Source: Pirellula sp. SH-Sr6A (GTDB taxonomy: Bacteria > Planctomycetota > Planctomycetia > Pirellulales > Pirellulaceae). From it: a DNA stretch of 64,000 nt. Below are positions 1-64,000 of the stretch, in pieces. The stretch spans positions 5,065,988 to 5,129,987 of the forward strand of contig NZ_CP011272.1 of NCBI RefSeq assembly GCF_001610875.1. The letters run 5' to 3'. The position numbers and the translations under genes are program-made. The notes below the pieces were generated by a model. The model ran no database searches and had not been told where the DNA came from. It saw nothing but the letters and a program-made list of their open reading frames with translations. How positions within the stretch are numbered: the stretch's first letter is position 1; each line of letters opens with the position of its first letter.

Positions 1-360
1 AAGCTCTTTGCCTTGTTCCTTGGCTTTGATGGCCGCCTCCTTCTGCAAGCGACTCAATTCATCTCTCGCTGCATTTTGCTCGAAAAACCCTGTCGCTTTC
101 AGATAGTAAGTCGCTGCATTTCCGGGCTTTGCATGAAATGCCTCCGGTAGTAACCGAATACGTAACGCAGGAACCGTCTCTGCCATCGGATGCAGGACAA
201 GCGACCGCTTCCGAGTGCTTATGCCACTCTCTGGATCTACCACCGTTTCGTAGTCATCTGCCATGGAGATGGAACCCATCGCAAGACCTGCGGGCATTGC
301 TAAACAACCGAGCAATAGAACACGACGCAAACGTTGTACAAGACTGATTTGAGAACACAT
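1..360 (-). CDS. Secreted protein, N-terminal part only
   Basis: The minus strand is open from an ATG at 360 down to the window edge (120 codons, no stop), so the C-terminus is missing. The N-terminus has basic residues followed by a hydrophobic stretch (VLLLGCLAMPAGLAMG), a typical Sec signal peptide, so the product is probably exported. Further on, a charged helical stretch (ELSRLQKEAAIKAKEQGKEL) is seen before the sequence ends. It lies downstream of the sigma factor and its membrane partner on the same strand and could belong to their regulon or operon. I do not recognise the family and give no function. Confidence 0.6.
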   Translation of the reverse strand, partial: MCSQISLVQRLRRVLLLGCLAMPAGLAMGSISMADDYETVVDPESGISTRKRSLVLHPMAETVPALRIRLLPEAFHAKPGNAATYYLKATGFFEQNAARDELSRLQKEAAIKAKEQGKEL

Positions 361-492
361 GAATGCACCTTCAGTATCAAATAAATAAAACAGTATCGAA
401 ACAATAAGCCCTCGATCCCTTGAACAGCCTGAGCTCGCCCCTCGGCTCCCGCCTAGAGTCGCATTTCGCTCCGCGAAATGGCGAACTTGGCC

Positions 493-519
493 CCCCTCGC
501 CCCGCTTCGGGGAGAGGGG
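493..519. repeat. GC-rich intergenic hairpin
   Basis: CCCCTC-G-CCCCG pairs with CGGGG-A-GAGGGG around a CTT loop, followed by a G-rich tail to about 533. It sits between two minus-strand genes. The composition differs sharply from its surroundings and resembles the dispersed palindromic intergenic repeats seen in many bacterial genomes; only one copy is in this window, so repeat status is inferred. It could also act as a transcriptional pause or weak terminator. Confidence 0.45.
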
Positions 520-544
520 CTGGGGGTGAGGGGTTTCGCCCCCT

Positions 545-1153
545 CTAAGTCGTAGGCTTATCCCACTCGCTCAGAAGCGATTCCCAAGCCTTGGGAGTAA
601 GCGTCTTACGTAAACCAAATGGCTGACTCATCCGCTCGTCGGCTTGAATCGCGGCTTTGGCATTCTCCTCATTGGTCCTATAGGCTTCCTCCACAGGACC
701 TAGCTTCGTCGCCGTCAAAATGCGCAGTTCCAATCCTTCTCGTAGAGACAGCAACTCATCAACAAGTCGCAAATCGGCTCGCCGGATCGAAATCTCTTCC
801 CACCCCTTCTCAAATCGATCGGACTTACCCATCGATTTGGAATCGCTGGTCACAATCGACTCAACCGATGGCAGCGTTCGCATTTTCGGCGTCTCCACTT
901 TGACCGGCATCATCTTCACTGCCATGAACATCGCGGCGGCACCAATCAAAACTCCGGATGACCAACTCAGCCATGCGGACCTCGAGGGCTGATGCACATT
1001 AAGCACCGTTTGTTCTACCACTTTCTGATGCGATGCCGGACGATCGCCTGAAGCGTTTTGTATCAACTCCCAATCCAGTTTCGGAGCTCGCGGCTGCAGA
1101 TGTCGCAATCGCTGAACATCGCTTCCATGCTCGCTATTGAAATCCATATTCAT
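545..1153 (-). CDS. Single-pass membrane protein, probable anti-sigma partner
   Basis: A 202-residue protein with about 60 cytoplasmic residues, one transmembrane segment near residues 61-80 (WLSWSSGVLIGAAAMFMAVK) and a charged, helical extracytoplasmic part. Its start overlaps the stop of the ECF sigma gene by four bases, which indicates translational coupling. Membrane proteins coupled to ECF sigma genes are usually anti-sigma factors. No zinc-binding anti-sigma motif (HxxxCxxC) is visible, so the role rests on context and topology. Confidence 0.6.
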   Translation of the reverse strand: MNMDFNSEHGSDVQRLRHLQPRAPKLDWELIQNASGDRPASHQKVVEQTVLNVHQPSRSAWLSWSSGVLIGAAAMFMAVKMMPVKVETPKMRTLPSVESIVTSDSKSMGKSDRFEKGWEEISIRRADLRLVDELLSLREGLELRILTATKLGPVEEAYRTNEENAKAAIQADERMSQPFGLRKTLTPKAWESLLSEWDKPTT

Positions 1154-1644
1154 CTCAGGTCTCCTGACGGACTATGAAATCGTTCACGGAACCTCTCCAT
1201 ACTCTTGACGAAATACCGATACGCGGTCGATGTAGAGGTGTCAGTCAATTCGGCGATCTGCTCAAACGTAAGATCCCCCCAGATCTTCGCTGTAACGATC
1301 TCGCGTTCCAAAGGGCCTAACTCGCCTATCCATTCGGAAACGCATTGCGCATCCAAGGAAACGCCCGGATCCTCTTCAAACCACGAGTCCCCTGCTAACG
1401 CAACCACCGCTTGATGATTGGCTCGCCTTCGGTCGGCCCTGGCCTGGTTCATCGCCTTATTCTTGACAACGCGATACATCCAACCGAGCAGATTGTCGGG
1501 TAGCTCCATACGACGCGCCAGGTCGATCAACGCCTCTTGCAACGCATCGTCGGGATTCGAGCAGAACTGGCGAGCATAAAGAACCAATGCGGAGCCATGC
1601 TGCTCCACAAAGCTTCGAATCTCTCGCTCCGCATTCCAAGACAT
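1150..1644 (-). CDS. ECF-type RNA polymerase sigma factor
   Basis: A 164-residue protein, the usual length for ECF sigma factors, with only regions 2 and 4. Region 2 is seen in the stretch DALQEALIDLARR ... GWMYRVVKNKAMNQARAD. Region 4 is seen as LGPLEREIVTAKIWGDLTFEQIAEL followed by a recognition helix (TSTSTAYRYFVKSMERFR). It directs RNA polymerase to a dedicated promoter set. It is first in a minus-strand operon with the membrane protein that overlaps it by ATGA, the likely regulator of its activity. Confidence 0.9.
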   Translation of the reverse strand: MSWNAEREIRSFVEQHGSALVLYARQFCSNPDDALQEALIDLARRMELPDNLLGWMYRVVKNKAMNQARADRRRANHQAVVALAGDSWFEEDPGVSLDAQCVSEWIGELGPLEREIVTAKIWGDLTFEQIAELTDTSTSTAYRYFVKSMERFRERFHSPSGDLR

Positions 1645-1750
1645 GCTTTCCCGTCGACTTGTTCAAGGTGAATCAACCGCCAGGAAAACGGCGGATCGGA
1701 CACTACACTAACAAGTCACCAGCGAAGAAGACTTATTTCAACAGGCCCCA

Positions 1751-1783
1751 AAAAAGATCGGAAAGCGAGGAAGCTTGCTTTCC
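1751..1783 (-). terminator. Rho-independent terminator after the peroxiredoxin-like gene
   Basis: Read on the minus strand, GGAAAGC and GCTTTCC form a 7 bp stem with a 10-base loop, followed by GATC and six T. It lies downstream of the minus-strand gene ending at 1882 and upstream of the sigma gene. The rest of 1645-1881 shows no gene. The loop is long and the T-run starts four bases after the stem, so the call is moderate. Confidence 0.5.
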
Positions 1784-1881
1784 GTCCACAACCAAACAAT
1801 CCCATCCCTGGCGGGGCGCTGCGCATGAGCGCTACAAAAGAATGCTACGGATGGGCGCAGCCAACGGGCAATGAGTGACCA

Positions 1882-2517
1882 CTACTGGGGAATCGCGGCC
1901 AAAACTTCCTTGGCCTCCGCCCGACCGCCGTGCGTTCGACTGATCTTCGAATAAAGGACCTTGCCGTCTTTCCCAATGACAAGTGTCGACGGATAAGACG
2001 TTTCGGCCTCCGCCTCCCATCGCAATCCATAGCGAGACGTAAATCCGTAGTCTTGGTCGAGTACAAAATGGAAGTGCCCAGGTAGCTCGGTCTTTCCCAA
2101 GAACTCCTTCCCCTTGGATTTAAGATCCTTCACCGCCCCCGGGTACACGAGGACCACGCTAGCTCCACGGCTCTCGAACTCTTTGGAGTGACTGACCAAA
2201 TCCCCCACTTGCTTGGTGCAGGCTGGGCATTGATAACCGGGATAACCTCGGAGCAAGGCGATGACAACCGGCCCTTTCTTCTGCAGCTCTGCAAGGGACA
2301 GTTCTTGACCACTGAGTTCCGTCCATTGGTAATCGGTCGCTTTCTCCCCCACCTTGGGGATAGCTTCCGCACCTGGTTGAACAGCAGCCTTCGCTCCGGA
2401 CTCTTGAGCTACCACGGTCCCACTTCCGGTGAACAATACGCTGGCCGCTCCCATGAGCACCGCAGAGACGCTACCAAGAGTTGAAGAATTCGAGTTCGAT
2501 CGTTGCACCTTGGACAT
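1882..2517 (-). CDS. Secreted peroxiredoxin-like (AhpC/TSA, thioredoxin fold) protein
   Basis: A 211-residue protein with an N-terminal export signal (hydrophobic VSAVLMGAASVLFTGSG, cut near VVAQ) and a thioredoxin-fold domain from about residue 55. The motif RGYPGYQCPACTKQ gives two cysteines, C97 and C100, at the position of a redox CxxC. This is the pattern of AhpC/TSA-like peroxiredoxin and TlpA-like proteins that work outside the cytoplasm. A GAGGAA ribosome site lies 6 bases before the ATG. Whether it is a peroxidase or a thiol-disulfide reductase cannot be told from sequence alone. Confidence 0.8.
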   Translation of the reverse strand: MSKVQRSNSNSSTLGSVSAVLMGAASVLFTGSGTVVAQESGAKAAVQPGAEAIPKVGEKATDYQWTELSGQELSLAELQKKGPVVIALLRGYPGYQCPACTKQVGDLVSHSKEFESRGASVVLVYPGAVKDLKSKGKEFLGKTELPGHFHFVLDQDYGFTSRYGLRWEAEAETSYPSTLVIGKDGKVLYSKISRTHGGRAEAKEVLAAIPQ

Positions 2518-2535
2518 GGCTTATTCCTCGCTAGA

Positions 2536-3336
2536 TTACTTCATCGATTCATCGGGACCGGGAAAGGTACGTTGCTTGACTTCCTCGCGATACCGTTCCA
2601 CGGCCCTCGTCGCTTGGGACCGCAAGTCTGCAAACTGCCGCACGAATTTGGGGACGTAACCGCTGTTCCAGCCAAGCATATCGTTGGTCACGAGCACTTG
2701 ACCATCGCATCCCTTGCCGGCGCCGATCCCGATCGTTGGGATTGCAATCGATTGGGTGACTTGCTCGGCTAAATCCGCAGGAACGCATTCGATCAGGACG
2801 GCGAATGCTCCTGCATCCACCGCCGCTTTGGCGTCCGCCAAAAGCTGCTCCCCATTTCTTTGAACACGATACCCTCCCAATGCGTGAACGCTTTGGGGAC
2901 GAAGTCCGATGTGGGCGATGGTGGGTATCCCCGCATCGACCATGGCGCGGATCGAGTCGGACTGCTGATGCCCCCCCTCCATCTTCACTCCGTGGCATTG
3001 CGTCTTTTTCATGATCTCGGCCGCTACCGATACGGTATGCGTTACTCCCAGTTGACCAACCGGAAAAGGTAAATCGACGATTACCATGGCTCTGCGAGTG
3101 GCTCGCGTGACCATCTCGCCGTGATAGATCATTTCTTCCACGGTAACGGGTACGGTGGTCGTTTTTCCTTGGACGACCATTCCGAGGGAGTCACCGACGA
3201 GAATGCAATCGATCCCCGATTCGTCCAAAAGCTGCGCGGTGGGAAAATCGTAAGCGGTCAGCATCGTAATCGGCTGACCCTTCTGTTTCATGTTTTGAAG
3301 CGTTTTGACCGTGACGCGGGATGCGGGTGAGTCCAT
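2536..3336 (-). CDS. panB: 3-methyl-2-oxobutanoate hydroxymethyltransferase
   Basis: PanB adds a hydroxymethyl group from methylene-tetrahydrofolate to alpha-ketoisovalerate, the first committed step of pantothenate (coenzyme A) synthesis. Family signatures are clear: TMLTAYDFPTAQLLDESGID, ILVGDSLGMV, VKMEGG, TIAHIGLRPQSVHALGGYRVQ and a C-terminal GAGKGCDGQVLV. Starting at the ATG at 3336 gives 266 residues, the usual PanB length; a start further upstream would overlap the preceding gene. It follows that gene by 11 bases on the same strand, so the two are probably co-transcribed although their functions look unrelated. Confidence 0.95.
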   Translation of the reverse strand: MDSPASRVTVKTLQNMKQKGQPITMLTAYDFPTAQLLDESGIDCILVGDSLGMVVQGKTTTVPVTVEEMIYHGEMVTRATRRAMVIVDLPFPVGQLGVTHTVSVAAEIMKKTQCHGVKMEGGHQQSDSIRAMVDAGIPTIAHIGLRPQSVHALGGYRVQRNGEQLLADAKAAVDAGAFAVLIECVPADLAEQVTQSIAIPTIGIGAGKGCDGQVLVTNDMLGWNSGYVPKFVRQFADLRSQATRAVERYREEVKQRTFPGPDESMK

Positions 3337-3347
3337 ATCAGCTGGTA

Positions 3348-4256
3348 CTACTTCTTTCCTGCGTTGCGATAGCGTTGATCCACGACGACAAACTCGAAAC
3401 CTTTGCCGACTGCAGCGGGTCTGCATTCGAATACGGTCTTGGCGATCTCGGCGATGCGAATGTTCGGGCTCCGCTTTTCTTTGAAGTAGCGAGCCTCTGC
3501 TTGAGCGAGGAGCTCTTCGGTTTCAGGTGGAATGAATTTGATGGGAGGCCTGCTTCCGAGATTGACACCGGCCGATTGCAAGAACTGCTTGTCGTATTGC
3601 TTGAGGACCCCTTCGGTAATACTCAAGAAGTACAAACGTTTGTCGGCTTTCGGAGAACCGGTTCGTTTCACCGGCTGCGATGCGAGATTGGAGACGTAGT
3701 CCACATTGGGAGACGTGCCCCCATAAGCACCGATCTCGATCTTGAAGAAATCCAACTGGATCGCATATCCCCGTTTGTCGCGCGCTTGGAATTTCAAATC
3801 CCAACGTTCGTGTCGGGGCACCAAATCGTCCCCTTCCCCTTCAGGCCCCGCTTGCCGGTTGTCGCCGCGACCATTGGCGGAACTGTTAGCGCTCTCGAGA
3901 CTCTCCATCACATCGGAGATGTTGTTGATGGCCTCGGAGACCATTTGCAACGTTGACTCCATCGCAGGTTCATTGAGTTGTTCGACTTCGTCAGGCGTCG
4001 GTGGGTCAAAATCGCGTTCGAAACCTGGCGCGTTGTCTCCTCGGCCAGAGATTCGTTCAGGCTCTAGCTGAATAACTTCCGCGTGCGACGAAGCCATCCG
4101 CAGAAAGAAGAGCAGGCCTAGCATCGCGACAGCCAGCCCGACCAAGACGAGCAAACTGGTAAGCAGGCTGGAGACGCGATCCACGCTATTCGCGCGCATC
4201 GAGCTCTCGTCGATCTCAAAGACGCTCGCGGTATTGGGTTTGGATGCTTTGTTCAT
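3348..4256 (-). CDS. Single-pass membrane protein of unknown function
   Basis: A 302-residue protein with a short cytoplasmic N-terminus, one transmembrane segment near residues 30-52 (LLTSLLVLVGLAVAMLGLLFFL), a low-complexity acidic linker and a globular C-terminal half. The layout resembles ExbD/TolR-type anchored proteins, but I do not see their conserved aspartate motif. It lies 19 bases after the prenyltransferase-fold gene and 11 bases before panB, so the three form a likely operon. I do not recognise the family. Confidence 0.65.
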   Translation of the reverse strand: MNKASKPNTASVFEIDESSMRANSVDRVSSLLTSLLVLVGLAVAMLGLLFFLRMASSHAEVIQLEPERISGRGDNAPGFERDFDPPTPDEVEQLNEPAMESTLQMVSEAINNISDVMESLESANSSANGRGDNRQAGPEGEGDDLVPRHERWDLKFQARDKRGYAIQLDFFKIEIGAYGGTSPNVDYVSNLASQPVKRTGSPKADKRLYFLSITEGVLKQYDKQFLQSAGVNLGSRPPIKFIPPETEELLAQAEARYFKEKRSPNIRIAEIAKTVFECRPAAVGKGFEFVVVDQRYRNAGKK

Positions 4257-4275
4257 AGGTGCTCAGGAGCGTGAA

Positions 4276-5955
4276 TCAGTCGACAAATACGTAATCAGGT
4301 CGAACGGTGAGATACCACTGCCTCCAGCGGAGCACAGCCGTGGTGCGATGATTCGAGTTGATCTCTCCGTCTCGCGGCAAGTGATACGTGTCAAGTTGCC
4401 GAGAAATCAATCGCAAGGACGCTTCGGAGTAGCGAGCAACGGCAGCATCGGGGTCGGTCAGGCCATAAATGAGCGAAGGGACGAAATCGAGATCATCTCC
4501 CCGCCCTAGAAGCCTTGCGGCGAACTTCCGAGTGGCCGCATCGCGCGAATTCATCAACCGAGCGAACCGATTGAGCTGGTCTTTGCGCTCCTTAGGATCC
4601 TTGGGCAAGACCATTTGATCGGGGATCAACCCGTCCTTGCCATCCACCTTTGAACTGTCTTCGAGCATCTTCAATGCGTCGTCGATATTCGTGGCCGCGG
4701 TTCGGTTCATCAACTTTCCGTTCTTGACCACCACAGAGGTGGGATCGTCCGGTAACCCCTGACCTCCCAGCAAAACATCGTCGTGCAACTCACCGATCGC
4801 TTTTTGGGTACTGCGAATCAGGAACAGGATTGCGAAGCTGGTGCAGATATCGGGTCCCAGGGAACCATCGACATCTCCACCCTTCATCCCCCAGCCTCCC
4901 GAAGCGTCTTGAGCGGCGATCAGAGCTTCGACTCCGTCGTTATACCAGTCTGGACTCTTTTCCTTTTTTCCTTTGGTGATCTCGAGAAAGGACTCGTATC
5001 GTTCTTTGCTGTAGACGTAGTAGTAGTGCCACATCGCTCGCTGATACGGATGGGTATTGAACCAATTTTCCGCGCGCTTCACCACCGTTTCCACTTGGGA
5101 CTTATCGACAGCAGCGGCCTTTTTTTTCTTTTCATCCGGATCGACGCGTTGGAAAGCTGTTGGAACGATTCCTTCTTCCTCTTGGTTCTGAGCCCATTTG
5201 CTGCGAAACAACCCGAGCGTGTCACCGGCGATCAAGTAACCTGAGAATCCAGCGGCAGTGAGGGAGTTGGTAACGCTGCTGTTCTGCCCGTTGGGATCGG
5301 GAGCTTGGTAGGCCCAGCCGCCGTCGTTCTTTTGTGCCGACGCGAGGAACTGCAAACAACGTCGCACGGGCTCTTGGGGGACTTCGATATTGGCTTGGCT
5401 CATCGTCCAGAGGCACAGCATGACGTATTGGGTTTGCGAGATATCACCCGAGCCAGCGGTTTTGTAAGGGCTCTCGATCATGTAGCCAAATCCGCCGTTG
5501 GGGCGTTGCACTCCGATTAAAACGTCGCGGATGGTTTTGATTTCCGCGCTGTACATCGCAGGGTCGACCGAGGTGAGGAGCATTCCCGCGACAGGGACCG
5601 AATACATCGAATCGTGCCCCCACTGAAACGAATTGCCGGACATGCTCCGCGCGATCTCGACAGCTTGCTGCAGCCCCGCCTTGATGCGTGGGTGGTCCGG
5701 AGTGGCCTCTGGGTCGGCTTTGTAAATGGCCAAAGCGGCCAGCATCGTTCCTCCTTCGCCGTAGGAGGAAGGAGCCGTTTTAGAAAGGTAATCCAGCCCC
5801 CGCTTGACCATCTCGAGCACGACTGGGTGCTGCGGATCGTATTTCTGAGCGAGGGCGGGCGAGCGGCCGCCGACTGCGAGCCAGCCGAAAAGAACAATGC
5901 AAGCGAACACGTGGAGGGATAAACGATCCCGGCGTCGGAACAATTCAAGAGCCAC
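4276..5955 (-). CDS. Secreted prenyltransferase/squalene-cyclase-fold repeat protein
   Basis: The protein has several alpha-toroid repeats carrying the glycine/tryptophan signature of the squalene cyclase and prenyltransferase fold (NGGFGYMI, DGGWAYQAPD, SGGWGMKGGD). I chose the GTG at 5955 (559 residues) because it puts a signal peptide (LHVFACIVLFGWLAVGG ... ALA) at the N-terminus and has a GGAG site 7 bases upstream; an ATG at 6102 also exists in frame. No DxDD-type cyclase motif is seen, so this is unlikely to be a hopanoid-forming enzyme and may be a structural or binding protein. Confidence 0.75.
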   Translation of the reverse strand: MALELFRRRDRLSLHVFACIVLFGWLAVGGRSPALAQKYDPQHPVVLEMVKRGLDYLSKTAPSSYGEGGTMLAALAIYKADPEATPDHPRIKAGLQQAVEIARSMSGNSFQWGHDSMYSVPVAGMLLTSVDPAMYSAEIKTIRDVLIGVQRPNGGFGYMIESPYKTAGSGDISQTQYVMLCLWTMSQANIEVPQEPVRRCLQFLASAQKNDGGWAYQAPDPNGQNSSVTNSLTAAGFSGYLIAGDTLGLFRSKWAQNQEEEGIVPTAFQRVDPDEKKKKAAAVDKSQVETVVKRAENWFNTHPYQRAMWHYYYVYSKERYESFLEITKGKKEKSPDWYNDGVEALIAAQDASGGWGMKGGDVDGSLGPDICTSFAILFLIRSTQKAIGELHDDVLLGGQGLPDDPTSVVVKNGKLMNRTAATNIDDALKMLEDSSKVDGKDGLIPDQMVLPKDPKERKDQLNRFARLMNSRDAATRKFAARLLGRGDDLDFVPSLIYGLTDPDAAVARYSEASLRLISRQLDTYHLPRDGEINSNHRTTAVLRWRQWYLTVRPDYVFVD

Positions 5956-6151
5956 GCGCGTCTCCGGACAAGTGAAAAGGGGGGGATAAGCGTCGAAAGG
6001 ACCGTTACGACTATGCGTAAAGATTACCTCCCGCGGCACTTCTTGACAAACATAGGGAGGGTGAATTGACAAAGTAGGTTTTTGCCCATACATTCCCTTC
6101 ACAGACGCGGGCAGTGCCTCCCTTTGGGTTGATTTTTTGCCCTTGTCCGTT

Positions 6152-6224
6152 GGTCAGGTAGCTCAGTAGGTAGAGCAATGGACTGAAAATCCATGTGTCG
6201 CCGGTTCGATCCCGGCCCTGACCA
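6152..6224 (+). tRNA. tRNA-Phe (GAA)
   Basis: A complete cloverleaf: acceptor GGTCAGG/CCTGACC with A73, D stem GCTC/GAGC, anticodon stem ATGGA/TCCAT with loop CTGAAAA (anticodon GAA), 5-base variable loop, and T arm GCCGG TTCGATC CCGGC. No CCA is encoded. A short hairpin (CCACTG TAAT CAGTGG) follows directly. It marks the boundary between host genes and the mobile element; tRNA genes are favourite integration sites, but I found no second copy of its 3' end in the window. Confidence 0.96.
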
Positions 6225-6245
6225 CTGTAATCAGTGGATTTACCG

Positions 6246-6301
6246 ACGCAACTTTTGCAGGAACGTGAGTTGCGTTAGGGCAACTAGTCACTATGTGACT
6301 A
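6246..6301. promoter_or_regulatory. Two perfect inverted repeats before the first element gene
   Basis: ACGCAACT (6246-6253) is mirrored by AGTTGCGT (6268-6275), and TAGTCAC (6285-6291) by GTGACTA (6295-6301) around TAT. The second palindrome ends two bases before the GGAGGGGA ribosome site of the 6315 gene. The position and symmetry suggest operators for a dimeric regulator, possibly the product of that gene; a role as an attachment core or as leader RNA hairpins is also possible. Confidence 0.45.
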
Positions 6302-6314
6302 CGGAGGGGAAGCC

Positions 6315-6839
6315 TTGAGTGACTCGCTCGATTTTGCAATTCTTCAACTGGCTAGAGGCTGCTGTCCAATTTCATCAGATGAAATATGCGTCCGCTCCGC
6401 TGATGCTGAAACTATTCGTCACCGCTGTCGAGTTCTTGCAAAAAGTGGATTCCTCAGGGTACAGCCTTTCTCTCTCTCAATCGATGAAGATACGCCCTCG
6501 GCTCTTCAAGTTCTTGAGATAACCGATGCTGGCGTAGAGCGACTTGAAGCATTAGCAAATTCCATTCGCACTCGTTTTGATTCCTGTCACAACACTATTC
6601 GCAATCACATTCTTTGCGGTAAGCAATTCAAATCGAATGCCGATTTTGAGAAAGCTTTTGCCAAGTTGTACAAGGCTGCCGGCAATTCGGAACGTGTGTT
6701 AGTTGAGTCCATTTCAGAAGAGTATCGGAGCGGACGGCTATCTGATGTCGAACATCACCGCTTGTCGGACTTCGTCCGTGGTATCAGCCACTATGTGGAT
6801 GTCACAGATTTGCGTTCGTTCCTACCTGAAGACGTCTGA
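6315..6839 (+). CDS. Winged-helix-like putative regulator
   Basis: A 174-residue protein starting at TTG, chosen because GGAGGGGA lies 5-9 bases upstream and no in-frame ATG fits. The first 80 residues read like a winged helix (DFAILQLARG, ADAETIRHRCRVLAKSGFLRV, LEITDAGVERLEAL), the pattern of small MarR/PadR-like domains in which a recognition helix is followed by a beta wing. The C-terminal part is helical and unrecognised. It is the first gene after tRNA-Phe and is preceded by two perfect inverted repeats, which fits an autoregulated element regulator. Function is inferred. Confidence 0.55.
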   Translation: MSDSLDFAILQLARGCCPISSDEICVRSADAETIRHRCRVLAKSGFLRVQPFSLSIDEDTPSALQVLEITDAGVERLEALANSIRTRFDSCHNTIRNHILCGKQFKSNADFEKAFAKLYKAAGNSERVLVESISEEYRSGRLSDVEHHRLSDFVRGISHYVDVTDLRSFLPEDV

Positions 6840-6949
6840 TGGCCGCCGATTACTCGACTTTGAATGGGCATCCAGAACATGGTTCGAATGGAATTCGAAA
6901 TGTTGAACTCTATTTGCCTAACGGTTCTTGAGACAGTATTCTCAGAGGG

Positions 6950-7183
6950 ATGATCGATATGCCAACTGTTACGAGCCTAAGCGAGTTAGACGCAATTCGC
7001 GACGAAGTGAAGGCGTTTCTCTCTTCGAATGGTGAAACCGTCACCTCGCTTGCGATGAGGGCAGACGTGCCACGGGACTTTCTTTCGCGGTTTGTGAATG
7101 ATAGTTACAAGCATTCTCCGAGCTTCGAATATGTCAGCCGCTTGGTTCATGCGTGCGGAAAACGAATTAGGATCGACGATTAA
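6950..7183 (+). CDS. Small Cro/CI-like HTH protein
   Basis: A 77-residue protein (or 74 from an internal ATG at 6959) with a helix-turn-helix arrangement: TVTSLAMRADVPRDFLSRFVNDS resembles helices 2 and 3 of Cro/CI/XRE DNA-binding domains. Proteins of this size in mobile elements are usually repressors or antitoxins. Two related near-palindromes (GTGGGGAA ... CCAC) lie immediately downstream and could be its sites. No toxin-like partner is directly adjacent. Confidence 0.6.
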   Translation: MIDMPTVTSLSELDAIRDEVKAFLSSNGETVTSLAMRADVPRDFLSRFVNDSYKHSPSFEYVSRLVHACGKRIRIDD

Positions 7184-7188
7184 AAATT

Positions 7189-7250
7189 GTGGGGAAATTC
7201 CCACAAAACTCACCGGACCCAGTTGACTCCATGTGGGGAATACTCCACAC
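7189..7250. promoter_or_regulatory. Pair of GTGGGGAA palindromes
   Basis: TTGTGGGGAAATTCCCACAA is a near-perfect palindrome just after the HTH gene, and ATGTGGGGAATACTCCACAC follows about 45 bases later. Both share TGTGGGGAA and a CCAC arm. Two related dyads at a short distance are typical of repressor operators. The DNA-binding protein is unknown; the neighbouring HTH product is the simplest candidate. Confidence 0.4.
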
Positions 7251-7253
7251 TCT

Positions 7254-7290
7254 AGCCCGCTGAACCTGATTCAGCGGGCTTTGTTCGTTT
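7254..7290 (+). terminator. Rho-independent terminator
   Basis: AGCCCGCTGAA pairs perfectly with TTCAGCGGGCT around a CCTGA loop, followed by TTGTTCGTTT. An 11 bp perfect stem with a T-rich tail is a strong intrinsic terminator. It ends the transcript of the small regulators and isolates the structured non-coding region that follows. Confidence 0.85.
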
Positions 7291-7399
7291 CTGGGCCGCG
7301 CGGTCCGCGATCTTTGCCTCATCGCCTTCGACGTACTGGGCGCGTCAACGCGATTTCTGAATCAGGCCAAGCCCCGATGACTCCAATTCACATCGGGTA

Positions 7400-7476
7400 G
7401 CCGCCTTAGCTCTGTCGGTCGAGCAGTCCCTTTCCTCCTACTGGGACCGGCGCGGGTTCGACTCCCGCAGGTGGCT
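7400..7476 (+). ncRNA. tRNA-like cloverleaf with 12-base anticodon loop
   Basis: Acceptor GCCGCCT/AGGTGGC (7 pairs), TA at positions 8-9, D stem GCTC/GAGC with GG in the loop, anticodon stem GTCCC/GGGAC, 4-base variable region and T arm GCGGG TTCGACT CCCGC. Everything needed for a normal elbow is present, but the anticodon loop is 12 bases (TTTCCTCCTACT) instead of 7, and the discriminator is T. A sub-window CTCCTAC would look like a normal loop with anticodon CCT (Arg). It may be a degenerate tRNA, a decoy or a regulatory RNA. A standard tRNA finder could miss it. Confidence 0.65.
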
Positions 7477-7583
7477 TGGTTTCGATTTCCATTGTCGAAG
7501 ATTCAGAATGCTCACCAAACCAGCGACATCCGGACTGAAAGCGTTTCGAGAGGCAATGCGTTCTGCAGACGCACCGAGGCCTT

Positions 7584-7605
7584 CGCGAGCGAAGCATCGC
7601 TCGCG
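7584..7605 (+). other. Strong hairpin between the two tRNA-like elements
   Basis: CGCGAGCGA and TCGCTCGCG form a perfect 9 bp stem around AGCA. There is no T-run after it, so it is not a standard terminator. It may be part of a processed precursor carrying both cloverleaves. No convincing gene is seen between 7184 and 7981 apart from these structured elements. Confidence 0.45.
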
Positions 7606-7731
7606 TTCGAGCGAGTCCATAAGCGTTGTCGCTGAAAGAGGCTCATCGGTCCAGGTTTGCTCCATGAATCAAAAGACTATCGGACTTCGGGTGCCGTTTG
7701 GTGCGATGGGATTCCGTCTCGTCGAAGTTTC

Positions 7732-7823
7732 GCTGCCGTAGCTCAGATGGAAGAGCGTCCCCATTCTTTGCCGCGCCACGGCCGAAGCGGGGAAGGTCGC
7801 AGGTTCGAATCCTGCCGGTGGTT
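7732..7823 (+). ncRNA. tRNA-like cloverleaf with 26-base anticodon loop
   Basis: Acceptor GCTGCCG/CGGTGGT (7 pairs including G-T), TA, D stem GCTC/GAGC with GG in the loop, anticodon stem TCCCC/GGGGA, 5-base variable region and T arm GCAGG TTCGAAT CCTGC. The anticodon loop is 26 bases long and itself contains a short hairpin (GCCG CGCCA CGGC). The first seven loop bases, ATTCTTT, would read as a normal loop with anticodon TCT (Arg), followed by a 19-base insertion. The discriminator is again T. Elbow features are conserved while the decoding loop is not. Confidence 0.65.
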
Positions 7824-7830
7824 TGCTCTC

Positions 7831-7945
7831 AACACGCCTAGCGAGATTTCGGGCGTGACTAGCGAAAGCGTGTTGAGGGCTTAACTCCTAGTTGCACCGA
7901 GTGCAACTTGCAACCTGCATCGCCAGTTCGCAAGGACTGGCGATG
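7831..7945 (+). promoter_or_regulatory. Hairpin-rich leader of the CsrA-like gene
   Basis: Three paired segments follow each other: CAACACG with CGTGTTG, the perfect GTTGCAC CGA GTGCAAC, and the perfect GCATCGCCAGT with ACTGGCGATGC around the loop TCGCAAGG. The third places AAGGA at the end of its loop, and the ribosome site of the next gene reads ATGGAGGAGG. CsrA-family proteins bind GGA in hairpin loops and at ribosome sites, so autoregulation is plausible but untested. Confidence 0.5.
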
Positions 7946-7981
7946 CAGGATTTTCAGAGTCCCCAACATGGAGGAGGCGTC

Positions 7982-8326
7982 ATGCTATCCCTTAGACGCA
8001 GGGTGGGTCAGTCGATCATCTTGGTCGCTGACGAAATCCGAATCAACCTCAGGTTGATCTGCAGGAACGGCGATGCGGTTCTGCTGCAAATCAGTGCTGT
8101 AGATGACTCGGCCGTTGGAGAAGGAGAAATCGCTGCGGTCGTGAGGAGGGTCCGCAAAGAAAACTTTCTCCTGAAGATCGGAAAGATTGATGTGACGATT
8201 TGGGTCGTCAATTTCAATGACCAGGGAGTTCTTCTTAGCTTCGATGCTCCTCCCGAAGTTGTTATCTATCTTCGCGAACTCACGCGATCCGTCGCGGCAG
8301 GAGGCAGCAATGGAAGCTCCTCGTGA
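7982..8326 (+). CDS. Divergent CsrA-like RNA-binding protein with internal duplication
   Basis: From the ATG at 7982, after GGAGGAGG, the 114-residue product begins MLSLRRRVGQSIILVADEI, which matches the start of CsrA (M-L-x-L-x-R-R-x-G-x-S-I). Residues 65-103 repeat the later CsrA strands (KIGKIDVTIWVV, GVLLSFDAPPEVVIYLREL, compare the A-P-x-E-V-x-V-x-R-E motif). It is about twice the length of CsrA (some 60 residues) and looks like one and a half CsrA units in one chain, perhaps mimicking the dimer. The arginine after EVxV is shifted by one residue, so RNA specificity may differ. The next gene overlaps its end by 17 bases. Confidence 0.75.
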   Translation: MLSLRRRVGQSIILVADEIRINLRLICRNGDAVLLQISAVDDSAVGEGEIAAVVRRVRKENFLLKIGKIDVTIWVVNFNDQGVLLSFDAPPEVVIYLRELTRSVAAGGSNGSSS

Positions 8327-8831
8327 CACCACACAGTCCCAAGCTCGCTGGAGATGGATGCTTCGCTCCGACATCGAGGCAGTCGCGAGAATTGAACGTA
8401 AGGCGTTTCGTTTTTCAAAACATCCTTCGTTCCAACCATATTCGCTGCAGCAGATCACCAGATTGCTCGGAGAGGGGCATGTCTCCGGATGCGTGCTTTG
8501 TCAGGATGGCTGCGTCGTAGCCTATTCGATTCTGGGACACTCCAGGGACTACATCGCCATCTACCGAATCGCAGTCGATCCTGACCATCAGCGAAGCGGT
8601 CTGGGAACTCGACTTATCCAAGGGGTCAAGCGATCCGTGGAGGCCTGCAAACGCAGCAAGATCCTGGCTGCAGTTCCCGATGATTTGGTCCGAACGCAAA
8701 TCTTTTTCCGTTCGATGGGATTCAAGGCGCTGCATCCGAATGGAAGCGACCTTTATCGATTCGTATGGCTGAATCCACCCTCTCGCATGGAAACGGAGGC
8801 ATTTCATGCAATCATCAAGAACGCGTATTAA
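8310..8831 (+). CDS. GNAT-family N-acetyltransferase
   Basis: From the ATG at 8310, after AGGAGG, the product has 173 residues. The acetyl-CoA binding motif A is clear: YIAIYRIAVDPDHQRSGLGTRLIQGVKR, with the R/Q-x-x-G-x-G/A signature. The C-terminal beta bulge FFRSMGFKAL is also typical of RimI-like GNATs. The substrate is unknown; options include a protein N-terminus, a small molecule or aminoacyl-tRNA. It overlaps the CsrA-like gene at its start and the next gene at its end, so it belongs to one tightly packed operon. Confidence 0.85.
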   Translation: MEAPRDTTQSQARWRWMLRSDIEAVARIERKAFRFSKHPSFQPYSLQQITRLLGEGHVSGCVLCQDGCVVAYSILGHSRDYIAIYRIAVDPDHQRSGLGTRLIQGVKRSVEACKRSKILAAVPDDLVRTQIFFRSMGFKALHPNGSDLYRFVWLNPPSRMETEAFHAIIKNAY

Positions 8832-9147
8832 GGTCGCGATCGAACCGCCGATTCCGATGGCTTTCGCTGTCGAACGAGTGTCCAAATCATGGCTCATGGA
8901 AATCGGTGGTTCGTTGGGCTCCGACCGATGGAACGGTTTTCAATACATCGATTTTGGGATCAAGGAGACGGATGAAGCGTTTTTGTGGCTCCGTTGCGTT
9001 CTTAGTCATCCCCTGGAGTTTCATGTTCTTACAAGCCGTAAGACTTTCCCGATGCCCAGCGGTCTAGCGCTCGGCGGCCGAAAGTATCGAACACGTCGCG
9101 ACGTCATCGAGCTCTTGAAAGCCCTCGGTGCGAAGGTGAAGCCATGA
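8806..9147 (+). CDS. Hypothetical protein
   Basis: A 113-residue protein that overlaps its neighbours by 26 bases upstream and 4 bases downstream, so it is part of the CsrA-GNAT-integrase operon. It has no signal peptide, membrane segment or motif that I recognise. The C-terminus (GGRKYRTRRDVIELLKALGAKVKP) is basic and helical. Codon pattern and coupling support it as a real gene; no function is offered. Confidence 0.65.
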   Translation: MQSSRTRIKVAIEPPIPMAFAVERVSKSWLMEIGGSLGSDRWNGFQYIDFGIKETDEAFLWLRCVLSHPLEFHVLTSRKTFPMPSGLALGGRKYRTRRDVIELLKALGAKVKP

Positions 9148-9554
9148 AGCGTATCGCAGACGTTCAAAAACAATTGATCTCGGCGAGCGATGTCCTCTTG
9201 GTTGCGAGACTCAAGCGGGGAGATCTCGTTTCAATATCGGTCTCTGGCTGCTCGAAGTCGCTCACGAGAGTAAACGTTGATCCCGACGCGTTCTTGAGAT
9301 TGCTGAAGACGCTGGCGGTTGATGTGCGAAAGGTTCACGTGGAGCACGAGAACGATTTCGTCTACGCGAATTTCGAATCCAAAGGGTTCCTTTGGGCGAC
9401 GTGTGCCTGGAGCAAATCCAATTTCAATCGTGCTGCCTGGGAAACGCTCTCTAACGGCGTGGGCGCCCTTCTCGAGACGCAGCAGGCCAAGCTCGTCGAT
9501 CGTCGCAATCTAGCTCGGCTGCCGGCACCGGAGGTAATCGATGTTTTGCCGTGA
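9144..9554 (+). CDS. Hypothetical protein
   Basis: A 136-residue protein with an ATGA overlap with the preceding gene and a 14-base overlap with the integrase gene that follows. The sequence alternates short strands and helices (DVLLVARLKRGDLVSISVSG, NVDPDAFLRLLKTLAVDVRKVHV) with no known motif. Its position directly before the integrase suggests it could act with recombination or simply be co-expressed; that is inference from order only. Confidence 0.65.
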   Translation: MKRIADVQKQLISASDVLLVARLKRGDLVSISVSGCSKSLTRVNVDPDAFLRLLKTLAVDVRKVHVEHENDFVYANFESKGFLWATCAWSKSNFNRAAWETLSNGVGALLETQQAKLVDRRNLARLPAPEVIDVLP

Positions 9555-10641
9555 CCAACGACATCAAATCATCTTTCGCCACTACTGCGGTCCTCGCGAG
9601 GGTAGACAAGACACGTTGAGCTTGGGTCGATTCCGTCTCAGCGATCGCGAATGGTCGGGCATGAAGCGACATGTGGAGCGGATACTCGAGGCACAGCGAT
9701 CGGAGGCTCCGATACCTCGATCTACCGCGGATTGGCTCAAATCGATTCCGCGGAAACAGTTCGAGTATTTGCAATCGCGCCTTCTCGAGAAGCAATCGAA
9801 TGGGTGCGAACCGGCTCAGCTTGCGCTAGCGGAATGGATCGACGAATACGAAGCAGCTCGGCAGGAGATGAACACGAGCGTCGCAACGGACGAAGCTGTG
9901 CTTCGCGACGTTCGCAAGCTGCTTCGCTGCGGCAACGACGTGAGTCGCATCGATGAGGGGTGTCTCTCCGATCTTATCGTCGACCTCGGTGAAGAGCATC
10001 ACTATGTCGAGAACACACTCGCTCGGCACGCGAAGCATTGGAACTTGTTCTTCGAATGGCTACGAACACGAAATCCGGACACGCTCGGCACAAATCCATG
10101 TGATGCACTGAATCGATCGATTGCCCCTCGCGAGAAAGATACCGTTCAATGGGAATGGATTGACCAATTGGTCGCGTCCTGCCGCACGACGGAGGAACGA
10201 TACTGGCTGAGGTTTGTTCAATGGACCGGCTGCAGGCTGCGCGAGGGGCTGACCCTGCGTGCGTGTGATGTCGAGTTGAATCGCAACCGAATCCTCCTGC
10301 AGGAGAGCAAGAACAACCGCGTTCGCATCAACCCGATCTACCCTGCAATTCGCGAGTATCTGCCCGATCTGCTCCGAGGGCTGGGCCCAGGCGATCGGGT
10401 GCTCTCGAGGATCACCGAGAACAACTGCTACGAATGGCTCTACGAATTACAAGATCGCGTGGGTGTCCCCAGATGGAAGCCTCCATATAACGCGTTTCGA
10501 GCGACTCGTGCGAACCAACTTGCTGCGGATCCGACCATCACCGAGCATCAGGCTGGATTGCTCCTCGGGCATTCTCCGGCCGTCGCTCGTCGAAACTACT
10601 TGTCGATCGACGATTCGCTACTCGAGAGGTTAGCGTCATGA
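9541..10641 (+). CDS. int: Tyrosine recombinase (integrase)
   Basis: A 366-residue protein of the phage-integrase family, which cuts and rejoins DNA through a tyrosine. The N-terminal part (about 80-180) fits the SAM-like core-binding domain (LALAEWIDEYEAARQEM). Catalytic elements: the first arginine in TGCRLREGLTLR, a beta-hairpin lysine region (LLQESKNNRVRIN), the second arginine in AFRATRANQL where the usual histidine is replaced, and LLGHSPAVARRNYLSID holding the last histidine and the nucleophilic tyrosine. It lies 3.3 kb from tRNA-Phe and far from the right-end integrase. A parS-like palindrome lies inside the gene at 9744. Confidence 0.88.
   Translation: MFCRDQRHQIIFRHYCGPREGRQDTLSLGRFRLSDREWSGMKRHVERILEAQRSEAPIPRSTADWLKSIPRKQFEYLQSRLLEKQSNGCEPAQLALAEWIDEYEAARQEMNTSVATDEAVLRDVRKLLRCGNDVSRIDEGCLSDLIVDLGEEHHYVENTLARHAKHWNLFFEWLRTRNPDTLGTNPCDALNRSIAPREKDTVQWEWIDQLVASCRTTEERYWLRFVQWTGCRLREGLTLRACDVELNRNRILLQESKNNRVRINPIYPAIREYLPDLLRGLGPGDRVLSRITENNCYEWLYELQDRVGVPRWKPPYNAFRATRANQLAADPTITEHQAGLLLGHSPAVARRNYLSIDDSLLERLAS
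9744..9757. repeat. parS-like palindrome, one mismatch
   Basis: GATTCCGCGGAAAC differs by one base from the perfect copies GTTTCCGCGGAAAC found at 25494, 34104 and 36410. It lies within the integrase coding sequence. It is the leftmost member of a six-site set confined to the element. Confidence 0.55.
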
Positions 10642-10907
10642 GCAAGACCCCGCGACAGAGAGCATTCGAGCGAGAGGATTCTGGCTGGCAGCCGGCGCTC
10701 GGAACGGTTGTGTTCGTGCGATCGAGGCAACGTCATCTTTCGCGAGTGTGCGGCAGAGGAACGGTAACAAACCAAAGTCTACTGATACGCGACTGTGTTG
10801 AGGTAACGATCAAGTCCGGAACGAGGGTTCGGACTGAAATCTGGTGTGTTGATGATCTACGCCCGGCGATGAGTCCGGGAGAGAAAATTTCTGGAGGTAA
10901 CGAATAA
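10638..10907 (+). CDS. Hypothetical small protein
   Basis: An 89-residue basic protein whose ATG overlaps the integrase stop (ATGA). The middle (LGTVVFVRSRQRHLSRVCGRGTVTNQSLLIRDCVEVTI) looks like a small beta-barrel. No recognised family. The coupling to the integrase gene suggests a helper or excision role, but the protein lacks an obvious helix-turn-helix as in typical excisionases. Confidence 0.6.
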   Translation: MSKTPRQRAFEREDSGWQPALGTVVFVRSRQRHLSRVCGRGTVTNQSLLIRDCVEVTIKSGTRVRTEIWCVDDLRPAMSPGEKISGGNE

Positions 10908-10908
10908 C

Positions 10909-11121
10909 ATGTCCACAATCACTTCCGACCGAATGGATCCACATCGGGTCGAGATCTATCTTTCCGCGCTGACGCACTCAGAGCTCAGCAAGCGAGCTCT
11001 ATCTCCCGTGGAGTCGCGATTCATCGCACGAATGCGATCGCAGCATCCGGATCATTGCCGACGACTCGACCGACAGGTGCAACGAGACTTAAAACGACGA
11101 AAGGTATCGCAGTCATGGTAG
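10909..11121 (+). CDS. Hypothetical small basic protein
   Basis: A 70-residue, arginine-rich protein starting two bases after the preceding stop, with GGAGGT upstream. The C-terminal half (ARMRSQHPDHCRRLDRQVQRDLKRRK) is strongly basic and helical and may bind nucleic acid. It overlaps the next gene by seven bases. No family recognised. Confidence 0.55.
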   Translation: MSTITSDRMDPHRVEIYLSALTHSELSKRALSPVESRFIARMRSQHPDHCRRLDRQVQRDLKRRKVSQSW

Positions 11122-11429
11122 CGATGGATCTCCCGAAGGAGGACTCACTCGACCAAAGGTTTGCTTTACTAAAACGAGCTTCCGTGGTCGTTCTTACGGT
11201 TGGAGCGGGAGATGACATCTCCACTACCACCGCAATTCAGCTGGGGGCAGCTGTGGCCTACGACAAGCCGATCGTCGCAATCGTTGATCAGGGCGTCAAG
11301 ATGCCAGCGAAGCTAGCCAAGCTGGTCGATGTAACGATTTACCGTGGGGACAATCCGCAGAAGTTGGCGGAAGCAATTACCACGGCCGTACTCGCGTTAT
11401 GCAAAGGAAATGCAAATGAAGAATGCTAG
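11115..11429 (+). CDS. Rossmann-like protein, possibly nucleoside 2-deoxyribosyltransferase-related
   Basis: From the ATG at 11115 the product has 104 residues. The core AIQLGAAVAYDKPIVAIVDQG after VVVLTVGAGDDIST recalls the nucleoside 2-deoxyribosyltransferase family, where a bound nucleotide sits beside a D-S/T-G-T-x-x-E-L-G motif; here the usual glutamate is replaced by glutamine, so activity is doubtful. A TIR-like fold is an alternative with a similar secondary structure. The start is uncertain (11124 is possible). The last 40 bases of the gene are found again, degenerated, at 11783. Confidence 0.5.
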   Translation: MVAMDLPKEDSLDQRFALLKRASVVVLTVGAGDDISTTTAIQLGAAVAYDKPIVAIVDQGVKMPAKLAKLVDVTIYRGDNPQKLAEAITTAVLALCKGNANEEC

Positions 11430-11733
11430 ATGCCAGACCATGGAGTCAATCTACTCGATTCTAAAAGAGATAACCTTCCGAAATCGGCAATTTAAGGTCC
11501 GCAAGAGAGGCGAAGGATTTCTGATGGAAGTCTGCCTCACTGCGATCGATCCGAAAATAGCCGAACCTCCGGAACGTTTCGGGCGCAAGTGGTATGTCTC
11601 GAAGTTCTCGACCAAAAGCGAAATTGTTCAGACGGCTTTGAAGGCTGTTTTGCATGCGATCGAGCACGATGCGAGAGAACAATTTAGATACCGAGGAGAA
11701 GCTATCTTTTCGTCTCAATTCGATGTCGACTAG
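11416..11733 (+). CDS. Hypothetical protein, first copy of a tandem pair
   Basis: A 105-residue protein with AAAGGAAA upstream. It is clearly related to the product of 11831: both share GRKW, a TKSEIVQTA stretch, an (A)E-H-(D/E)-A-R-E motif and end in a (Q/H)FDVD sequence. No known domain is recognised. It overlaps the end of the preceding gene by 14 bases. Duplicated small genes of this kind in phage early regions often inhibit host proteins, but nothing here shows that. Confidence 0.7.
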   Translation: MKNARCQTMESIYSILKEITFRNRQFKVRKRGEGFLMEVCLTAIDPKIAEPPERFGRKWYVSKFSTKSEIVQTALKAVLHAIEHDAREQFRYRGEAIFSSQFDVD

Positions 11734-11782
11734 CTAGTCGACGTAACGAACTAACGTTGCGATTATCCCACCAAGCTGGCCT

Positions 11783-11822
11783 AAGCAATTCGATCGGCCG
11801 TGCTCGCGCTACGCAAAGGAAA
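11783..11822 (+). pseudogene. Degenerate copy of the 3' end of the 11115 gene
   Basis: AAGCAATT ... CGGCCGT ... CTCGCG ... GCAAAGGAAA matches 11371-11410 at 33 of 40 positions. The original is the coding end of the Rossmann-like gene plus the ribosome site of the first paralogue. The copy lies at the same distance before the second paralogue, so it shows that the duplication unit included the end of the upstream gene. It now serves only as leader with the GGAAA ribosome site. Confidence 0.7.
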
Positions 11823-11830
11823 CATAAACG

Positions 11831-12211
11831 ATGCGAATCAAAATTCACAAATGGCATACCATAGAGTCACTCAAGATGGTTCTCAAAGAGGTGGCTTTCA
11901 AGGACTGGAAGTTCCGGGTTTGGCAGGTAGGCCAATCATTTCTAATACAAGTCTGCTTCGAGGCGATCGATTCGAAGACTTCCATTCCTGACACGCAGTT
12001 TGGACGCAAGTGGTTCATCGATAGGTATGCCACCAAGAGCGAAATCGTACAAACTGCTTTCAACGCGGTATTGACTGCACTCGAACACGAGGCAAGGGAG
12101 GATTTCAAGTATCGCGGTGCGAGAATCTTTGCCCCGCATTTCGACGTGGATTCACTCGTGCATGGCTGCATTGAGCTGGACGTTAGAACGCCGCCCGGAG
12201 TGACGGCCTAG
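11831..12211 (+). CDS. Hypothetical protein, second copy of a tandem pair
   Basis: A 126-residue paralogue of the 11416 product, about half identical over its length, with a 20-residue C-terminal extension (SLVHGCIELDVRTPPGV). Both copies keep an intact reading frame, which suggests that both are selected. The upstream 40 bases are the degenerate duplicate of the region before the first copy. Function unknown. Confidence 0.7.
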   Translation: MRIKIHKWHTIESLKMVLKEVAFKDWKFRVWQVGQSFLIQVCFEAIDSKTSIPDTQFGRKWFIDRYATKSEIVQTAFNAVLTALEHEAREDFKYRGARIFAPHFDVDSLVHGCIELDVRTPPGVTA

Positions 12212-12251
12212 CAGCTTTCTGCACGCGCGAACAAGAAAGGAAGCATCCGGA

Positions 12252-12851
12252 ATGATCGATGAACGAGTCAATCGAATTGCCCACGTGCTCTGGGCAGCCA
12301 ACACCGCTCCTATGTTGCGCATGGAGTTCTATTGCATCAAATCGATGCTTTGCCATCGCTTCGGCATCGAAGATGGATACGACGTGCAACGCATCGATCA
12401 CGAATGTTGGACGTGTGGAGGCGATGGCATATTTCATGGGTTTGACGCCGTCGTCGCCGATGAATGCTGGAAGTGCTGCGGCACTGGAGTATACAGCTCA
12501 CTATTCGTCGAACTGAAGCGATGGAAGCTAGGAAAACATGTGTTTCACGAGCCAATACGGCGACTCTCTAGAATCGAAGTACAGCCTCGCAATATCAACA
12601 TTCGAGGTAAGGTTCAGCATGCAAGATGCTCCTGGACACAATCTGCCAATGTGGCGATAGGCCGATTATTCGATCGGTCGTACTACTGGAACTGCATGGG
12701 CACATTGCCCGATCAACGCTTTGGATTGGCTCTCCGCCAATGTGAAGCACTCTGCAGATGGATATTCGGTGAAGATTGGAACCGAATGTATGTCAACGTC
12801 CCCGCAGCCATGACATGGCTTGAAGAGAGGGAGGTGATCATGAGCCCCTAG
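12252..12851 (+). CDS. Protein with a DnaJ-type CxxCxGxG zinc motif
   Basis: A 199-residue protein with AAGGAAG upstream. Two cysteine pairs, CWTCGGDG near residue 53 and CWKCCGTG near residue 73, are spaced as in the zinc-binding CxxCxGxG repeats of DnaJ-like cysteine-rich domains. The rest is unrecognised; a tryptophan- and arginine-rich C-terminal part ends in AAMTWLEEREV. Small phage proteins with this motif may be chaperone adaptors or nucleic-acid binders. Function unknown. Confidence 0.65.
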   Translation: MIDERVNRIAHVLWAANTAPMLRMEFYCIKSMLCHRFGIEDGYDVQRIDHECWTCGGDGIFHGFDAVVADECWKCCGTGVYSSLFVELKRWKLGKHVFHEPIRRLSRIEVQPRNINIRGKVQHARCSWTQSANVAIGRLFDRSYYWNCMGTLPDQRFGLALRQCEALCRWIFGEDWNRMYVNVPAAMTWLEEREVIMSP

Positions 12852-13195
12852 CGATCGATTTTCGCGACGATCAATCCGAATGAGCATTCCTCGCGTGTTC
12901 GAAAACGCCTGAGTGAGATCGCGGACTGTTCGGACAATTCGACTTCGGTGAACAACGGTGTTCGCAAAAACTGAGCTTCGGCTTGGACCGTTCGTTGTGC
13001 GCCACTGACTCAGGGATCTGTGATCTTTGAGACCGCTAGAGGCACGTCTCCACGTGCCGAGCATGCTACATCAAAAGTACTGTAAACCATAGTCTCAGTA
13101 GGACTATTGTTTCCAAGGATTAAGCGTTGCAAAAGTGCCGTTTTACAACGCGAGTTACAACACACCATCCCGACATGATGCCGGAGGTACAAACG
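12852..13195. promoter_or_regulatory. Intergenic region before the replication-type gene
   Basis: No convincing gene. It holds TAGTC TCAGTAG GACTA, and GTTGCAAAA mirrored by TTTTACAAC (8 of 9) followed by a further TTACAAC. These dyads lie 20-120 bases before the winged-helix protein and could be operators or initiator-binding sites. The position ahead of the replication gene makes it a candidate origin or control region. Confidence 0.4.
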
Positions 13196-14158
13196 ATGAA
13201 ACGAGCAAATCAGGAGCCGGACTACTCGCTCTTTGATCATCAATTTGGGAAAGCGCAGGACGAAGCTGCAAAACTGAGCGCAAGGCGGAAACTGCTCAGA
13301 ATGACTGAGGACGCATTGCGGTATCACAGGATCGGATTGAACACCGTTGCGGGAAAGATTCTGCGATTGGTAGCCAAAGTGGCTGGGCTGGAATCCCTCC
13401 ATCGTTCGCGAGAAGAATTGGCGACTGACGAAGATGTACTTTGCGAGAAGTCCTCGATACCGGCCGCTGTCCGTACCCTTCGCGATTTAGGTTTGCTCCG
13501 TAGGGGCATAACAACCGATGGTGGTTTGATTACAGGATTGACCATCCAGGTGAACTTCGATGAGATCCATTCCGCGAGCGAGAAATGGAACAAGTCGCAT
13601 CCCCAAGTTTCCGAGGTTTGGGAGGCTCGCGCTACGGGTGGCGCCACCGGTAGCGCTACGGGTAGCGCTACGGTATCAACACCCGTATCAACACCCGTAG
13701 CGCCGACGGCAGACACTATATATCCCTCTATCCCTAATTCCCCCTCCTCCCCTGGGAGCTTCGAGGAGGTGGAGGTGGAACTTACAAAACTCGATATCGG
13801 ACAGGCGAAGCAGGCTGTCGAATCAGCGCGACAACGAGGGTGCGATCCGAATCATATTCAAGCGTTGATCGAGCACTACCACAAGCTTCTAAAAGAGAAC
13901 CCTCGTCGCTGGGATAGCCCGCTGTATGCTTTGTTCGCTCGGGTCTCTGCTGCTTCGCCAAAGATTCCCATCGAGCGTGGTTGGCTGTCAGCTCGACACA
14001 ATCCACAGGACACCAGCCAGGCTTACCGCAAAGCCGCTCGGGAAGATCTACGATCAAAGATTCAAGTGGCTCCCGAACAACGAGCCACCGGCTTCAACGA
14101 TGAAGAACGCCAACTGATCGCGAGCTTTGGCCGTCGAACCCGCGACGCGCCCAGCTAA
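13196..14158 (+). CDS. Replication-initiation-like winged-helix protein
   Basis: From the ATG at 13196 (GGAGG 9 bases upstream) the product has 320 residues. Residues about 40-120 fit a winged-helix domain (AGKILRLVAKVAGLES, SSIPAAVRTLRDLGLLRRGI), as in phage replication protein O and plasmid initiators. A low-complexity linker follows in which GAT/SAT and VSTP units repeat at protein and DNA level (GGTAGCGCTACG repeated). The C-terminal part (QAKQAVESARQRGCDPNHIQALIEHYHKL) is helical. It precedes the ParB-like gene. A role in replication is inferred from fold and position. Confidence 0.55.
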   Translation: MKRANQEPDYSLFDHQFGKAQDEAAKLSARRKLLRMTEDALRYHRIGLNTVAGKILRLVAKVAGLESLHRSREELATDEDVLCEKSSIPAAVRTLRDLGLLRRGITTDGGLITGLTIQVNFDEIHSASEKWNKSHPQVSEVWEARATGGATGSATGSATVSTPVSTPVAPTADTIYPSIPNSPSSPGSFEEVEVELTKLDIGQAKQAVESARQRGCDPNHIQALIEHYHKLLKENPRRWDSPLYALFARVSAASPKIPIERGWLSARHNPQDTSQAYRKAAREDLRSKIQVAPEQRATGFNDEERQLIASFGRRTRDAPS

Positions 14159-14180
14159 GTACTCCACATTTCGTCTCATC

Positions 14181-14213
14181 AAAAAAGGGCCGTGAGACTT
14201 CACCTCACGACCC
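14181..14213 (-). terminator. Minus-strand intrinsic terminator between two plus-strand genes
   Basis: On the minus strand GGGTCGTGAG pairs with CTCACGGCCC (one mismatch) followed by TTTTTT. There is no T-run on the plus strand. Both neighbours are transcribed from the plus strand, so the element points to an antisense transcript that is stopped here. Confidence 0.45.
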
Positions 14214-14242
14214 CATGGCATCCCCGAAAGGACAATTGAACT

Positions 14243-15928
14243 ATGGCATCCACAACAGCAAAACGCAAGACAACCAAGCCGATCAAAAACAAAAGCACCG
14301 AACCAAAGTGGGAGGAAGTTTCCGGATCCGAACAGCTGCGCGAGCTCGCCCATGCGAATGAAATCCACGACATACCGTTGTCGAAGATCCGGCCGCACGC
14401 GAACAACCGCAAGCTTTGGAATGACAACTCGATCGACGAGCTCGCCGAGTCGATCCACGAGCTCGGACAGCTGGAGCCAGCGACCGTGCGAGCTACGAAT
14501 GATTCAAAGTACCCCTACGAACTGTTAAGTGGCGAGCGACGATTTCGAGCGTTGGGAAAGCTTGGCAAAACATCAATCAGAGCGACGATCGTTTCCGAGG
14601 AAACGCCGGACGCCTTGGTACGCATGGCAGCCGCAAACAGCAACCGGCGTGATCTCGATCCTATTGAACGGGCAGAGCTCATCGTCCTGCTCATGCAACC
14701 CATCGAACAAGGCGGCTCCGGACTCAATAGACTTGCCGCCGGCAAGGCCGTCGGGTTTCAAAGTGAGAGCGGAACGAAGAACGCACTCCGTATGCTTCGG
14801 CTTCCAAAGTCGATTCGTGATATGGTCAAGAACGGAAAGCTAAGTGAACGAGCTGCCAGGAAGTTGATTCCGTTCGTCGACCATGACGAATTCATGAGCG
14901 AGATCGAGTCTGAGTTACGGGACGACGATTCAAGGGCTGATCTCATCGCAGAAGAGGGATGGCCCTATTGGCTCGAGCGACTGTTCGATCAACACACACG
15001 ACCTATGGACGAGCGCGAAAGATCGACGGGGAATCTAGTCCAGGGGTACTGGGGCCATCACAAGATGCTATTCACTCCAACCGAGGAGCAAATGGTGCAG
15101 CTGGTTCCGGCGACATTCAGCGACAACGGCGAGAAGATGGTCGTCACATTCAACTGCGACCTGTGGGACGAACTACAAAAGCCTCTTGTAAAGAGAATCT
15201 TCGAGAAGCGAAACCGACTTCCCAATGGCAAGGTGTCTGCGGGCGATATCGAGAAGCCGCTGTCATCAGAGGACAAAGCTGCCGAAGAGAGCTCAAAGCG
15301 CATTGAAGCAAATAAACGCCTCAAGGACTACTCCGCAAAGTGGGGGTCGATGGCTCTCCGGCTTCAATTGACTCACAGTGCCCTCGGAGCGGACATGATG
15401 ACAACGTTTCCATTCCTTCTCCGGGCTTACCTTCAGTCCAATCGATTCGACCATCTCGCAGATTGGTCGTTCGCGGAATGCGATATCGAAACTAAGCCTA
15501 TCAAAGGTGCTTGGGGACCACCGGCGAAGATGCCAATAACCGCGAACACCACAACGATCGTGTCGATGTGGCGGCTGATGCTTTGGCCGGTGAGTTCGAA
15601 AGAACGATCTCCTGAAGGCCTTTCGGCAAAGGGGGAACTTCCGGACCTTGAGAAGCTTCCGCACATTCAAGATCATTTGGTGAAGGCACTCGCCAAGCGA
15701 TGCTCCGTAGGCATGATTGATTTCTGGCGAGAGGCCCAACAAGAGCAAGGACCGCAGAAGCAACTCCTGGGAGTATGGCTCGGCCGACATACCACAGAAC
15801 AGTTGCTGAAGCTGTGCACCGAACTAAAGCTCCAACCGTCGGTCTCCAAGAAATCGGAACTTGTGGAATTCGTTTTGCGATCGCATGATTCAAAGAAATC
15901 GCTCTCGATTCCAAAGGCAATCGCATGA
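14243..15928 (+). CDS. ParB/Spo0J-like DNA-binding protein (phage type)
   Basis: A 561-residue protein. The N-terminal ParB (CTPase) domain is clear: IHDIPLSKIRPHANNRK, DELAESIHELGQLEPATVR, the nucleotide-binding GERRFRAL near residue 96 and NSNRRDLDPIERAELI. A helix-turn-helix follows (AAGKAVGFQSESGTKNALRML). The C-terminal 300 residues are unlike chromosomal ParB. There is no ParA gene nearby, so it may condense or mark the element DNA or regulate transcription rather than segregate it. Six parS-like palindromes occur in the element, one of them (14591) inside this gene. Confidence 0.82.
   Translation: MASTTAKRKTTKPIKNKSTEPKWEEVSGSEQLRELAHANEIHDIPLSKIRPHANNRKLWNDNSIDELAESIHELGQLEPATVRATNDSKYPYELLSGERRFRALGKLGKTSIRATIVSEETPDALVRMAAANSNRRDLDPIERAELIVLLMQPIEQGGSGLNRLAAGKAVGFQSESGTKNALRMLRLPKSIRDMVKNGKLSERAARKLIPFVDHDEFMSEIESELRDDDSRADLIAEEGWPYWLERLFDQHTRPMDERERSTGNLVQGYWGHHKMLFTPTEEQMVQLVPATFSDNGEKMVVTFNCDLWDELQKPLVKRIFEKRNRLPNGKVSAGDIEKPLSSEDKAAEESSKRIEANKRLKDYSAKWGSMALRLQLTHSALGADMMTTFPFLLRAYLQSNRFDHLADWSFAECDIETKPIKGAWGPPAKMPITANTTTIVSMWRLMLWPVSSKERSPEGLSAKGELPDLEKLPHIQDHLVKALAKRCSVGMIDFWREAQQEQGPQKQLLGVWLGRHTTEQLLKLCTELKLQPSVSKKSELVEFVLRSHDSKKSLSIPKAIA
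14591..14604. repeat. parS-like palindrome inside parB, one mismatch
   Basis: GTTTCCGAGGAAAC; it differs from the perfect palindrome only at a central base. It lies in the ParB coding sequence, a common place for a cognate parS site. Confidence 0.6.
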
Positions 15929-16116
15929 TGCAACGGATTCGAATGCTATATCACGTTCCTGCGAAGCGAGGCGGAAGAGTACTCTACACAGGCGGACTTG
16001 GAGGACCACGGTATGGGACCATCAAGTCCGCAAGGGGCGGCTACATTCGCATTCTGTTGGATGGTGACAAGTGGGCTGGCTGCTACCATCCGACGTGGAA
16101 GCTGACGTATCTTTGA
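15925..16116 (+). CDS. Small hypothetical protein
   Basis: A 63-residue protein whose ATG overlaps the parB stop (ATGATG). It is rich in glycine, arginine and tyrosine (VPAKRGGRVLYTGGLGGPRYG) and looks like a small beta-structured protein. The overlap suggests coupled translation with the ParB-like protein. No family recognised. Confidence 0.55.
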   Translation: MMQRIRMLYHVPAKRGGRVLYTGGLGGPRYGTIKSARGGYIRILLDGDKWAGCYHPTWKLTYL

Positions 16117-16137
16117 GTCGATGCGGCAACTGAGCAC

Positions 16138-16401
16138 TTAAAGATTCTTATTCCCGTCGAGTGCTTCTTCTACTCGTTGCTTCCATTCAGACTTCGGAAA
16201 GCTACGCGCGTACAAGAACGCAATTAGCTCACCAATTCCAAACCCGCCACGGCAATTCCCTTCTATTAAGGCTTGCTGTGGCTGGAACACGTGCGAGTAG
16301 ACTTCGTACGCTGCCATGTGCACCGGGTCTCCTATCGTCGAGCGCTCGTTTCGCCTTGGAACGGGTTGCACTGGTCGGTCGAGTATCTCTCGTGGCATCA
16401 T
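16138..16401 (-). CDS. Hypothetical small protein
   Basis: An 87-residue reading frame starting 14 bases after the stop of the membrane protein upstream. It has a natural-looking composition (HMAAYEVYSHVFQPQQALIEG, IGELIAFLYARSFPKSEWKQRVEEALDG), while the in-frame extension upstream is arginine/serine-rich and looks like the shadow of the other gene. It ends convergently with the parB operon. No clear ribosome site and no recognised family. Confidence 0.45.
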   Translation of the reverse strand: MMPREILDRPVQPVPRRNERSTIGDPVHMAAYEVYSHVFQPQQALIEGNCRGGFGIGELIAFLYARSFPKSEWKQRVEEALDGNKNL

Positions 16402-16414
16402 TGCTTGCTGACGG

Positions 16415-16816
16415 CTATTGATTTCGGAACCGTCCAGATTCAACAATCGGAATGTTTGCCTCCGTGGGAACGTAGATGATTTGCTCGACCTGCCCCGACT
16501 TGACCGCATCAGCAAATGCACCGATGAACTCTTGTGTTCGATACTCGGGATACTTCTTCGAAGCTTCACCAACAATCGCGATCGCCTCGGCTCGGAGCTT
16601 GGCAGATTCCAATTCGGCCTTGGCTTGCTCAATCTGAATTTGCTTCTCTTGCTCGGCTCGCATAAGAGTAGCCTTGCCGCTCTGACCCGATCGCCAGACG
16701 GCGTAGGTAGGAAAGAACCACAGGCAAAACGACATGAATGAGGCACCCAGGAACAGGACTGCTCCTGAAACAATGAAGAAACTTCCTGCCTCGGATTGAT
16801 TCGAACTAGAACTCAT
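16415..16816 (-). CDS. Membrane-anchored coiled-coil protein
   Basis: From the ATG at 16816 (GGAG 6 bases upstream) the product has 133 residues: one transmembrane segment near residues 12-38 (FFIVSGAVLFLGASFMSFCLWFF) and then a long charged helix (RAEQEKQIQIEQAKAELESAKLRAEAIAI). The helix resembles the C-terminal coiled coil of SPFH/prohibitin-type proteins, but the SPFH domain is missing. It could be a superinfection-exclusion, lysis or membrane-organising protein. It belongs to the minus-strand cluster that opposes the parB operon. Confidence 0.6.
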   Translation of the reverse strand: MSSSSNQSEAGSFFIVSGAVLFLGASFMSFCLWFFPTYAVWRSGQSGKATLMRAEQEKQIQIEQAKAELESAKLRAEAIAIVGEASKKYPEYRTQEFIGAFADAVKSGQVEQIIYVPTEANIPIVESGRFRNQ

Positions 16817-16892
16817 GACAACTCCATTAAATGCAAACAAAAGCTTCTGGTACTGAAAGCGACAACGAAATCACCAACCAAACATGCGATGA

Positions 16893-17033
16893 TCAAGACC
16901 GCTTCTTTTTAAGTCGAACGATTTTTTGCACCTCAGCGAGAATCAAGTCATTAACTTTGCTGATTTTTCGCTCATGCTCCGTCATCTTTGACTTGCGAGA
17001 TATCCTACTCAAGAGCCACATAACACACCGCAT
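16893..17033 (-). CDS. Very small basic protein
   Basis: A 46-residue reading frame (or 50 from an ATG at 17045) with AAGGA about 10 bases before its ATG. The sequence MRCVMWLLSRISRKSKMTEH is followed by a lysine/arginine-rich helix ending in IVRLKKKRS. It lies in what otherwise seems a 311-base gap in the minus-strand cluster (16817-17127). The basic C-terminus would fit a nucleic-acid or membrane-surface interaction. Support is limited to composition and the ribosome site. Confidence 0.4.
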   Translation of the reverse strand: MRCVMWLLSRISRKSKMTEHERKISKVNDLILAEVQKIVRLKKKRS

Positions 17034-17127
17034 ATTCTTGGTCATCCTTCGAACAAAATGAACTGGGTGGTCTATTGATTACTTTTGGGCAATTCATCCC
17101 TTTCCAACTCAGCAATCTCTATAGTTC

Positions 17128-17436
17128 TCAATTTATAGTTGCCCAACCCTCATGAAGCGGGTAACTCGCTGTTACAGTTGATGCCTTTGTAAGGCAACGA
17201 AACTCGACACCTAGCATCGAACCGTTTATCTCGACCCAAATCTTCTCAGCAAGTTCGATCGCTTCTAGCATCTTGCCTTGATACGCAAGCAACTCGGCAG
17301 GTCGCAACCTTTCGTCGCAAGGCTTCGCCCAAATCTGCCAATCTGAGCTGCTCACTTTCCGGCGCATCTGCAGCGTTGTATAGGATTCGGTGTACTGCCG
17401 CACTTTCACTCTCCAACTCTGAGACTTGAACCGCAC
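17128..17436 (-). CDS. Hypothetical protein
   Basis: A 102-residue frame from a GTG two bases after the stop of the preceding minus-strand gene. The C-terminal half (LLAYQGKMLEAIELAEKIWVEINGSMLG) has good protein character. A competing frame (17246-17467) covers much of the same DNA, but its start overlaps the preceding gene and its composition is less convincing. Function unknown. Confidence 0.45.
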   Translation of the reverse strand: MRFKSQSWRVKVRQYTESYTTLQMRRKVSSSDWQIWAKPCDERLRPAELLAYQGKMLEAIELAEKIWVEINGSMLGVEFRCLTKASTVTASYPLHEGWATIN

Positions 17437-17438
17437 TA

Positions 17439-17690
17439 CTAGGAACGCGACAATTCACTATACGCACGCTCCAGTTTATGAAACCTTTCTAGGCTCCTCT
17501 CAGCCTGACTGAGTCTGTAGCGAGTGCGATCCAAATCGGCGTCTACGTCACGCAAATGGTCGCACTTTTGCTGACAAAGCGATTTCCAATAGTGGCGACT
17601 CAGCAGACTCCATCCAAAGACGAAGATCACCAAGCTTAACACCAGAACACCAATGATTTCCACGTTTTGCTTCTCCCTTTCCGGTACCAC
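17439..17690 (-). CDS. Small membrane protein with coiled coil (spanin-like layout)
   Basis: An 83-residue protein with a transmembrane segment near residues 11-30 (IIGVLVLSLVIFVFGWSLL) followed by a heptad-like charged helix (DHLRDVDADLDRTRYRLSQAERSLERFHKLERAYSEL). This single-anchor-plus-coiled-coil design is that of inner-membrane spanins, which help disrupt the envelope at lysis. No outer-membrane lipoprotein partner is seen nearby, so the lysis role is only a suggestion. Confidence 0.55.
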   Translation of the reverse strand: MVPEREKQNVEIIGVLVLSLVIFVFGWSLLSRHYWKSLCQQKCDHLRDVDADLDRTRYRLSQAERSLERFHKLERAYSELSRS

Positions 17691-17723
17691 GCCAATTGGC
17701 AGGTGTTAGGACCTTGACTGATA

Positions 17724-18104
17724 TCAATAGACGGTGGTTTTGCATACAGGACATCGATATCGAAGGTCAGAAAACTGCTTCTCCTCTCCCCCGACGGAAA
17801 GAAGCCTGATCATTTGCCTCTTAGAATCGTGGCATCCCACGCAAAACGGTCCGTCTCCTTCCTTGGTGAAATAACAATTGTCGCGAGCAACCACACTCGG
17901 TGGCGATTGCAGTTCCTTAATGGTTCTTGCCATCTCTCGATTTTCTTCGATGAGGTCAGCCGCCTGCAATCTGATATCCGCAAGCTGAAGCCTTAGATCG
18001 GCGATTGCATTCTTGAGGTCAGCCAAACTCGCCGCCGATGAAAACTCAAGTATCTTCCCCGCAACGCCAATGGCCGCTTGCACGGCTCCCATCAAAGCTT
18101 CCAT
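17724..18104 (-). CDS. Coiled-coil protein with C-terminal zinc ribbon
   Basis: From the ATG at 18104 (AAAAGGA 8 bases upstream) the product has 126 residues. The first part is a hydrophobic and then charged helix (LADLKNAIADLRLQLADIRLQAADLIEENREM). The C-terminal part has two cysteine pairs, CVGCHD and CPVCKT, in a zinc-ribbon arrangement, preceded by the single cysteine of DNCYF. Small mobile-element proteins of this layout are common and uncharacterised. It may form oligomers through the helix. Confidence 0.65.
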   Translation of the reverse strand: MEALMGAVQAAIGVAGKILEFSSAASLADLKNAIADLRLQLADIRLQAADLIEENREMARTIKELQSPPSVVARDNCYFTKEGDGPFCVGCHDSKRQMIRLLSVGGEEKQFSDLRYRCPVCKTTVY

Positions 18105-18259
18105 AGTTAGTTTTTCCTTTTGCACGGCAATTTACGTTGAGATTTTCGACAGCTGAACAAAGGGGTTCTAGTTTTCCGGTTCGAAGCATACTCAATGATT
18201 GAGCAAGTTCGCGATACTTCATTTACCAATAGTTTGCTCACTAGCAAGCCTGATCGCCG

Positions 18260-18463
18260 TCATTCTCCCGCCTGAGGGACTCGCATTGAAATCTTGGTCT
18301 TTCGACCATGATAGTTTTCTTCGACAGAGACAAATGAAGCGCCAACGCGTCGAGCTGCTTCAATACACTCGGAAAGTACAGACCAAATTGAATCTGGTTC
18401 AGCGGGAGGAGAGAACTCACGAAACCCTCTCGGAAGCTCTCGTATGGATTCAACTCTTTTCAT
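18260..18463 (-). CDS. Hypothetical small protein
   Basis: A 67-residue frame on the minus strand, matching the direction of the cluster. It has a balanced composition (EPDSIWSVLSECIEAARRVGASFVSVEENYHGRKTKISM). A competing plus-strand frame (18199-18579) is less protein-like. The ribosome site is weak (GGAC). No family recognised; the surrounding 18126-18572 shows nothing else. Confidence 0.4.
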   Translation of the reverse strand: MKRVESIRELPRGFREFSPPAEPDSIWSVLSECIEAARRVGASFVSVEENYHGRKTKISMRVPQAGE

Positions 18464-18572
18464 GTTGTTCGTCCGATTCTGTATTGGAGTATTCTTGGAA
18501 TTATACGTTCAAATCCAACAGGTGCGGAAGAGCGACTTCTCCGAATCGTGTTTTCCCTACTTGGATTAATGG

Positions 18573-19289
18573 CTACTGAGATTCTTGATTGGTCGAGAGG
18601 AGTCTCTCAACAATGCTGTCGCAGTAGACTTGATTGAGTTCGATTCCAACAGCTTCAATACCCAACTTCTTGCAGGCAACCAGAGTGGTTCCACCACCTG
18701 CGAACGGATCCAATACGGTCTTAACCCCTGCAGCGAATCCAATGCACCATTCAATCAGAGCCAATGGCTTTTGCGTTGGATGAACGCGAGCATCGCGATT
18801 GGCTTTCGCTCGATGGTAGGTGAAGATGCGTGACGCCTTCCAGAAGTTGGTCCACGCAAACTCACAGTCTGCGAGGGAGAAGTTCCTCTGACCTTTGTCC
18901 CAAACCAACCATCTCATCGATGGAGTGAGCAGGTCGCTAAAGTAGTTGCCGCCCCAAATGATCTGATGCTTGCACCGCTCCATCATGAGGTTGAAGCATG
19001 ATGCTGGCGGCCGTTCGCGGTCCCAGTCCGTGTCTCCATAATCTCTCCATGTCCCCTTACCCTTCTTCGCTTGCTTCCTCCCACCGCAGTTGTCAGCTCG
19101 AATGCCATAGGGTGGATCGGTGAGGAGTAGATCGAAGTTGACGAGATAGGGAAGGACGTGACGGCAATCAGCATGGTAGAGCGTGATTCCGCCCGACGAG
19201 TAATAAGGCTTGATGGGAAGTTCAGGTCGCTTGGCAGGCTTCCAGCTCTCGGTGGACTTAGACAACAAAGCAGCGGCAGACGATGCCAT
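18573..19289 (-). CDS. DNA methyltransferase (adenine N6 / cytosine N4 type)
   Basis: From the ATG at 19289 (GAGGT upstream) the product has 238 residues. Catalytic motif IV DPPYG is at residues 58-62 and the S-adenosylmethionine motif I DPFAGGGTT is near residue 195, after it, which is the beta-class order. HPTQKPLALIEWCI is the usual motif X region. No restriction enzyme is adjacent, so it is an orphan phage methyltransferase that may protect phage DNA from host restriction or mark it. It is the first gene of the minus-strand cluster. Confidence 0.92.
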   Translation of the reverse strand: MASSAAALLSKSTESWKPAKRPELPIKPYYSSGGITLYHADCRHVLPYLVNFDLLLTDPPYGIRADNCGGRKQAKKGKGTWRDYGDTDWDRERPPASCFNLMMERCKHQIIWGGNYFSDLLTPSMRWLVWDKGQRNFSLADCEFAWTNFWKASRIFTYHRAKANRDARVHPTQKPLALIEWCIGFAAGVKTVLDPFAGGGTTLVACKKLGIEAVGIELNQVYCDSIVERLLSTNQESQ

Positions 19290-19333
19290 GATAAACCTCG
19301 CTTGGATCGAACTTGATGCAGACTCATGATGAA

Positions 19334-19361
19334 CGTTAACGAACGACAAAGAGCGTTAACG
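19334..19361. promoter_or_regulatory. Two GTTAAC palindromes 20 bases apart
   Basis: CGTTAACG occurs at 19334-19341 and 19354-19361, exactly 20 bases apart (two helical turns), in the region between the divergent methyltransferase and late operons. Such a phased pair fits cooperative binding of a dimeric repressor controlling one or both directions. The rest of 19290-19566 shows no gene. Confidence 0.45.
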
Positions 19362-19566
19362 TTGCGGCTGTATCGTCCACCTCTCAAGGTGAGTTCAATG
19401 TCACCTGAGGAATCCGACCAAAGAATCTACCGCGGTTGCCCTCACATGCGGAACGAGGCTGACGGCCGAACTCCGAGACGGTAGGGGGGCAAAATCTTAG
19501 CGTCCGCGAATTAGCGTTGACCGCGTAGCAGGCGCGCACATTTTTGAGAGTGTTTTAGGGGGGGGT

Positions 19567-19608
19567 GTTTAGGTACATTGCAACCACTCCCCTCGCCCTT
19601 TGTATACT
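19567..19608 (+). promoter_or_regulatory. Candidate late promoter, copy 1
   Basis: GTTTAGGTAC followed by TTGCAA (-35 like, 19578-19583) and TATACT (-10 like, 19603-19608) with a 19-base spacer. The same GTTTAGGTAC-x-TTGCAACC block with a TGTATA-type -10 recurs at 31542. It stands before the operon that runs from the HTH gene into terminase. Confidence 0.6.
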
Positions 19609-19627
19609 CCTCGCCGGATTCTTAAAC

Positions 19628-19816
19628 GTGAGATCTCGTCAGTGGCAAAGGTTCAAGGCTGGGCTCCAACGTAAGCAGCTCAGCAATCTCGATCGAATTC
19701 GAGTTGTTGCTGCCTATAGGGCTGGCAGTCGATCGGTTGATATCGCAAGACAATTCGGAATACACCGCGCTACGGTCTGGAGAATCTCAAGGGTTCTTAC
19801 GAAACGAAAGAGGTGA
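19628..19816 (+). CDS. Small Hin/transposase-type HTH protein
   Basis: From the GTG at 19628 the product has 63 residues; an in-frame GTG at 19565 would run through the promoter. The C-terminal half, LDRIRVVAAYRAGSRSVDIARQFGIHRATVWRISRVL, is a helix-turn-helix of the kind that ends Hin/Gin resolvases and begins IS transposases. It may be a stand-alone regulator of the late operon. The protease gene follows after four bases. Confidence 0.6.
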   Translation: MRSRQWQRFKAGLQRKQLSNLDRIRVVAAYRAGSRSVDIARQFGIHRATVWRISRVLTKRKR

Positions 19817-19820
19817 GAAG

Positions 19821-20951
19821 ATGCTGCGCGCTGCAGTAATCGGTGCAATCGTTCTGATGGCATCGACGGCCTTTGGCCAACAACGAGTGCTGGACTGTCC
19901 GACGGGAAAATGCCCACTTGTTGCGGCTCCGCCCGCCATCGTCAGCAGCGGAGCTGCGATCACGATCGCCACGCTCAATGCCGAAGACTCCAAAGACTTA
20001 TCCAGCTCGAATCAAATTCGTTCTGAATTAGCGAGCGCTGGAGGAGGCGATCCCTTCGAACAAGTGATCAGGGCAACGGTTCGCGTAACCGTCAGCGGTG
20101 TGTGTGGGAGTGGAACCGTAGTAGGGCGGGACAAATCCGGCCGAGCCTTGATCCTTACGAACGCCCACGTCGCGGGGACCACGAAAGGTCGGACTGTCAA
20201 TGTTGAACGTTGGGAAACCAACGGTCGAAGCGAGAAAAGCACCGCATCGATTATTGCCAGTGGATATGGCCGCGGAATGTCGCTGGACTTTGCAGTACTC
20301 CGCGCAGCAGATGGATTCGCGGGCGACGTGAAGCCCGTGCCTATGGCGAATCGGCAGCCGGACACTAGCACTCTGATCACGACCTACGGGTGCCCCCGGT
20401 GTGAATGGCCATCGTTGCAAGTACTGCGGCTCAATCGATCGGAGGGGCAAATTCTCACTTGGCACCCGGAGGCAATTGGCGGCCGATCCGGATCGAGCGT
20501 GATCGATTACACGGCAAATGGTCCGGAGGTTGTTGGTCTTCTCACATGGGGCGGTGGTGGGGAAGGCTTAGGTCAATCCATGCCTTTCGTCCTGAATGCT
20601 CTCCAAGGTCGCTTGCCAAAAGCTCTCGAGTCGCTGCCCCCCTATGCAAAAGAGGTGAGCGATTCCGCGGAAACGCGTTTCGTTCGAACCGCTTGGCCGA
20701 CGCAGGATATTGAGCCAGGCGATGAGGATCTCCTCGAGAACGTAACTGGTGGCAAACTCGGGAGGAAGCCCCCAAAGGAGAAGCCTCCCGCCGAACCGGA
20801 CGCGGGGATCTTGAATCGCAACCCGGATCGCCCAGTGGTTCAATGGATGGGTAGCATACTTCTATTCGCCCTAGCATTCGGATTCGGACTCTTCAACGGT
20901 GCAGTACTAGGCTTCGTCTTCAAGGAGAGAATCAGCAAATGGTTTTTGTAA
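19821..20951 (+). CDS. Exported, membrane-anchored trypsin-like serine protease
   Basis: From the ATG at 19821 (GAGGTGAG upstream) the product has 376 residues. A signal peptide (AAVIGAIVLMASTAFG) precedes a chymotrypsin-fold domain with a readable triad: H116 in ILTNAHV, D156 in SLDFAVL and S223 in GGRSGSS. A proline/lysine-rich linker and a C-terminal transmembrane segment (MGSILLFALAFGFGLFNGAVLGFVF) follow. The layout predicts an active domain outside the cytoplasm held at the membrane. It overlaps the desaturase-like gene by 13 bases. It is not the prohead protease, which is encoded later. Confidence 0.82.
   Translation: MLRAAVIGAIVLMASTAFGQQRVLDCPTGKCPLVAAPPAIVSSGAAITIATLNAEDSKDLSSSNQIRSELASAGGGDPFEQVIRATVRVTVSGVCGSGTVVGRDKSGRALILTNAHVAGTTKGRTVNVERWETNGRSEKSTASIIASGYGRGMSLDFAVLRAADGFAGDVKPVPMANRQPDTSTLITTYGCPRCEWPSLQVLRLNRSEGQILTWHPEAIGGRSGSSVIDYTANGPEVVGLLTWGGGGEGLGQSMPFVLNALQGRLPKALESLPPYAKEVSDSAETRFVRTAWPTQDIEPGDEDLLENVTGGKLGRKPPKEKPPAEPDAGILNRNPDRPVVQWMGSILLFALAFGFGLFNGAVLGFVFKERISKWFL
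20661..20674. repeat. parS-like palindrome, one mismatch
   Basis: GATTCCGCGGAAAC, identical to the copy at 9744 and one base from the perfect palindrome. It lies in the serine protease coding sequence. Confidence 0.55.
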
Positions 20952-21439
20952 CCGAGCTTTTGGTAGCTTGGTTGCTCGCTGATTTTCTCTCGGGTGTCTG
21001 GCATTGGATCGAGGATCGCTACTTCGAAGAATCCTGGCCGATCATTGGCAAGTACATTGCCAAGCCTAATACCCTGCACCACGCACAACCAGCTGCATTC
21101 CTGCAGAACGGCTATTGGACACGGAATTGGACAACCATCCTTCCGGCAGCAATCGCATTCGCACTGTATCCCTCGTTGGTGTTCGTATTCGTTTCTCAAG
21201 CAAACGAGATTCATGCTTGGGCTCACCAAAAATGCAGCCCATTCATTCGCATGCTTCAAGAGGTTGGTGTACTTCAGAGTCCTCGGCATCATGGTGAACA
21301 TCATCGGAGCCCGTTCGAAGTTCGATACTGTGTTATGTCAGATTGGCTGAATCCATTTCTAGACTCGATTGAGTTTTGGCGATGGTGCGAATATCTACTC
21401 CGCCCTTTCATCCGTGTGAAAGACGATAGGACAGCATGA
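20939..21439 (+). CDS. CarF/TMEM189 (plasmanylethanolamine desaturase) family protein
   Basis: A 166-residue membrane protein. Histidine clusters match the CarF/TMEM189 desaturase family, which forms the vinyl-ether bond of plasmalogens in bacteria and animals: GVWHWIEDRY (H22), HHAQP (H47-H48), NEIHAWAHQ (H92, H96) and HHGEHHRSPFEVRYCVMSDW (H117-H118, H121-H122) followed by NPFLD. These residues bind a di-iron centre. Membrane stretches lie near 1-20 and 65-87. The length is close to that of the catalytic domain alone. It is coupled to the serine protease before it and to the next gene by ATGA. Such an enzyme in a phage late operon is unexpected. Confidence 0.8.
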   Translation: MVFVTELLVAWLLADFLSGVWHWIEDRYFEESWPIIGKYIAKPNTLHHAQPAAFLQNGYWTRNWTTILPAAIAFALYPSLVFVFVSQANEIHAWAHQKCSPFIRMLQEVGVLQSPRHHGEHHRSPFEVRYCVMSDWLNPFLDSIEFWRWCEYLLRPFIRVKDDRTA

Positions 21440-21753
21440 CTCTCGAAGAGAAACTGAAGGAATGGCATCGCTGCAATACGAAGCGACTTGAACACTCGCG
21501 TGAAGCGAAGTCTCTCCAGAGTCGCTGCGAGCAGCTCGAGCTAGATTTCGAGGCAGAGCTGATACGCTCAAATCGAACATCGATTGTGCGTTATGGATTT
21601 ACGCTTTGCTGGGCTAAAGGCAGGGCATCCGTCGCATGGGCCGACGAATACCTAAAGGCCTTTGGGCCTGAGAAAGTAACCAAGCTGAAGCTGCAAGCGG
21701 CCGCGGAAGCATCGAAGGTGCTTTGCATTGAAGCTCCACAAAGCGTTGGCTGA
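21436..21753 (+). CDS. Hypothetical protein
   Basis: A 105-residue protein with an ATGA overlap with the desaturase-like gene. The first 50 residues form a charged helix (LEEKLKEWHRCNTKRLEHSREAKSLQSRCEQLELDF); the rest is mixed. It resembles small DNA-packaging-region proteins in size and place, but no family is recognised. It overlaps the HNH gene by 26 bases. Confidence 0.65.
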   Translation: MTLEEKLKEWHRCNTKRLEHSREAKSLQSRCEQLELDFEAELIRSNRTSIVRYGFTLCWAKGRASVAWADEYLKAFGPEKVTKLKLQAAAEASKVLCIEAPQSVG

Positions 21754-22021
21754 CCGCGCACGTCGACTTCATAAACGTTCCGCCGTTCGCAGAAACAGTG
21801 CGAAGCGTGGCTACGATCGACAGTGGAGGAACGCCCGCATCGGCTTCCTCCGCGAGCACCCGTTCTGTGTGAACTGTGCAAAAGACGATCGCTACATCGC
21901 TTCCACAATTGTCGACCACATAACTCCCCATCGTGGCGATGAAACTCTGTTCTGGGCCCGATGGAATTGGCAAGCACTCTGCAAGCGATGCCACGACCGC
22001 AAGACCGCACAAGGTGAATAG
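21728..22021 (+). CDS. HNH endonuclease
   Basis: A 97-residue protein starting at TTG. The HNH core is clear: CVNCAKDDRYIASTIVDHITPHRGDETLFWARWNWQALCKRCHDRKT, with two CxxC zinc pairs and the VDHI-x-P-H-x-G-D motif. Small HNH nucleases next to terminase genes are known to be required for DNA packaging in HK97-like phages. It is followed directly by the small terminase gene, which fits that role. Confidence 0.9.
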   Translation: MKLHKALADRARRLHKRSAVRRNSAKRGYDRQWRNARIGFLREHPFCVNCAKDDRYIASTIVDHITPHRGDETLFWARWNWQALCKRCHDRKTAQGE

Positions 22022-22477
22022 ATGGCCAAGAAGATCGTCAAGAAATCGCCGCCTTCCAAAGTCGCGAAAAAGTCGCAGCCAATCAGGCAGGTCCCCAGCC
22101 CTGCAGGCTTTGACCTCTGCCCCATTGGAATTGCTTATTGGGAACGGATCGCTCCACAGCTCGTGGAAATCAACTTGCTCACGGAACTCCATCTCGAAAC
22201 GTTTGCCGAATTGTGTAGGACCTATGGTGAATATCGCACCCTGACAAAGTGGCTGATCGAGGACCCTTCGCGAGCAACGTTCACATCCGAAAGTGGATAC
22301 GAGTCCGAGTCGCCCCAAGTTCGTATGAGAGAGAAGGCGCTCACGACCCTTCAGAAACTTTGGCCCAAGTTTGGTTTACATCCATTTAGTCTCGCTCAAA
22401 TGCGAAAGCACGGCGGCATTCCTTCGAACAAAGGAGCAGCCATCCAAGCATTCGCCCATAGGAAGTACGACCGGTGA
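22022..22477 (+). CDS. Terminase small subunit (P27-like)
   Basis: A 151-residue protein. After a lysine-rich start, the stretch AYWERIAPQLVEINLLTELHLETFAELCRTYGEYRTLTKWL is the helical DNA-recognition region of P27-family small terminases, which choose the packaging start on phage DNA. It begins right after the HNH stop and overlaps the large subunit by four bases. Confidence 0.85.
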   Translation: MAKKIVKKSPPSKVAKKSQPIRQVPSPAGFDLCPIGIAYWERIAPQLVEINLLTELHLETFAELCRTYGEYRTLTKWLIEDPSRATFTSESGYESESPQVRMREKALTTLQKLWPKFGLHPFSLAQMRKHGGIPSNKGAAIQAFAHRKYDR

Positions 22478-24267
22478 TCGGTCCTAAAAGCCAAAAGCCG
22501 AACAGTACCAACCTTCTATCGCTTCGGAACAAAGCGCGTCGCGAAGGGTGGCTCAAGTATGTTCGCGAGGGATCTGGGGAGGAAGCCGACGAGCGAGCAA
22601 TGCTCGAAGGTTGTGTCTTCGATCAACGTAGAGCCGACCATTGGCTAGAGTTCGCAGATCAACACGGAACTCTTACAGAAGGTGCGTGGGCTGGTCAACC
22701 GTTCAGGCTCACGCCATGGCAAGGTGTCTGTTCTTCGCAATTCTTCGGCTGGGTCAAGTACAGCGAAGAGTGGGGTTTCTGGGTCCGTCGGTATCGAATG
22801 TGGTACCTCGAGCTCCCGAAAAAGAACGGTAAGACGCCATTCCTATCGTTGCTCGGAAACTACTTGCTGTTCGCTGATTCTGTTGGGTTCGGCGGGGTAA
22901 TGCGTCAGATCGCTTTGTACCTCGCAGCGACAACGAAGAAGCAAGCACAGAAGTGTTTAATACATGCCATTCGGCAGATTCGCAACAGCCCGACACTCGA
23001 AGAAGCCTGCAAGATTAAGAAGCTCGAGGGCTTCTACACCGTCGAGTATGGAGACTCCACGTGGGAAGTGATCGCTGCGGATCCAGCATCGGCAGACGGC
23101 GTGAATGGCCATTGCTTGGCGGACGAGTTCCACCGATGGAAAGGATTCGAGTTTTACAACGCATTAAAGTGGATGCTTGCTTCACAGCCGGAGGGCGCAT
23201 TCATCGCCTGTACCACCGCAGGGGAAGAGGGCGAAAACGTTTGCAAATACACACACGACCATGCGGTCGATGTGAATTGCGGGCGCGTGATCGACGAAAC
23301 GTTTCTCGGTACCGTGTATGGACTTAGCCAGGACGATGACCCACATGACGAAGAGAACTGGAAGAAGGCGAACCCTTCACTCGGTACCGACAGAGATTCC
23401 CCACTCAAACTAAGTACCTTCCGCGCCGACTATTTAGCCGCGAAGGACGATCCATCGACATGGTCGGATTTCAAACGATTGCGGCTGGGGATTTGGGCAA
23501 CCTCTTCCAATAGTTGGATCGCTTCCTCTCTCCCACGCGGCCTGCAGGATTGGGATGCTGGGCCAACGGAGCGGAAGAACGCAAAGAAGCGAATCGATTG
23601 CTTCAAGAACTACGATGATGATTACCTAAAGAAGATCGATGCTGTTAGTAGTTCGTTGGGGCTCGACTTGGCTTCGATTCGAGATACGGTTTCCGCTGCA
23701 TTATCCATTGAAGATCAGAACGGTATCGTTTGGACAAGGATATGGTTCTGGCTGCCGGAGGCAGAAGCGCGAAAGCAAGCGAAGCAAATCAACTACTTAC
23801 GATGGTCCGAGCAAGGATTCATTAAGCTCACTCCCGGCAGGTCGATCGACTATCCCATTCTGACCGCGGATCTCGTGGAGATCATTCGTACGTTTCACGT
23901 GAACGAGTTCTATTACGATCCGCATCAAGCTGAGCACATCACTCAGGAGCTCGAAGCCGCGACCGAGGCTGAACGTGTCGAGTTCCCACAACAGATCATT
24001 CATTACGGGCCAGTCGTCCAGGAATGCGAACGTCGCATTATCGCGCAGCGAATACGCCACAACGGAAATGCCGTCATGACCTGGCAGATGGGAAATGCAG
24101 TTGCGATCACCAACACCAACGGGTTCAAGCGATTGGTGAAGAACAAAAAAGGGGGCATTCAAAAAGTGGATGGACCTCAAGCATTGCTCATGTCGTTGCA
24201 AACAGTAGCAAGTCGCGGAGTCGAAGTCGATGACGACGGCGATGACGACGTCTTTACTTTGGATTAA
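22474..24267 (+). CDS. Terminase large subunit
   Basis: A 597-residue packaging motor starting at GTG. The N-terminal ATPase has an adenine-binding and Walker A region (MWYLELPKKNGKTPFLSL, near residues 110-127) and a Walker B region (HCLADEFHRW, near 210). The C-terminal nuclease part has the acidic positions LGLDLASIRD and YDPHQAEHI. The family is that of HK97/P27-type terminases. It is followed three bases later by the portal gene. A sequence close to canonical parS lies inside it at 23892. Confidence 0.95.
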   Translation: MIGPKSQKPNSTNLLSLRNKARREGWLKYVREGSGEEADERAMLEGCVFDQRRADHWLEFADQHGTLTEGAWAGQPFRLTPWQGVCSSQFFGWVKYSEEWGFWVRRYRMWYLELPKKNGKTPFLSLLGNYLLFADSVGFGGVMRQIALYLAATTKKQAQKCLIHAIRQIRNSPTLEEACKIKKLEGFYTVEYGDSTWEVIAADPASADGVNGHCLADEFHRWKGFEFYNALKWMLASQPEGAFIACTTAGEEGENVCKYTHDHAVDVNCGRVIDETFLGTVYGLSQDDDPHDEENWKKANPSLGTDRDSPLKLSTFRADYLAAKDDPSTWSDFKRLRLGIWATSSNSWIASSLPRGLQDWDAGPTERKNAKKRIDCFKNYDDDYLKKIDAVSSSLGLDLASIRDTVSAALSIEDQNGIVWTRIWFWLPEAEARKQAKQINYLRWSEQGFIKLTPGRSIDYPILTADLVEIIRTFHVNEFYYDPHQAEHITQELEAATEAERVEFPQQIIHYGPVVQECERRIIAQRIRHNGNAVMTWQMGNAVAITNTNGFKRLVKNKKGGIQKVDGPQALLMSLQTVASRGVEVDDDGDDDVFTLD

Positions 24268-24269
24268 CT

Positions 24270-25847
24270 ATGGGAAACTGGATTACAAGAACACTAAGCC
24301 GAGCTGCTTCTTGGGTGTCACGTTCCCTTGAAGATCCGAGTCAACCAGTGACTGTCGATTCATTGCTCGCTGATAGCGGCGAATCATTCGTTGGTGACGC
24401 GGGAGCAACAGTCACCGCAGCTAAGGCATTGGGGTATGCACCACTACACCAAGCCGTTTCGATGATATCGGGGGATTGTGCGAAGCTTCCTCTCAACGTT
24501 TATCGTCGGACTGAAAAGGGGCGAACGGTTGCCACCGACCATCCCGTGCAGCGGGTTGTACATCGTTACGGGATGGCGAACGAAGAAATCAACTCCTACA
24601 AGTTTTGGAGACGGTACTTCGCCTCCGCGTTGCTTTGGGGTAATGCTTACGCTTGGATTGATCGCAGTAACCGCGGAGACGTGATCGGCCTGTACCAGCT
24701 GCTCCCTGACCGGACCTGGCTGGAGAGAGTGAACGGAGTACTCGTGTGCCGAACTCAAACCCGACGCGGTACACGAACATTTTCGAAAGACGACATTCTC
24801 CACCTCGAGGGACTGTCGATCGATGGCATCGCGGGCGCCCACGTGATCCGATGCTTCCGACAGGATTTCTCGACCGCTCTGGCAGCCAAGCAATTCGAAG
24901 CAAGGTTCTTCAAGAACAACATGAGTGCGGGCGGCATTCTGCAGGTGAAGCAGGGTACCAATCCCAACAAAGTCAAAAAGACTCAAAAGGAGATCGACGA
25001 GAAATTCGCGGGGTCCGACAAAGCCTTTAAAACACTCGTGATTCGCGATGCAATGCAATGGATATCCACCCAGGTGGATCCACAAAAAGCCCAGCTACCG
25101 CAATTGAAGGAGGACCAGGTTCGCGAAGTTGCCCGAATGTACAACCTCCCTCCATCGAGGTTGGGTCTGAAAGACTCGGTGAGTCATAACTCTCTCGAGG
25201 CGGACAAGCAGAACTACCACGACGGGGCGTTGTCCCATTGGCTAGTTGGAAATGCTGCCGAATGCACCACCAAGCTTCTAACGCAAGAGGAACGTGATGC
25301 AGGAATGTACATCGAAAACAACATCAATGCGTTGTTGTGGGCGGACGCGCTGACTCGAAATACTATCGCCATCACCGGGATTCAGTCGGGGCGATTCTCA
25401 CCAAACGAAACACGAGGCTGGGAGAACTACGACAGTTACGAGGGAGGCGACACCAAGTATATCCCTCTAAACCTGCAACCGATCGAGCCAGGCGTTTCCG
25501 CGGAAACGGGTTTCAGATCTCGACGCCGCAAACGCACTTCTCGCGTCCATCCATCTCACCGTACCGCATATCGAGCTCTCCTCGAGGAGGCTTTTGGTCG
25601 AGCGATCAATCGGATCTGCATACGCAGCGATCGCAACAAGCCTCTCGAGGAAGATCGACAGAACGTCGTCGCGATCGTCGAGAACGTCATGAGAAACGTT
25701 TCGTCCCTCGTCGGATCAACATATGCGAACGAGGCGAACGAGTGGTTTGACTCGCTTCTCGGACTGGACGCGTCTAGCCTTCGCGTCCAAGCCGAGGCGA
25801 GCAGCCAACAATGGATCGACAAACTCCTGAAGGGTGAAAAGCAATGA
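24270..25847 (+). CDS. Portal protein (HK97 family)
   Basis: A 525-residue protein. Typical HK97-type portal features: GYAPLHQAVSMISGDCAKLPLNVYRR, GNAYAWIDRSNRGDVIGLYQLLP and the stem/wing region REVARMYNLPPSRLGLKDSVSHNSLEADKQ. The portal forms the 12-subunit ring through which DNA enters the head. The last 120 residues are longer than usual for the family and arginine-rich. It overlaps the protease gene by four bases. A perfect parS-like palindrome lies at 25494. Confidence 0.93.
   Translation: MGNWITRTLSRAASWVSRSLEDPSQPVTVDSLLADSGESFVGDAGATVTAAKALGYAPLHQAVSMISGDCAKLPLNVYRRTEKGRTVATDHPVQRVVHRYGMANEEINSYKFWRRYFASALLWGNAYAWIDRSNRGDVIGLYQLLPDRTWLERVNGVLVCRTQTRRGTRTFSKDDILHLEGLSIDGIAGAHVIRCFRQDFSTALAAKQFEARFFKNNMSAGGILQVKQGTNPNKVKKTQKEIDEKFAGSDKAFKTLVIRDAMQWISTQVDPQKAQLPQLKEDQVREVARMYNLPPSRLGLKDSVSHNSLEADKQNYHDGALSHWLVGNAAECTTKLLTQEERDAGMYIENNINALLWADALTRNTIAITGIQSGRFSPNETRGWENYDSYEGGDTKYIPLNLQPIEPGVSAETGFRSRRRKRTSRVHPSHRTAYRALLEEAFGRAINRICIRSDRNKPLEEDRQNVVAIVENVMRNVSSLVGSTYANEANEWFDSLLGLDASSLRVQAEASSQQWIDKLLKGEKQ
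25494..25507. repeat. parS-like palindrome, perfect
   Basis: GTTTCCGCGGAAAC; the symmetry extends to 16 bases (CG at both ends becomes CGTTTCCG/CGGAAACG). It lies in the 3' part of the portal gene. Confidence 0.65.
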
Positions 25848-26497
25848 TGCACCATCGACGTTTCTCTGTACCACATCCGACATCGACCGAACGTAGGTTG
25901 GTGATCCAAAAGCGTAACGCCACGAGCGACTCGAATGTCATTCGTGGGTATGGCGCCGTGTTTTATAGCGAGTCGGATCCTCAGACGGAGTATTGGCTTT
26001 GGGATGATTTGGTGGAGAGGATCATGCCCGGAGCCTTTGACCGCGTCATCAAGGAAGGCCAGGATGTTCGATGCTTGTTCAATCACGATATGAACTACGT
26101 CTTAGGTCGAACTCTTTCAGGCACATGCCGCATCAATACCGATGGGATCGGACTTTATTACGAGTGCGATGAATCGCCGAACGACCCGCAGTGGCAGAGC
26201 GTAGCCGAAAAGCTAACGCGTGGCGACGTGACAGGATCGAGCTTCTCTTTCTATCCGTCGGTAACCATCTGGGAAACGATCAAGACCGAAGGTAAGTCCT
26301 TCGATGTTCGATGGATCAAGGAAGTTGGGGTCTGCTATGACGTTGGGCCAGTGACATTCCCCGCATACAACGCTGCGACATCGAGTCGATCTATTGGTCT
26401 TGAAGAGCAAACTTCCTTGCTTGGAGAACGGAACGAGTTCTGGAGATCCCGCGACGACGTTTCGGTGAGATTAAGGGAGCTTGAGAAATGGGAGTAA
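25844..26497 (+). CDS. Prohead protease (HK97 type, S78 family)
   Basis: A 217-residue protein. FNHDMNYVLGRT holds the catalytic histidine region, and VTGSSFSFYPS the catalytic serine of the U35/S78 family; GYGAVFYSES and VGPVTFPAYNAAT are further family blocks. The enzyme matures the capsid by trimming its scaffold arm. It lies between portal and a fibre-like gene rather than directly before the capsid gene, which is unusual. Confidence 0.9.
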   Translation: MMHHRRFSVPHPTSTERRLVIQKRNATSDSNVIRGYGAVFYSESDPQTEYWLWDDLVERIMPGAFDRVIKEGQDVRCLFNHDMNYVLGRTLSGTCRINTDGIGLYYECDESPNDPQWQSVAEKLTRGDVTGSSFSFYPSVTIWETIKTEGKSFDVRWIKEVGVCYDVGPVTFPAYNAATSSRSIGLEEQTSLLGERNEFWRSRDDVSVRLRELEKWE

Positions 26498-28431
26498 CCC
26501 CAGGCATACCTCGTCAGGGTGGACTCACTAATGAGGATGTGCAATCGGCAATCACCGCCGCCCTCGCTGCATACACTCCAACAGCAAACCTCGCACCCAT
26601 CGCGACGTCTGGCTCCGCATCCGATCTCATCACCGGCACGCTCGCAAACGCACGGCTCTCGCCCCAGGTTGTCCGCAGCGACTTCTCTTACTCGGATCCA
26701 GCGTGGATTAACGCGATCGCGGCGAGCAAGCTTAGCGGAACGATCTCCGATGCAAGACTATCGGCCAACATCCCTCGCTTAGATACCGTCAACGCATTCA
26801 TTGCGAGCCAGGTTTTCAACGCGTCCGTGGTGATCGGCGGATTGCTCGGTCCTCGAATTCGCCAATCGACGGGGCAAGTATTTCGCCTCAACACCAACGA
26901 CGACTTAGCCCGCGCAGGCCTGGAGCTTGGGGACCTCAACGCTAGTGGTAACGGGTCTATCACGGGAACCCTCCAAATCGGTGGAGCGGCCGGGCATCTT
27001 CTGCGCTGGAACGTGGGTGCTGCCGCGCTGGAGGTTCGCGATTCGGCCAACGCGTTCTACCGCAAGACGCGGTTAGGCGAGTTGCAAATCATTTCTGATA
27101 CTGGCGGCAACTTTGGTACGCCATCAAATGCCAGGCTTGGGTTCTTAAGTCAGGTCGGTGGCTACATCGCGGGTGCGATCAGTGGTCGTACTTACTCTGG
27201 CAGTGCGATCTACGGTGACATCGTAATATCTGCCAGCCCATCTATCGGTACGGGCCAAAATGACTACTCCGGCTTAACCGATGACCTCGCGATTCGCGGC
27301 AACACGGGCAACGTGGAAATCAATCGAGGTCTCCTTGGGATTGGAATGGCGGGCCAATCAGCTCGCTCAGTCTCGATCCTTCCCGTAAACACAGGCGATC
27401 GAACCGGCGTGCGAGTCTATGACTATGGGGCATTCGCGAGTGCGGTTTCGCAAACGGGATTCGAGGTCGCGTACCTCGGAGGAACGCTGTCCGCCCCGGC
27501 GACTCCGGTATCAGGGCACTACCGAAACATTCTTAGCTTCAAGACTGGCGGGACCAACGGTTTGGTATCTGGGTCGCCGTCCTTTGCAATCCGCAGCACC
27601 ATCGGAAGCGTGATTGGCTCGTCGCTTTGCGAAGTAAACACCTCGTTCATGGTGACTCCTACCATCACGGGCGTGACAACTGCCGTCCAAACGATCTTTG
27701 GACAGTCAGGCCTAGTTGATTTCCCAATCGGGCAAATCCAACTCGGTACCAATGTTCGCCTTAAGAACAACGCAGGCTCGCTCCAAGCACGCAACAGCGG
27801 GGACTCCGCATTCGCGAATCTCGAAGCGGCCGTCATCACCTCGGCGTTCCAAACCCTTGCGGGCGATCCGAGCACGCTTGATATTGCTACTGGCTTAGGG
27901 CGTCTCGTTAAGAACACTCTCACAAACGAGATCGCCAAGTTCATCAACGATGCTGGCGTGATTCGAAGGATCACCACGAGCCCGCCCTGGTCGTCGATCC
28001 TCAGCAAACCAACAACGCTCGCGGGATACGGGATTACCGATGCTGTCGCTTCGAACGATGCGCGCATCACCAATGGAGCCATAACATTCCTGATCGATGG
28101 GGGAGGCTCTGTGATCGCAGTCGGTGAAAAGTCGCTCCTCTTCCGCGTGCCTTACAACTGCACAATCACCGGCTGGGAGCTCGTCGCGAACGCATCCGGA
28201 TCGATCGTAATAGACGTCTGGAAGGACTCGTACGCGAACTTCCCACCGACGAACGGGGATTCGATCGTCGCGGCCGCAAAGCCCACGCTCGCCTCCCAGG
28301 TCAAGGCTCAATCGTCGACGCTGACCGGATGGACCACCGCATTGAACGCTGGGGACTACATCAAGCTCGAAGTCGAATCAGCATCGACCGTAAATGTCGC
28401 GGTACTCACTCTCACGGTGACGAGGACATAG
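26488..28431 (+). CDS. Fibre-like virion protein
   Basis: A 647-residue protein with repeat-rich, glycine/serine/asparagine-rich sequence typical of phage fibres: LITGTLANARLSPQVV and KLSGTISDARLSANIP are related units, VIGGLLGPRIRQSTG and LQIGGAAGHLLRWNVG others, and AGYGITDAVASNDARIT resembles the YGITDA motif common in tail fibres. The C-terminus is a beta-rich domain (ITFLIDGGGSVIAVGEKSLLFRVPYNCTITGWEL) that may bind a receptor. It overlaps the protease gene by 10 bases. Its place before the capsid gene raises the option of a head fibre. Confidence 0.72.
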   Translation: MGVTPGIPRQGGLTNEDVQSAITAALAAYTPTANLAPIATSGSASDLITGTLANARLSPQVVRSDFSYSDPAWINAIAASKLSGTISDARLSANIPRLDTVNAFIASQVFNASVVIGGLLGPRIRQSTGQVFRLNTNDDLARAGLELGDLNASGNGSITGTLQIGGAAGHLLRWNVGAAALEVRDSANAFYRKTRLGELQIISDTGGNFGTPSNARLGFLSQVGGYIAGAISGRTYSGSAIYGDIVISASPSIGTGQNDYSGLTDDLAIRGNTGNVEINRGLLGIGMAGQSARSVSILPVNTGDRTGVRVYDYGAFASAVSQTGFEVAYLGGTLSAPATPVSGHYRNILSFKTGGTNGLVSGSPSFAIRSTIGSVIGSSLCEVNTSFMVTPTITGVTTAVQTIFGQSGLVDFPIGQIQLGTNVRLKNNAGSLQARNSGDSAFANLEAAVITSAFQTLAGDPSTLDIATGLGRLVKNTLTNEIAKFINDAGVIRRITTSPPWSSILSKPTTLAGYGITDAVASNDARITNGAITFLIDGGGSVIAVGEKSLLFRVPYNCTITGWELVANASGSIVIDVWKDSYANFPPTNGDSIVAAAKPTLASQVKAQSSTLTGWTTALNAGDYIKLEVESASTVNVAVLTLTVTRT

Positions 28432-28432
28432 C

Positions 28433-29584
28433 ATGGCAGTGGTGACTCGATGGTTTTCAACGACATCGGCAGGGGCAGGCGATGGGACATCGTGGGCTGA
28501 TCGTGCTCAATTGGTGAGTGGTGCTACGTGGTCGAGTGTAATCACCGGCTTTAATTTCTCTTTAGGTGATTCGCTTGAGTGCAGAATTGGGCCAGGAACT
28601 TATGCGTACACAGCAACGTTGACCAACGCTTCATTTACAACCCCCCCTACAAGATCTAACCGAATATACATTATTGGATCAGATTCGTGGGGAATGCCGA
28701 TTCAACCCAGCGGTTGGATTTCGCTAGTACCAATCTACCCGTCAACTAACTACCCGTTATTCACGTCTAGCTCCGGAGTGGGGTTGTTCGGGGTAACCTG
28801 GCTGGAAGTAGCTTTCATCAAAGCAATAGTATCGTCTAACGGAAGCATCATCGGTGCCCCAGTAGTTATGTTTTGTGATTTAGAAAACACGGCTAGCCAC
28901 GCGTCTGCAAGATGCTTCTCCATAACCCGTCTTGGTATGCACTTTGTAAATAACAAACTTAAATGCTCTGGTTCAATCTACGACAGAATCATAGACATTC
29001 AGGATTCAGGGTACGCCAACATTATAAATTGCCGACTAGAAGGAAACGCGTCTGCTTCATCCGGCGGAAGGCATGGACTGACCGCCAATTCATGGCAACC
29101 GGCAAATAACTATAAAAACCTAACTATCGTGAACAATCCGGGTACAGCGATTCACATAAACGCAGGCAGTCCAAGTTGGTATGGAGAAGGTCTAACGAAT
29201 TCCATTTTGAGCAACAACGGAAGAGGTTATTACGTTGATCCAAACGCAAGTATAGCTGGAAGTATTCCAATTACTTTATCTGGGAACATGATAACTGGCA
29301 ACGCGACTTATGGCGTTGAGCTAGGAACCAACAACGACGAAGTATGGCTCCTCAATAATCGATTTCGCAACAACGGAACTGCTGACTACAACTCACTGCT
29401 AAACGTCCCATTCACTAGCAACTACACCGCAGCCGGGACCGATGCCGATGAGTTCGTCGATGCTCTCAATGGTGACTACCGAATCAAGCTAGGCTCCGCG
29501 TACTGGGGCAAAGGCATCGGTGCAGGCGACGAGCCCTCCAGCGGTTCTTTCATTCTTCCTTCTAACTCCGCATGGGTAGCGTAA
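28433..29584 (+). CDS. Right-handed beta-helix (tailspike-like) protein
   Basis: A 383-residue protein rich in short N/G/S-containing strand units (ANIINCRLEGNAS, KNLTIVNNPGTAIHINAG, LTNSILSNNGRGYYV, SGNMITGNATYGVELG), the pattern of a right-handed parallel beta-helix as found in tailspikes and pectate lyases. No catalytic motif can be assigned. The gene has a lower G+C content and more A/T-ending codons than its neighbours, which suggests separate acquisition. It follows the fibre gene by one base. Confidence 0.75.
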   Translation: MAVVTRWFSTTSAGAGDGTSWADRAQLVSGATWSSVITGFNFSLGDSLECRIGPGTYAYTATLTNASFTTPPTRSNRIYIIGSDSWGMPIQPSGWISLVPIYPSTNYPLFTSSSGVGLFGVTWLEVAFIKAIVSSNGSIIGAPVVMFCDLENTASHASARCFSITRLGMHFVNNKLKCSGSIYDRIIDIQDSGYANIINCRLEGNASASSGGRHGLTANSWQPANNYKNLTIVNNPGTAIHINAGSPSWYGEGLTNSILSNNGRGYYVDPNASIAGSIPITLSGNMITGNATYGVELGTNNDEVWLLNNRFRNNGTADYNSLLNVPFTSNYTAAGTDADEFVDALNGDYRIKLGSAYWGKGIGAGDEPSSGSFILPSNSAWVA

Positions 29585-29991
29585 TGTTTGCATCACCGAC
29601 GATTCCTACGAATCCCGAGTCTTTGCTGATCGCGAAAGAGTTGCTCGATTCCAGCAATTCGACACTCGCTAACCTCGCCAAGTTCAGACGGGAGCAGTTC
29701 CAACGGTTCTGGTACCAATCGCGCCAACAGCTTCGGACGCGACAGGATGTTAACGAGATTCTCTCTCAAATGGACGCGGCATCGCCCGGTCAATCTGCTC
29801 GGTTTTTTGCAAGTGCGAAGGCACTAGTGGACCTCATCGAAGCCATTTCGGGCGAACCGATGGAGCCTGAAGAATGGATGCCTCCTTATGAATACACGAT
29901 TGATCCGGAGACTTATTCACTCCGAATGACGATCCCGCCTGAACCCGAGTCCGAGCCTGAGCCCGAGCCTGAAGCTGAACCCAACGAGTAA
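29584..29991 (+). CDS. Hypothetical protein with acidic proline-rich tail
   Basis: A 135-residue protein from the ATG that overlaps the preceding stop (TAATG); an ATG 12 bases earlier is possible. The body is helical (LAKFRREQFQRFWYQSRQQLRTRQDVNEILSQM) and the end is a run of Pro-Glu units (EPESEPEPEPEAEPNE). It sits between the beta-helix gene and another unknown, and may be a chaperone or accessory protein for the fibre block. No family recognised. Confidence 0.6.
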   Translation: MFASPTIPTNPESLLIAKELLDSSNSTLANLAKFRREQFQRFWYQSRQQLRTRQDVNEILSQMDAASPGQSARFFASAKALVDLIEAISGEPMEPEEWMPPYEYTIDPETYSLRMTIPPEPESEPEPEPEAEPNE

Positions 29992-30014
29992 ACGCTATAC
30001 CTACCGAGGAAACC

Positions 30015-30938
30015 ATGTCAGAAGTTCGTTCCGCATTGCCTTACATTTCGCACCTTCGCGTGACCAAGCGCCCCACGATCAAGTGGGAGCCTATCGGCTA
30101 CGACGCTCAAAACGGTGAGGATCTTTACCGCCAGGGGGTCGATCTCCCCGGCATCGAGTGCGAAGTGACGCCCTACATGGGAAGCGTGAAGGGGCCAGCC
30201 GCAACGTATCGATTCCCCCTGAAGGCCTTCTTCGAGGCGAACTTGGCCAAGCTGCAAGCCAAGCCGCAGAAGAACGACCAGGACAACGCTGCGATTGCCA
30301 ACTTGCAAGCTACGATCGCCAATCCGGAGACGATTTGGGCCGAGTCGATTCTGCTCGCCGGAGGCCTCCCAACGCTCACCGCATTGTGGCAAGACGTGTT
30401 TAGCGACGCGCTCGACGAGTTCACGGAGTGGAGCGAACCCGAAGTAGCGGCCGGTGGAATCCCACTCTACGTGCGCGAGATGCAATGGGACGCTCGCATC
30501 CCCTACGAGTCTGCCAAGTCGATCACCCTTAAAGTGGGCCTGTTCGATACCGAACAGGAGGAAGGCGCTCCTGCGTTGTACACGCTCAGTTTCGAGGACG
30601 CCGCGACGCGGGCCCAACGCGAGGCCTACAACGCGCAGCTCGTTCAACGCATCACGCAGCTGACGGCCGCGATCGCGGGACTTCCTGAAGGTCCAAGCGA
30701 GACGCGAACGCAAATGGAACAGGAGCTCGCTGGATACCAAGCCGAAAAGGCCCAACGCGACGCAGTCGAGAACGGACTCATGAGCGATCTACTATCCAAC
30801 GCGTCCGTGCAGCAATCGCTCCCGACGTTGCTGGTGGCGATCCTCGGTGCATTGAAAGCCGTCTATTGGCCCGACCTCGACATGCAGATGGTGCAAGAGC
30901 GACTGGCCGAAACGCTCGGAGAGTTGGCAGCCGCGTAA
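30015..30938 (+). CDS. Hypothetical protein of the fibre block
   Basis: A 307-residue protein with GAGGAAACC directly before its ATG. The first 120 residues contain beta-type sequence and a helical segment (FEANLAKLQAKPQKNDQDNAAIANLQATI); residues about 200-245 form a coiled coil (AYNAQLVQRITQLTAAIAGL, ETRTQMEQELAGYQAEKAQRD). Coiled coils with beta domains are frequent in trimeric virion proteins. No family recognised; role in the particle is inferred from place. Confidence 0.65.
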   Translation: MSEVRSALPYISHLRVTKRPTIKWEPIGYDAQNGEDLYRQGVDLPGIECEVTPYMGSVKGPAATYRFPLKAFFEANLAKLQAKPQKNDQDNAAIANLQATIANPETIWAESILLAGGLPTLTALWQDVFSDALDEFTEWSEPEVAAGGIPLYVREMQWDARIPYESAKSITLKVGLFDTEQEEGAPALYTLSFEDAATRAQREAYNAQLVQRITQLTAAIAGLPEGPSETRTQMEQELAGYQAEKAQRDAVENGLMSDLLSNASVQQSLPTLLVAILGALKAVYWPDLDMQMVQERLAETLGELAAA

Positions 30939-30971
30939 AAAACTTCTCTTCACAACAAATAGTTGGCAGCG

Positions 30972-31547
30972 ATGGAAACACTCACTTTTACCGCACAATC
31001 TGGTGTCCTGGACTTCTACGTTCTCCCTGAAGGCTCCTCGCTTGCCGCGTGGGACACCAACGCGGAGTATCCGATAGAAGGTGAGAGCGGGCATTACAGC
31101 GTGGAAGTCGATCCCAGCATTGCTACGGTGTGGAGGTTGTTTCGTGGATCAACTCAACCTTCATCCTGGAACGATTGGCTTGAGGTATTTCGTATCCAAT
31201 CGATTGCGGTGCTACCGACCCAAGGTATGGACGACAGGGATTACTCTGTTGCAACAATCCAGGCGAGCGTAGACGCGGATCTTTCGATAGCCAGAACAGT
31301 CCGCGATGCCGCTAACGAACCAGTTCTCTTACCAACTTGCGACTTCGTATTATGCGACAAGAACCAGAAGCACCTCGCAACGATCCCGCCCACGATCTCG
31401 GGCGCTAGCTACACGGTTCAGGTGCCACGATCGCTGACCAAGTTGGAACGAACGATCTTCTTTGCACTGAGGATTCGCGACAGCTCGAACCTTGATTTGG
31501 ATCGAGGCACAATCCAGTTTGTCTACGCGGCGACCGCGCCGGTTTAG
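30972..31547 (+). CDS. Hypothetical beta-rich protein
   Basis: A 191-residue protein (TTG at 30963 is an alternative start). The sequence alternates beta strands (METLTFTAQSGVLDFYVLPEG, YTVQVPRSLTKLERTIFFALRIRD, TIQFVYAA) and may form two small barrels or Ig-like domains, as in capsid decoration or fibre-linked proteins. The stop codon lies within the promoter-like block that precedes the capsid gene. No family recognised. Confidence 0.6.
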   Translation: METLTFTAQSGVLDFYVLPEGSSLAAWDTNAEYPIEGESGHYSVEVDPSIATVWRLFRGSTQPSSWNDWLEVFRIQSIAVLPTQGMDDRDYSVATIQASVDADLSIARTVRDAANEPVLLPTCDFVLCDKNQKHLATIPPTISGASYTVQVPRSLTKLERTIFFALRIRDSSNLDLDRGTIQFVYAATAPV

Positions 31548-31582
31548 GTACTTTGCAACCGTAAATTTTGTGCCTGTATATT
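31542..31582 (+). promoter_or_regulatory. Candidate late promoter, copy 2 (capsid)
   Basis: GTTTAGGTAC, then TTGCAA (31553-31558) and TATATT (31577-31582) with an 18-base spacer. Upstream block and both hexamers match the copy at 19567. It overlaps the end of the preceding gene and starts the 165-base leader of the capsid gene. Confidence 0.6.
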
Positions 31583-31747
31583 GTCCCCGGAATTTGCCCA
31601 GTGACTCTCACGGGCCAGACGTCTAGACGCTGGCACGTTGGACTATCTCACTTTTGCCAGCGTTCATACGCGACGGTGGGCAGCAATCGCAGCCGGTAAG
31701 GCTTGCACCGTCAATTCATAGTGGGTCCGACATTCCGAGGTAAGACA
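31583..31747 (+). promoter_or_regulatory. Structured leader of the capsid gene
   Basis: Non-coding. ACGCTGGCA (31627-31635) and TGCCAGCGT (31655-31663) form a perfect 9 bp stem with a 19-base loop. GAGGTAAG lies before the capsid ATG. The hairpin has no T-run and could stabilise the abundant capsid mRNA. Confidence 0.45.
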
Positions 31748-33223
31748 ATGAGTGTAATTGCAGAGAAGCGTAAGAAGGCTGCTGAGCTTGCGGCAGAGAT
31801 CAAGAAACAAGGCTCGGCGTATAACGAGCGAAAAAAGGCTTCCGAGAAAGATCCAGCAGTCAGTCTCTGGCCTGATGAAACGCGATCCGCGTGGGATAAG
31901 GTCAACGCCGAATACGATTCCTTGAAGAATGAACTGAAGTCGCTCGAGGATGACGAGTCGATCAATAACCGCATCACCGAGATCAACGAGTGGGAAGGAC
32001 GTTCGACTCAACACGGAAAACAAAAGCCTGGACTCGATGACACCAACCCGGCCACCGGTCGAGCTTACGGTGAGGATTTCGAGGATCGCGAGGAGGCTCG
32101 TGCTTTTGCTCAACGTCAAGCGGACCAGCGGCAGTTCATGCGGGCCTTCATCGTCTCGCACATCAATCCCGATCTGATTGATCGCGATATGCGTTCGGCG
32201 TGCCAGCGACTCGAAGTAGAACCTAGCCGTCCATCCATCCGTTGCCAATTGCTCGACACCGAAAAGCACAAACGGCTTCAACGGGCTGCAAGGCTCACAA
32301 ACCACGCCCTTCTTGAAGATCGGCTCGAAGAAGAACACCGGAGCATGAGCAAGGGTGGGGTCGGGACCGGTTCTGAATTGGTCCCAATCACCTTCATCAA
32401 TTCGATTGAATTGGCGATGTTGGCAACGAGTCCATTCTTCGCATATGTGGATTTGATGCGAACCGAAACGGGCGAGGAGATCAAGTGGCCGATTGGTGAT
32501 GACACAGCGAACGAAGGGACTCAGATCAACGAGGCCCAGGACATCAACGCGCTGGCTCAACCAGATGCCGTCCTACAGCAACTCTCTCTAAAAGCCTACG
32601 ACTTCACCTCGAACTTCATCAAGGTTTCCGAACAACTCAGTCGTGATTCCCTGCCCCGAATTGATCTGATTGTGGGGAGCATGATTGGAGAGAGACTAGG
32701 ACGCATCAAGTTGCGTCGCGCAACGTTGGGCAACGGAACCACCCAGCCAGGAGGGGTCGTGACACAGGCTGCAGCTGGAGTAACGGCCGCACTCGCCGCC
32801 GCCATTGGCGCAGACGACACGGTCAAACTGCAGCATGCTGTGGATCCAACGTATCGAGGGAATGGCATGTACATGGCCCACGATATTGTGATTCAAGCTT
32901 TGCGGCTGCTGAAGGATACCCAAGGCCGATATCTTTGGGCATCCGGATTGAAGGATGGAGTCCCAGACACTCTGAACGGCCAAGCGATCATTTACAACCA
33001 GTACATGGCTAGTACGATCGCTACCACACAAATAACGATGCTCTACGGAGACTTCCGATACTACAAGGTTCGAGAAGTCGGGAACATCGTTATCAAGAAG
33101 CTCATTGAACGCTTCGCGGAGACAATGCAAGTTGGGTTCATGGGGTACCAGGCCATGGATGGACGATTGCAGCGCTGGACCGCTGACGCCCCATGCCCAG
33201 TGAAGAAGCTCACCCAAGCTTAA
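31748..33223 (+). CDS. Major capsid protein (HK97 fold)
   Basis: From the ATG at 31748 (GAGGTAAGACA upstream) the product has 491 residues. The N-terminal 120 residues are a charged helical scaffold arm (KRKKAAELAAEIKKQGSAYNERKKASEKD, YDSLKNELKSLED), removed by the protease in this family. The mature part shows HK97-type blocks: GTGSELVPITFINSIEL, SNFIKVSEQLSRDSLPRIDLIVGSMIGERLGRIKLRRATLGNGT and LYGDFRYYKVREVGNIVIKKLIERFAE. It has its own promoter-like block and leader, consistent with high expression. Confidence 0.92.
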   Translation: MSVIAEKRKKAAELAAEIKKQGSAYNERKKASEKDPAVSLWPDETRSAWDKVNAEYDSLKNELKSLEDDESINNRITEINEWEGRSTQHGKQKPGLDDTNPATGRAYGEDFEDREEARAFAQRQADQRQFMRAFIVSHINPDLIDRDMRSACQRLEVEPSRPSIRCQLLDTEKHKRLQRAARLTNHALLEDRLEEEHRSMSKGGVGTGSELVPITFINSIELAMLATSPFFAYVDLMRTETGEEIKWPIGDDTANEGTQINEAQDINALAQPDAVLQQLSLKAYDFTSNFIKVSEQLSRDSLPRIDLIVGSMIGERLGRIKLRRATLGNGTTQPGGVVTQAAAGVTAALAAAIGADDTVKLQHAVDPTYRGNGMYMAHDIVIQALRLLKDTQGRYLWASGLKDGVPDTLNGQAIIYNQYMASTIATTQITMLYGDFRYYKVREVGNIVIKKLIERFAETMQVGFMGYQAMDGRLQRWTADAPCPVKKLTQA

Positions 33224-33299
33224 TCATCGTTTGCGTTTCAAGTCTCCCTTCGTGCTCGATCGACTCGCCCCGATCGAGCATTTTCTAGGATCAATCTTT

Positions 33300-33647
33300 A
33301 TGGCTCATGTGATTGTGCTCGCATCGTTGGGTGGGACCGATTTTACCATCATCCCCAACCAACTTTTGGAATGTACCGACGAGGAAGCTGAAAGGCTTGT
33401 TGACTCGGGTCAGGCCCGTCGACTACTCAAATCCGAACCGACTGAATTGCAGTTGGAAACGGTCTTTCGACTGCCAGTAACGGTGGCGATTGAAGAACCT
33501 GGCTCGGAACGGACCGACGAGTCCGACCTAGAAACCGAATCGTCCGAAGACGGTGGAGACTCGAACTCGGACGATGAAGTCAATTCGAAACTCGAATCGG
33601 AAACACAACCATCACAGCCATCCAATGGACGTCGCCGAAGGAACTAA
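33300..33647 (+). CDS. Hypothetical acidic protein
   Basis: From the ATG at 33300 (AGGA 8 bases upstream) the product has 115 residues. The first half is beta-like (HVIVLASLGGTDFTIIPNQL, CTDEEAERLVDSGQARRL), resembling small head-completion or decoration proteins placed after capsid genes. The second half is an acidic Ser/Glu/Asp-rich tail (TDESDLETESSEDGGDSNS) ending in RRRRN. Function unknown. Confidence 0.65.
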   Translation: MAHVIVLASLGGTDFTIIPNQLLECTDEEAERLVDSGQARRLLKSEPTELQLETVFRLPVTVAIEEPGSERTDESDLETESSEDGGDSNSDDEVNSKLESETQPSQPSNGRRRRN

Positions 33648-33652
33648 CGTGT

Positions 33653-34060
33653 TTGCTGGATCCGGAGGACTTGGAAGAAGAGTCCTTCGGAGACATCTAC
33701 CTCAGTTGGTTCGATCTCTCGAAGCGATTTCGACGTGACTTCACCATCGAATTGCTTCGGTCCCCGATCGCGAGAGCCAAGCCAAGGCTCGGGGTTATGG
33801 AGTTGGAATGCGATCACCACCTCCTCGCCACAGCATCTAGACGATGGGTGTTGTTCAGCTTCGCAACGAAGCGATTGTTTCGAGACCTTTGGATGTACAG
33901 GGAAGCCTACGAATGCGCATCGCGAGAATTTCCGAAAACACGTTTTGGGTGGTCACTCCCGAACGTGTTAGACGCAATTCGCGAATTCCCGATACAACCG
34001 AAGACGATTGGATCATCGAAGCAATCGAATCAGCCCACGAATACATCGAGGAGTATTTAG
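33653..34060 (+). CDS. Doubtful reading frame before the head-tail connector
   Basis: A 135-residue frame from TTG, six bases after the preceding stop. The first 85 residues (EESFGDIYLSWFDLSKRFRRDFTIELL) look protein-like, but the frame overlaps the connector gene by more than 140 bases, which is unusual in this compact operon. It may be real, an N-terminal remnant, or a shadow; kept at low confidence because 33648-33843 otherwise has no gene. Confidence 0.25.
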   Translation: MLDPEDLEEESFGDIYLSWFDLSKRFRRDFTIELLRSPIARAKPRLGVMELECDHHLLATASRRWVLFSFATKRLFRDLWMYREAYECASREFPKTRFGWSLPNVLDAIREFPIQPKTIGSSKQSNQPTNTSRSI

Positions 34061-34515
34061 GATGTTGCATCGCGATGGCAGATTATCGGATGACGCTCGA
34101 TCGGTTTCCGCGGAAACGAGGATCGATCGATCTGCCCGTATGGCCTGTAAAAGAGGTTGCGAGCGTGCAGTATGTGGATCCGACCGGTGCCGTGCAGTCG
34201 ATCGAACTCGACAAGATAGTACAACCGGCGGACAACGGCCGATTCAGCCTCCGACTCAAGGACCATGAGTGCTTCCCAAGTACTCGAGCTACCCCAAACG
34301 CGGTGAGCATTACCTTCACTGCGGGTTGGAGCGAGGTTGAAAAAGTACCCAAAACGTTGACGCGAGCTGCTCTGATGCTCACTTCGCACTGGTACGAAAA
34401 CCGCGAGACCGTGCTCATTGGAACGATCTCGAAAGAGATTGAACACGGAACCGTCGCAATGCTCGAGCAATTGAGACCCGCGGAAGACTACACGGCCGGA
34501 GAGGTGTGCGAATGA
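33844..34515 (+). CDS. Head-tail connector (gp6 / phiE125 gp8-like)
   Basis: A 223-residue protein (an ATG at 33913 would give 200). DDWIIEAIESAHEYIEEYLGCCI is the helical block typical of this connector family, followed by LDRFPRKRGSIDLPVWPVKEVASVQYVDPTGAVQSI, the conserved P-V-x-x-V-x-S-V-x-Y pattern. It joins the portal ring to the tail. It ends in an ATGA overlap with the next connector gene. A perfect parS-like palindrome lies at 34104. Confidence 0.85.
   Translation: MGVVQLRNEAIVSRPLDVQGSLRMRIARISENTFWVVTPERVRRNSRIPDTTEDDWIIEAIESAHEYIEEYLGCCIAMADYRMTLDRFPRKRGSIDLPVWPVKEVASVQYVDPTGAVQSIELDKIVQPADNGRFSLRLKDHECFPSTRATPNAVSITFTAGWSEVEKVPKTLTRAALMLTSHWYENRETVLIGTISKEIEHGTVAMLEQLRPAEDYTAGEVCE
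34104..34117. repeat. parS-like palindrome, perfect
   Basis: GTTTCCGCGGAAAC within the head-tail connector gene, encoding FPRKR in that frame. Same 14 bases as at 25494 and 36410. Confidence 0.65.
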
Positions 34516-34832
34516 GGGCGGGTAGGCTTCGCCATCGAATCACGATACAGCGACGTGAACAAAACTACGATGACTTAGGTCACGAACAAGGGGACTGGAA
34601 AACAATCGCCTCTGGGCACCCTGCGTTGGTCGAAGATCTTAGCGGGCGCGAACTCGAACGATATCGTCAGATCGTTGCTGAAGTGACGACGAGAATTACC
34701 ACCCGACGAAGCGCAGCCAACTTTAAAGACCGCATTCTGTTTCGCGGACGGATCTTGAACGTGTTGTCCCAGACTTATAACGAGATCGAAACCGAGCAAG
34801 AGATACTCTGTGCGGAGGTCCTGCAAGGATGA
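34512..34832 (+). CDS. Head-tail joining protein
   Basis: From the ATG at 34512 the product has 106 residues. RLRHRITIQRREQNYDDLGHEQGDWKTIA is the start pattern of phage head-tail joining (stopper) proteins, and VTTRITTRRSAANFKDRILFRGRILNVLS fits the following beta barrel. It closes the head and binds the tail. Coupled by four-base overlaps on both sides. Confidence 0.85.
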   Translation: MRAGRLRHRITIQRREQNYDDLGHEQGDWKTIASGHPALVEDLSGRELERYRQIVAEVTTRITTRRSAANFKDRILFRGRILNVLSQTYNEIETEQEILCAEVLQG

Positions 34833-35233
34833 GCCACGCGACCCTACCCGACCTCATCCGCGAACGATTGAAATCGATTCCCGAGATTCACCAGAAGATT
34901 GCGGGGAGAATCCATTACCAACAGATTCCCCAATCATCGACCTATCCGCATATATGGTTCGCTCGCCGAGGATCGAACACCGATGACCTCATGGACAGCG
35001 ATGGGATTCTGAGGGATCGATATGTGGTCGAGATCGTAACCAAAACATTCGATGACCAATTGGTCACTGCCGTGATTGATGCACTTCAATTCGATGGAAT
35101 CGCACTACCTTCCATGACCGTCGCAACGAGCGACCTCGACGAGGTAGATGACGAATATGCGTTTGAATCCGGCAACGGTGATTCCGCCCTTTGTATGCAC
35201 GCATTCGTGCTAACGCTTTATGTAGGTGACTAA
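34829..35233 (+). CDS. Tail completion protein (DUF3168-like)
   Basis: A 134-residue protein. LPDLIRERLKSIPEIHQKIAGRIHYQQIPQSSTYPHIWF is close to the pattern of the DUF3168/tail-completion family, which caps the tail tube at its head-proximal end. The position between head-tail joining and tail tube genes is the usual one. It overlaps the preceding gene by four bases. Confidence 0.78.
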   Translation: MSHATLPDLIRERLKSIPEIHQKIAGRIHYQQIPQSSTYPHIWFARRGSNTDDLMDSDGILRDRYVVEIVTKTFDDQLVTAVIDALQFDGIALPSMTVATSDLDEVDDEYAFESGNGDSALCMHAFVLTLYVGD

Positions 35234-35695
35234 ATGCCAAAGAAGAAGAAGCTTGGAGCAGGAACGCGGGTCTCGATTAATGGAGTAGTCTTTGAGTTCT
35301 TCGAGGAGTTCACACCTCCAGAGCGTTCGCGGGGACTTACGGATGTCACCACCATGGAGGACGATGCTGTCGACTCTCTCGACCATGACCCACCAGACTA
35401 CGGTAGTTTAAAACTGGTCGGTATGTACGACCCCGACGATGCGGGCGATAAAGCAATCGAAGACTTCTTTGACAATGACGACATCAACGAACGCGAGGCG
35501 ACGATCGTTGTCTCGTACCGTCGAACCGGAACAGGAACTGCCCCCGCGGCGTCTACCTGGACCTACAACACCATCACTTATACCTGCCGAATCAACAAGA
35601 TTGCGCCAAGTGGCGTCAAACGCACCGAAGGTATCAAGGTGGAAATCGAAGCGAAGGTTACCGCGAAACCGGTACGCGCAACTACTGGGGTTTAA
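35234..35695 (+). CDS. Major tail (tube) protein
   Basis: A 153-residue protein directly after the completion gene. The sequence is beta-rich, acidic in the middle (DVTTMEDDAVDSLDHDPPDYGSLKLVGMYDPDD) and ends with IEAKVTAKPVRATTGV, as in small siphophage tube proteins. It is the expected gene at this place, before the tail chaperone and tape measure. The C-terminal Ig-like extension of some relatives is missing. Confidence 0.75.
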   Translation: MPKKKKLGAGTRVSINGVVFEFFEEFTPPERSRGLTDVTTMEDDAVDSLDHDPPDYGSLKLVGMYDPDDAGDKAIEDFFDNDDINEREATIVVSYRRTGTGTAPAASTWTYNTITYTCRINKIAPSGVKRTEGIKVEIEAKVTAKPVRATTGV

Positions 35696-35715
35696 TTTCA
35701 CACTTCAACCAACAC

Positions 35716-36276
35716 TTGAAAGCCATGGATTACCTAACCAAACTTCGACAGAACCGCGAAACCGCCGTCCGAGCAAATCCGGTGGCGGTACCTGAGCTGC
35801 AACATTTGTTCAAGCCGGGTGAGCCAACGCTCTTCTATATCGCGACCTTGACCGCCGTTGAAAAGGATCGAATGGATGACGCTTATTCGTCGTTCTTGAA
35901 ACGCAACGAGATCTCAGACAAGGACTCCCGAGACCTGTATCGATCCTTCGTCGTGGCATATTGCCTGTGCGATGATAAGAACGAACGGAGTGCGACCGAT
36001 GACGACACACTCGACCAGTTGGTCTCCTATGTCGCGGAGACCGGTAACAAAATCATCGGCCGATTGTTCACAGTCTGCAACGGCGCGAATCGAATCTACG
36101 GTCTCGATGAGGAATTAAAAAAAAGCACCGTAGCGGGAGCCCCGCAGGCGAAGAGCGAAGATGGCAGTGGCGAACAGCCCTCTACCTCGGCTTCCCGTCG
36201 CGGACCGCGTGGCTCAGCTGCATCAGTGCAGCCGAATACGCAGAGCTCCGAGACCTCTGTCAGCTCGAGTTCCTAG
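35716..36276 (+). CDS. Tail assembly chaperone (G-type product)
   Basis: A 186-residue product from TTG at 35716, or 183 from the ATG at 35725. DYLTKLRQNRETAVRANPVAVPELQHLFKPGE and LSFATL-like ATLTAVEKDRMDDAYSSFLKRNE are seen in chaperones that coat the tape measure. Beyond a run of eight A (36117-36124) the zero-frame continues for about 50 low-complexity residues (QSSETSVSSSS) and stops. The same RNA encodes a -1 frameshift product with a better C-terminal domain, as in lambda G/GT. Confidence 0.85.
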   Translation: MKAMDYLTKLRQNRETAVRANPVAVPELQHLFKPGEPTLFYIATLTAVEKDRMDDAYSSFLKRNEISDKDSRDLYRSFVVAYCLCDDKNERSATDDDTLDQLVSYVAETGNKIIGRLFTVCNGANRIYGLDEELKKSTVAGAPQAKSEDGSGEQPSTSASRRGPRGSAASVQPNTQSSETSVSSSS

Positions 36277-36410
36277 GACTCGATCGACTGGATCTGCATG
36301 CGGCGTCCATATCGCCGCTCGGGCTGGAGCCATCGCAGTTTCAGTATGAGGCTACCCCCGAGGCCTCCGACGATGACTTCGATGATATCTGCGAGGCTTC
36401 AGGGATTTAG
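36117..36410 (+). CDS. -1 frameshift extension of the tail chaperone (GT-type)
   Basis: Zero-frame codons GAA TTA AAA AAA AGC cover the heptamer A AAA AAA (36117-36123). After a -1 slip the frame reads on for 95 codons to TAG at 36408-36410, giving protein-like sequence: WQWRTALYLGFPSRTAWLS, SAAEYAELRDLCQLEFLGLD, then an acidic end DDDFDDICEASGI. It has no start codon of its own, so it is made only as a fusion to the chaperone. This matches the conserved G/GT frameshift of long-tailed phages. Confidence 0.85.
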   Translation, partial: KKKHRSGSPAGEERRWQWRTALYLGFPSRTAWLSCISAAEYAELRDLCQLEFLGLDRLDLHAASISPLGLEPSQFQYEATPEASDDDFDDICEASGI

Positions 36411-36423
36411 TTTCCGCGGAAAC
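36410..36423. repeat. parS-like palindrome, perfect, at the frameshift stop
   Basis: GTTTCCGCGGAAAC; its first G is the last base of the TAG that ends the frameshift product, and it lies in the gap before the gp10-like gene. Confidence 0.65.
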
Positions 36424-36526
36424 GATTCCTACTCAGACTCCTTGGAGGCCGTCTCTCTATGTCAACACTTACTCAGGGCGAGACTAGAGGGACGGCTTTC
36501 GTGTTTACGATCATCAAGACAAGAGC

Positions 36527-37126
36527 ATGCCTCGCAAAATCACGATGGTTCTGACCGGATCCGAAGAACTCAACAGAAAGCTTGAGGAGCTCACAAGCAA
36601 ACAAGCAAAGGAAGCAATTCGCAAAGCGGCGAGGCCCGCTCTTCAACCCACGTTGGCTGCCGCACGTGCGAACGCCCCGAAACGATCTGGCAGGCTCCAG
36701 CGATCGATCAAGATTCGAGCGATCAAGCGATCGAGGAGTCGCATCGGGGCACGAGTCACCACCGCCAAGAGCGATAACCAATTCAGTGGCAAGACGTTTT
36801 ATGCGGCTTTCCAAGAGTGGGGATGGAAGACCGGCAGCCGTCGGGGGGAGCTCAACGCTGTCGCTCGCCGAATAGCGAACCAACTCCGACGCGAATCCCG
36901 AGCGGCCAAGGGATTGAAGAAGCGTGGTTCAGACTTCCGAGCTCGGCAGGAGAATTACTTCGCGAGCGAGGGAGCTCGCCGAGCTGCTCGACAAAAGATA
37001 GCCATCCGGCGACAGATCCCAGCCAAAGAGTTTTTGCGGCGAGCGGCGCGGAGCACGAAGAGCCAGGCATTGAAGCTCTATTCCGACTCCATTCGCACCT
37101 ACATTCGATCGATCGCGAGGACCTAG
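36527..37126 (+). CDS. HK97 gp10-like tail protein
   Basis: A 199-residue, strongly basic protein. The N-terminal half (GSEELNRKLEELTSKQAKEAIRKAARPALQPTLAAARANAPKRSGRLQRSI) carries the A-P-x-x-x-G-x-L motif of the HK97 gp10 family, a tail-joining or terminator component. It normally stands before the tail tube gene; here it is placed after the chaperone and directly before tape measure. Translation may be coupled to a 31-codon frame that overlaps its start (36459-36554). Confidence 0.75.
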   Translation: MPRKITMVLTGSEELNRKLEELTSKQAKEAIRKAARPALQPTLAAARANAPKRSGRLQRSIKIRAIKRSRSRIGARVTTAKSDNQFSGKTFYAAFQEWGWKTGSRRGELNAVARRIANQLRRESRAAKGLKKRGSDFRARQENYFASEGARRAARQKIAIRRQIPAKEFLRRAARSTKSQALKLYSDSIRTYIRSIART

Positions 37127-39385
37127 ATGGCAGTCGTTGAAACGCTAGATATCGTGCTAGGTGCAAAGACCCAGCAAGCGGACTCGGCTCTTCGCGATTC
37201 GATCAACGAAACGCGCGCGGTAAAGAGAGAATTCGATTCTCTCTCATCCAGCATGTCCTCATTCGAACCGATCACCGTGGCAGTCACCGCCGGTATTACG
37301 GACATGCTAGGTGCGATCCCCGGAGTATCGGCCGGGATTCAAGTGTTCCAAGCGACTGCACAAGCACTTAATGCGGTATTTGCCGCACGGCATGCAGCTG
37401 GAGCAGCTCGCATCGAAAAAGCTCTGGAGGGCGTTAAGTCTAAATCCAAGGATGCTGTCCAAGAAATCAAGGTGATGAGGACGGAGCTTGAAAGAGCAGC
37501 CGATGCAGCAGACGACATCATCGACGTCGACTTCACCGTGATCAACACCGGTGCGCCCAAAATTGGAGCGGGACGCGGATTGATACCGCGTCCAACTTCT
37601 CAAAACAATTCCCTGAAACCTTTTGAAGTTGGGCAGGGGCGATCCCCAGAAGCTCAGAAAGCCTACGAGAGATCAATCGATGAGGCACTCGTAAAGACTG
37701 CGACGTATCGGAGTACTTGGACGGCGGCCGGTGGTGCATCTCGTGCCGCCACCGCATTGGGTGCGGCCGGTGCGGCCGCCGTGGCAGCTGGTGTGGGCAT
37801 CGCCGTCGCAGGGATCGCCGGAATGGCAATCGCCTGGAGCAACGTCAGTGCACAAATGGCCGTCGTCGATGAGATCGCAGACTCTGCGAGCAAACTGGGC
37901 ATGTCGTTTCGCGACCTTTCAACGATGCGACTCTCGCTCGCTGAGACTTCGGGAATGGATCCTGCTTCGATTGACAACGCGATCCAGAAAATGACCGTTG
38001 GGTTGTCTGACGCCGCGAGCAAACAATCGGGAGAACTGTTCGACAAGCTCTCGGCTGCGGGACTCAACGCGGGCGAGCTTTTGAAGATGGGCCCTGCCAA
38101 AGCCATGGAAGAGATCATGGCGAAAACCCAGGATCTGCAGAACCCAACCGACCAGCTCGTTCTTGCCTACGAGTTGTTTGGAAAACAGGGAGCTTCTCTG
38201 GTATCCAGCCTTCGTGATGGTCCGGAGGCTTTACGCGACATGGCAGACTGGGCCGATCGGACGGGTGTCAATCTGAGCAACGCGCAAGCCGAACAAGTGG
38301 GTGCCGCGAACGATGCCTGGGGGAGACTCGAGATGATTGCGACGGGCGCATGGCGGCAAATCGCGGCTGAGTCCTCACCGGTCCTGCAGGTGATCTACGA
38401 ACAGATCGGTCAGGGGGTGATCAGTTTCAGCGGCTACCTCGACTATCTGCCCAGCATCATCGACAACACCGCCTACTTCGCAGGCGTTCTCTACGACGTT
38501 TACGAACTCGTGACCGTCGTCCAGTCGACGATGTATAACATCGTCACCCTGAACTGGTCGGAAGTCGGGAAGGATATTGAATCTGCCTTCACCTTCAACA
38601 CCGGACGCAAGAACATCGAGGCTATCCAAAAGGCCCGCGATGAGGCTGCCGCGTCCGCAGCCAAGAAGGAAAAGAATCTGACCAACAATGAGAGTCAATT
38701 CGCTGCTTACGAAGAACAAAAGCAAAAGGCCAAAGAAGCAGAGGCGGCCGAAGCCGATCTTAGGAAGGAGCAGAAGCGGCAGTCTGATGAGCGACAACGA
38801 GCGGCTCAACAAGCCGAAGCGGCCGTAAAGAAGCGATTCGATGCGATCAGGCAGGAAATAGAGATTCAAAAGATTCTTGGCTCGATGTCCGCGAAGCAGG
38901 CTGAGGAACGTGAGCAAGAAATTCGCGAACGCGTCGCGCTGCATTCGGAGTTGCGTGAACACGGCATGTTCAACTTCTCTCGAATCGATGCGTTGGCCGA
39001 TCAAGCGAATGCCCTCAAGAAGCAAAACGAGGAGCGTCAACGATTAGAGTCGAAAGCTTCGGACCTCAATAAGCAATATAACCCCGCGTCTCAATTGCGA
39101 GAAACGATGCGTGAACTCATTGGTATGCGGCAACAGGGTTTAATCGGCTCGGATACATTCCGAAAAGCTGCCTTGGACGCTGGGAAAAAGGATATGCCCG
39201 ACTACAAGGGGGCTGTCAGTGCTCAAGCGGGATCAGTGGAGGCTTATAAGATTCTGCTCGATCGTGAGAACAGTTCTAAATCAGAACAAGTTGCATTGAA
39301 GCGTGCTGCAGAAGCTTCCCTAGGTGTGCAACGAGAAATGCTAACCTCAATTCAATCAATCGCAACCGTTGGGAGAGCTCGATAA
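37127..39385 (+). CDS. Tape measure protein
   Basis: A 752-residue protein starting right after the preceding stop. Typical tape-measure composition: helical ends, a hydrophobic alanine/glycine-rich middle (ATALGAAGAAAVAAGVGIAVAGIAGMAIAW near residues 205-235), the motif SKLGMSFRDLSTMRLSLAETSGMD, and long charged coiled coil near 510-660 (EEQKQKAKEAEAAEADLRKE). It sets tail length. At the usual ratio of about 1.5 angstrom per residue it would give a tail near 110 nm. Confidence 0.88.
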   Translation: MAVVETLDIVLGAKTQQADSALRDSINETRAVKREFDSLSSSMSSFEPITVAVTAGITDMLGAIPGVSAGIQVFQATAQALNAVFAARHAAGAARIEKALEGVKSKSKDAVQEIKVMRTELERAADAADDIIDVDFTVINTGAPKIGAGRGLIPRPTSQNNSLKPFEVGQGRSPEAQKAYERSIDEALVKTATYRSTWTAAGGASRAATALGAAGAAAVAAGVGIAVAGIAGMAIAWSNVSAQMAVVDEIADSASKLGMSFRDLSTMRLSLAETSGMDPASIDNAIQKMTVGLSDAASKQSGELFDKLSAAGLNAGELLKMGPAKAMEEIMAKTQDLQNPTDQLVLAYELFGKQGASLVSSLRDGPEALRDMADWADRTGVNLSNAQAEQVGAANDAWGRLEMIATGAWRQIAAESSPVLQVIYEQIGQGVISFSGYLDYLPSIIDNTAYFAGVLYDVYELVTVVQSTMYNIVTLNWSEVGKDIESAFTFNTGRKNIEAIQKARDEAAASAAKKEKNLTNNESQFAAYEEQKQKAKEAEAAEADLRKEQKRQSDERQRAAQQAEAAVKKRFDAIRQEIEIQKILGSMSAKQAEEREQEIRERVALHSELREHGMFNFSRIDALADQANALKKQNEERQRLESKASDLNKQYNPASQLRETMRELIGMRQQGLIGSDTFRKAALDAGKKDMPDYKGAVSAQAGSVEAYKILLDRENSSKSEQVALKRAAEASLGVQREMLTSIQSIATVGRAR

Positions 39386-40218
39386 TGGCGACGTTACTCA
39401 AGGGGGTTCAAAAAGGTAAAGGTGGATCGATCCGCAAGTCCGGATCGAACATGGTTTACACCGAACGGCACCGGTACATCGTTCTCTCTGATGTGAGGAA
39501 CGAATCGATTCTTAATGTTCTTTCGACTGCTGGACTTCCAAAGGTGATGGTCTCCACCATTGCCGGTACCGGAGGAAACTGCGTATGCGTAGGCCTCGAT
39601 CCTAAACAGGACGAAGGTAGCCCATTCACCTGGTTCGTTGACAGCGAGTGGTCGACCGAGTCGGAGAATCAAACAACTTCATCCAATCCGGATCCAACGA
39701 CTTGGGTCCCACGATACTCGGGCAAGGTCGAGACCTATCCCGAAGTGATTTACAAAGACTTCTCAACGCCACCAAAGCCCTATCTCAATTCGGCAAAGGA
39801 CAAATTCCCAGAGCCATTGATCGTTCGGAGACCTGTGATCGTCTACGACTTCTTTCAATACGAAGCCCCGACTGTAACCGACGTGCAGATCGGCGATCGC
39901 AACGACACTATCAACTCCGCGATCTTCAAGGGCTTCGGTGCCCAGACTCTGAAGCTCACGGTGACTGGGTTCGAACGCGGGTTCTACTTTGGGTTCGACT
40001 GCGTACGAATCAATTACTCGGTCGCCTACAAAAAGAACAAGTGGCTCAACACCCCTCTCGACATGGGTTACAGCTACCTCACTTCGACCGGAGAGCGGAT
40101 CGCAACAGACAAGATCGTTTGCCTAAACTCGGACGGAACAAAGAAGTCCGACAACGCCACACCAGATACGTTGGAGTTCAAAGAATTTCCTGAGATCTCA
40201 TTCTCCTTCTTACGATAG
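39385..40218 (+). CDS. Tail tip protein, unknown family
   Basis: A 277-residue protein that shares one base with the tape-measure stop. It is beta-rich (HRYIVLSDVRNESILNVLS, FYFGFDCVRINYSVAYKKNKWLN) with no motif I can name. Position after tape measure suggests a distal tail or baseplate hub protein. Confidence 0.65.
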   Translation: MATLLKGVQKGKGGSIRKSGSNMVYTERHRYIVLSDVRNESILNVLSTAGLPKVMVSTIAGTGGNCVCVGLDPKQDEGSPFTWFVDSEWSTESENQTTSSNPDPTTWVPRYSGKVETYPEVIYKDFSTPPKPYLNSAKDKFPEPLIVRRPVIVYDFFQYEAPTVTDVQIGDRNDTINSAIFKGFGAQTLKLTVTGFERGFYFGFDCVRINYSVAYKKNKWLNTPLDMGYSYLTSTGERIATDKIVCLNSDGTKKSDNATPDTLEFKEFPEISFSFLR

Positions 40219-40224
40219 GCAACC

Positions 40225-40545
40225 ATGAACGCTCGGCCGGAAATCGTCGGATTCAGCCCGTCGGATGCAGACCTACTTCTCGCGATGATCGGAGCAGCTG
40301 GCGGACAAGAACTTTCCGTGCAAAGGAGGCCACGCCCCCTGGGTATCAAGTGGGGCTTTACGAAATCGGGAGGGCTGGGGGCAAACACGAGTGGTGCCGT
40401 TTTCCTTCAGGAGCCAACAGCAGCTGGCTGGGCAAATCACACCGAGGTCATTGCATGGAACCGCGGCTCTGCCATTGCAGGCAACAAACTTCTAATCCTC
40501 ATTTCGATCGACAGTCGATGGTGCGCCTTCGAAGTCTGTCCATAA
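40225..40545 (+). CDS. Tail-associated hypothetical protein
   Basis: A 106-residue protein six bases after the preceding gene. It is beta-rich with glycine-rich turns (LGIKWGFTKSGGLGANTSGAVFLQE) and ends in a cysteine (FEVCP). Probably a small tail-tip or baseplate component by position; no family recognised. Confidence 0.6.
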   Translation: MNARPEIVGFSPSDADLLLAMIGAAGGQELSVQRRPRPLGIKWGFTKSGGLGANTSGAVFLQEPTAAGWANHTEVIAWNRGSAIAGNKLLILISIDSRWCAFEVCP

Positions 40546-40549
40546 CACC

Positions 40550-41740
40550 ATGAAGCTCTTTAAGAAGTGTTGCTCCTGTTGTGATAGCTCCGTCAATCCG
40601 GATATTTCGCAAATGAGCTTCTCCAGTTTGGATGGACTCCATCCTGTTTCTTTCTCTGCCACGCCGATACGCGTCGCGAAAAACCAAGTCGCATCGTTTG
40701 GAATTACACCGGGGTTTGAAATTGTTCCCCCAAGTTCTGCCAACAATGCGAGTTGCCCTTGGCCATCCACGCCGAGTTCGGACTTCCACAACAGCGGATC
40801 GCGGAACATCGGCAGCGACATCGCCGCAAACTGTTGTTGGGCTGCCGTCGCGGTACCTACGACGCCGGTCAGCTCAGCCGGTCAGGAGTATCGGTACCGA
40901 TGGTCCTTCGAAAGCACGGTTGTGAATGACAAGCTCTGGAGAGCAACCGTCAATCACCTTTGCACGACGGCCGGATTCGAATGGCAGGATTCCACGCGAA
41001 CCAGCTACTACGACCTAGTGACGAAACGGCATCTCATCGCAAAGAGATACTTGTTCGCCGTGGGCGTCAAAGCATGTTGGGTTGATTCCCAAATCCAGCT
41101 GACTGCTCGCGTGTGGTACAAGGACTGGCGGAGGCTTCGCGATTTCTCGTTCTTCCGAGAGCGGTTCATCTCTTCGGGGTCCGCTACATACACCGGCTAT
41201 CGATCCGATCTAGGCACTTGTGGACTCAAGACCGGGCTCGCAGCAAACGACTTTTGGACATGCGGATCCGGCACGAGGCCCACCGAGCCAGACTGGCTTG
41301 ATGGAATCAACGTTTCCAATTGTCTCGACTGCAGCACATCGACGGGATTGACGGACTCGACCATCAGTCCACTCAATTGCAATATGGAATTCGCGGATCG
41401 AACGATGACTCTCCCCACTGGAGTTTGTTCCATCGCTGGCACTCATGTCTTCGCGAGCGGATTCGGCTCCTCTCCAAAGTACGATGGAAGCTTTGATTGC
41501 ATCACTAGTTCTCTTCTGCCCTGCACTTGGAGATACCCAACGCCGAAGTGCCCTCTCGGGGTCGATCCCTATCCGGTGTTTCCTGTTCCGATCGACGAAA
41601 CCAAACCTGTGACGGGGAACGTTGACTTCGATGAGTACGACGAGGTGCAGACAGTCGACACCGCTGAGGACGAATTCGAGTCGGGCGCCCCGTTGGTGAT
41701 GAATTGGTGGACAGAGCCATGGACAATCACGATCAGCTGA
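40550..41740 (+). CDS. Cysteine-rich tail protein
   Basis: A 396-residue protein with 18 cysteines, four of them in the first 11 residues (KKCCSCCDSS) and others in pairs (ANCCW, NCLDC). Such density is rare in cytoplasmic proteins and suggests disulfide cross-links in the finished particle. The rest is beta/turn-rich. It is the largest protein at the tail-tip end and may carry the receptor-binding function. The next gene, overlapping by 37 bases, is an Erv1/ALR-like thiol oxidase candidate, which could form these disulfides. Confidence 0.7.
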   Translation: MKLFKKCCSCCDSSVNPDISQMSFSSLDGLHPVSFSATPIRVAKNQVASFGITPGFEIVPPSSANNASCPWPSTPSSDFHNSGSRNIGSDIAANCCWAAVAVPTTPVSSAGQEYRYRWSFESTVVNDKLWRATVNHLCTTAGFEWQDSTRTSYYDLVTKRHLIAKRYLFAVGVKACWVDSQIQLTARVWYKDWRRLRDFSFFRERFISSGSATYTGYRSDLGTCGLKTGLAANDFWTCGSGTRPTEPDWLDGINVSNCLDCSTSTGLTDSTISPLNCNMEFADRTMTLPTGVCSIAGTHVFASGFGSSPKYDGSFDCITSSLLPCTWRYPTPKCPLGVDPYPVFPVPIDETKPVTGNVDFDEYDEVQTVDTAEDEFESGAPLVMNWWTEPWTITIS

Positions 41741-42114
41741 GCATCTCGCGACCTCCCCCATCCGGATGGGTAGGCAGCGAATCAACTAGGAACACGCTCT
41801 ACTCATTTGAAATAGCACCCGGGTGGGAATCGCTACATCGCATCGCGAGCGAGCTCACCGACTGGAGTCTCATTGCCGCATGGTTTCAAGAATGGGAGCT
41901 CCGGTCCGTTCCCTGCGGTGATTGCTGGAAGCATTGGCGCGAACTTAAGCAGACAGATCCACCCCCATTTGGGAATCGACTCGCGTTCTATTGGTGGAGT
42001 CATCGAGCCCACAATGCGGTGGCGGATCGGATCGGCAATCCCGTCTGGAGCGAGCAGGATTTCGACGCCGAATATGGAGGCTACGAACTAATGGGGTTCA
42101 TCGACTCGGAGTGA
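41704..42114 (+). CDS. Erv1/ALR-like FAD-linked thiol oxidase candidate
   Basis: A 136-residue protein (ATG at 41719 is an alternative). Three blocks match the Erv1/ALR fold in order: G-W41-x-x-L-H45-x-x-A (FAD contact), V-P-C71-G-D-C74 (catalytic CxxC) and W-x-x-x-x-H103-N104-x-V-x-x-R109-x-G-x-P (FAD-binding H-N). This family oxidises thiols to disulfides with oxygen. The structural cysteine before the H-N motif is replaced (WWS instead of WLC). It is the last late gene and overlaps the 18-cysteine tail protein, its likely substrate. Confidence 0.72.
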   Translation: MVDRAMDNHDQLSISRPPPSGWVGSESTRNTLYSFEIAPGWESLHRIASELTDWSLIAAWFQEWELRSVPCGDCWKHWRELKQTDPPPFGNRLAFYWWSHRAHNAVADRIGNPVWSEQDFDAEYGGYELMGFIDSE

Positions 42115-42366
42115 TGTGTCGCCATCCTCGTCCCAGTCTTCGTCGTCGTCTTCGTCGTCCCAGTCTTCGTCGTCGAAGAATTGCTGCTGGAATCCAGCAT
42201 CCTTAGCCTCTACTCCCATCGACATCTGATTGTAGATCCTGCACCAAAGGTGTCCGATCATCTCGTCAGATGACTTATCAAATGCTTCCCGGTAGTACAT
42301 GAGTAATTCGAGGCAACGTGCTCGCTCCTGCTCTACCGCTCGTTCTATTTCTTCCTCGGTTGCCAT
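42088..42366 (-). CDS. Acidic-tailed hypothetical protein
   Basis: A 92-residue frame from the ATG at 42366 (109 from 42417). A helical part (EEEIERAVEQERARCLELLMYYREAFDKS) is followed by a very acidic stretch (DDEDWDDEDDDEDWDEDGD). It converges on the last late gene and overlaps it by 27 bases. Acidic tails of this kind occur in DNA-mimic and chaperone proteins. No clear ribosome site. The repetitive GAC/GAA DNA could inflate the frame by chance, so confidence is moderate. Confidence 0.5.
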   Translation of the reverse strand: MATEEEIERAVEQERARCLELLMYYREAFDKSSDEMIGHLWCRIYNQMSMGVEAKDAGFQQQFFDDEDWDDEDDDEDWDEDGDTSLRVDEPH

Positions 42367-42480
42367 GGTTGCATTCGTTGCTTTCTGAAGGGACGAGATC
42401 GAGCACCGTTTCGACATGCCGGTAATTGCCGTATTCGATCGATCGCAGATTGTAGCTCTAAAACAAGCTTTGTATGGATT

Positions 42481-42506
42481 AAAAAAGGCCAGTCCTACGA
42501 CTGGCC
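42481..42506 (-). terminator. Intrinsic terminator of the right-end integrase
   Basis: On the minus strand GGCCAGTC GTAG GACTGGCC is a perfect 8 bp stem followed by TTTTTT. It lies 25 bases after the integrase stop and ends that transcript before it runs into the late operon. Confidence 0.9.
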
Positions 42507-42531
42507 CTGGGGTTAGTTGTTCGCTCTAAAT

Positions 42532-43395
42532 CTATAGAACTGGGGGCAAAATCACCGTGCATTCTGGGAGCAGACGCGGATCGATGTAGCTCTCCCAAGT
42601 GACGCGAGAGTCTTTGTGTCCAGCAAGTTTTTGCCCCATGCCTGGACTTATGGATTCCGCGTAGGTAACCGCCGAACGTCGAAGAAACCGAAAGGTCCCT
42701 GATAATCCAGAGTCGGTAAAGCGTTTCTTTGCATCTCGGTAGAACTGTCGGCGATCGGATCTCAACGGCCAAATAAGACTTCGCTTGGGTTGTTCCAGCA
42801 TGCAACGATCAATCAATTTCATAGTTTGGGGATTGAGATTCGAGATGTGTTCGCGTTGCACCTTGGAGCAAACTAAATTCAGAAGGCCAGATCCTGTGGA
42901 CGGATCCCGCTCGATCGACTTGTACTCAATGTTTAGAAGGTCGCCGAGTCGGTAGCCAGTATCCCAGGAAGCGGCAAACAGCGACCCCCAATACGACGAG
43001 CTCGCAATCCCCTGGGTCCAAATGGAACCATCCGCTAGTGTGTCCGTCATCAGCTTTCTAATTGAGTCAATGTGCCACGCGCGCGGCGCTCGTTTCGGGA
43101 CCTTTATCTTGCGGCACTCGTCGTAGACAGGACAAAGCCCCTTGTCATACGCCGCCTTCCACAGCACAACGAAACCGCGTCTCCTCGTGTGCTGAGTCGC
43201 CGGCGAAATCGGCCGCGACTTCAGCCAATCTACGAATTGGTTTGCGACTGTTTGATTGATCCTCTGGATGTCGTCGCACTTTGTTGCCTGCAAAAACTGC
43301 CGGGCGGCTGGCAGGTAGAAGCACTTCTGAGAACTTATTGCGATGCCGAATTCATGGTTTTGAAAGTAGATCTCCGCAAATTCCTCTAGGTTCAT
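42532..43395 (-). CDS. int: Tyrosine recombinase (right-end integrase)
   Basis: A 287-residue phage-integrase family protein. The N-terminal part (residues 1-100) is the SAM-like core-binding domain. Catalytic pieces: first arginine in DTGYRLGDLLNIEY, a lysine hairpin region (LLNLVCSKVQREH), second arginine in FRFLRRSAVTYAE with the usual H replaced, and LAGHKDSRVTWESYID with the last histidine and the tyrosine. It is shorter than the left integrase and not closely similar. It lies 126 bases from the tRNA fragment, the normal position of the gene that made the junction. Confidence 0.9.
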   Translation of the reverse strand: MNLEEFAEIYFQNHEFGIAISSQKCFYLPAARQFLQATKCDDIQRINQTVANQFVDWLKSRPISPATQHTRRRGFVVLWKAAYDKGLCPVYDECRKIKVPKRAPRAWHIDSIRKLMTDTLADGSIWTQGIASSSYWGSLFAASWDTGYRLGDLLNIEYKSIERDPSTGSGLLNLVCSKVQREHISNLNPQTMKLIDRCMLEQPKRSLIWPLRSDRRQFYRDAKKRFTDSGLSGTFRFLRRSAVTYAESISPGMGQKLAGHKDSRVTWESYIDPRLLPECTVILPPVL

Positions 43396-43520
43396 TTCAC
43401 AACTTTCTGGACGTAAAAATGCCCGGTCCTTGGGGAAAATCCGTGCTCATCCAGATTAGGTCACGATTTGGACCTGAGGCAAAAAGCTCTAACCGACAAC
43501 CATCCTTGGCTTCACCATGA
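43396..43520. promoter_or_regulatory. Integrase upstream region
   Basis: Non-coding. AGGTC (43458-43462) and GACCT form an inverted repeat with an 8-base gap (around ACGATTTG), which could be an operator or an integrase arm-type site between the int start and the attachment core. Nothing else is seen. Confidence 0.35.
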
Positions 43521-43574
43521 GCTTGAGGGGCTAGTGGGAGCAATCCCTTGGAGGTTCGATTCCTCTCGGCCGCA
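43521..43574 (+). other. 3' part of a class II tRNA (Leu-GAG type), likely attR
   Basis: From the anticodon loop on, the tRNA is intact: TTGAGGG (anticodon GAG) and stem GCTAG, a variable arm with GGGA GCAA TCCC, T arm GGAGG TTCGATT CCTCT, acceptor 3' strand CGGCCGC and A73. The 5' half (GCGGCCG acceptor and D arm) is missing upstream, so this is a fragment. A duplicated tRNA 3' end beside an integrase is the classic right junction of an integrated element. A complete tRNA-Leu(GAG) was not found in the window. Confidence 0.75.
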
Positions 43575-43853
43575 CTATTTTGTTTTATCTTTGGATTGAG
43601 ATGTTTTCGGTGGGTGTGGCGAGTGAAGAACTCGTTCCCAACTCTGAGAATCGTTCGACGGGATGCTTGAGGATTTCTTCCTCTCCCGTTGGCTAGGAAT
43701 TGTTCTGAGGAGCCAGCCCGTGAACTGAATTGGTCGGCAGGCTTCTCATTGATTATCGCGAGATTCTGGGTAGGATAACACGCTGGTGAAAAGCGAAGAT
43801 ACGCCTCCTGCCTCAAACCCTCGTTTCTCTCGAATCCAATGTTGGAGCATCTT
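43575..43853. other. Non-coding host sequence after the junction
   Basis: No convincing gene. A long minus-strand frame here is mostly the shadow of the cupredoxin-like gene. GGAGCATCTT ends the stretch as the ribosome site of the next gene. Confidence 0.4.
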
Positions 43854-44654
43854 ATGAAGTCATTTCTGTTTGGATCGTTGGCCGTCGCCGGATCCTTGGT
43901 AGTGCCCGAAGTAGTCCAAGCGCAAAAGTGGGCAGATATTGAGTTCACGGTTGTCCTGGACGGCAAAGCCCCGGAACCAAAGCTGATCGATGCCAATGCG
44001 AAGGACAAATGCAACGCAGATCCTAAGGGCGTTGTGCTCGAGGATCTCGTCGTTAATCCAAAGAACAACGGGATCGCCAACTTGGTATTCACCATCGACA
44101 CGAGAAAGACCAAGCTCAAGGCGAACGATATCCATCCCGATCTTCGGTCGGTTCCCACCCAGAAGGCAGTATTGGACAATGTGAAGTGCCAATTCATTCC
44201 GCACGTGATGGCTGTTCGCGTTGGCCAGACGATCGAAGTCAAGAACTCCGATTCCGTCCCGCACAATGCCAAGTTCTCGTTCTTCGAAAACGATGAAAAG
44301 AATCCCGTGATTCCAGCGGGAACCTCGGTCGACATCGCCACCAAGTCGGAGGAGAAAGCGGCGACGAAAGTCGATTGCAATATCCACCCCTGGATGAACG
44401 CGTATGTTCTGGTCTACGACCACCCTTACGTCGGTATCAGCGATGCAGACGGAAAGATCAAAATCGAGAAGCTTCCTGCCGGGGTTCCGATCGATTTCAA
44501 GCTCTGGCATGAGAGCCAAGACAAATCGATTGAAGAAGTGACCGTGGGGGGCAAGAAAGAGACTTGGAAGCGTGGTTCTACTCAAATGACCCTCAAAGAA
44601 GGCAAAAACGATTTGGGCGTCATCAAGATCAGCGTCGATCGCTTCAAGAAGTAG
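43854..44654 (+). CDS. Exported cupredoxin-like (plastocyanin-family) protein
   Basis: From the ATG at 43854 the product has 266 residues with a signal peptide (FLFGSLAVAGSLVVPEVVQA). The domain near residues 100-190 has the blue-copper-like layout: GQTIEVKNSDSVPHNAKFSF with a histidine, and DCNIHPWMNAYVLVYDHPYVG with C-x-x-H and M, the usual copper ligands (H, C, H, M). Periplasmic electron transfer is likely. The C-terminal part (VPIDFKLWHESQDKSIEEV) is a small beta domain. It is the first host gene after the element and ends in a good terminator. Confidence 0.72.
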   Translation: MKSFLFGSLAVAGSLVVPEVVQAQKWADIEFTVVLDGKAPEPKLIDANAKDKCNADPKGVVLEDLVVNPKNNGIANLVFTIDTRKTKLKANDIHPDLRSVPTQKAVLDNVKCQFIPHVMAVRVGQTIEVKNSDSVPHNAKFSFFENDEKNPVIPAGTSVDIATKSEEKAATKVDCNIHPWMNAYVLVYDHPYVGISDADGKIKIEKLPAGVPIDFKLWHESQDKSIEEVTVGGKKETWKRGSTQMTLKEGKNDLGVIKISVDRFKK

Positions 44655-44683
44655 TCCCCCTCCCGCACTGCCCGTCGAACGAA

Positions 44684-44708
44684 GGCTCCCATTTGGGGGC
44701 CTTTTTTT
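44684..44708 (+). terminator. Intrinsic terminator
   Basis: GGCTCCC pairs with GGGGGCC (one G-T) around ATTT, followed by seven T. It ends the cupredoxin-like transcript 30 bases after its stop. Confidence 0.88.
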
Positions 44709-45010
44709 ATGCGCGGCTGGAAAGCCATCCAAACAAGGAATGCAAGTCTCTCAGGACCAGAAAACCAGAAATGCAGAGAGTCCATCTACCGGTCCACATT
44801 CGTTGAATTGGGTCTGCTAATAGCGCCCTGTTCCGGGGCCCCCGGCTTCCCTCCAGCCCTGAAGAACTGGCTGCACAACCGGCAATCTCCCCGTACTACT
44901 TCTTTCGAAGTAGACAGTCTAATGCAGGGGCTCATCGGGGAATTGCCGAAATTTTTCTCCCGGTAAGAATCGCTTCGACTGCATGACGGAAGGTTTCGAA
45001 TCTGACCGAT
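44709..45010. other. Intergenic region
   Basis: No gene is supported. CTACTTC TTTC GAAGTAG (44896-44913) is a small perfect hairpin without a T-run. The stretch probably holds the promoter of the next gene; no clear hexamers stand out. Confidence 0.35.
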
Positions 45011-45871
45011 TTGCGAGGAGCGCCGCCCTTAGCATCCCCCCTTTTGGGTGGTTGGCGGTTTTTCCTAAAATCGGTTTGCGGTTCGGGACCGGTCGAAGCA
45101 GACTTGTTGAGAGCATGGAGGCGTCGCCGTTTTGATTCCGGGCCCAGGGCCTGGATACCATTCCACGAAGACCGAACGCTTCTTGAAACCATGGCCAATG
45201 TTGACCGTGCATACAATCTAGTCCGACATGAACTTGCCGAAGTAGGTTTGCTCGCCGATGGCGTCTATTTGGATGCTGTCGAGCTTTGTATTTCCAATGA
45301 GAAGAGCGGGGGCGAGCGAGGATACGTTTTTGAACGGGTCGGGCACTACGCAGCCCGAGGTTATCGTCCTGGGGTGATTTATCTTCCCCGCGATTTGCCC
45401 CATGTCCCGTATAAGCCTGGGATGACTTTGGCGGACACCATACGCCACGAATACGCGCATGCTTGGTACTATTTAGACTCATCCTTCTTTCGCCAGGATT
45501 GGTTCCCTCGAACGTTTGGGGCTGCATACAGCAACTGCACGTCGATGCCTTACGACACGTGGCGAAAAGGAGTGAAGAAGGATCCTGTGTATCAGGCTGG
45601 GAAGAAACGCCGCAAAACGGAGGCGGCCAAATTGAAGTTTTTCTATGGTTATTTGCTTAGCCAGTTCATCACGGACTACGCGACAACCAATGCGAGCGAA
45701 GATTTCGCAGAGACCTTTATGTTCTTCTTGAAGTATCGCAGATCGCTGGAACGTTTTGCCAATCGGCCGGTCGTCTATAAAAAGTTGAAGATGGTCGAGC
45801 GAGCCGTTGCGATGGGTTCGCGACGATCGAGACAGTTCCAAGACCGGTCCTATCGAGTGAGAACGGCTTAG
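45011..45871 (+). CDS. Putative zinc metallopeptidase (HExxH)
   Basis: A 286-residue frame from TTG; the true start may be later (TTG near 45101 or ATG at 45191), as the first 30 residues look non-conserved. TIRHEYAHAWYY is an HExxH zinc site, and ASEDFAETFMFF supplies a downstream glutamate as in gluzincins. No signal peptide is seen. It stands one base before the kinase gene on the same strand, so the two are likely co-transcribed. The substrate is unknown. Confidence 0.65.
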   Translation: MRGAPPLASPLLGGWRFFLKSVCGSGPVEADLLRAWRRRRFDSGPRAWIPFHEDRTLLETMANVDRAYNLVRHELAEVGLLADGVYLDAVELCISNEKSGGERGYVFERVGHYAARGYRPGVIYLPRDLPHVPYKPGMTLADTIRHEYAHAWYYLDSSFFRQDWFPRTFGAAYSNCTSMPYDTWRKGVKKDPVYQAGKKRRKTEAAKLKFFYGYLLSQFITDYATTNASEDFAETFMFFLKYRRSLERFANRPVVYKKLKMVERAVAMGSRRSRQFQDRSYRVRTA

Positions 45872-45872
45872 C

Positions 45873-48425
45873 ATGGGCAGCTCGAATCGTTCCGATCCAG
45901 AGCTGCATCGCGGTGACGAGTCCGAGCTCACTGAAACGCAGATCCACGGAGCGAACCTGCGTCCCCAGGGGGACTTGGATCGGACTGTCATTCGAGCTCG
46001 AGTTCCGGTGGGGGATCCAGCACCAGCCAGCGCGCCTCGCGGTACGTTTCGTTTGGCATGGCACGCCGCGGCAGAGGCATTGATTGGCCAGCAGCTTGAT
46101 CACTTTCGAATCGAATCACTTGTTGGTATCGGCGGAATGGGCGCCGTCTTTCGCGGCGAAGACATTCGGCTTAATCGCGAAGTTGCGATCAAGGCGATTC
46201 CAGCAGCGGGTCGCGATCCCGAGGCGATGCGACGTTTTCGATTTGAGGCCCAGTCCGCGGCCAAGTTGGACCACCCCAACATCGCTCGGGTTTACTATGT
46301 CGGCGAGACAGCCGAATGGAGTTACATCGTCTTTGAATTCGTCGAAGGGATCAACCTTCGCGAATGGGTGTTGCGTCATGGTCCGATGTCGGTAGACCAG
46401 TCCGTCTTCCTGGTGCGGCAGGTCGCGCAAGCGTTGCAGCATGCGAGCGACCGGCAGGTCGTGCACCGAGACATCAAGCCATCGAACATCGTTCTTACCG
46501 CCAATGGTCACGCAAAAATAGTCGATATGGGTCTGGCACGCGTGACCGAGATGGATCGTTCGACCAACGATCTCACCGCGAGCGGTGTCACGCTCGGTAC
46601 GTTCGACTATATCTCACCTGAGCAAGCGCACGATCCCCGCGATGCTGATGTGCGGAGCGATATCTACTCGCTCGGTTGTACTTGGTATTTCCTTTTAACC
46701 AGTTCGCCCCCATTTCCAGAAGGAACCGCTCTCCAAAAGCTCTTGATGCACGGGACCAAGATGCCGGAAGACCCGCGGGCCCACCGCCCGGAGTTGAGCG
46801 ATTCCCTCATCGCGATACTTCGCAAGATGATCGCGAAACGTCCAGGAGATCGATATCAACAACCGGTCGACTTGATCGACGACTTACAGACCCTGGCGAT
46901 CCTCGAGAACTTGCAATGGACTCGAGACACGGACCCTCGAGAGTTGGTCTCGGAGGGATCGGGGTCTTGGGCCCGTTGGATGCTTCCTCACGCGGTTGCG
47001 TTGGCATGCATCGCGGGTGTCATGTTTTGGATGCAAGCGAAGGGGCTTCGAGATGGGCAGTTCGAAATCCCGCGTGTCGTGCTTCCTGAATTGCAATTGA
47101 TTGATCGCGACATCAATGCTACCGCGAAAGGGGTGGAGAGTTCGACACCGGTGCTCAGCGTTCCGGCGGAATCAGGGAGCATCGTCGTCGATAACCGCTT
47201 CAGTCTGGAGCAACTAGAAACCAATCGACAGCTTGCTTCCACGATGGATCAAGCCATGGAGCGAATCAACTTGACGCCAGATGCTACGAAGATCGTATTG
47301 CAGTCGACGTCGCTCCGAAGTCTATCCAATTTACGGGGGTTCGGTCGAACGCAGGGCAAGCTGACAATCACGAGCCCTCCTGGACAGCGATGCACGATCG
47401 AGGTCGATGTACCCAGCACCGAACTGACCGACTCGAGAGCCTGGATGGACTGTGGCAACAGCCAAGTTCGGATTGTAGGCTGCGACTTCGTCTGGCGTGC
47501 CAAAGATGCCCGCCAGGCCTTGTTTCAATGCCGAAGCGGAGGCCAATTGGTTTTGGAGGATTGCAGCATCGCGATCGATGCCAACGCAACGATGAGCGGA
47601 CTCTCCACTCTCCCCGCTGCAATTCGGTGTGAAGCCAGCCTTCTGCCAGCTTCTCCTAATGACAATTCGGGGTTGATGGCTCCTGCCCAGATCCATGTCC
47701 GCAACATTATCCTTTCCGGATTCGGCGATGCATTGCAAGTCGTTGCACCGGTGAGAGCGGAGTGCAAGTGGGAAAATTCCCTATTCGCATTGAGTGGTTC
47801 GGTGCTTCAGTTACCTCGCGTTAATGCAACGACGCGCGGCGCGAGCCGCATCGTCATGGATCTACAGAATGTCACGACCTGGACCGCACGTTCCTGGATC
47901 AATGCTTCCTGGGTAACTGGAAATACGACTCCGATTCCGGTGACACGAACGGCGCGACAATGCGTGTTCGGTGGCATGGAATCGATTGTGATTTGGGATG
48001 TGGCCGCGAGCGAAGACTGGAAGTTTTGGGCAGAATCCAATCAAGGTGAGGATTTGTCCCGATGGCTTGATTTTCGCGGTATCGACAACTGTTACGACGA
48101 AGAGGTCACTAAGCAACTCGTGGAAGCTCGACTTCGCAATGGCATGAGCGAACAACTTCCTTTGACCGCCGAATCGAAACTTCTCGCCGAGGAACGCGGT
48201 CTCGAGCTTTCGATTCCTTGGAAGAAGCGTCCCGTCGAGGAATCCGCCATTCAGCCCCTGAGCGATGTACTGCAATTCGAACTCTTTGCCAGCAACTTTC
48301 CTCGAGGGGCCGATGTGAACCGCCTGCATTCGTTGCGGACAGAAGCCGCTGCACCGTCCGCGTCGTCCACGTCGGTCGATGCACCGAATGGAATTCCAAG
48401 TCGTCCGGCTCCCCCTGCGGACTAA
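45873..48425 (+). CDS. Membrane-bound Ser/Thr protein kinase
   Basis: An 850-residue Hanks-type kinase. The catalytic domain covers about residues 70-345: glycine loop GIGGMGAVFRGEDI, lysine in EVAIKAIP, VVHRDIKPSNIVL with the catalytic aspartate, DMGLARV in place of DFG, and GTFDYISPEQ as the activation segment. A transmembrane helix lies near 370-390 (AVALACIAGVMFWM), followed by a large extracytoplasmic part with beta-type repeats. This layout is typical for planctomycete kinases, which sense an external signal. The DMG variation is also common in active bacterial kinases. Confidence 0.9.
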   Translation: MGSSNRSDPELHRGDESELTETQIHGANLRPQGDLDRTVIRARVPVGDPAPASAPRGTFRLAWHAAAEALIGQQLDHFRIESLVGIGGMGAVFRGEDIRLNREVAIKAIPAAGRDPEAMRRFRFEAQSAAKLDHPNIARVYYVGETAEWSYIVFEFVEGINLREWVLRHGPMSVDQSVFLVRQVAQALQHASDRQVVHRDIKPSNIVLTANGHAKIVDMGLARVTEMDRSTNDLTASGVTLGTFDYISPEQAHDPRDADVRSDIYSLGCTWYFLLTSSPPFPEGTALQKLLMHGTKMPEDPRAHRPELSDSLIAILRKMIAKRPGDRYQQPVDLIDDLQTLAILENLQWTRDTDPRELVSEGSGSWARWMLPHAVALACIAGVMFWMQAKGLRDGQFEIPRVVLPELQLIDRDINATAKGVESSTPVLSVPAESGSIVVDNRFSLEQLETNRQLASTMDQAMERINLTPDATKIVLQSTSLRSLSNLRGFGRTQGKLTITSPPGQRCTIEVDVPSTELTDSRAWMDCGNSQVRIVGCDFVWRAKDARQALFQCRSGGQLVLEDCSIAIDANATMSGLSTLPAAIRCEASLLPASPNDNSGLMAPAQIHVRNIILSGFGDALQVVAPVRAECKWENSLFALSGSVLQLPRVNATTRGASRIVMDLQNVTTWTARSWINASWVTGNTTPIPVTRTARQCVFGGMESIVIWDVAASEDWKFWAESNQGEDLSRWLDFRGIDNCYDEEVTKQLVEARLRNGMSEQLPLTAESKLLAEERGLELSIPWKKRPVEESAIQPLSDVLQFELFASNFPRGADVNRLHSLRTEAAAPSASSTSVDAPNGIPSRPAPPAD

Positions 48426-48539
48426 ACGGGCCTCGACTGGGATTTGACTAGCGAACGAAGCGCGAAGTTCCTTTCAACGGATATACTGGTTATCACAAGA
48501 CCGCGAATCGCTCCCGCCCCCTACCGATCCAATCTCACC

Positions 48540-51500
48540 ATGATGCAGCGTTCACCCCAAGCCATTCTTGGGAACCTCCTTCTATCGACCCTTTTCTGCT
48601 TTGTTTGCATCGCGAGCTCTCCGGCGAGAGGGGACGAGCCGATTGAATTCAATCGCGATATTCGCCCGATTCTTTCGCAAACCTGCTTTCGTTGCCATGG
48701 CTTGGATGCCAAAACACGAGAAGCGGGACTGAGACTGGACACGGCGTCGGATGCCTACGCTATCCGGGAAGGGGAATCGGCCGCGATCAAACCGGGAAGC
48801 CTGGGAGAGAGCCTCGTTTGGCAAAGGATTATTTCCACGGATCCGGAGTCGGTCATGCCTCCCCCCTCCGCCAATCGTCAGTTGAGCGAAGAGGAAAAGA
48901 AGATGTTGGAGAAGTGGATCGCGCAGGGAGCGACCTATCAACAGCATTGGGCGTTCGAACCCTTGAAGAAATCGGATCGCGAAATCGACATCGATCGCGA
49001 ACTGAACCTCGCCATCGATCAGAATCACTTGCAGAGAAATCCGATCGCCGATGCTGCGACGCGCGTGCGGCGTGTTGCGTTGACATTGACCGGGCTTCCC
49101 CCCGATCCTGCCGATGTAACGAGTTTGAGCACCAATCCATCGCGTGCAAACTACGAACGGATTGTGGACAAGTACTTGACCAGTCCTCATTTCGGAGAGG
49201 AGATGGCGAAGCATTGGTTGGATCTGGCTCGATACGGAGATACGCACGGACTCCATTTGGACAACGATCGATCGATTTGGGCATACCGAGACTGGGTTGT
49301 CCGTGCTTTCAATGCCAATCAGCCTTTTGACCAATTCACAATTGACCAGATTGCGGGTGATTTGCTCCCCAATCCCACCCAAGATCAATGGATCGCAACC
49401 GGTTTCAATCGTTGCAATGTTACGACGAGCGAAGGGGGAGCCATCAACGAGGAGTTCTTGTTCCGGTATGCGGTCGATAGAACCAGTACGACAGTGCAGA
49501 CTTGGTTGGGGCTCACCGCCGGATGCGCAGTATGCCACGATCATAAATACGATCCCCTTTCGACCAAAGAGTTCTACTCGCTCTATGCGTTTTTCTACAA
49601 TGCAGCCGATCCCGCCATGGATGGGAATATCTCGACGACCGCTCCGTTCAAGCGGCTAATCTCTGCGGAACAGCAGAAGGAACTCGATGCGCTGCAGCAA
49701 CAAGAAAACACAGAGCGAGAGAAGCTTCTCGAAATTGCCAGAAACTACGAGCGACGGACGCCCATCACCAGCGCAGGAGTGCAGGCTGGCGAGAATCTTC
49801 CCCATCGCGCGTCCCAAGTTTGGATCGATGACGAGTTTCCCCTGGAAAGCCGCACTCGCAACACGTCTCGAAATAAAGAGAATTGGCGAATGGAATCCTC
49901 GGCTCCCATGGGAGTTCGGTTCTTGAGCCAATCGTTCGGTAATCGATTCGAACAGACGATCTCAGGAGGCTGGCCTGTACTTCAAGTCCCCAAGAATGGG
50001 ACGCTGCAGTTCTGGGTCAGACTCGATCGATACGAGCCGGCAAGCGCGATCACGGTGTCCGTGAAGGCAGGGAGCAAGTCTGCACGTTGGACTTGGGCCA
50101 ACTCCCCTGAGGATGCCATGTCGATCGATCGAGGCGCAAAAAGCCCCACAGGGCCCCTTCCTGTTCCTGGAGTCTGGACTCAGCTGTCGGTTTCGCTCAA
50201 TGACCTACCCGCCGAGGAAGTGCAGGATCTGCACATCGGGCTGTTTGGCGGCAATTGCGATTGGGACGGATTTGTAGCCACCGGAGAGTTTAGCTCTGCC
50301 GATGGCAGCGGTTTGGAGACTTGGTGGACAACCCAAAAGAACAAGTCACTTCCATTGGCATTGGGCAAACAGGCCGAGGCAATCAAGCAGGGGGCACAAA
50401 GCGATATTGGAAAGGAGCAACGTGCGTCGGTCGAGGAATACTACTTCGCCTACGTCACGGATTCCGTTTCCGATGAACTCAAGGAGCAGCGAGTACGATG
50501 GAGGCGAGCGGGAGTTCGACGCCAGATGCTCGAGGACTCCCTGGCAGGTTCGATGGTCTTTGGCGACGTAGCAAAACCGCGGGAAGCCTTTGTGATGACT
50601 CGCGGCCAGTACGATCAAAAGGGAGAGCCGGTTGAGCCCGGAACTCCGGCTATCCTGCCAAAACTGGCCAAACAAAAAGATGCACCTCTCAATCGTCTGG
50701 ATCTTGCTCGGTGGCTGGTCTCCCCTGAGAACCCGCTCACGGCGAGGGTCACCGTGAATCGCTTTTGGCAGCAAGTCTTTGGTGTGGGCCTTGTTAAAAC
50801 CAGCGACGATTTTGGGACGCAGGGAACGCCTCCGTCACATCCACGTCTGCTGGACGAACTCGCGGTGGACTTCCGAGACCATGGTTGGGATGTCAAACGG
50901 TTGATGAAGCAATTGGTGATGACGGAAGCGTTTCAGCGATTCGGGTCCGTAACGCCAGACCAGTTGGCATTGGATCCCGAGAATCGGTATGTCGCGCGAG
51001 GACCTCGTTTGAGACTGGATGCCGAGCAACTCCGAGACAATATCTTGGCCGTGTCCGGGTTGCTGAATCCGGAAATGGGAGGGCCTGGATTCAAGACTTA
51101 TCAACCACCCAACATTTGGGAGCCCGTCGGTTACGGCGATTCCAACACGCGTTACTACGTTCAGGATCACGGCCCCATCCTTTACAAACGGAGTATATAC
51201 GCGTACTTGAAGAGAACGGCCCCGCCTCCCTTTATGACCAATTTTGACGCTCCCAATCGAGAGCAATTCTGTTCGAGGCGAGAGAGATCCAACACCCCGC
51301 TTCAAGCGTTGCAGTTGATGAACGATATTCAGTATCTGGAGGCGGCAAGATACCTTGCGGCGAAGACCATCGAATCCGGGTACCTCCAATCCGAAGAGCA
51401 GATTCAGTACGTGGTACACAAGGCATTATTGCGTCCGGCAACCGTTTCGGAATCAAAGACCTTGCTCGATGCCTATCGCCAATTCCGGGAGAGGCTGGCA

Positions 51501-51641
51501 GCCTCGCCGGAAGACGCGGGCCGGATCGCCCAGTTGGGTGAAAAGCCAAAGAGCGCGACCGCATCGGACCTCGACGTTGCTTCGCTCGCATTGGTCATCA
51601 ATATCGTTTTCAATTTAGATGAGTTCCTGAATCGGAATTAA
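48540..51641 (+). CDS. Secreted PSCyt1/DUF1549/DUF1553 protein
   Basis: From the ATG at 48540 the product has 1033 residues: signal peptide ([19 protein letters not shown]), a PSCyt1 domain with a haem-type CxxCH motif (QTCFRCHG) and the PP-x-x-R-Q-L region ([16 protein letters not shown]), DUF1549 ([15 protein letters not shown] ... [13 protein letters not shown]), a beta-type insert near 480-620, and DUF1553 ([41 protein letters not shown]). This architecture is abundant in Planctomycetota and is often paired with a DUF1501 gene, which is not seen here. Roles in polysaccharide degradation have been proposed. Confidence 0.93.
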
Positions 51642-51670
51642 CAGGAAAACGGAAACGGAAGGTTCATGGG

Positions 51671-52396
51671 ATGACTTCGGTTCATTTTCGTCTCATCGGT
51701 GATGTTCACGGTCGGATGCAGGAACGTGTTCGCCGTGCAGACCGAGACAAAGACCGACGTACCATGCCCGCGATTTGGAGAGACCCTCGCGTTCGCGGTC
51801 GTTCGTATTTGAAGTTGATATCGGATGCAAACTACTCGCTGCAGGTGGGTGATCTTTCGCTCGATTACACCGATATGCAGCATGTGGATCCGAAGAAACA
51901 TCGGGCCATCGCGGGTAATCATGACCATCTCGGACGGCTGCCACCCCATTTTCTCGGGGACTATGGCATGCATTCAATCCCGCTTGCCGAAGGGGAGCTC
52001 CGTTTCTTTTTTGCACGTGGGGCGGAGAGTATCGACAAGGCCTCGCGGGTAGAGGGGCTGAATTGGTGGCATGATGAAGAATTGAATGCGGAGCAGGCAT
52101 CTCAAGCGCTTCACCTTTACGACCAGCAGAGGCCAAACATGGTCGTCACGCACGATTGCCCTGCGGAGTTGGTACAGAGCATCGCGACGCTTCCCCACCG
52201 GTTACCTTGGAGCGCTACCAATCGGTTCTTACAAGACCTATTCGACCTTCATGCTCCACAGTGGTGGTTCTTCGGACACCATCACAAGAATTGGGTGTTT
52301 CAGCATCCGCGCGGAACAAGATTTATTTGTTTAGCTTCTCTGGCTCACTTTGACTTTGACGAAAACGGACGATCGATTTCATGGAAACCCGAATAA
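51671..52396 (+). CDS. Calcineurin-like metallophosphoesterase
   Basis: A 241-residue protein with the four metal motifs in order: GDVHGR (D-x-H), a GDLSLDY aspartate, AGNHDHLGR (G-N-H-D/E), VTHDCP and FGHHHKNW. The start is ATG at 51671. The substrate is not predictable; close relatives include nucleotide and protein phosphatases. It overlaps the peptidase gene that follows, so they probably share a transcript. Confidence 0.85.
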   Translation: MTSVHFRLIGDVHGRMQERVRRADRDKDRRTMPAIWRDPRVRGRSYLKLISDANYSLQVGDLSLDYTDMQHVDPKKHRAIAGNHDHLGRLPPHFLGDYGMHSIPLAEGELRFFFARGAESIDKASRVEGLNWWHDEELNAEQASQALHLYDQQRPNMVVTHDCPAELVQSIATLPHRLPWSATNRFLQDLFDLHAPQWWFFGHHHKNWVFQHPRGTRFICLASLAHFDFDENGRSISWKPE

Positions 52397-53628
52397 TGGA
52401 AGCCGCGAGGACGTGGCTTATCGCACATCAGGACACCATGCGGGACGAATTGATTGCTCTGTGCAATCTAAACTCCAGTTCGGACAACTTGGCGGGACTC
52501 GCTACGGTCGAGACCTTTTTGGAGGAGTACTTTTCTCCGCTCGGCTTACCGATCCAGAAACTCCCCTTGCCAGTATTCGCCGTGCAGGACGACTACGGCA
52601 ATGCGGCACTTCAGTCGACCACTCACGCATTGCGTTGGGATTGGGTTGGGGAGCAAGCGACCCCTGATCGCCGGTTGCTTTTAACCATTCACTATGACAC
52701 GGTATACGGCAAGACCGACCCGTTCCAACGATGTGTATCCTACGAAGTAGAGGGTGAGGCTCGGCTTCGGGGGCCGGGTGTGATCGATGCCAAGGGCGGG
52801 ATCGTCGTGATGCGCTGGGCATTGATGGCGGCGATGCGATTCCTCAAACCCTCCAGCTTGAACATGACCGTTATCCTCACGCCGGATGAGGAGATCGGCT
52901 CCCCTGCGTCGACGAGTCTGTGGAAAGAGATTGCTCCGGACTACCAATTTGCGATGCTTTACGAACCCACCTTAGCCGATGGTGCATTCGTCCACACTCG
53001 CAAGGGGACGGGAACTTATACCTTGATTGTTCGGGGTAAGGCTGCACATTCCGGTCGCAATTTCCATCAAGGGAAAAATGCAATCGTCCATGCGAGTCGA
53101 GTCGCCATTCAGATCGATGCTCTGAACAACGTCCGCCCCGGCGTCACTTTTAATGTCGGCAGAATACGCGGTGGGGATGCCGTCAACGTCGTTCCCGATA
53201 TGTGCGTGGTACGGGTCAATGTACGCGTCAACGACGACGACGATCGCATTTGGGCCGAGAAAAAGATCCAGCAAGTCGTGGATCTCTTTCAGCTCTCTGA
53301 GGTGGACCATAGCATCGCATTGCATGGCGGAATCCATTCGGCTCCGAAAACGGTGAACAAACCGACGGAGCATTGGATGCGAGAGCTCGAAACCGTCGCG
53401 GCCGTTCTTGGTCAGCCGGTCACGTGGCGAGCGTCTGGTGGAGCGAGCGATGGCAACAAACTTGCAGGTTTCGGCGTCCCAAATCTTGATACCTTTGGTC
53501 CGGAGGGCGACGCACTGCACAGCGACAAAGAATGGGTTCGAGTCGCCAGCTTGCCCACCAAAGCGGCCTTGAGTCTGGCGATGATTGACCGCTTTCACAC
53601 AGAACGAGAATGTTTGGCAAGTATGTGA
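52396..53628 (+). CDS. M20-family metallopeptidase / deacylase
   Basis: A 410-residue protein from the ATG that overlaps the preceding stop (TAATG); ATG at 52381 is an alternative. Zinc-site blocks of the ArgE/DapE/CPG2 family: LLTIHYDTVYG, GPGVIDAKGGIVVM and TPDEEIGSPAS, then a dimerisation domain (GKAAHSGRNFHQGKNAIVHAS) and LDTFGPEGDALHSDKEWV. It hydrolyses an amide bond of an amino-acid derivative or short peptide. The substrate is not visible from sequence. Confidence 0.88.
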   Translation: MEAARTWLIAHQDTMRDELIALCNLNSSSDNLAGLATVETFLEEYFSPLGLPIQKLPLPVFAVQDDYGNAALQSTTHALRWDWVGEQATPDRRLLLTIHYDTVYGKTDPFQRCVSYEVEGEARLRGPGVIDAKGGIVVMRWALMAAMRFLKPSSLNMTVILTPDEEIGSPASTSLWKEIAPDYQFAMLYEPTLADGAFVHTRKGTGTYTLIVRGKAAHSGRNFHQGKNAIVHASRVAIQIDALNNVRPGVTFNVGRIRGGDAVNVVPDMCVVRVNVRVNDDDDRIWAEKKIQQVVDLFQLSEVDHSIALHGGIHSAPKTVNKPTEHWMRELETVAAVLGQPVTWRASGGASDGNKLAGFGVPNLDTFGPEGDALHSDKEWVRVASLPTKAALSLAMIDRFHTERECLASM

Positions 53629-54671
53629 TCGATCTGCCTCAGGATTTTTTCTTCCAATGCGTCACTAGAACTCGACGCTCCTGGATCTTGCCCCGTGTTG
53701 GCTTGAACGATTCCAGTAGGAGAAGGATTACCAAAGACTTCGCAAAGCTGTCCGTGGTGGATAAAGACCCGGTTGCGACCCGCCATTTTTGCCGTGTAAA
53801 GCGCTTCGTCGCTTCGGCGCACCAGTTTGCCAATACGATCCTCTGCGACGATCTGCGAGACTCCGCACGACAGGGTGACCGGGATGTCATGCCCCTCGGC
53901 GGGCACGGTTCGATCGCACATAGCGAGACGAATCTTCTCCATGACTTGTGCCGCTGCCATGGCATCGCATTCGAGCAGGATCGCGAATTCCTCACCACCG
54001 TAGCGAGCAACTTGGATCGTATCGGCACTGAAGTCCTTGAGTCGAAGCGCGACTTCCCGAAGCACAGCATCTCCAGCGGGATGGCCGTAGGTGTCGTTTA
54101 TCTTTTTGAAGTGATCGATATCGATGAGCGCGAGCGAGAACAATCGCTGAGACTTGATCCAGTTGCTAAAACACTCTTCGATCTTTTGATCGAACGCTCT
54201 GCGATTGGCCAGACCTGTTAGGCCATCGGTGCGAGCTTCGGAGAGGTAACCCGCCAGCTGTTTCGTTTGATCTTCCAGCTTTTGTTCTGCCGAATCGAGT
54301 CGTTCTTGCAATAGCCGGTTGGCGGCTACGATCTGTTCGAGAAGGACTTGAACATCTTCCTTGGTTTGGATGCTCGACCCATCGGCGGCTCGGCGTGTGA
54401 GAGAACTTAGTGTGGATTGGTAGCGGGAAAAGTCGCCTGCTAAATCGGTTGTCCACGTCGCGAAGTTACGAATCGCATTGACGATTTGCTGAGTTTCATC
54501 CAAGCTCGGAACGGCGGGGGCGAGGGAGTTGAGAGGGTGAGAACTGGATGAGAGGGGGTAATCAGGCTGCCCCCTTTTGGAAAACCAGTAACCAAGAGCG
54601 ATACCGACCGACAAAAAAGTAGTTCCGAAGAGTAGTCCCATCATCAAGTATAGGACCGGAGTCGTGTTCAT
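53595..54671 (-). CDS. Membrane-bound diguanylate cyclase (GGDEF)
   Basis: A 358-residue protein: an N-terminal transmembrane segment (LYLMMGLLFGTTFLSVGIALGYWF), a helical coiled-coil linker near 60-150, then the GGDEF domain with the active motif RYGGEEFAILLE and the preceding DIDHFKKINDTYGHPAGDAVLREVA. It makes cyclic di-GMP. An RxxD inhibitory site is not obvious. The stop overlaps the glgC start by four bases on the same strand, and it converges on the peptidase gene with a 34-base overlap. Confidence 0.9.
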   Translation of the reverse strand: MNTTPVLYLMMGLLFGTTFLSVGIALGYWFSKRGQPDYPLSSSSHPLNSLAPAVPSLDETQQIVNAIRNFATWTTDLAGDFSRYQSTLSSLTRRAADGSSIQTKEDVQVLLEQIVAANRLLQERLDSAEQKLEDQTKQLAGYLSEARTDGLTGLANRRAFDQKIEECFSNWIKSQRLFSLALIDIDHFKKINDTYGHPAGDAVLREVALRLKDFSADTIQVARYGGEEFAILLECDAMAAAQVMEKIRLAMCDRTVPAEGHDIPVTLSCGVSQIVAEDRIGKLVRRSDEALYTAKMAGRNRVFIHHGQLCEVFGNPSPTGIVQANTGQDPGASSSSDALEEKILRQIDHILAKHSRSV

Positions 54672-56029
54672 CTTTCTTCCTCGCGCGATGGCATGTCCGC
54701 TCCATGCCGAGCCAGCGTGAACTGTTGTTCAGGTTGGTGGGGTGTTGGTGTTTTTCCAGGGTTGTCCGAACGCATGCGAGAAGAAAGGGCGTTGGTCGCG
54801 AACATCGAAAGATCTTCCGTCTTGGCAACAGTCACGATTCCATTGGGAGAAACGGTGAATCCGCGCGAACGGTCTAAATCTAGGTCGAATCCAATTTCCA
54901 TTCCTGGCGGGATGCAAACGTTTTTATCGATGACCGCATTGCGAATCTTCGCGTGTCTCCCGACCTCCACGCCTTCGAAGAGGATGCTGTCCGAAACTTG
55001 CGAGTACGAGTTGATGCGGCTGCGCGGACCGACGACGCTCCGCACGACGCGTCCGCCGCTGACGACGGTACCTGGGCAAATGATCGAATCGATCGCCGTG
55101 CCTATGCGATCTCCTTCACCGCGCGAACCAAACACGAACTTCGGAGGGGGGAGGTTCGGCTGATGGGTGCGAATGGGCCATGAACCGTCATAGAGATTGA
55201 GCTGCGGATCGATACTAACCAAATCCATATTGGCTTCGTAGAAGGCATCTAGCGTACCAACGTCGCGCCAGTACGCTTCCTTTTTGCGATTCTCATCACG
55301 AAATGGAAAAGCGAAAACGCGTCGTTTATCGATGATCGAAGGAATGATGTTTTTTCCAAAGTCATGGGCGCTCTTCGGATCATTCGCATCTTGGCAGAGC
55401 TGCTCGAACAGAAACCGGGTATTGAAGACATAAATCCCCATGGATGCCAGCGCATGATTGGGATCATTCGGCATGGTCTGCGGGTTCTTTGGCTTTTCTT
55501 GGAAGCCGATGATCCGCTGATCGGAGTTGATTTGCATCACGCCGAATTCTTTCGCTGATTCGACGTCCACCTGCAGAGCCCCTATCGTGAGATCCGCCTG
55601 CTTTTCTTTATGAAATTGAATCATGGCGTGGTAGTTCATCTTGTAGATGTGATCGCCAGCCAAAATCAAAAGGTACTTAGGGTTCTCCTTCTCTATGGCG
55701 TAGATGTTCTGGTAGACAGCGTCGGCTGTTCCTTGATACCAGTGCTCATCGATGCGCTGTTGGGGAGGAACAATGTCGATGAATTCATCCAACTCGCGGC
55801 TGAAGTAATCGCGCCATCCAAGCCCGATGTGCCGGTCCAAACTCATGGCTTTGTATTGCGTCAAGACAAGCATCTTGCGGATGCCGCTATTCAGACAGTT
55901 GGACAAAACGAAGTCGATGATGCGATAGCCACCGCCGAACGGAACGGCCGGCTTCGCTCGATCCCGCGTCAGGGGCTCAAGACGTGTACCTTTTCCGCCC
56001 GCCAGGATTACTGCTAGTGCCTCGTTCAT
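54668..56029 (-). CDS. glgC: Glucose-1-phosphate adenylyltransferase
   Basis: A 453-residue enzyme that makes ADP-glucose for glycogen synthesis. The nucleotidyltransferase signature AVILAGGKGTRLEPLTRDRAKPAVPFGG is at the N-terminus; LILAGDHIYKMNYHAMIQFH and EAYWRDVGTLDAFYEANMDL are further family blocks, and the C-terminal left-handed beta-helix (RSVVGPRSRINSYSQVSDSILFEGVEVG) is complete. About 20 extra residues follow after the usual end. Coupled by ATGA to the diguanylate cyclase gene downstream, which is an unusual pairing. Confidence 0.95.
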   Translation of the reverse strand: MNEALAVILAGGKGTRLEPLTRDRAKPAVPFGGGYRIIDFVLSNCLNSGIRKMLVLTQYKAMSLDRHIGLGWRDYFSRELDEFIDIVPPQQRIDEHWYQGTADAVYQNIYAIEKENPKYLLILAGDHIYKMNYHAMIQFHKEKQADLTIGALQVDVESAKEFGVMQINSDQRIIGFQEKPKNPQTMPNDPNHALASMGIYVFNTRFLFEQLCQDANDPKSAHDFGKNIIPSIIDKRRVFAFPFRDENRKKEAYWRDVGTLDAFYEANMDLVSIDPQLNLYDGSWPIRTHQPNLPPPKFVFGSRGEGDRIGTAIDSIICPGTVVSGGRVVRSVVGPRSRINSYSQVSDSILFEGVEVGRHAKIRNAVIDKNVCIPPGMEIGFDLDLDRSRGFTVSPNGIVTVAKTEDLSMFATNALSSRMRSDNPGKTPTPHQPEQQFTLARHGADMPSREEER

Positions 56030-56151
56030 GTCGTCCGTGTTCCATGCGTGTCGAGAGGATTCTTACAAGCCAGCTTTTCGGTCAAGCAAATCGCCGGCTC
56101 GGAGACTTTTATGGAGTATAACAAATCCTTGTTTCGGCGTCTTAGCAAGGA

Positions 56152-57288
56152 TTAGTTGATGTCGGACAGCGATCTGTCGTAAAGTCGATAGGTTTTGGTT
56201 CGCTTCGTACCGGCGCGCTCTAATGAACCGCGAGAAAGATCGTTGCTTTCGAGAACCCAAGAAAACTCGGCTTCTTCGATTCCATTCGCCAAACAGTCGG
56301 GAAGCATCCTTTCGAGCGCGACCAAGCCCAATCCCCAACGCTGGTACTCCGGAACCACATTCGTGCTGATAACCCGAATTTTCTTGATCTTCTTTTTGCC
56401 CCAAAGAAGTCGCAAGAATCCGAATGGGAAGAGTTTGCCATCGATCTTCTTGATGAGCGGATTGTAGTCTGGAAGGCCAAGCCCAACGCCGACGGGCTGA
56501 CCATCGACTTCGACGAACGACGTTACAGCGGGATCGATCAAGAACTTCAAGCTGAAACCGATCGCTTTGCTCTCGGCCTCCGTCAGCGGTACAAACCCCC
56601 AAGTACTTTGAAGTGCCCGATTGTAGATGTTCAAGAAGAGTTGAATCTCTTTGTCGAAGTGCTTGCGGCTGGCAGGCCGGAGTGTGACGTTAAACCGTCG
56701 TTTGACTTCATCGATCACGAACTTGAGCTTCGGATCGATGTTATCGAGCATGTCGATATGCCCCTCGAACGCATACAAGTCTTGTGTCTTCTCGAAACCG
56801 AAACCGCGTATGAGTTTGTCGTAATAGGGCCAGTTGTAAGTCATCATGAAGGTGGGAGGCGTATCGAATCCTTCCACGAGCGTTCCTAGCTCGTAGTTGA
56901 GCGACGGATTGCAGGGGCCTCGGACATCGGTCATCCCTTCGCTCTTCAAGTACTCAGCGGCGGCTCGAAATAAATGGTTCGCTGCCTCTTGATCATCGAT
57001 GCAGTCGAAGAACCCAAAAAAGCCCCGCTTCTCTTTGTAACGCTGATTGTGCCCATGGTTAATGATCCCAACGATGCGGCCGACGACTTTCCCGTCCTTC
57101 TCCACGATGAACGGGCGGCACTTCGCGTTTTCGTAGAAGGGATGGCGGCGAAACCCAACCAATTCTTCTTGGTTCATACGCAATGGAGGTATCCAATTTG
57201 GATCCCCCTTGTAGAGCTCCCACAGCAGCTCCATGAATTGTTTTTGTTGTTTTCGGGTCTCAACGCGGGAAACTTGGTAGTGGCTCAT
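56152..57288 (-). CDS. GNAT-fold acyltransferase-like protein
   Basis: A 378-residue protein. The N-terminal part has FMELLWELYKGDPNWIPPLR and RPFIVEKDGKVVGRIVGIIN, the C-terminal part a second GNAT-like half (IRVISTNVVPEYQRWGLGLVALERML) with a degenerate acetyl-CoA loop, then EEAEFSWVLESNDLSRGSLERAGTKRTKTYRLYD. It belongs to a widespread family of two-domain GNAT proteins without known substrate. It lies on the same strand as glgC and the export genes. Confidence 0.75.
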   Translation of the reverse strand: MSHYQVSRVETRKQQKQFMELLWELYKGDPNWIPPLRMNQEELVGFRRHPFYENAKCRPFIVEKDGKVVGRIVGIINHGHNQRYKEKRGFFGFFDCIDDQEAANHLFRAAAEYLKSEGMTDVRGPCNPSLNYELGTLVEGFDTPPTFMMTYNWPYYDKLIRGFGFEKTQDLYAFEGHIDMLDNIDPKLKFVIDEVKRRFNVTLRPASRKHFDKEIQLFLNIYNRALQSTWGFVPLTEAESKAIGFSLKFLIDPAVTSFVEVDGQPVGVGLGLPDYNPLIKKIDGKLFPFGFLRLLWGKKKIKKIRVISTNVVPEYQRWGLGLVALERMLPDCLANGIEEAEFSWVLESNDLSRGSLERAGTKRTKTYRLYDRSLSDIN

Positions 57289-57360
57289 GGCGATCGTTGG
57301 AATCGAGATGGGTTAGCAAGCCAGGAGTGTACTCCAATCTCCTGCGACTGAATACGGATT

Positions 57361-58614
57361 CTACTTCTGGATCGTAAAGGGGATGACGCGATAGATACCG
57401 TCGGTAAAGATCAACTGCGCGGCTTGGCCAAACCGAGTGATCGGCCTTTCTGGAACAATGATTAGATCGGAATCGCGAAGCCATATTTCATCGGAAGGAT
57501 TCGGGACTTTACCCAGATGAGCTCCACGAAGATCGAGCACGGTGGAAATAAGACGCCAATCTTGCTCCCGCCGGAATATAACCACTTGCCTCCCATTTCC
57601 CCCAATCGAGATCCCTCCCGCTTGCGCAAGCCCCGCCGTGACGGTCGTGGGACCATTCATTTCGAAACGACCGGGTTGAGCGACTTGGCCGTAGACGTGG
57701 AAGGAGTGCGGTGCCGCCCGTGTGAGCCTCGGCTCCACATCGATTCCAGCGACTCGATCGCGGTAGCGAAGATTGATCTCACGCTTGATTTCATCCAGAG
57801 TGAGGCCGAGCACGTAAACTCCCCCTACCATCGGAAGCTGGATCCTCCCATCTGGGTTCACGACGGTGGAAAACGCGCGACCGCCCGCGGCAAACGGGCC
57901 ATTGACCGAATCGAGCAAGTCGGCGAGCGCGGTGTTGACGCTGACAGACTCCACATTGATCGCAGGGCTGACAATGTACTTTTTGTACGCCGCCTCAAGA
58001 TCTCTTCGCAGCTGAGAAATGGTTTTGCCCGATGCTTCCACCGGCGTGTCCAAGACGGGTACATAAATCTTTCCATCGGGCTGGACGGTGATTTTTTCGC
58101 GACGGAGCGATTCGTCCGAGACGGAGCTCATCTGGATCGAATCGCCGACCATCAATCTGTAATCCCCTTGCGAACGTTCCCGATTGGGGATGTAGGTAAA
58201 CGTCACTTCGTCGTTGACGCGCACGCGATACTCGAGCAATGCGGGTAAACGAACCGGGCCGATGTACTCGCCGTGGATCAACGGTTGGAAGTTCGCAGGC
58301 GTGGCATCGCACCACTTTTTCGGTCCCGATCCACCCACGGCGCAGTCCATTGCACAATCCACCGCTGAAATACACGGTTGGCATGCACCGCTCGTGACCC
58401 CGATAGGCTGAGATGGCGGGGGGATTTGGACTGCGGACGATTGGACTGCGGACGAATAGTATGGCGCTAGAGATTCCCCCCCCGATGGCCCTTCATGCAT
58501 TTGAGCATCAAGTCTCGAAGTCATCAGGCCGAGGGCTATGGAACCAAACAGGGAAACGCATCGAGCTACTCGACACGGTTTGATTTGCATTCCAATCAAC
58601 ATATTCGTAGGCAT
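57361..58614 (-). CDS. Polysaccharide export protein (Wza-like, SLBB)
   Basis: A 417-residue exported protein; ATGs at 58602 or 58590 are alternative starts before the signal peptide (VSLFGSIALGLMTSRLDA). The Poly_export domain is seen twice: YRLMVGDSIQMSSVSDESLRREKITVQPDGKIYVPVLDTPVEASGKTISQL and the later GGAFSTVVNPDGRIQLPMVGGVYVLGLTLDEIKREI, then a SLBB-type HVYGQVAQPGRFEMNGPTTVTAGLAQAGGIS. It is likely an outer-membrane channel for exopolysaccharide. It follows the TPR gene by nine bases. Confidence 0.85.
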   Translation of the reverse strand: MPTNMLIGMQIKPCRVARCVSLFGSIALGLMTSRLDAQMHEGPSGGESLAPYYSSAVQSSAVQIPPPSQPIGVTSGACQPCISAVDCAMDCAVGGSGPKKWCDATPANFQPLIHGEYIGPVRLPALLEYRVRVNDEVTFTYIPNRERSQGDYRLMVGDSIQMSSVSDESLRREKITVQPDGKIYVPVLDTPVEASGKTISQLRRDLEAAYKKYIVSPAINVESVSVNTALADLLDSVNGPFAAGGRAFSTVVNPDGRIQLPMVGGVYVLGLTLDEIKREINLRYRDRVAGIDVEPRLTRAAPHSFHVYGQVAQPGRFEMNGPTTVTAGLAQAGGISIGGNGRQVVIFRREQDWRLISTVLDLRGAHLGKVPNPSDEIWLRDSDLIIVPERPITRFGQAAQLIFTDGIYRVIPFTIQK

Positions 58615-58623
58615 AGTGGGGCA

Positions 58624-60303
58624 TTACCGGAAAAGATTGGAGAATCGACCGGCTGATTGCACTGGCGTCGACGTGCGATTCGACTGCGTCGCAACCGGCG
58701 GGATCGCAGTTGGCGAGGGCGCAGTCGGATTGGTCGTGCTTGAGTAGGAGTTTTGAGCTGGGCTAAAGCGAGCGAACTCTTCCGGACTGATCTCGATCAC
58801 TTCAGGGTTGCTGCGACTGTATCCAGGCCTCTCGGCTCGTTGCCACTCACTAGCTTTTGCTGCCGCCACCGAGGATTGCTCGAGGGCCCCCGATCTCTTG
58901 TAGGCTTCGGCAAGGTTCGCCCAAGAGCTGGAGGAAGGGTTGAGCTGCACAGCGCGATTGAGTGCAACCAATGCTTCATCCACTCGATCCAATAACAACA
59001 AGCTGTACCCGAGTTGATTGCTCGCTTCGGGATGGTTCGACTGGACATGTATGGCAGCTTGGTAACAGATCACCGCTTGGCTTCGGAGAGAAAGAGAGGC
59101 GGCCGAGTTCGCTTCAGCTTCTTTTTCCAAGGTCTTTCCGAGTGCATAGAGAAGATCTGCTGCCCAGGGATGTTCATCCGCCCCAAGCAGGAATTGATAC
59201 CGAGCAAAACTTCGATAGTGCTGCGATGCAACCGCGGGCGAGACCCCCTGCAGCGATCGATTCTTCAACACGTCGGTGGAGTGTGTCGCAACGATCGACT
59301 CGACCGTCACTCCATGGCTAACACTTAAAAAGTCCAACTCCTCTCTCATCGCTTGGAGGGCTTTGTCCAGTGCCGGTTCGCTGACGTAGGCCCCACGAAT
59401 CGCATCCATGGTGCGCATCAATTTACGCAGTCCCAACACGACTTCGTCGCGAGCGCTGTGAACTGCCCCGCGACGAAGCAGTTGGTCGCATTGCTCCAAC
59501 GCGGAGCGAAGTTCCCCCTCCAGGGCACTCCATCCAGCGGGTCGCTCTAAGGCTCGGGGCGGAGGTCCCGAGTTACGTCGCACAGATCGTGAATAATCGG
59601 GCTGCAAGAGATTCTCACTAACTCGCTGCGCCAATTGCTCGCGAGAACTAGGAATTGCATTTTCTCGGACAGGCGTTGCCGCGCCCGTCGGTGCCGCATT
59701 CGTGTAGGGGAACAACTCCGATAGAGTCGCGTCGGTGGGGGGCTCTGAGACCACCCATGGATTGGCAATGGTTACGCTCGTTGGTTTTTCCGCCGATAAC
59801 TCCACCGACATCGGTCCAGAATTGGATACGGTTCGAGTCGGAATGATTCGACGTGGCTCTTCAACAGCCCCCATCGCGACCGGCGGATTGGAGGGCGCTT
59901 GGTCAATGGGTTGGATGGATCCCCAGCGGACCGTGGCCAAAGGTGGGGAAGACAGACGACTTGACCAAGGGGACGCGGAAAGATCACCTGCGACCGGAGC
60001 ACCTAGTTGCCTGACTCCCTGCAAGGAAAACGGTCCCTCCCTCAGCGCTGCCCCTGTCGCAGGCCCCTGGGGATTCACTCCCTGACCGTGGGAATAACGC
60101 ATGTCGCAAAGAAAAGCGGTCCCAACCAGTCCATGAAGACAGCCGACGAGAAGCTTCGCGATGCGATTTTTTTGTGGAACTAACTGATGCTTGGACATCC
60201 CAAGGGCTCCGAGGGCAGATGGGGATACGTCGAATGTCGACGCACCCGGAGTATCCGTAACCATCGGTCCAACGGTTTCCACGCGTTCAATCATCATATC
60301 CAT
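58624..60303 (-). CDS. TPR-repeat protein
   Basis: A 559-residue protein. After a low-complexity first half, three tetratricopeptide repeats are seen near 410-510 (AVICYQAAIHVQSNHPEASNQLGYSLLLLDRVDEALVALNRAVQLNPSSSSWANLAEAYKRSG). A short hydrophobic part near residue 55 (LLVGCLHGLVGTAFLC) may be a membrane anchor. The repeats bind partner proteins; its place just before the export gene suggests a role in polysaccharide assembly. No other domain recognised. Confidence 0.75.
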   Translation of the reverse strand: MDMMIERVETVGPMVTDTPGASTFDVSPSALGALGMSKHQLVPQKNRIAKLLVGCLHGLVGTAFLCDMRYSHGQGVNPQGPATGAALREGPFSLQGVRQLGAPVAGDLSASPWSSRLSSPPLATVRWGSIQPIDQAPSNPPVAMGAVEEPRRIIPTRTVSNSGPMSVELSAEKPTSVTIANPWVVSEPPTDATLSELFPYTNAAPTGAATPVRENAIPSSREQLAQRVSENLLQPDYSRSVRRNSGPPPRALERPAGWSALEGELRSALEQCDQLLRRGAVHSARDEVVLGLRKLMRTMDAIRGAYVSEPALDKALQAMREELDFLSVSHGVTVESIVATHSTDVLKNRSLQGVSPAVASQHYRSFARYQFLLGADEHPWAADLLYALGKTLEKEAEANSAASLSLRSQAVICYQAAIHVQSNHPEASNQLGYSLLLLDRVDEALVALNRAVQLNPSSSSWANLAEAYKRSGALEQSSVAAAKASEWQRAERPGYSRSNPEVIEISPEEFARFSPAQNSYSSTTNPTAPSPTAIPPVATQSNRTSTPVQSAGRFSNLFR

Positions 60304-60473
60304 CCCGACACGTCTTGGAGAGTTACCGTCGTCACAGCGGGAATATCGGGCAAAAACCCCCTAAACTACCGAGTCTTCCAGAACGGCGGAGGCGTTGGAC
60401 AAGTCCCCCAGCGCGAGTACAATCTCGCGCGACTAAAACGATTGATTTTCACCGCAACTTATTACGAGATCTA

Positions 60474-61754
60474 ATGGTTATGACCGCAATTCGACGAGTC
60501 GCAATTTTGTTCGCCGGTGGTCCCGCTCCCGCAGCCAACGCTGTGATCACCTCCGCAGCCTTCACTTTCTTGAATGCCGGTATCGAGGTCATCGGCGTCA
60601 AACACGGCTATTCGAACTTGATCGATTTCGATCCAAGTCAGCCGCTGGTTGAGGGGAAGCATTACTTCAAGATCACCCATGAACGCCTGGAGTTCTCCCG
60701 TACCGAACCGGGGATCATGATCGGAACGGCGCGATCGAATCCAGGGAAATCGGTTTCGAGTCCCGATCATCTTCGGGATCCAGAACGCTCGGCCCCACTC
60801 GGTCGAGCGTACAAGGCATTGCGATCGCTCGGGGTCGATGCATTGATCAGCATCGGTGGGGACGACACCCTCAAAACAGCGAACAAGATGAAACTTTACC
60901 AAGACACCTTACCCGCGTCTGAAGTGAGGATGCCCGTCATTCACCTTCCGAAGACCATCGACAATGATTACTCGGGTATCGACTTCACCTTCGGATACTT
61001 CAGCGCTGCCGAAGTGCTGGCGGAGGAAATCCGCAATCTGAACCGCGACGCCGCGGCAGGTCAGGCCTACTTCCTTTGCGAAGCGATGGGACGCTCCGCC
61101 GGTTGGCTTGCTTACGGGGCAGCGATCGCCGGAGATGCTTGCATGGTCTTGAGCGTGGAAGACATCACTGGCCCTCTCAAAAAGACCGAAACCGTCAAAC
61201 AAGAAGACGGTTCCGAAAAGGTCCGAACGGTCATGGATCTCGATGCGGTCGTGCAAAAAATGGTGGCGATGATGATCGCGCGTGAAAAGGCCGGCCGCAA
61301 TTACGGATGCATCGTCATCGCAGAGGGGCTTGCAGAGTATCTGCCGATGTCTTACCTCGATGGCGTCGCTCGCGACGACCATGGCCATATCGCGATCTCC
61401 AACATTGCAATTGGGAAAGCTTTCGCGTCGATGGTGTCGGACGCTTACAAAAAAGCCACCGGGAAATCGCGCAAAGTCAATGGAATCCAACTGGGTTACG
61501 AATCTCGCTGCTGCATTCCAACAGCCTTCGACGTAATGCTCGGCTCCCAAATTGGAGTCGGTGCTTATCGAGCCCTTATCGAAGAAAAGAAGAATGGGGT
61601 CATGGTATCCGTTGGCGGACAGTTCAACATTTCGTTTGTTCCATTCGAACAACTTGTTGATCCAAAGACATTGGTAACTAAAGTTCGGTTTATTGAGACG
61701 GGCTGTGATTTCCACCGGATGGCTCGACTCCTTGAGCTCCCAACCGAGGCCTAG
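60474..61754 (+). CDS. pfp: 6-phosphofructokinase, pyrophosphate type
   Basis: From ATG 60474 (or 60480) the product has 426 residues. It phosphorylates fructose 6-phosphate. FAGGPAPAANAVI is the phosphate loop, GGDDTLKTA carries the GGDD variant associated with pyrophosphate instead of ATP use, and PKTIDNDYSGIDFTFGYFSA with EAMGRSAGWLAYGAA are further active-site blocks. The reaction is reversible in this group, so it can serve glycolysis and gluconeogenesis. It is divergent from the TPR gene and ends before two terminators. Confidence 0.93.
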   Translation: MVMTAIRRVAILFAGGPAPAANAVITSAAFTFLNAGIEVIGVKHGYSNLIDFDPSQPLVEGKHYFKITHERLEFSRTEPGIMIGTARSNPGKSVSSPDHLRDPERSAPLGRAYKALRSLGVDALISIGGDDTLKTANKMKLYQDTLPASEVRMPVIHLPKTIDNDYSGIDFTFGYFSAAEVLAEEIRNLNRDAAAGQAYFLCEAMGRSAGWLAYGAAIAGDACMVLSVEDITGPLKKTETVKQEDGSEKVRTVMDLDAVVQKMVAMMIAREKAGRNYGCIVIAEGLAEYLPMSYLDGVARDDHGHIAISNIAIGKAFASMVSDAYKKATGKSRKVNGIQLGYESRCCIPTAFDVMLGSQIGVGAYRALIEEKKNGVMVSVGGQFNISFVPFEQLVDPKTLVTKVRFIETGCDFHRMARLLELPTEA

Positions 61755-61828
61755 TCGGCAGCGCGACGGGCGTCCCGCCCCCAGCCGACTTTTTCATTCA
61801 CCAACGAGGCCAAATGCCTCGTTTTTTT
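61753..61828 (+). terminator. Two consecutive intrinsic terminators
   Basis: AGTCGGC (61753-61759) pairs with GCCGACT (61784-61790) before TTTT, and ACGAGGC CAAAT GCCTCGT (61804-61822) is a perfect 7 bp stem before seven T. The second is the stronger. They end the phosphofructokinase transcript. Confidence 0.88.
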
Positions 61829-61982
61829 ATTGCGTCCCTTCCAACTCCTCATTCCGATCCATTCCCTTGTCCCCCTCGGCCACAAGTCTCGAATTACAAT
61901 GGGGCCATGCTCCCGCAGGAGCCGCTTTGGCAGCCCAACCTTTCCCATCCAAATTCCGCCCACTCGCCATCCCGACATCACG

Positions 61983-63152
61983 ATGAGTATTGAGTTTCAA
62001 TGCAGATACTGTAGCAAGACGCTTCGTGTCGCCGATCAATCCGCTGGCAAGAAATGCAAGTGCCCTTCCTGCAGCGCAACACTCGATATCCCTGTGTTTG
62101 AACCCGCTTCCCTCGCTCCAGTCGATGCTCCCCCGTCAGCCGATACGAGCGACTCAGATGTATTGCAAATCGGTTGTCCGAAATGTCGGGTCGTCCTGCA
62201 CTACGTCAGCGCGCTCGAAGGGACGCGGGGCATGTGCAAAGGATGTGGACACATCTTTACGCTCAGCCAAAAAGCAATCGATGCACCCACTACCGACAGC
62301 TTCCCATTCGAGTGCCCTGCTTGCCATTTCATGTTTGAGGGTAAACCGGGCATGGAAGGAAAGAAAGGAAAGTGCACCGAGTGCAATGAAGTGTTCTTCA
62401 TCGCTCCCTTAAAACTCCCTGAACCGAAGCCTGCCGTTTCACCGGTACAAGTCTCCAAGCCTAGACCCACGCCGACTCCTGCACCGGCCAATCCCAAATC
62501 AAGACAAACGGCTGCACCTAAGCCTAGTACACCAAAGTCCAATGGCCCCAAGTCTCCAGTGCGTCCGTCTGCCACGACCCCCCCTGTCACTCCGTCCGTT
62601 CCGTCTCCTTCGATTTGGGATGATCTCGCGATCCCCGATGCAAATTGGAATGCCCCAGCCCAGGCGACTCAGAATCCATATACTGCAAGCTATCCAACGG
62701 GGGGAGGCTACCGAGCGCCTTCGAAACGCAAGCGTTCCCTTGATCAAGACACCGTTTACTCCATCGCCTATTGGCATCGCGCTCTCGTTACATCGTTCCT
62801 ATGGAGTCTTGTGGTCGGGATCCTGTACGGAATCCTTGTAGTCGTAGCCCAACTGGTCCTGGTAAAGGGACAGGTCGATATGACTCTTTTGATCGCCATC
62901 GGCGTCCCGTTTGCCATCCTCGTTCTTTCCCTCTTATTTCTCGCGATTCGATTTTTGATTGCGTATATCTTCTTGTGCATTCGGCTCTACGATGGTCCTG
63001 TGGCGGCCCTATTCATTCTGGGTTACTTCCTTGGCTGTATCCCGTTTCTGCCACTCATCCTCCTGATAATCGTGTTGATCAAAGCGCACTCGGTACTCAA
63101 AGGTGCGGGCTACGATGTCGGACTCACTGGCGTCGATCCCAATTCGCTTTAA
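61983..63152 (+). CDS. Zinc-ribbon multi-pass membrane protein
   Basis: From the ATG at 61983 the product has 389 residues. Three CxxC zinc-ribbon units are seen (FQCRYCSKTLRV ... CKCPSCSATLDI; IGCPKCRVVLHY ... CKGCGHIFTL; FECPACHFMFEG ... CTECNEVFFI), a proline/threonine linker follows, and the C-terminal 150 residues hold about three or four membrane segments (LVTSFLWSLVVGILYGILVVVAQL, IAIGVPFAILVLSLLFLAIRFLIAYIFL, GYFLGCIPFLPLILLIIVLI). Such zinc-ribbon membrane proteins are common in planctomycetes. Function unknown. Confidence 0.75.
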   Translation: MSIEFQCRYCSKTLRVADQSAGKKCKCPSCSATLDIPVFEPASLAPVDAPPSADTSDSDVLQIGCPKCRVVLHYVSALEGTRGMCKGCGHIFTLSQKAIDAPTTDSFPFECPACHFMFEGKPGMEGKKGKCTECNEVFFIAPLKLPEPKPAVSPVQVSKPRPTPTPAPANPKSRQTAAPKPSTPKSNGPKSPVRPSATTPPVTPSVPSPSIWDDLAIPDANWNAPAQATQNPYTASYPTGGGYRAPSKRKRSLDQDTVYSIAYWHRALVTSFLWSLVVGILYGILVVVAQLVLVKGQVDMTLLIAIGVPFAILVLSLLFLAIRFLIAYIFLCIRLYDGPVAALFILGYFLGCIPFLPLILLIIVLIKAHSVLKGAGYDVGLTGVDPNSL

Positions 63153-64000
63153 TCGATTTTCCCTTCGATATAGACGTCGACTTGCTGACCAACCGAAGCC
63201 TTGAGCTCGTCGGGTTTCGCCGAGTAGATGACTTGCAATACGCGTGTGTCGACTCGCTCACTCACAGTCCCCGTCAAGGTCCTCTTTGGAACAACTAACG
63301 GTTCCGTGCGGACATACTGGAGTGGAACCTTGGTACCCGGTTTCCCACGCAAGGACGCATAGGCCTTCGCTCCGGCTGAAAAACGTGGGATTTCTGCTTC
63401 ATCGATATCGACTCGAACATGCAATGGATCGATGACTCCTAACGAGATGAAAGGAGTCGAAAGAATAGAAGCGGGGACGAACTCGCCTACTCTCAACCGA
63501 ACGCTAAGAACTGTTCCGTCCTTAGGTGCCACGATGGTTCTCAGATCCAAATTGGTTTGGGCTCGTTGCAAATTCGCCTCCGCTTGCACGACGGCAATTT
63601 TCTGGACCTCTATGGAAGGAGCCTGCGGTCCCGCGAGGAGGTCCAAGTTGGCCTTGGCCTCAAGCCGCCTCGCTTCGGTCTCGGCAATTTTTCCTTTCGC
63701 GGTCTCCAAATTAAGTCGTCGCGTATCGATTTCCTCTTCGGACAGTGCAAAGGTTCCTTGAACCGATCGCACACGTTCAAAGTCTTTTTCCGCGTTGCGG
63801 AGCGCCGCCTCCGCTTGTTCATGAATCGCGATCGCAGCTCGATAGCGAGCTTCGAGGGTTGGAATATTCCCTTGCAGTTCTGCCAATCGAGCTTGTTGTG
63901 ACACCAATTCAGCCTTAGCGACAGCGACGTCTGCGATCGCGGACCGGCGATCCAATCGAATCAGTGCATCCCCTTGTTTCACTGAGTGACCGGGTTGCAC
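63149..64000 (-). CDS. HlyD-family membrane fusion protein, C-terminal part
   Basis: The minus-strand frame runs in from beyond the window and ends at 63149, giving 283 residues of the C-terminal side. It shows a lipoyl-like start (GHSVKQGDALIRLD), a long coiled coil (VAKAELVSQQARLAELQ ... ARYRAAIAIHEQAEAALRNAEKDFERVR) and the second lipoyl half (LRTIVAPKDGTVLSVRLRVGEFVPA), typical periplasmic adaptor parts of RND or ABC efflux systems. Its partner genes are outside the window. It overlaps the zinc-ribbon gene by four bases at its end. Confidence 0.85.
   Translation of the reverse strand: MQPGHSVKQGDALIRLDRRSAIADVAVAKAELVSQQARLAELQGNIPTLEARYRAAIAIHEQAEAALRNAEKDFERVRSVQGTFALSEEEIDTRRLNLETAKGKIAETEARRLEAKANLDLLAGPQAPSIEVQKIAVVQAEANLQRAQTNLDLRTIVAPKDGTVLSVRLRVGEFVPASILSTPFISLGVIDPLHVRVDIDEAEIPRFSAGAKAYASLRGKPGTKVPLQYVRTEPLVVPKRTLTGTVSERVDTRVLQVIYSAKPDELKASVGQQVDVYIEGKID

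Follow-up and report, generated by a model that had tools for sequence, protein, structure and literature searches.

The window, a 64,000-nucleotide stretch of the Pirellula sp. SH-Sr6A genome, holds a prophage with 48 bp of tRNA-Phe at its left end and 57 bp of tRNA-Leu at its right end. Its genes include integrase-like ORFs, a ParB, a DNA methyltransferase (18573-19349), the terminase small and large subunits, portal, prohead protease, capsid and tape measure. Six short parS-like sites lie within it:

6178..43576, + strand: prophage carrying the system; ends inferred from the shared tRNA ends
9744..9757, unstranded: parS-like site GATTCCGCGGAAAC, one mismatch; in integrase-like ORF 9541-10641; kept in the sister prophage
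14243..15928, + strand: parB, encoding a 561-residue ParB; ParB_N (40-126) and HTH_ParB (137-216) both over the Pfam cut-off
14591..14604, unstranded: parS-like site GTTTCCGAGGAAAC, one mismatch to the palindrome, a perfect GTTTCC-NN-GGAAAC dyad; within parB
20661..20674, unstranded: parS-like site GATTCCGCGGAAAC, one mismatch; in trypsin-like peptidase ORF 19704-20951
25494..25507, unstranded: parS-like site, exact; in portal gene 24270-25847
34104..34117, unstranded: parS-like site, exact; in head-tail connector gene 33844-34515
36410..36423, unstranded: parS-like site, exact; in small ORF 36298-36585, which has no Pfam match

Sites and ParB of the prophage

A first-pass annotation had reported three exact copies of a 14-base palindrome (25494, 34104 and 36410) and three with one mismatch (9744, 14591 and 20661), and all of these coordinates were right. 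The window contained no further match at up to two mismatches. Shuffled windows averaged 0.46 matches and none of 100 reached six, in line with the annotation's judgment that three exact copies are far beyond chance, and the 26.6 kb of host flank contained no site, as it had also stated. The sites span 27 kb of the 37-kb phage at intervals of 2-9 kb, dispersed and with late genes included, and site spacing is more even than random (pooled p=0.0002 in a post hoc test). In our own ORF calls, all six lie inside ORFs and use all three frames, a mostly intragenic arrangement. Coding constraint as the cause of the sites, already dismissed in the first-pass annotation, is ruled out by the three frames and the different genes and peptides involved; the accompanying argument that one site sits at a stop codon did not hold, since none of the six does in these calls.

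Across the whole 6.53-Mb genome, the palindrome occurred with at most one mismatch in 13 places: six in this prophage, six in a sister prophage and one elsewhere. A reversed control pattern matched once. The sister prophage, whose alignment starts at window position 7255, keeps all six of the window's sites and is 84-95% identical to the window prophage in aligned parts; the two are not independent. Outside the prophages, the host chromosome showed no cluster of palindrome copies, and the host genome contained one isolated perfect GTTTCANNTGAAAC and no canonical parS 16-mer within one mismatch. An equal density in host chromosomes, which would have spoken against a phage system, was not seen in the 59 other genomes of the order, which together held 7 exact copies. 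G005, G009, G018, G025 and G049, all from the same order, held one to three copies each, here without ParB.

Consistent with the earlier description of a ParB without ParA, a PF13614 search found no ParA in either prophage. The same search, limited to PF13614, found none on the ParB contigs of G002, G078, G055, G081 and G100, and none in 16 virus records, which may be fragments; 14 of these 16 carried an integrase. Walker-type motifs were present in 4 of 11 elements and were judged by eye to be unrelated.

The nearest solved structures to the window ParB by sequence were Noc, then Spo0J. Its AlphaFold2 model (mean pLDDT 77, with residues 1-29 below 50) gave ParB and Noc as the best Foldseek matches, with KorB structures also among them. 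The C-terminal extension of the protein is long and finishes in a helical module common to many relatives. Its CTP boxes keep GERRFRA and the N136 and R139 positions, with N at the catalytic Q58 position and A at the E135 position (numbering carried over by motif). In Caulobacter ParB, alanine at Q58 or E135 is described as abolishing hydrolysis and leaving DNA entrapment defective, so the clamp cycle of the window ParB may differ from that of Caulobacter ParB.

Form of the site and its specificity residues

The site had been described as parS arms with the ACGT centre changed to CGCG. The arms stand, but the centre varies across elements, and GTTTCC-NN-GGAAAC is the more accurate form of the site. 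A fixed CGCG centre or restriction-type motif is ruled out because the central two bases differ between elements. Across elements, what consistently sets the site apart from parS (GTTTCA-CG-TGAAAC) is base 6, where C replaces A. Base 1 is G in all six window sites, and none of them has the NBS form ATTTCC-NN-GGAAAT. As a candidate binding site, GTTTCC-NN-GGAAAC is a parS/NBS hybrid, parS-like in G1 and Noc-like in C6. Jalal et al. 2020 describe a parS-to-NBS landscape obtained by mutagenesis, with the hybrid GTTTCC among the variants, and the predicted natural phage sites fall inside it.

The window ParB carries R201 and R184, fitting published determinants of C6. Residue 173 is E with a one-residue insertion, where the known G1 code expects R. 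Base 1 of the predicted sites tracks residue 173, as published: Q173 was present in 14 of 14 A1 elements versus 2 of 15 others, and ATTTCC or ATTTCG accompany other phage ParBs having Q173. Because the parB-internal site overlaps codons of the conserved ISxEI motif in several ATTTC-class elements, we masked parB and repeated the tests. The base-1 association with residue 173 held (p=0.0001-0.0004), and that of R201 with C6 dropped to a trend (p=0.05-0.25). The base-1 association is in part a clade difference. Residue 201 accounts for only some of the variation at base 6 and does not predict it in a second ParB family, in which all 12 GTTTCC loci have G or N at this position; a universal residue-201 code is ruled out by that family.

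Co-occurrence of sites and ParB in other elements

The sites were mostly restricted to phage elements, and the site class differed with the ParB group. We scanned all perfect 6-NN-6 dyads and ranked the half-sites within each element. GTTTCC was the top-ranked dyad in the window phage, G078, G055, G414-G418, G420 and G426; the G4xx elements had been selected for carrying the palindrome, and G418 is almost the same as the window's phage. All seven copies of the site in the G078 genome are found on one contig, the one that encodes a 28%-identical ParB. Among 56 phage loci found only through the second ParB family, the commonest half-sites with parB masked were GTTTCC (16), GTTTCG (8) and GTTTCT (6). 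The elements of G081 and L224 bear ATTTCC sites, and G081 offers an internal control, having three canonical parS beside its chromosomal parAB and five ATTTCC sites on the phage-ParB contig.

Fifty IMG/VR records containing the exact palindrome were compared by site number: a ParB domain was present in 6 of the 8 with at least two sites (one of these six domains being below Pfam's cut-off) versus 5 of the 42 with a single site (p=0.0007). Single copies without ParB thus made up 37 of the 42 single-site records checked. In a first IMG/VR set, 70 of 79 relatives passed no threshold for such sites. In one comparison, site positions changed where the phage genes had diverged. Sites lay inside parB in 7 of 13 elements (2.2 expected, p=0.002), or in 5 of 10 in the GTTTCC class only (1.6 expected, p=0.01); both tests were post hoc, and enrichment inside parB is only a hint.

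Because sites and ParB co-occur across elements, we infer that the prophage's own ParB (14243-15928) is the predicted reader of the site. The earlier proposal is thus partly supported: the sequences favour a phage ParB-parS pair with its own specificity and no detected ParA, with sites and ParB co-occurring and co-varying and the palindrome rewritten as above, whereas the uses it suggested (condensation, packaging or late-gene control) are candidates only.

A predicted phage-wide ParB nucleoprotein and its alternatives

The window system resembles Noc-NBS of Bacillus in having a ParB relative without ParA, R at 201 and C at base 6. It differs in base 1 (A in NBS, G here), in residue 173 (Q versus E), and in a ParB that is phage-borne with a long extra C-terminal region. 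Noc, like the window ParB with its predicted sites, has several NBS along a replicon; it also has a membrane-binding amphipathic N-terminus. With chromosomal ParB-parS, the window system shares the fold, the HTH, the dyad core TTTC-4-GAAA and G at base 1; it departs from it in C at base 6, the free central 2 bp, the absence of a detected ParA and sites that run the length of the element instead of lying close to an origin. KorB-OB of plasmid RK2 also involves a ParB-type protein of a mobile element, described as acting from distant sites, but KorB's partner is KorA. The OB sequence differs from the window site. The N15 (SopB, sites IR1-4) and P1 partition proteins are likewise described as phage-encoded and of ParB type, with N15 also multi-site, whereas both are plasmid prophages with SopA or ParA and the window prophage is integrated with no ParA found.

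The staphylococcal phage Lacachita and its relatives have an orphan ParB without ParA, as here, but are described as lacking an integrase (PMC10286716). In the accessible part of that paper, the authors write that they know of no characterised phage with ParB alone, and no sites are described for this orphan ParB. ParA-less phage ParBs are reported as frequent. We found neither sites nor a job for them in the accessible portions of the open-access literature other than preprints, nor a site analysis in what was available of a 2025 survey of the ParB fold (PMC12704722).

Sequence and analogy together make it probable that the solitary ParB reads its own dyad, GTTTCC-NN-GGAAAC, at about six sites and that its clamps slide from them, most likely forming a phage-wide nucleoprotein. 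By analogy to ParB, Noc and KorB, the protein would bind CTP at a site, close into a clamp and then slide away from it; with sites 2-9 kb apart, most of the phage DNA would come to be covered. The nucleoprotein would most likely tune prophage transcription or organise phage DNA.

What such a complex would do can be read in several ways. A role like that of KorB or VirB, in which sliding ParB-CTP silences or anti-silences prophage promoters and maybe, as a form of immunity, the promoters of a related phage entering the cell, is a serious though still tentative candidate. In PMC11790492, KorB of RK2 is described as using CTP-dependent sliding to repress promoters from operators at a distance, and the KorB structures among the Foldseek matches, the dispersed, mostly intragenic sites and the integrases of the virus records are consistent with this role. 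Packaging or condensation, with ParB-coated DNA or a link to host SMC organising replicated phage DNA, would suit sites throughout the genome, late genes included. ParB recruits SMC, which also counts for this reading. We nonetheless consider it rather unlikely: no site cluster lies near the window's terminase genes, and, although PMC11790492 states that condensation is possible for bacterial ParB, it describes KorB-CTP as leaving DNA uncondensed in vitro.

Segregation of the ParA type is unlikely because no ParA was found with PF13614. Partition of an extrachromosomal phase, using host ParA or none, draws on the family to which ParB belongs, on the host ParAs present in the genomes searched and on hosts said to segregate by ParB-parS only (PMC10286716). 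It appears improbable, given an integrated prophage with integrase-like genes, dispersed rather than clustered sites, the virus records with no PF13614 match and a ParB N-terminus that, read by eye, lacks the ParA-binding motif given in the accessible part of PMC12704722. Slightly less probable still is another reader, be it the phage methyltransferase, a repressor or host ParB, with ParB a bystander. Phages that are otherwise unrelated show site classes that go with their ParB, these sites have the same TTTC/GAAA core and 2-bp spacer as parS and NBS, and the host chromosome outside the prophages has no cluster of copies.

Extending the preferred reading of a sliding ParB, we suggest, with less confidence than doubt, that many integrating phages with several ParB families may use a ParA-less ParB and evenly spaced private sites to build CTP-driven, phage-wide chromatin that marks and controls phage DNA, with bases 1 and 6 diverged against cross-talk with host or co-resident systems. 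Sequence alone yields candidate sites in a number of phages simultaneously, so that function is testable by deleting or moving them, and natural phage sites could yield new orthogonal ParB-site pairs.

Other dyads also occurred in ParB loci. GTTTGC (L235), ATTACG (L265, with one copy in parB) and CGTCGA (L244 and G078) are dispersed and unexplained; CTGCGC, CGGCGG, TGATTA and GTTTTG were rejected as dispersed sites, being short clustered repeats. At spacer 0, CGGCGA recurred in 5 of 79 loci, equal to ATTTCG at spacer 2.

Dyad motif and the prophages that carry it

Sequence comparisons strongly support the pairing of a phage ParB with dedicated sites that the first-pass annotation had claimed, and point to GTTTCC-NN-GGAAAC as the putative site of the window ParB. 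ParB and Noc systems with dyad sites are already known and have such sites in common with this one, but the present system differs in being phage-borne, in lacking a ParA, and in having private sites that are dispersed. Any job for this phage ParB-site system is one that we infer.

We found the palindrome GTTTCCGCGGAAAC exactly at 25494, 34104, and 36410 and with one mismatch at 9744, 14591, and 20661, confirming the six sites noted earlier. Allowing up to two mismatches to GTTTCCGCGGAAAC still gave 6 matches in the window, where shuffled sequences averaged 0.46 and 0 of 100 shuffles reached 6. As had been claimed, the window's 26.6 kb of host flank contained none. Across the Pirellula sp. SH-Sr6A genome (6.53 Mb, one contig), 13 places matched with at most one mismatch: 6 in the window prophage, 6 in a second prophage at 4.148-4.175 Mb in the opposite orientation, and 1 elsewhere. 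The second prophage is not an independent case, as it matches the first at 84-95% identity where the two align and retains every one of the six sites. The proposed comparison with host DNA also favored the claim: a further 59 genomes, drawn from the same genus, family, and order, totaled 7 exact copies, one each in 7 genomes.

The central two bases differ between elements while GTTTCC/GGAAAC stays constant, so the motif is GTTTCC-NN-GGAAAC and the fixed CGCG center proposed earlier did not hold. Published work on ParB-parS and Noc-NBS distinguishes the two by G versus A at base 1 and A versus C at base 6 of the half-site (PMC7383237); the phage site has G1 like parS and C6 like NBS, a natural parS/NBS hybrid. 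When all perfect 6-NN-6 dyads were scanned per element and half-sites ranked, GTTTCC was top-ranked in the window phage (4 copies versus 0.002 expected) and in G078 (7), G055 (2), G414 (4), G415 (5), G416 (2), G417 (2), and G418 (4), as well as in G420 (4) and G426 (6), these two counts applying to the stretch scanned. The top dyads in G081 and G100 were ATTTCC (4) and ATTTCG (3), respectively. G414-G418, G420, and G426 were selected via the exact palindrome, with G418 being approximately the window phage itself, and G078, G055, G081, and G100 via ParB alone. The GTTTCC dyad was absent in the 6-NN-6 scan from G383, G088, G258, G169, and G388, all selected via ParB, and occurred once on the ParB contig in each of G002, G044, G033, and G147.

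Judged by gene content, the element is an integrated tailed phage, including the following:

9541-10641, integrase-like protein (below Pfam cut-off)
14243-15928 (+), ParB
42532-43395, integrase-like protein (below Pfam cut-off)

Other genes encode a DNA methyltransferase, terminase small and large subunits, portal, prohead protease, major capsid, head-tail connector, and tape measure proteins. A trypsin-like peptidase gene (19704-20951), which holds one of the six sites, and a lipid desaturase domain gene (PF10520; 20939-21439) also lie inside the phage. Consistent with the claim of a ParB without a ParA, the six-frame translation of the window contained no GGxGK[ST] motif, none of the 9 matches to the ParA model PF13614 in the genome fell in either prophage, and, among 16 virus records encoding such a ParB, which may be fragments, ParA was found in 0 and an integrase in 14.

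The structure model of the window ParB (mean pLDDT 77, pTM 0.48) best matched ParB, Noc, and KorB structures over about 200 columns, with TM-scores by target of at most 0.71 and an often large rmsd. With numbering carried over by motif, the protein keeps the positions equal to R60, E102, R103, R104, N136, and R139 and has N at the Q58 position and A at the E135 position. In Caulobacter ParB, alanine at the Q58 or E135 position left CTP bound and not hydrolyzed, with premature closing and defective entrapment (PMC8367383). The clamp cycle of the phage protein may therefore differ, for instance in how long the clamp lasts or how it is loaded. A C-terminal module common to about 22 of 28 aligned relatives, as judged by eye, gave only sub-threshold Pfam hints. 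Elsewhere in SH-Sr6A, two loci (G000:C1:1940281-1941386 and 5935958-5937054) each encode a pair of adjoining small proteins, about 292-300 aa long, with a ParB fold.

Co-occurrence of sites and ParB

In a contig-placement comparison of 16 genomes, copies of GTTTCCNNGGAAAC lay on the contig of the ParB relative entirely in G078 (7/7), G055 (2/2), and G002 (1/1) and partially in G044 (1/2), G147 (1/2), and G033 (1/4); 8 of 10 copies in the window's genome were within the two prophages. Within this set, G383, G100, G088, and G258 had ParB relatives and zero copies. As background, G005, G009, G018, G025, and G049, selected for the exact palindrome, held 1-3 copies on different contigs. The exact palindrome was present in 74 IMG/VR records; of the 50 that we examined, 8 had at least two GTTTCCNNGGAAAC. 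A ParB domain was present in 6 of these 8 (the G416 match being below cut-off) versus 5 of the 42 others (Fisher p=0.0007), and the two multi-site records without one are 16-kb and 7.5-kb fragments.

A further 79 IMG/VR loci were obtained via ParB similarity from the best 80 of 377 relatives. With parB unmasked, TTTC-core dyads recurred within the locus in 10 of these 79, and non-TTTC cores with spacer 2 each in at most 3. Scoring all 16 XTTTCY classes at a pass mark of 15, again unmasked, we found that 16 of 90 ParB-selected elements passed (7/11 from genomes and 9/79 from this IMG/VR set, one of the 9 being nearly identical to the G081 element), as did 7 of 8 palindrome-selected elements and the window, with each of 16 control cores passing in 0 or 1 of 99. 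With parB masked, 5 of the 79 loci and 6 of the 11 genome elements passed, and 14 control cores each passed in at most 1 of 98.

The cleanest co-occurrence test is the masked-parB count in a second phage ParB family, which has a GHSR box and a cysteine cluster. Removing 6 loci palindrome-selected earlier and 1 seen before from its 63 left 56. Among all perfect 6-NN-6 dyads in these 56, some of them closely related to one another, GTTTCC was the commonest half-site (16 copies in 12 loci), followed by GTTTCG (8 in 2 loci), GTTTCT (6 in 4 loci), and a fourth with 5 copies. Second-family loci L326, L329, and L327 contain four GTTTCG or three GTTTCT dyads, possibly further site classes. Short palindromic-repeat arrays at L250:8614-8711, L229:3012-3130, and L230:5841-5902, about 1.3 kb or less upstream of phage parB genes, are perhaps clustered sites of other ParBs.

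Specificity residues

The Caulobacter/Noc code matches R173 with G1, Q173 with A1, and, where residue 179 or 184 is K, R201 with C6 (PMC7383237). In the window ParB, residues 201 and 184 are both R, but residue 173 is E and comes with a one-residue insertion. Across 29 elements, in which the partner ParB of G426 and G423 (more than one ParB-like protein each) was assigned by our choice, Q173 occurred in 14/14 A1 elements versus 2/15 others (G044 and G169; p=1.8e-6), a result that is partly a between-clade difference, and R or K201 in 10/18 C6 elements versus 0/11 others (p=0.0035). Masking parB gave p=0.0001-0.0004 for residue 173 and base 1 and p=0.05-0.25 for residue 201 and base 6. Because residue 201 is G or N in 12/12 second-family loci with GTTTCC, it was ruled out as a general key to C6.

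Genome G081 serves as a within-genome control for ParB-site pairing. Three GTTTCACGTGAAAC within 100 bp on contig C231 adjoin a ParA and a ParB, a classical parAB-site arrangement. The phage-type ParB on contig C119 has Q173, K184, and R201, the Noc combination, and is accompanied by five ATTTCCNNGGAAAT, the Noc site; other copies of ATTTCCNNGGAAAT comprise three on C390 and five over five further contigs.

Site turnover, spacing, and prophage ends

The phage of G002, a relative from the same genus whose ParB lies on contig C61, has 61%, 57%, and 56% identity to the window phage in terminase, portal, and capsid. It has three sites with at most one mismatch: 2.5 kb ahead of the terminase genes, just ahead of the portal's aligned start, and just ahead of the connector. 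Unlike in G002, the portal and connector sites of the window phage lie well within those genes, indicating in this one comparison that positions shift while sites remain. The sites of the G002 phage are, however, fewer and more degenerate.

Sites are spaced more regularly than random placement between the outer ones would give, as tested post hoc in nine elements that have three or more (p=0.0002 for the pooled coefficient of variation and p=0.003 for the smallest gap). Gaps in the window phage are 2.3-8.6 kb. Caulobacter ParB was observed to spread about 5 kb around parS in E. coli, and the total for a mutant locked as a clamp was about 26 kb (PMC8367383); by analogy, such a reach would cover most of the window phage.

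The window prophage ends (6152-6225 and 43520-43576) hold an intact tRNA-Phe on the left and a 57-bp tRNA-Leu end on the right, and those of the sister prophage are swapped, with a tRNA-Leu and a 48-bp tRNA-Phe end. The swapped ends and opposite orientations fit a large chromosomal inversion via recombination between the two prophages.
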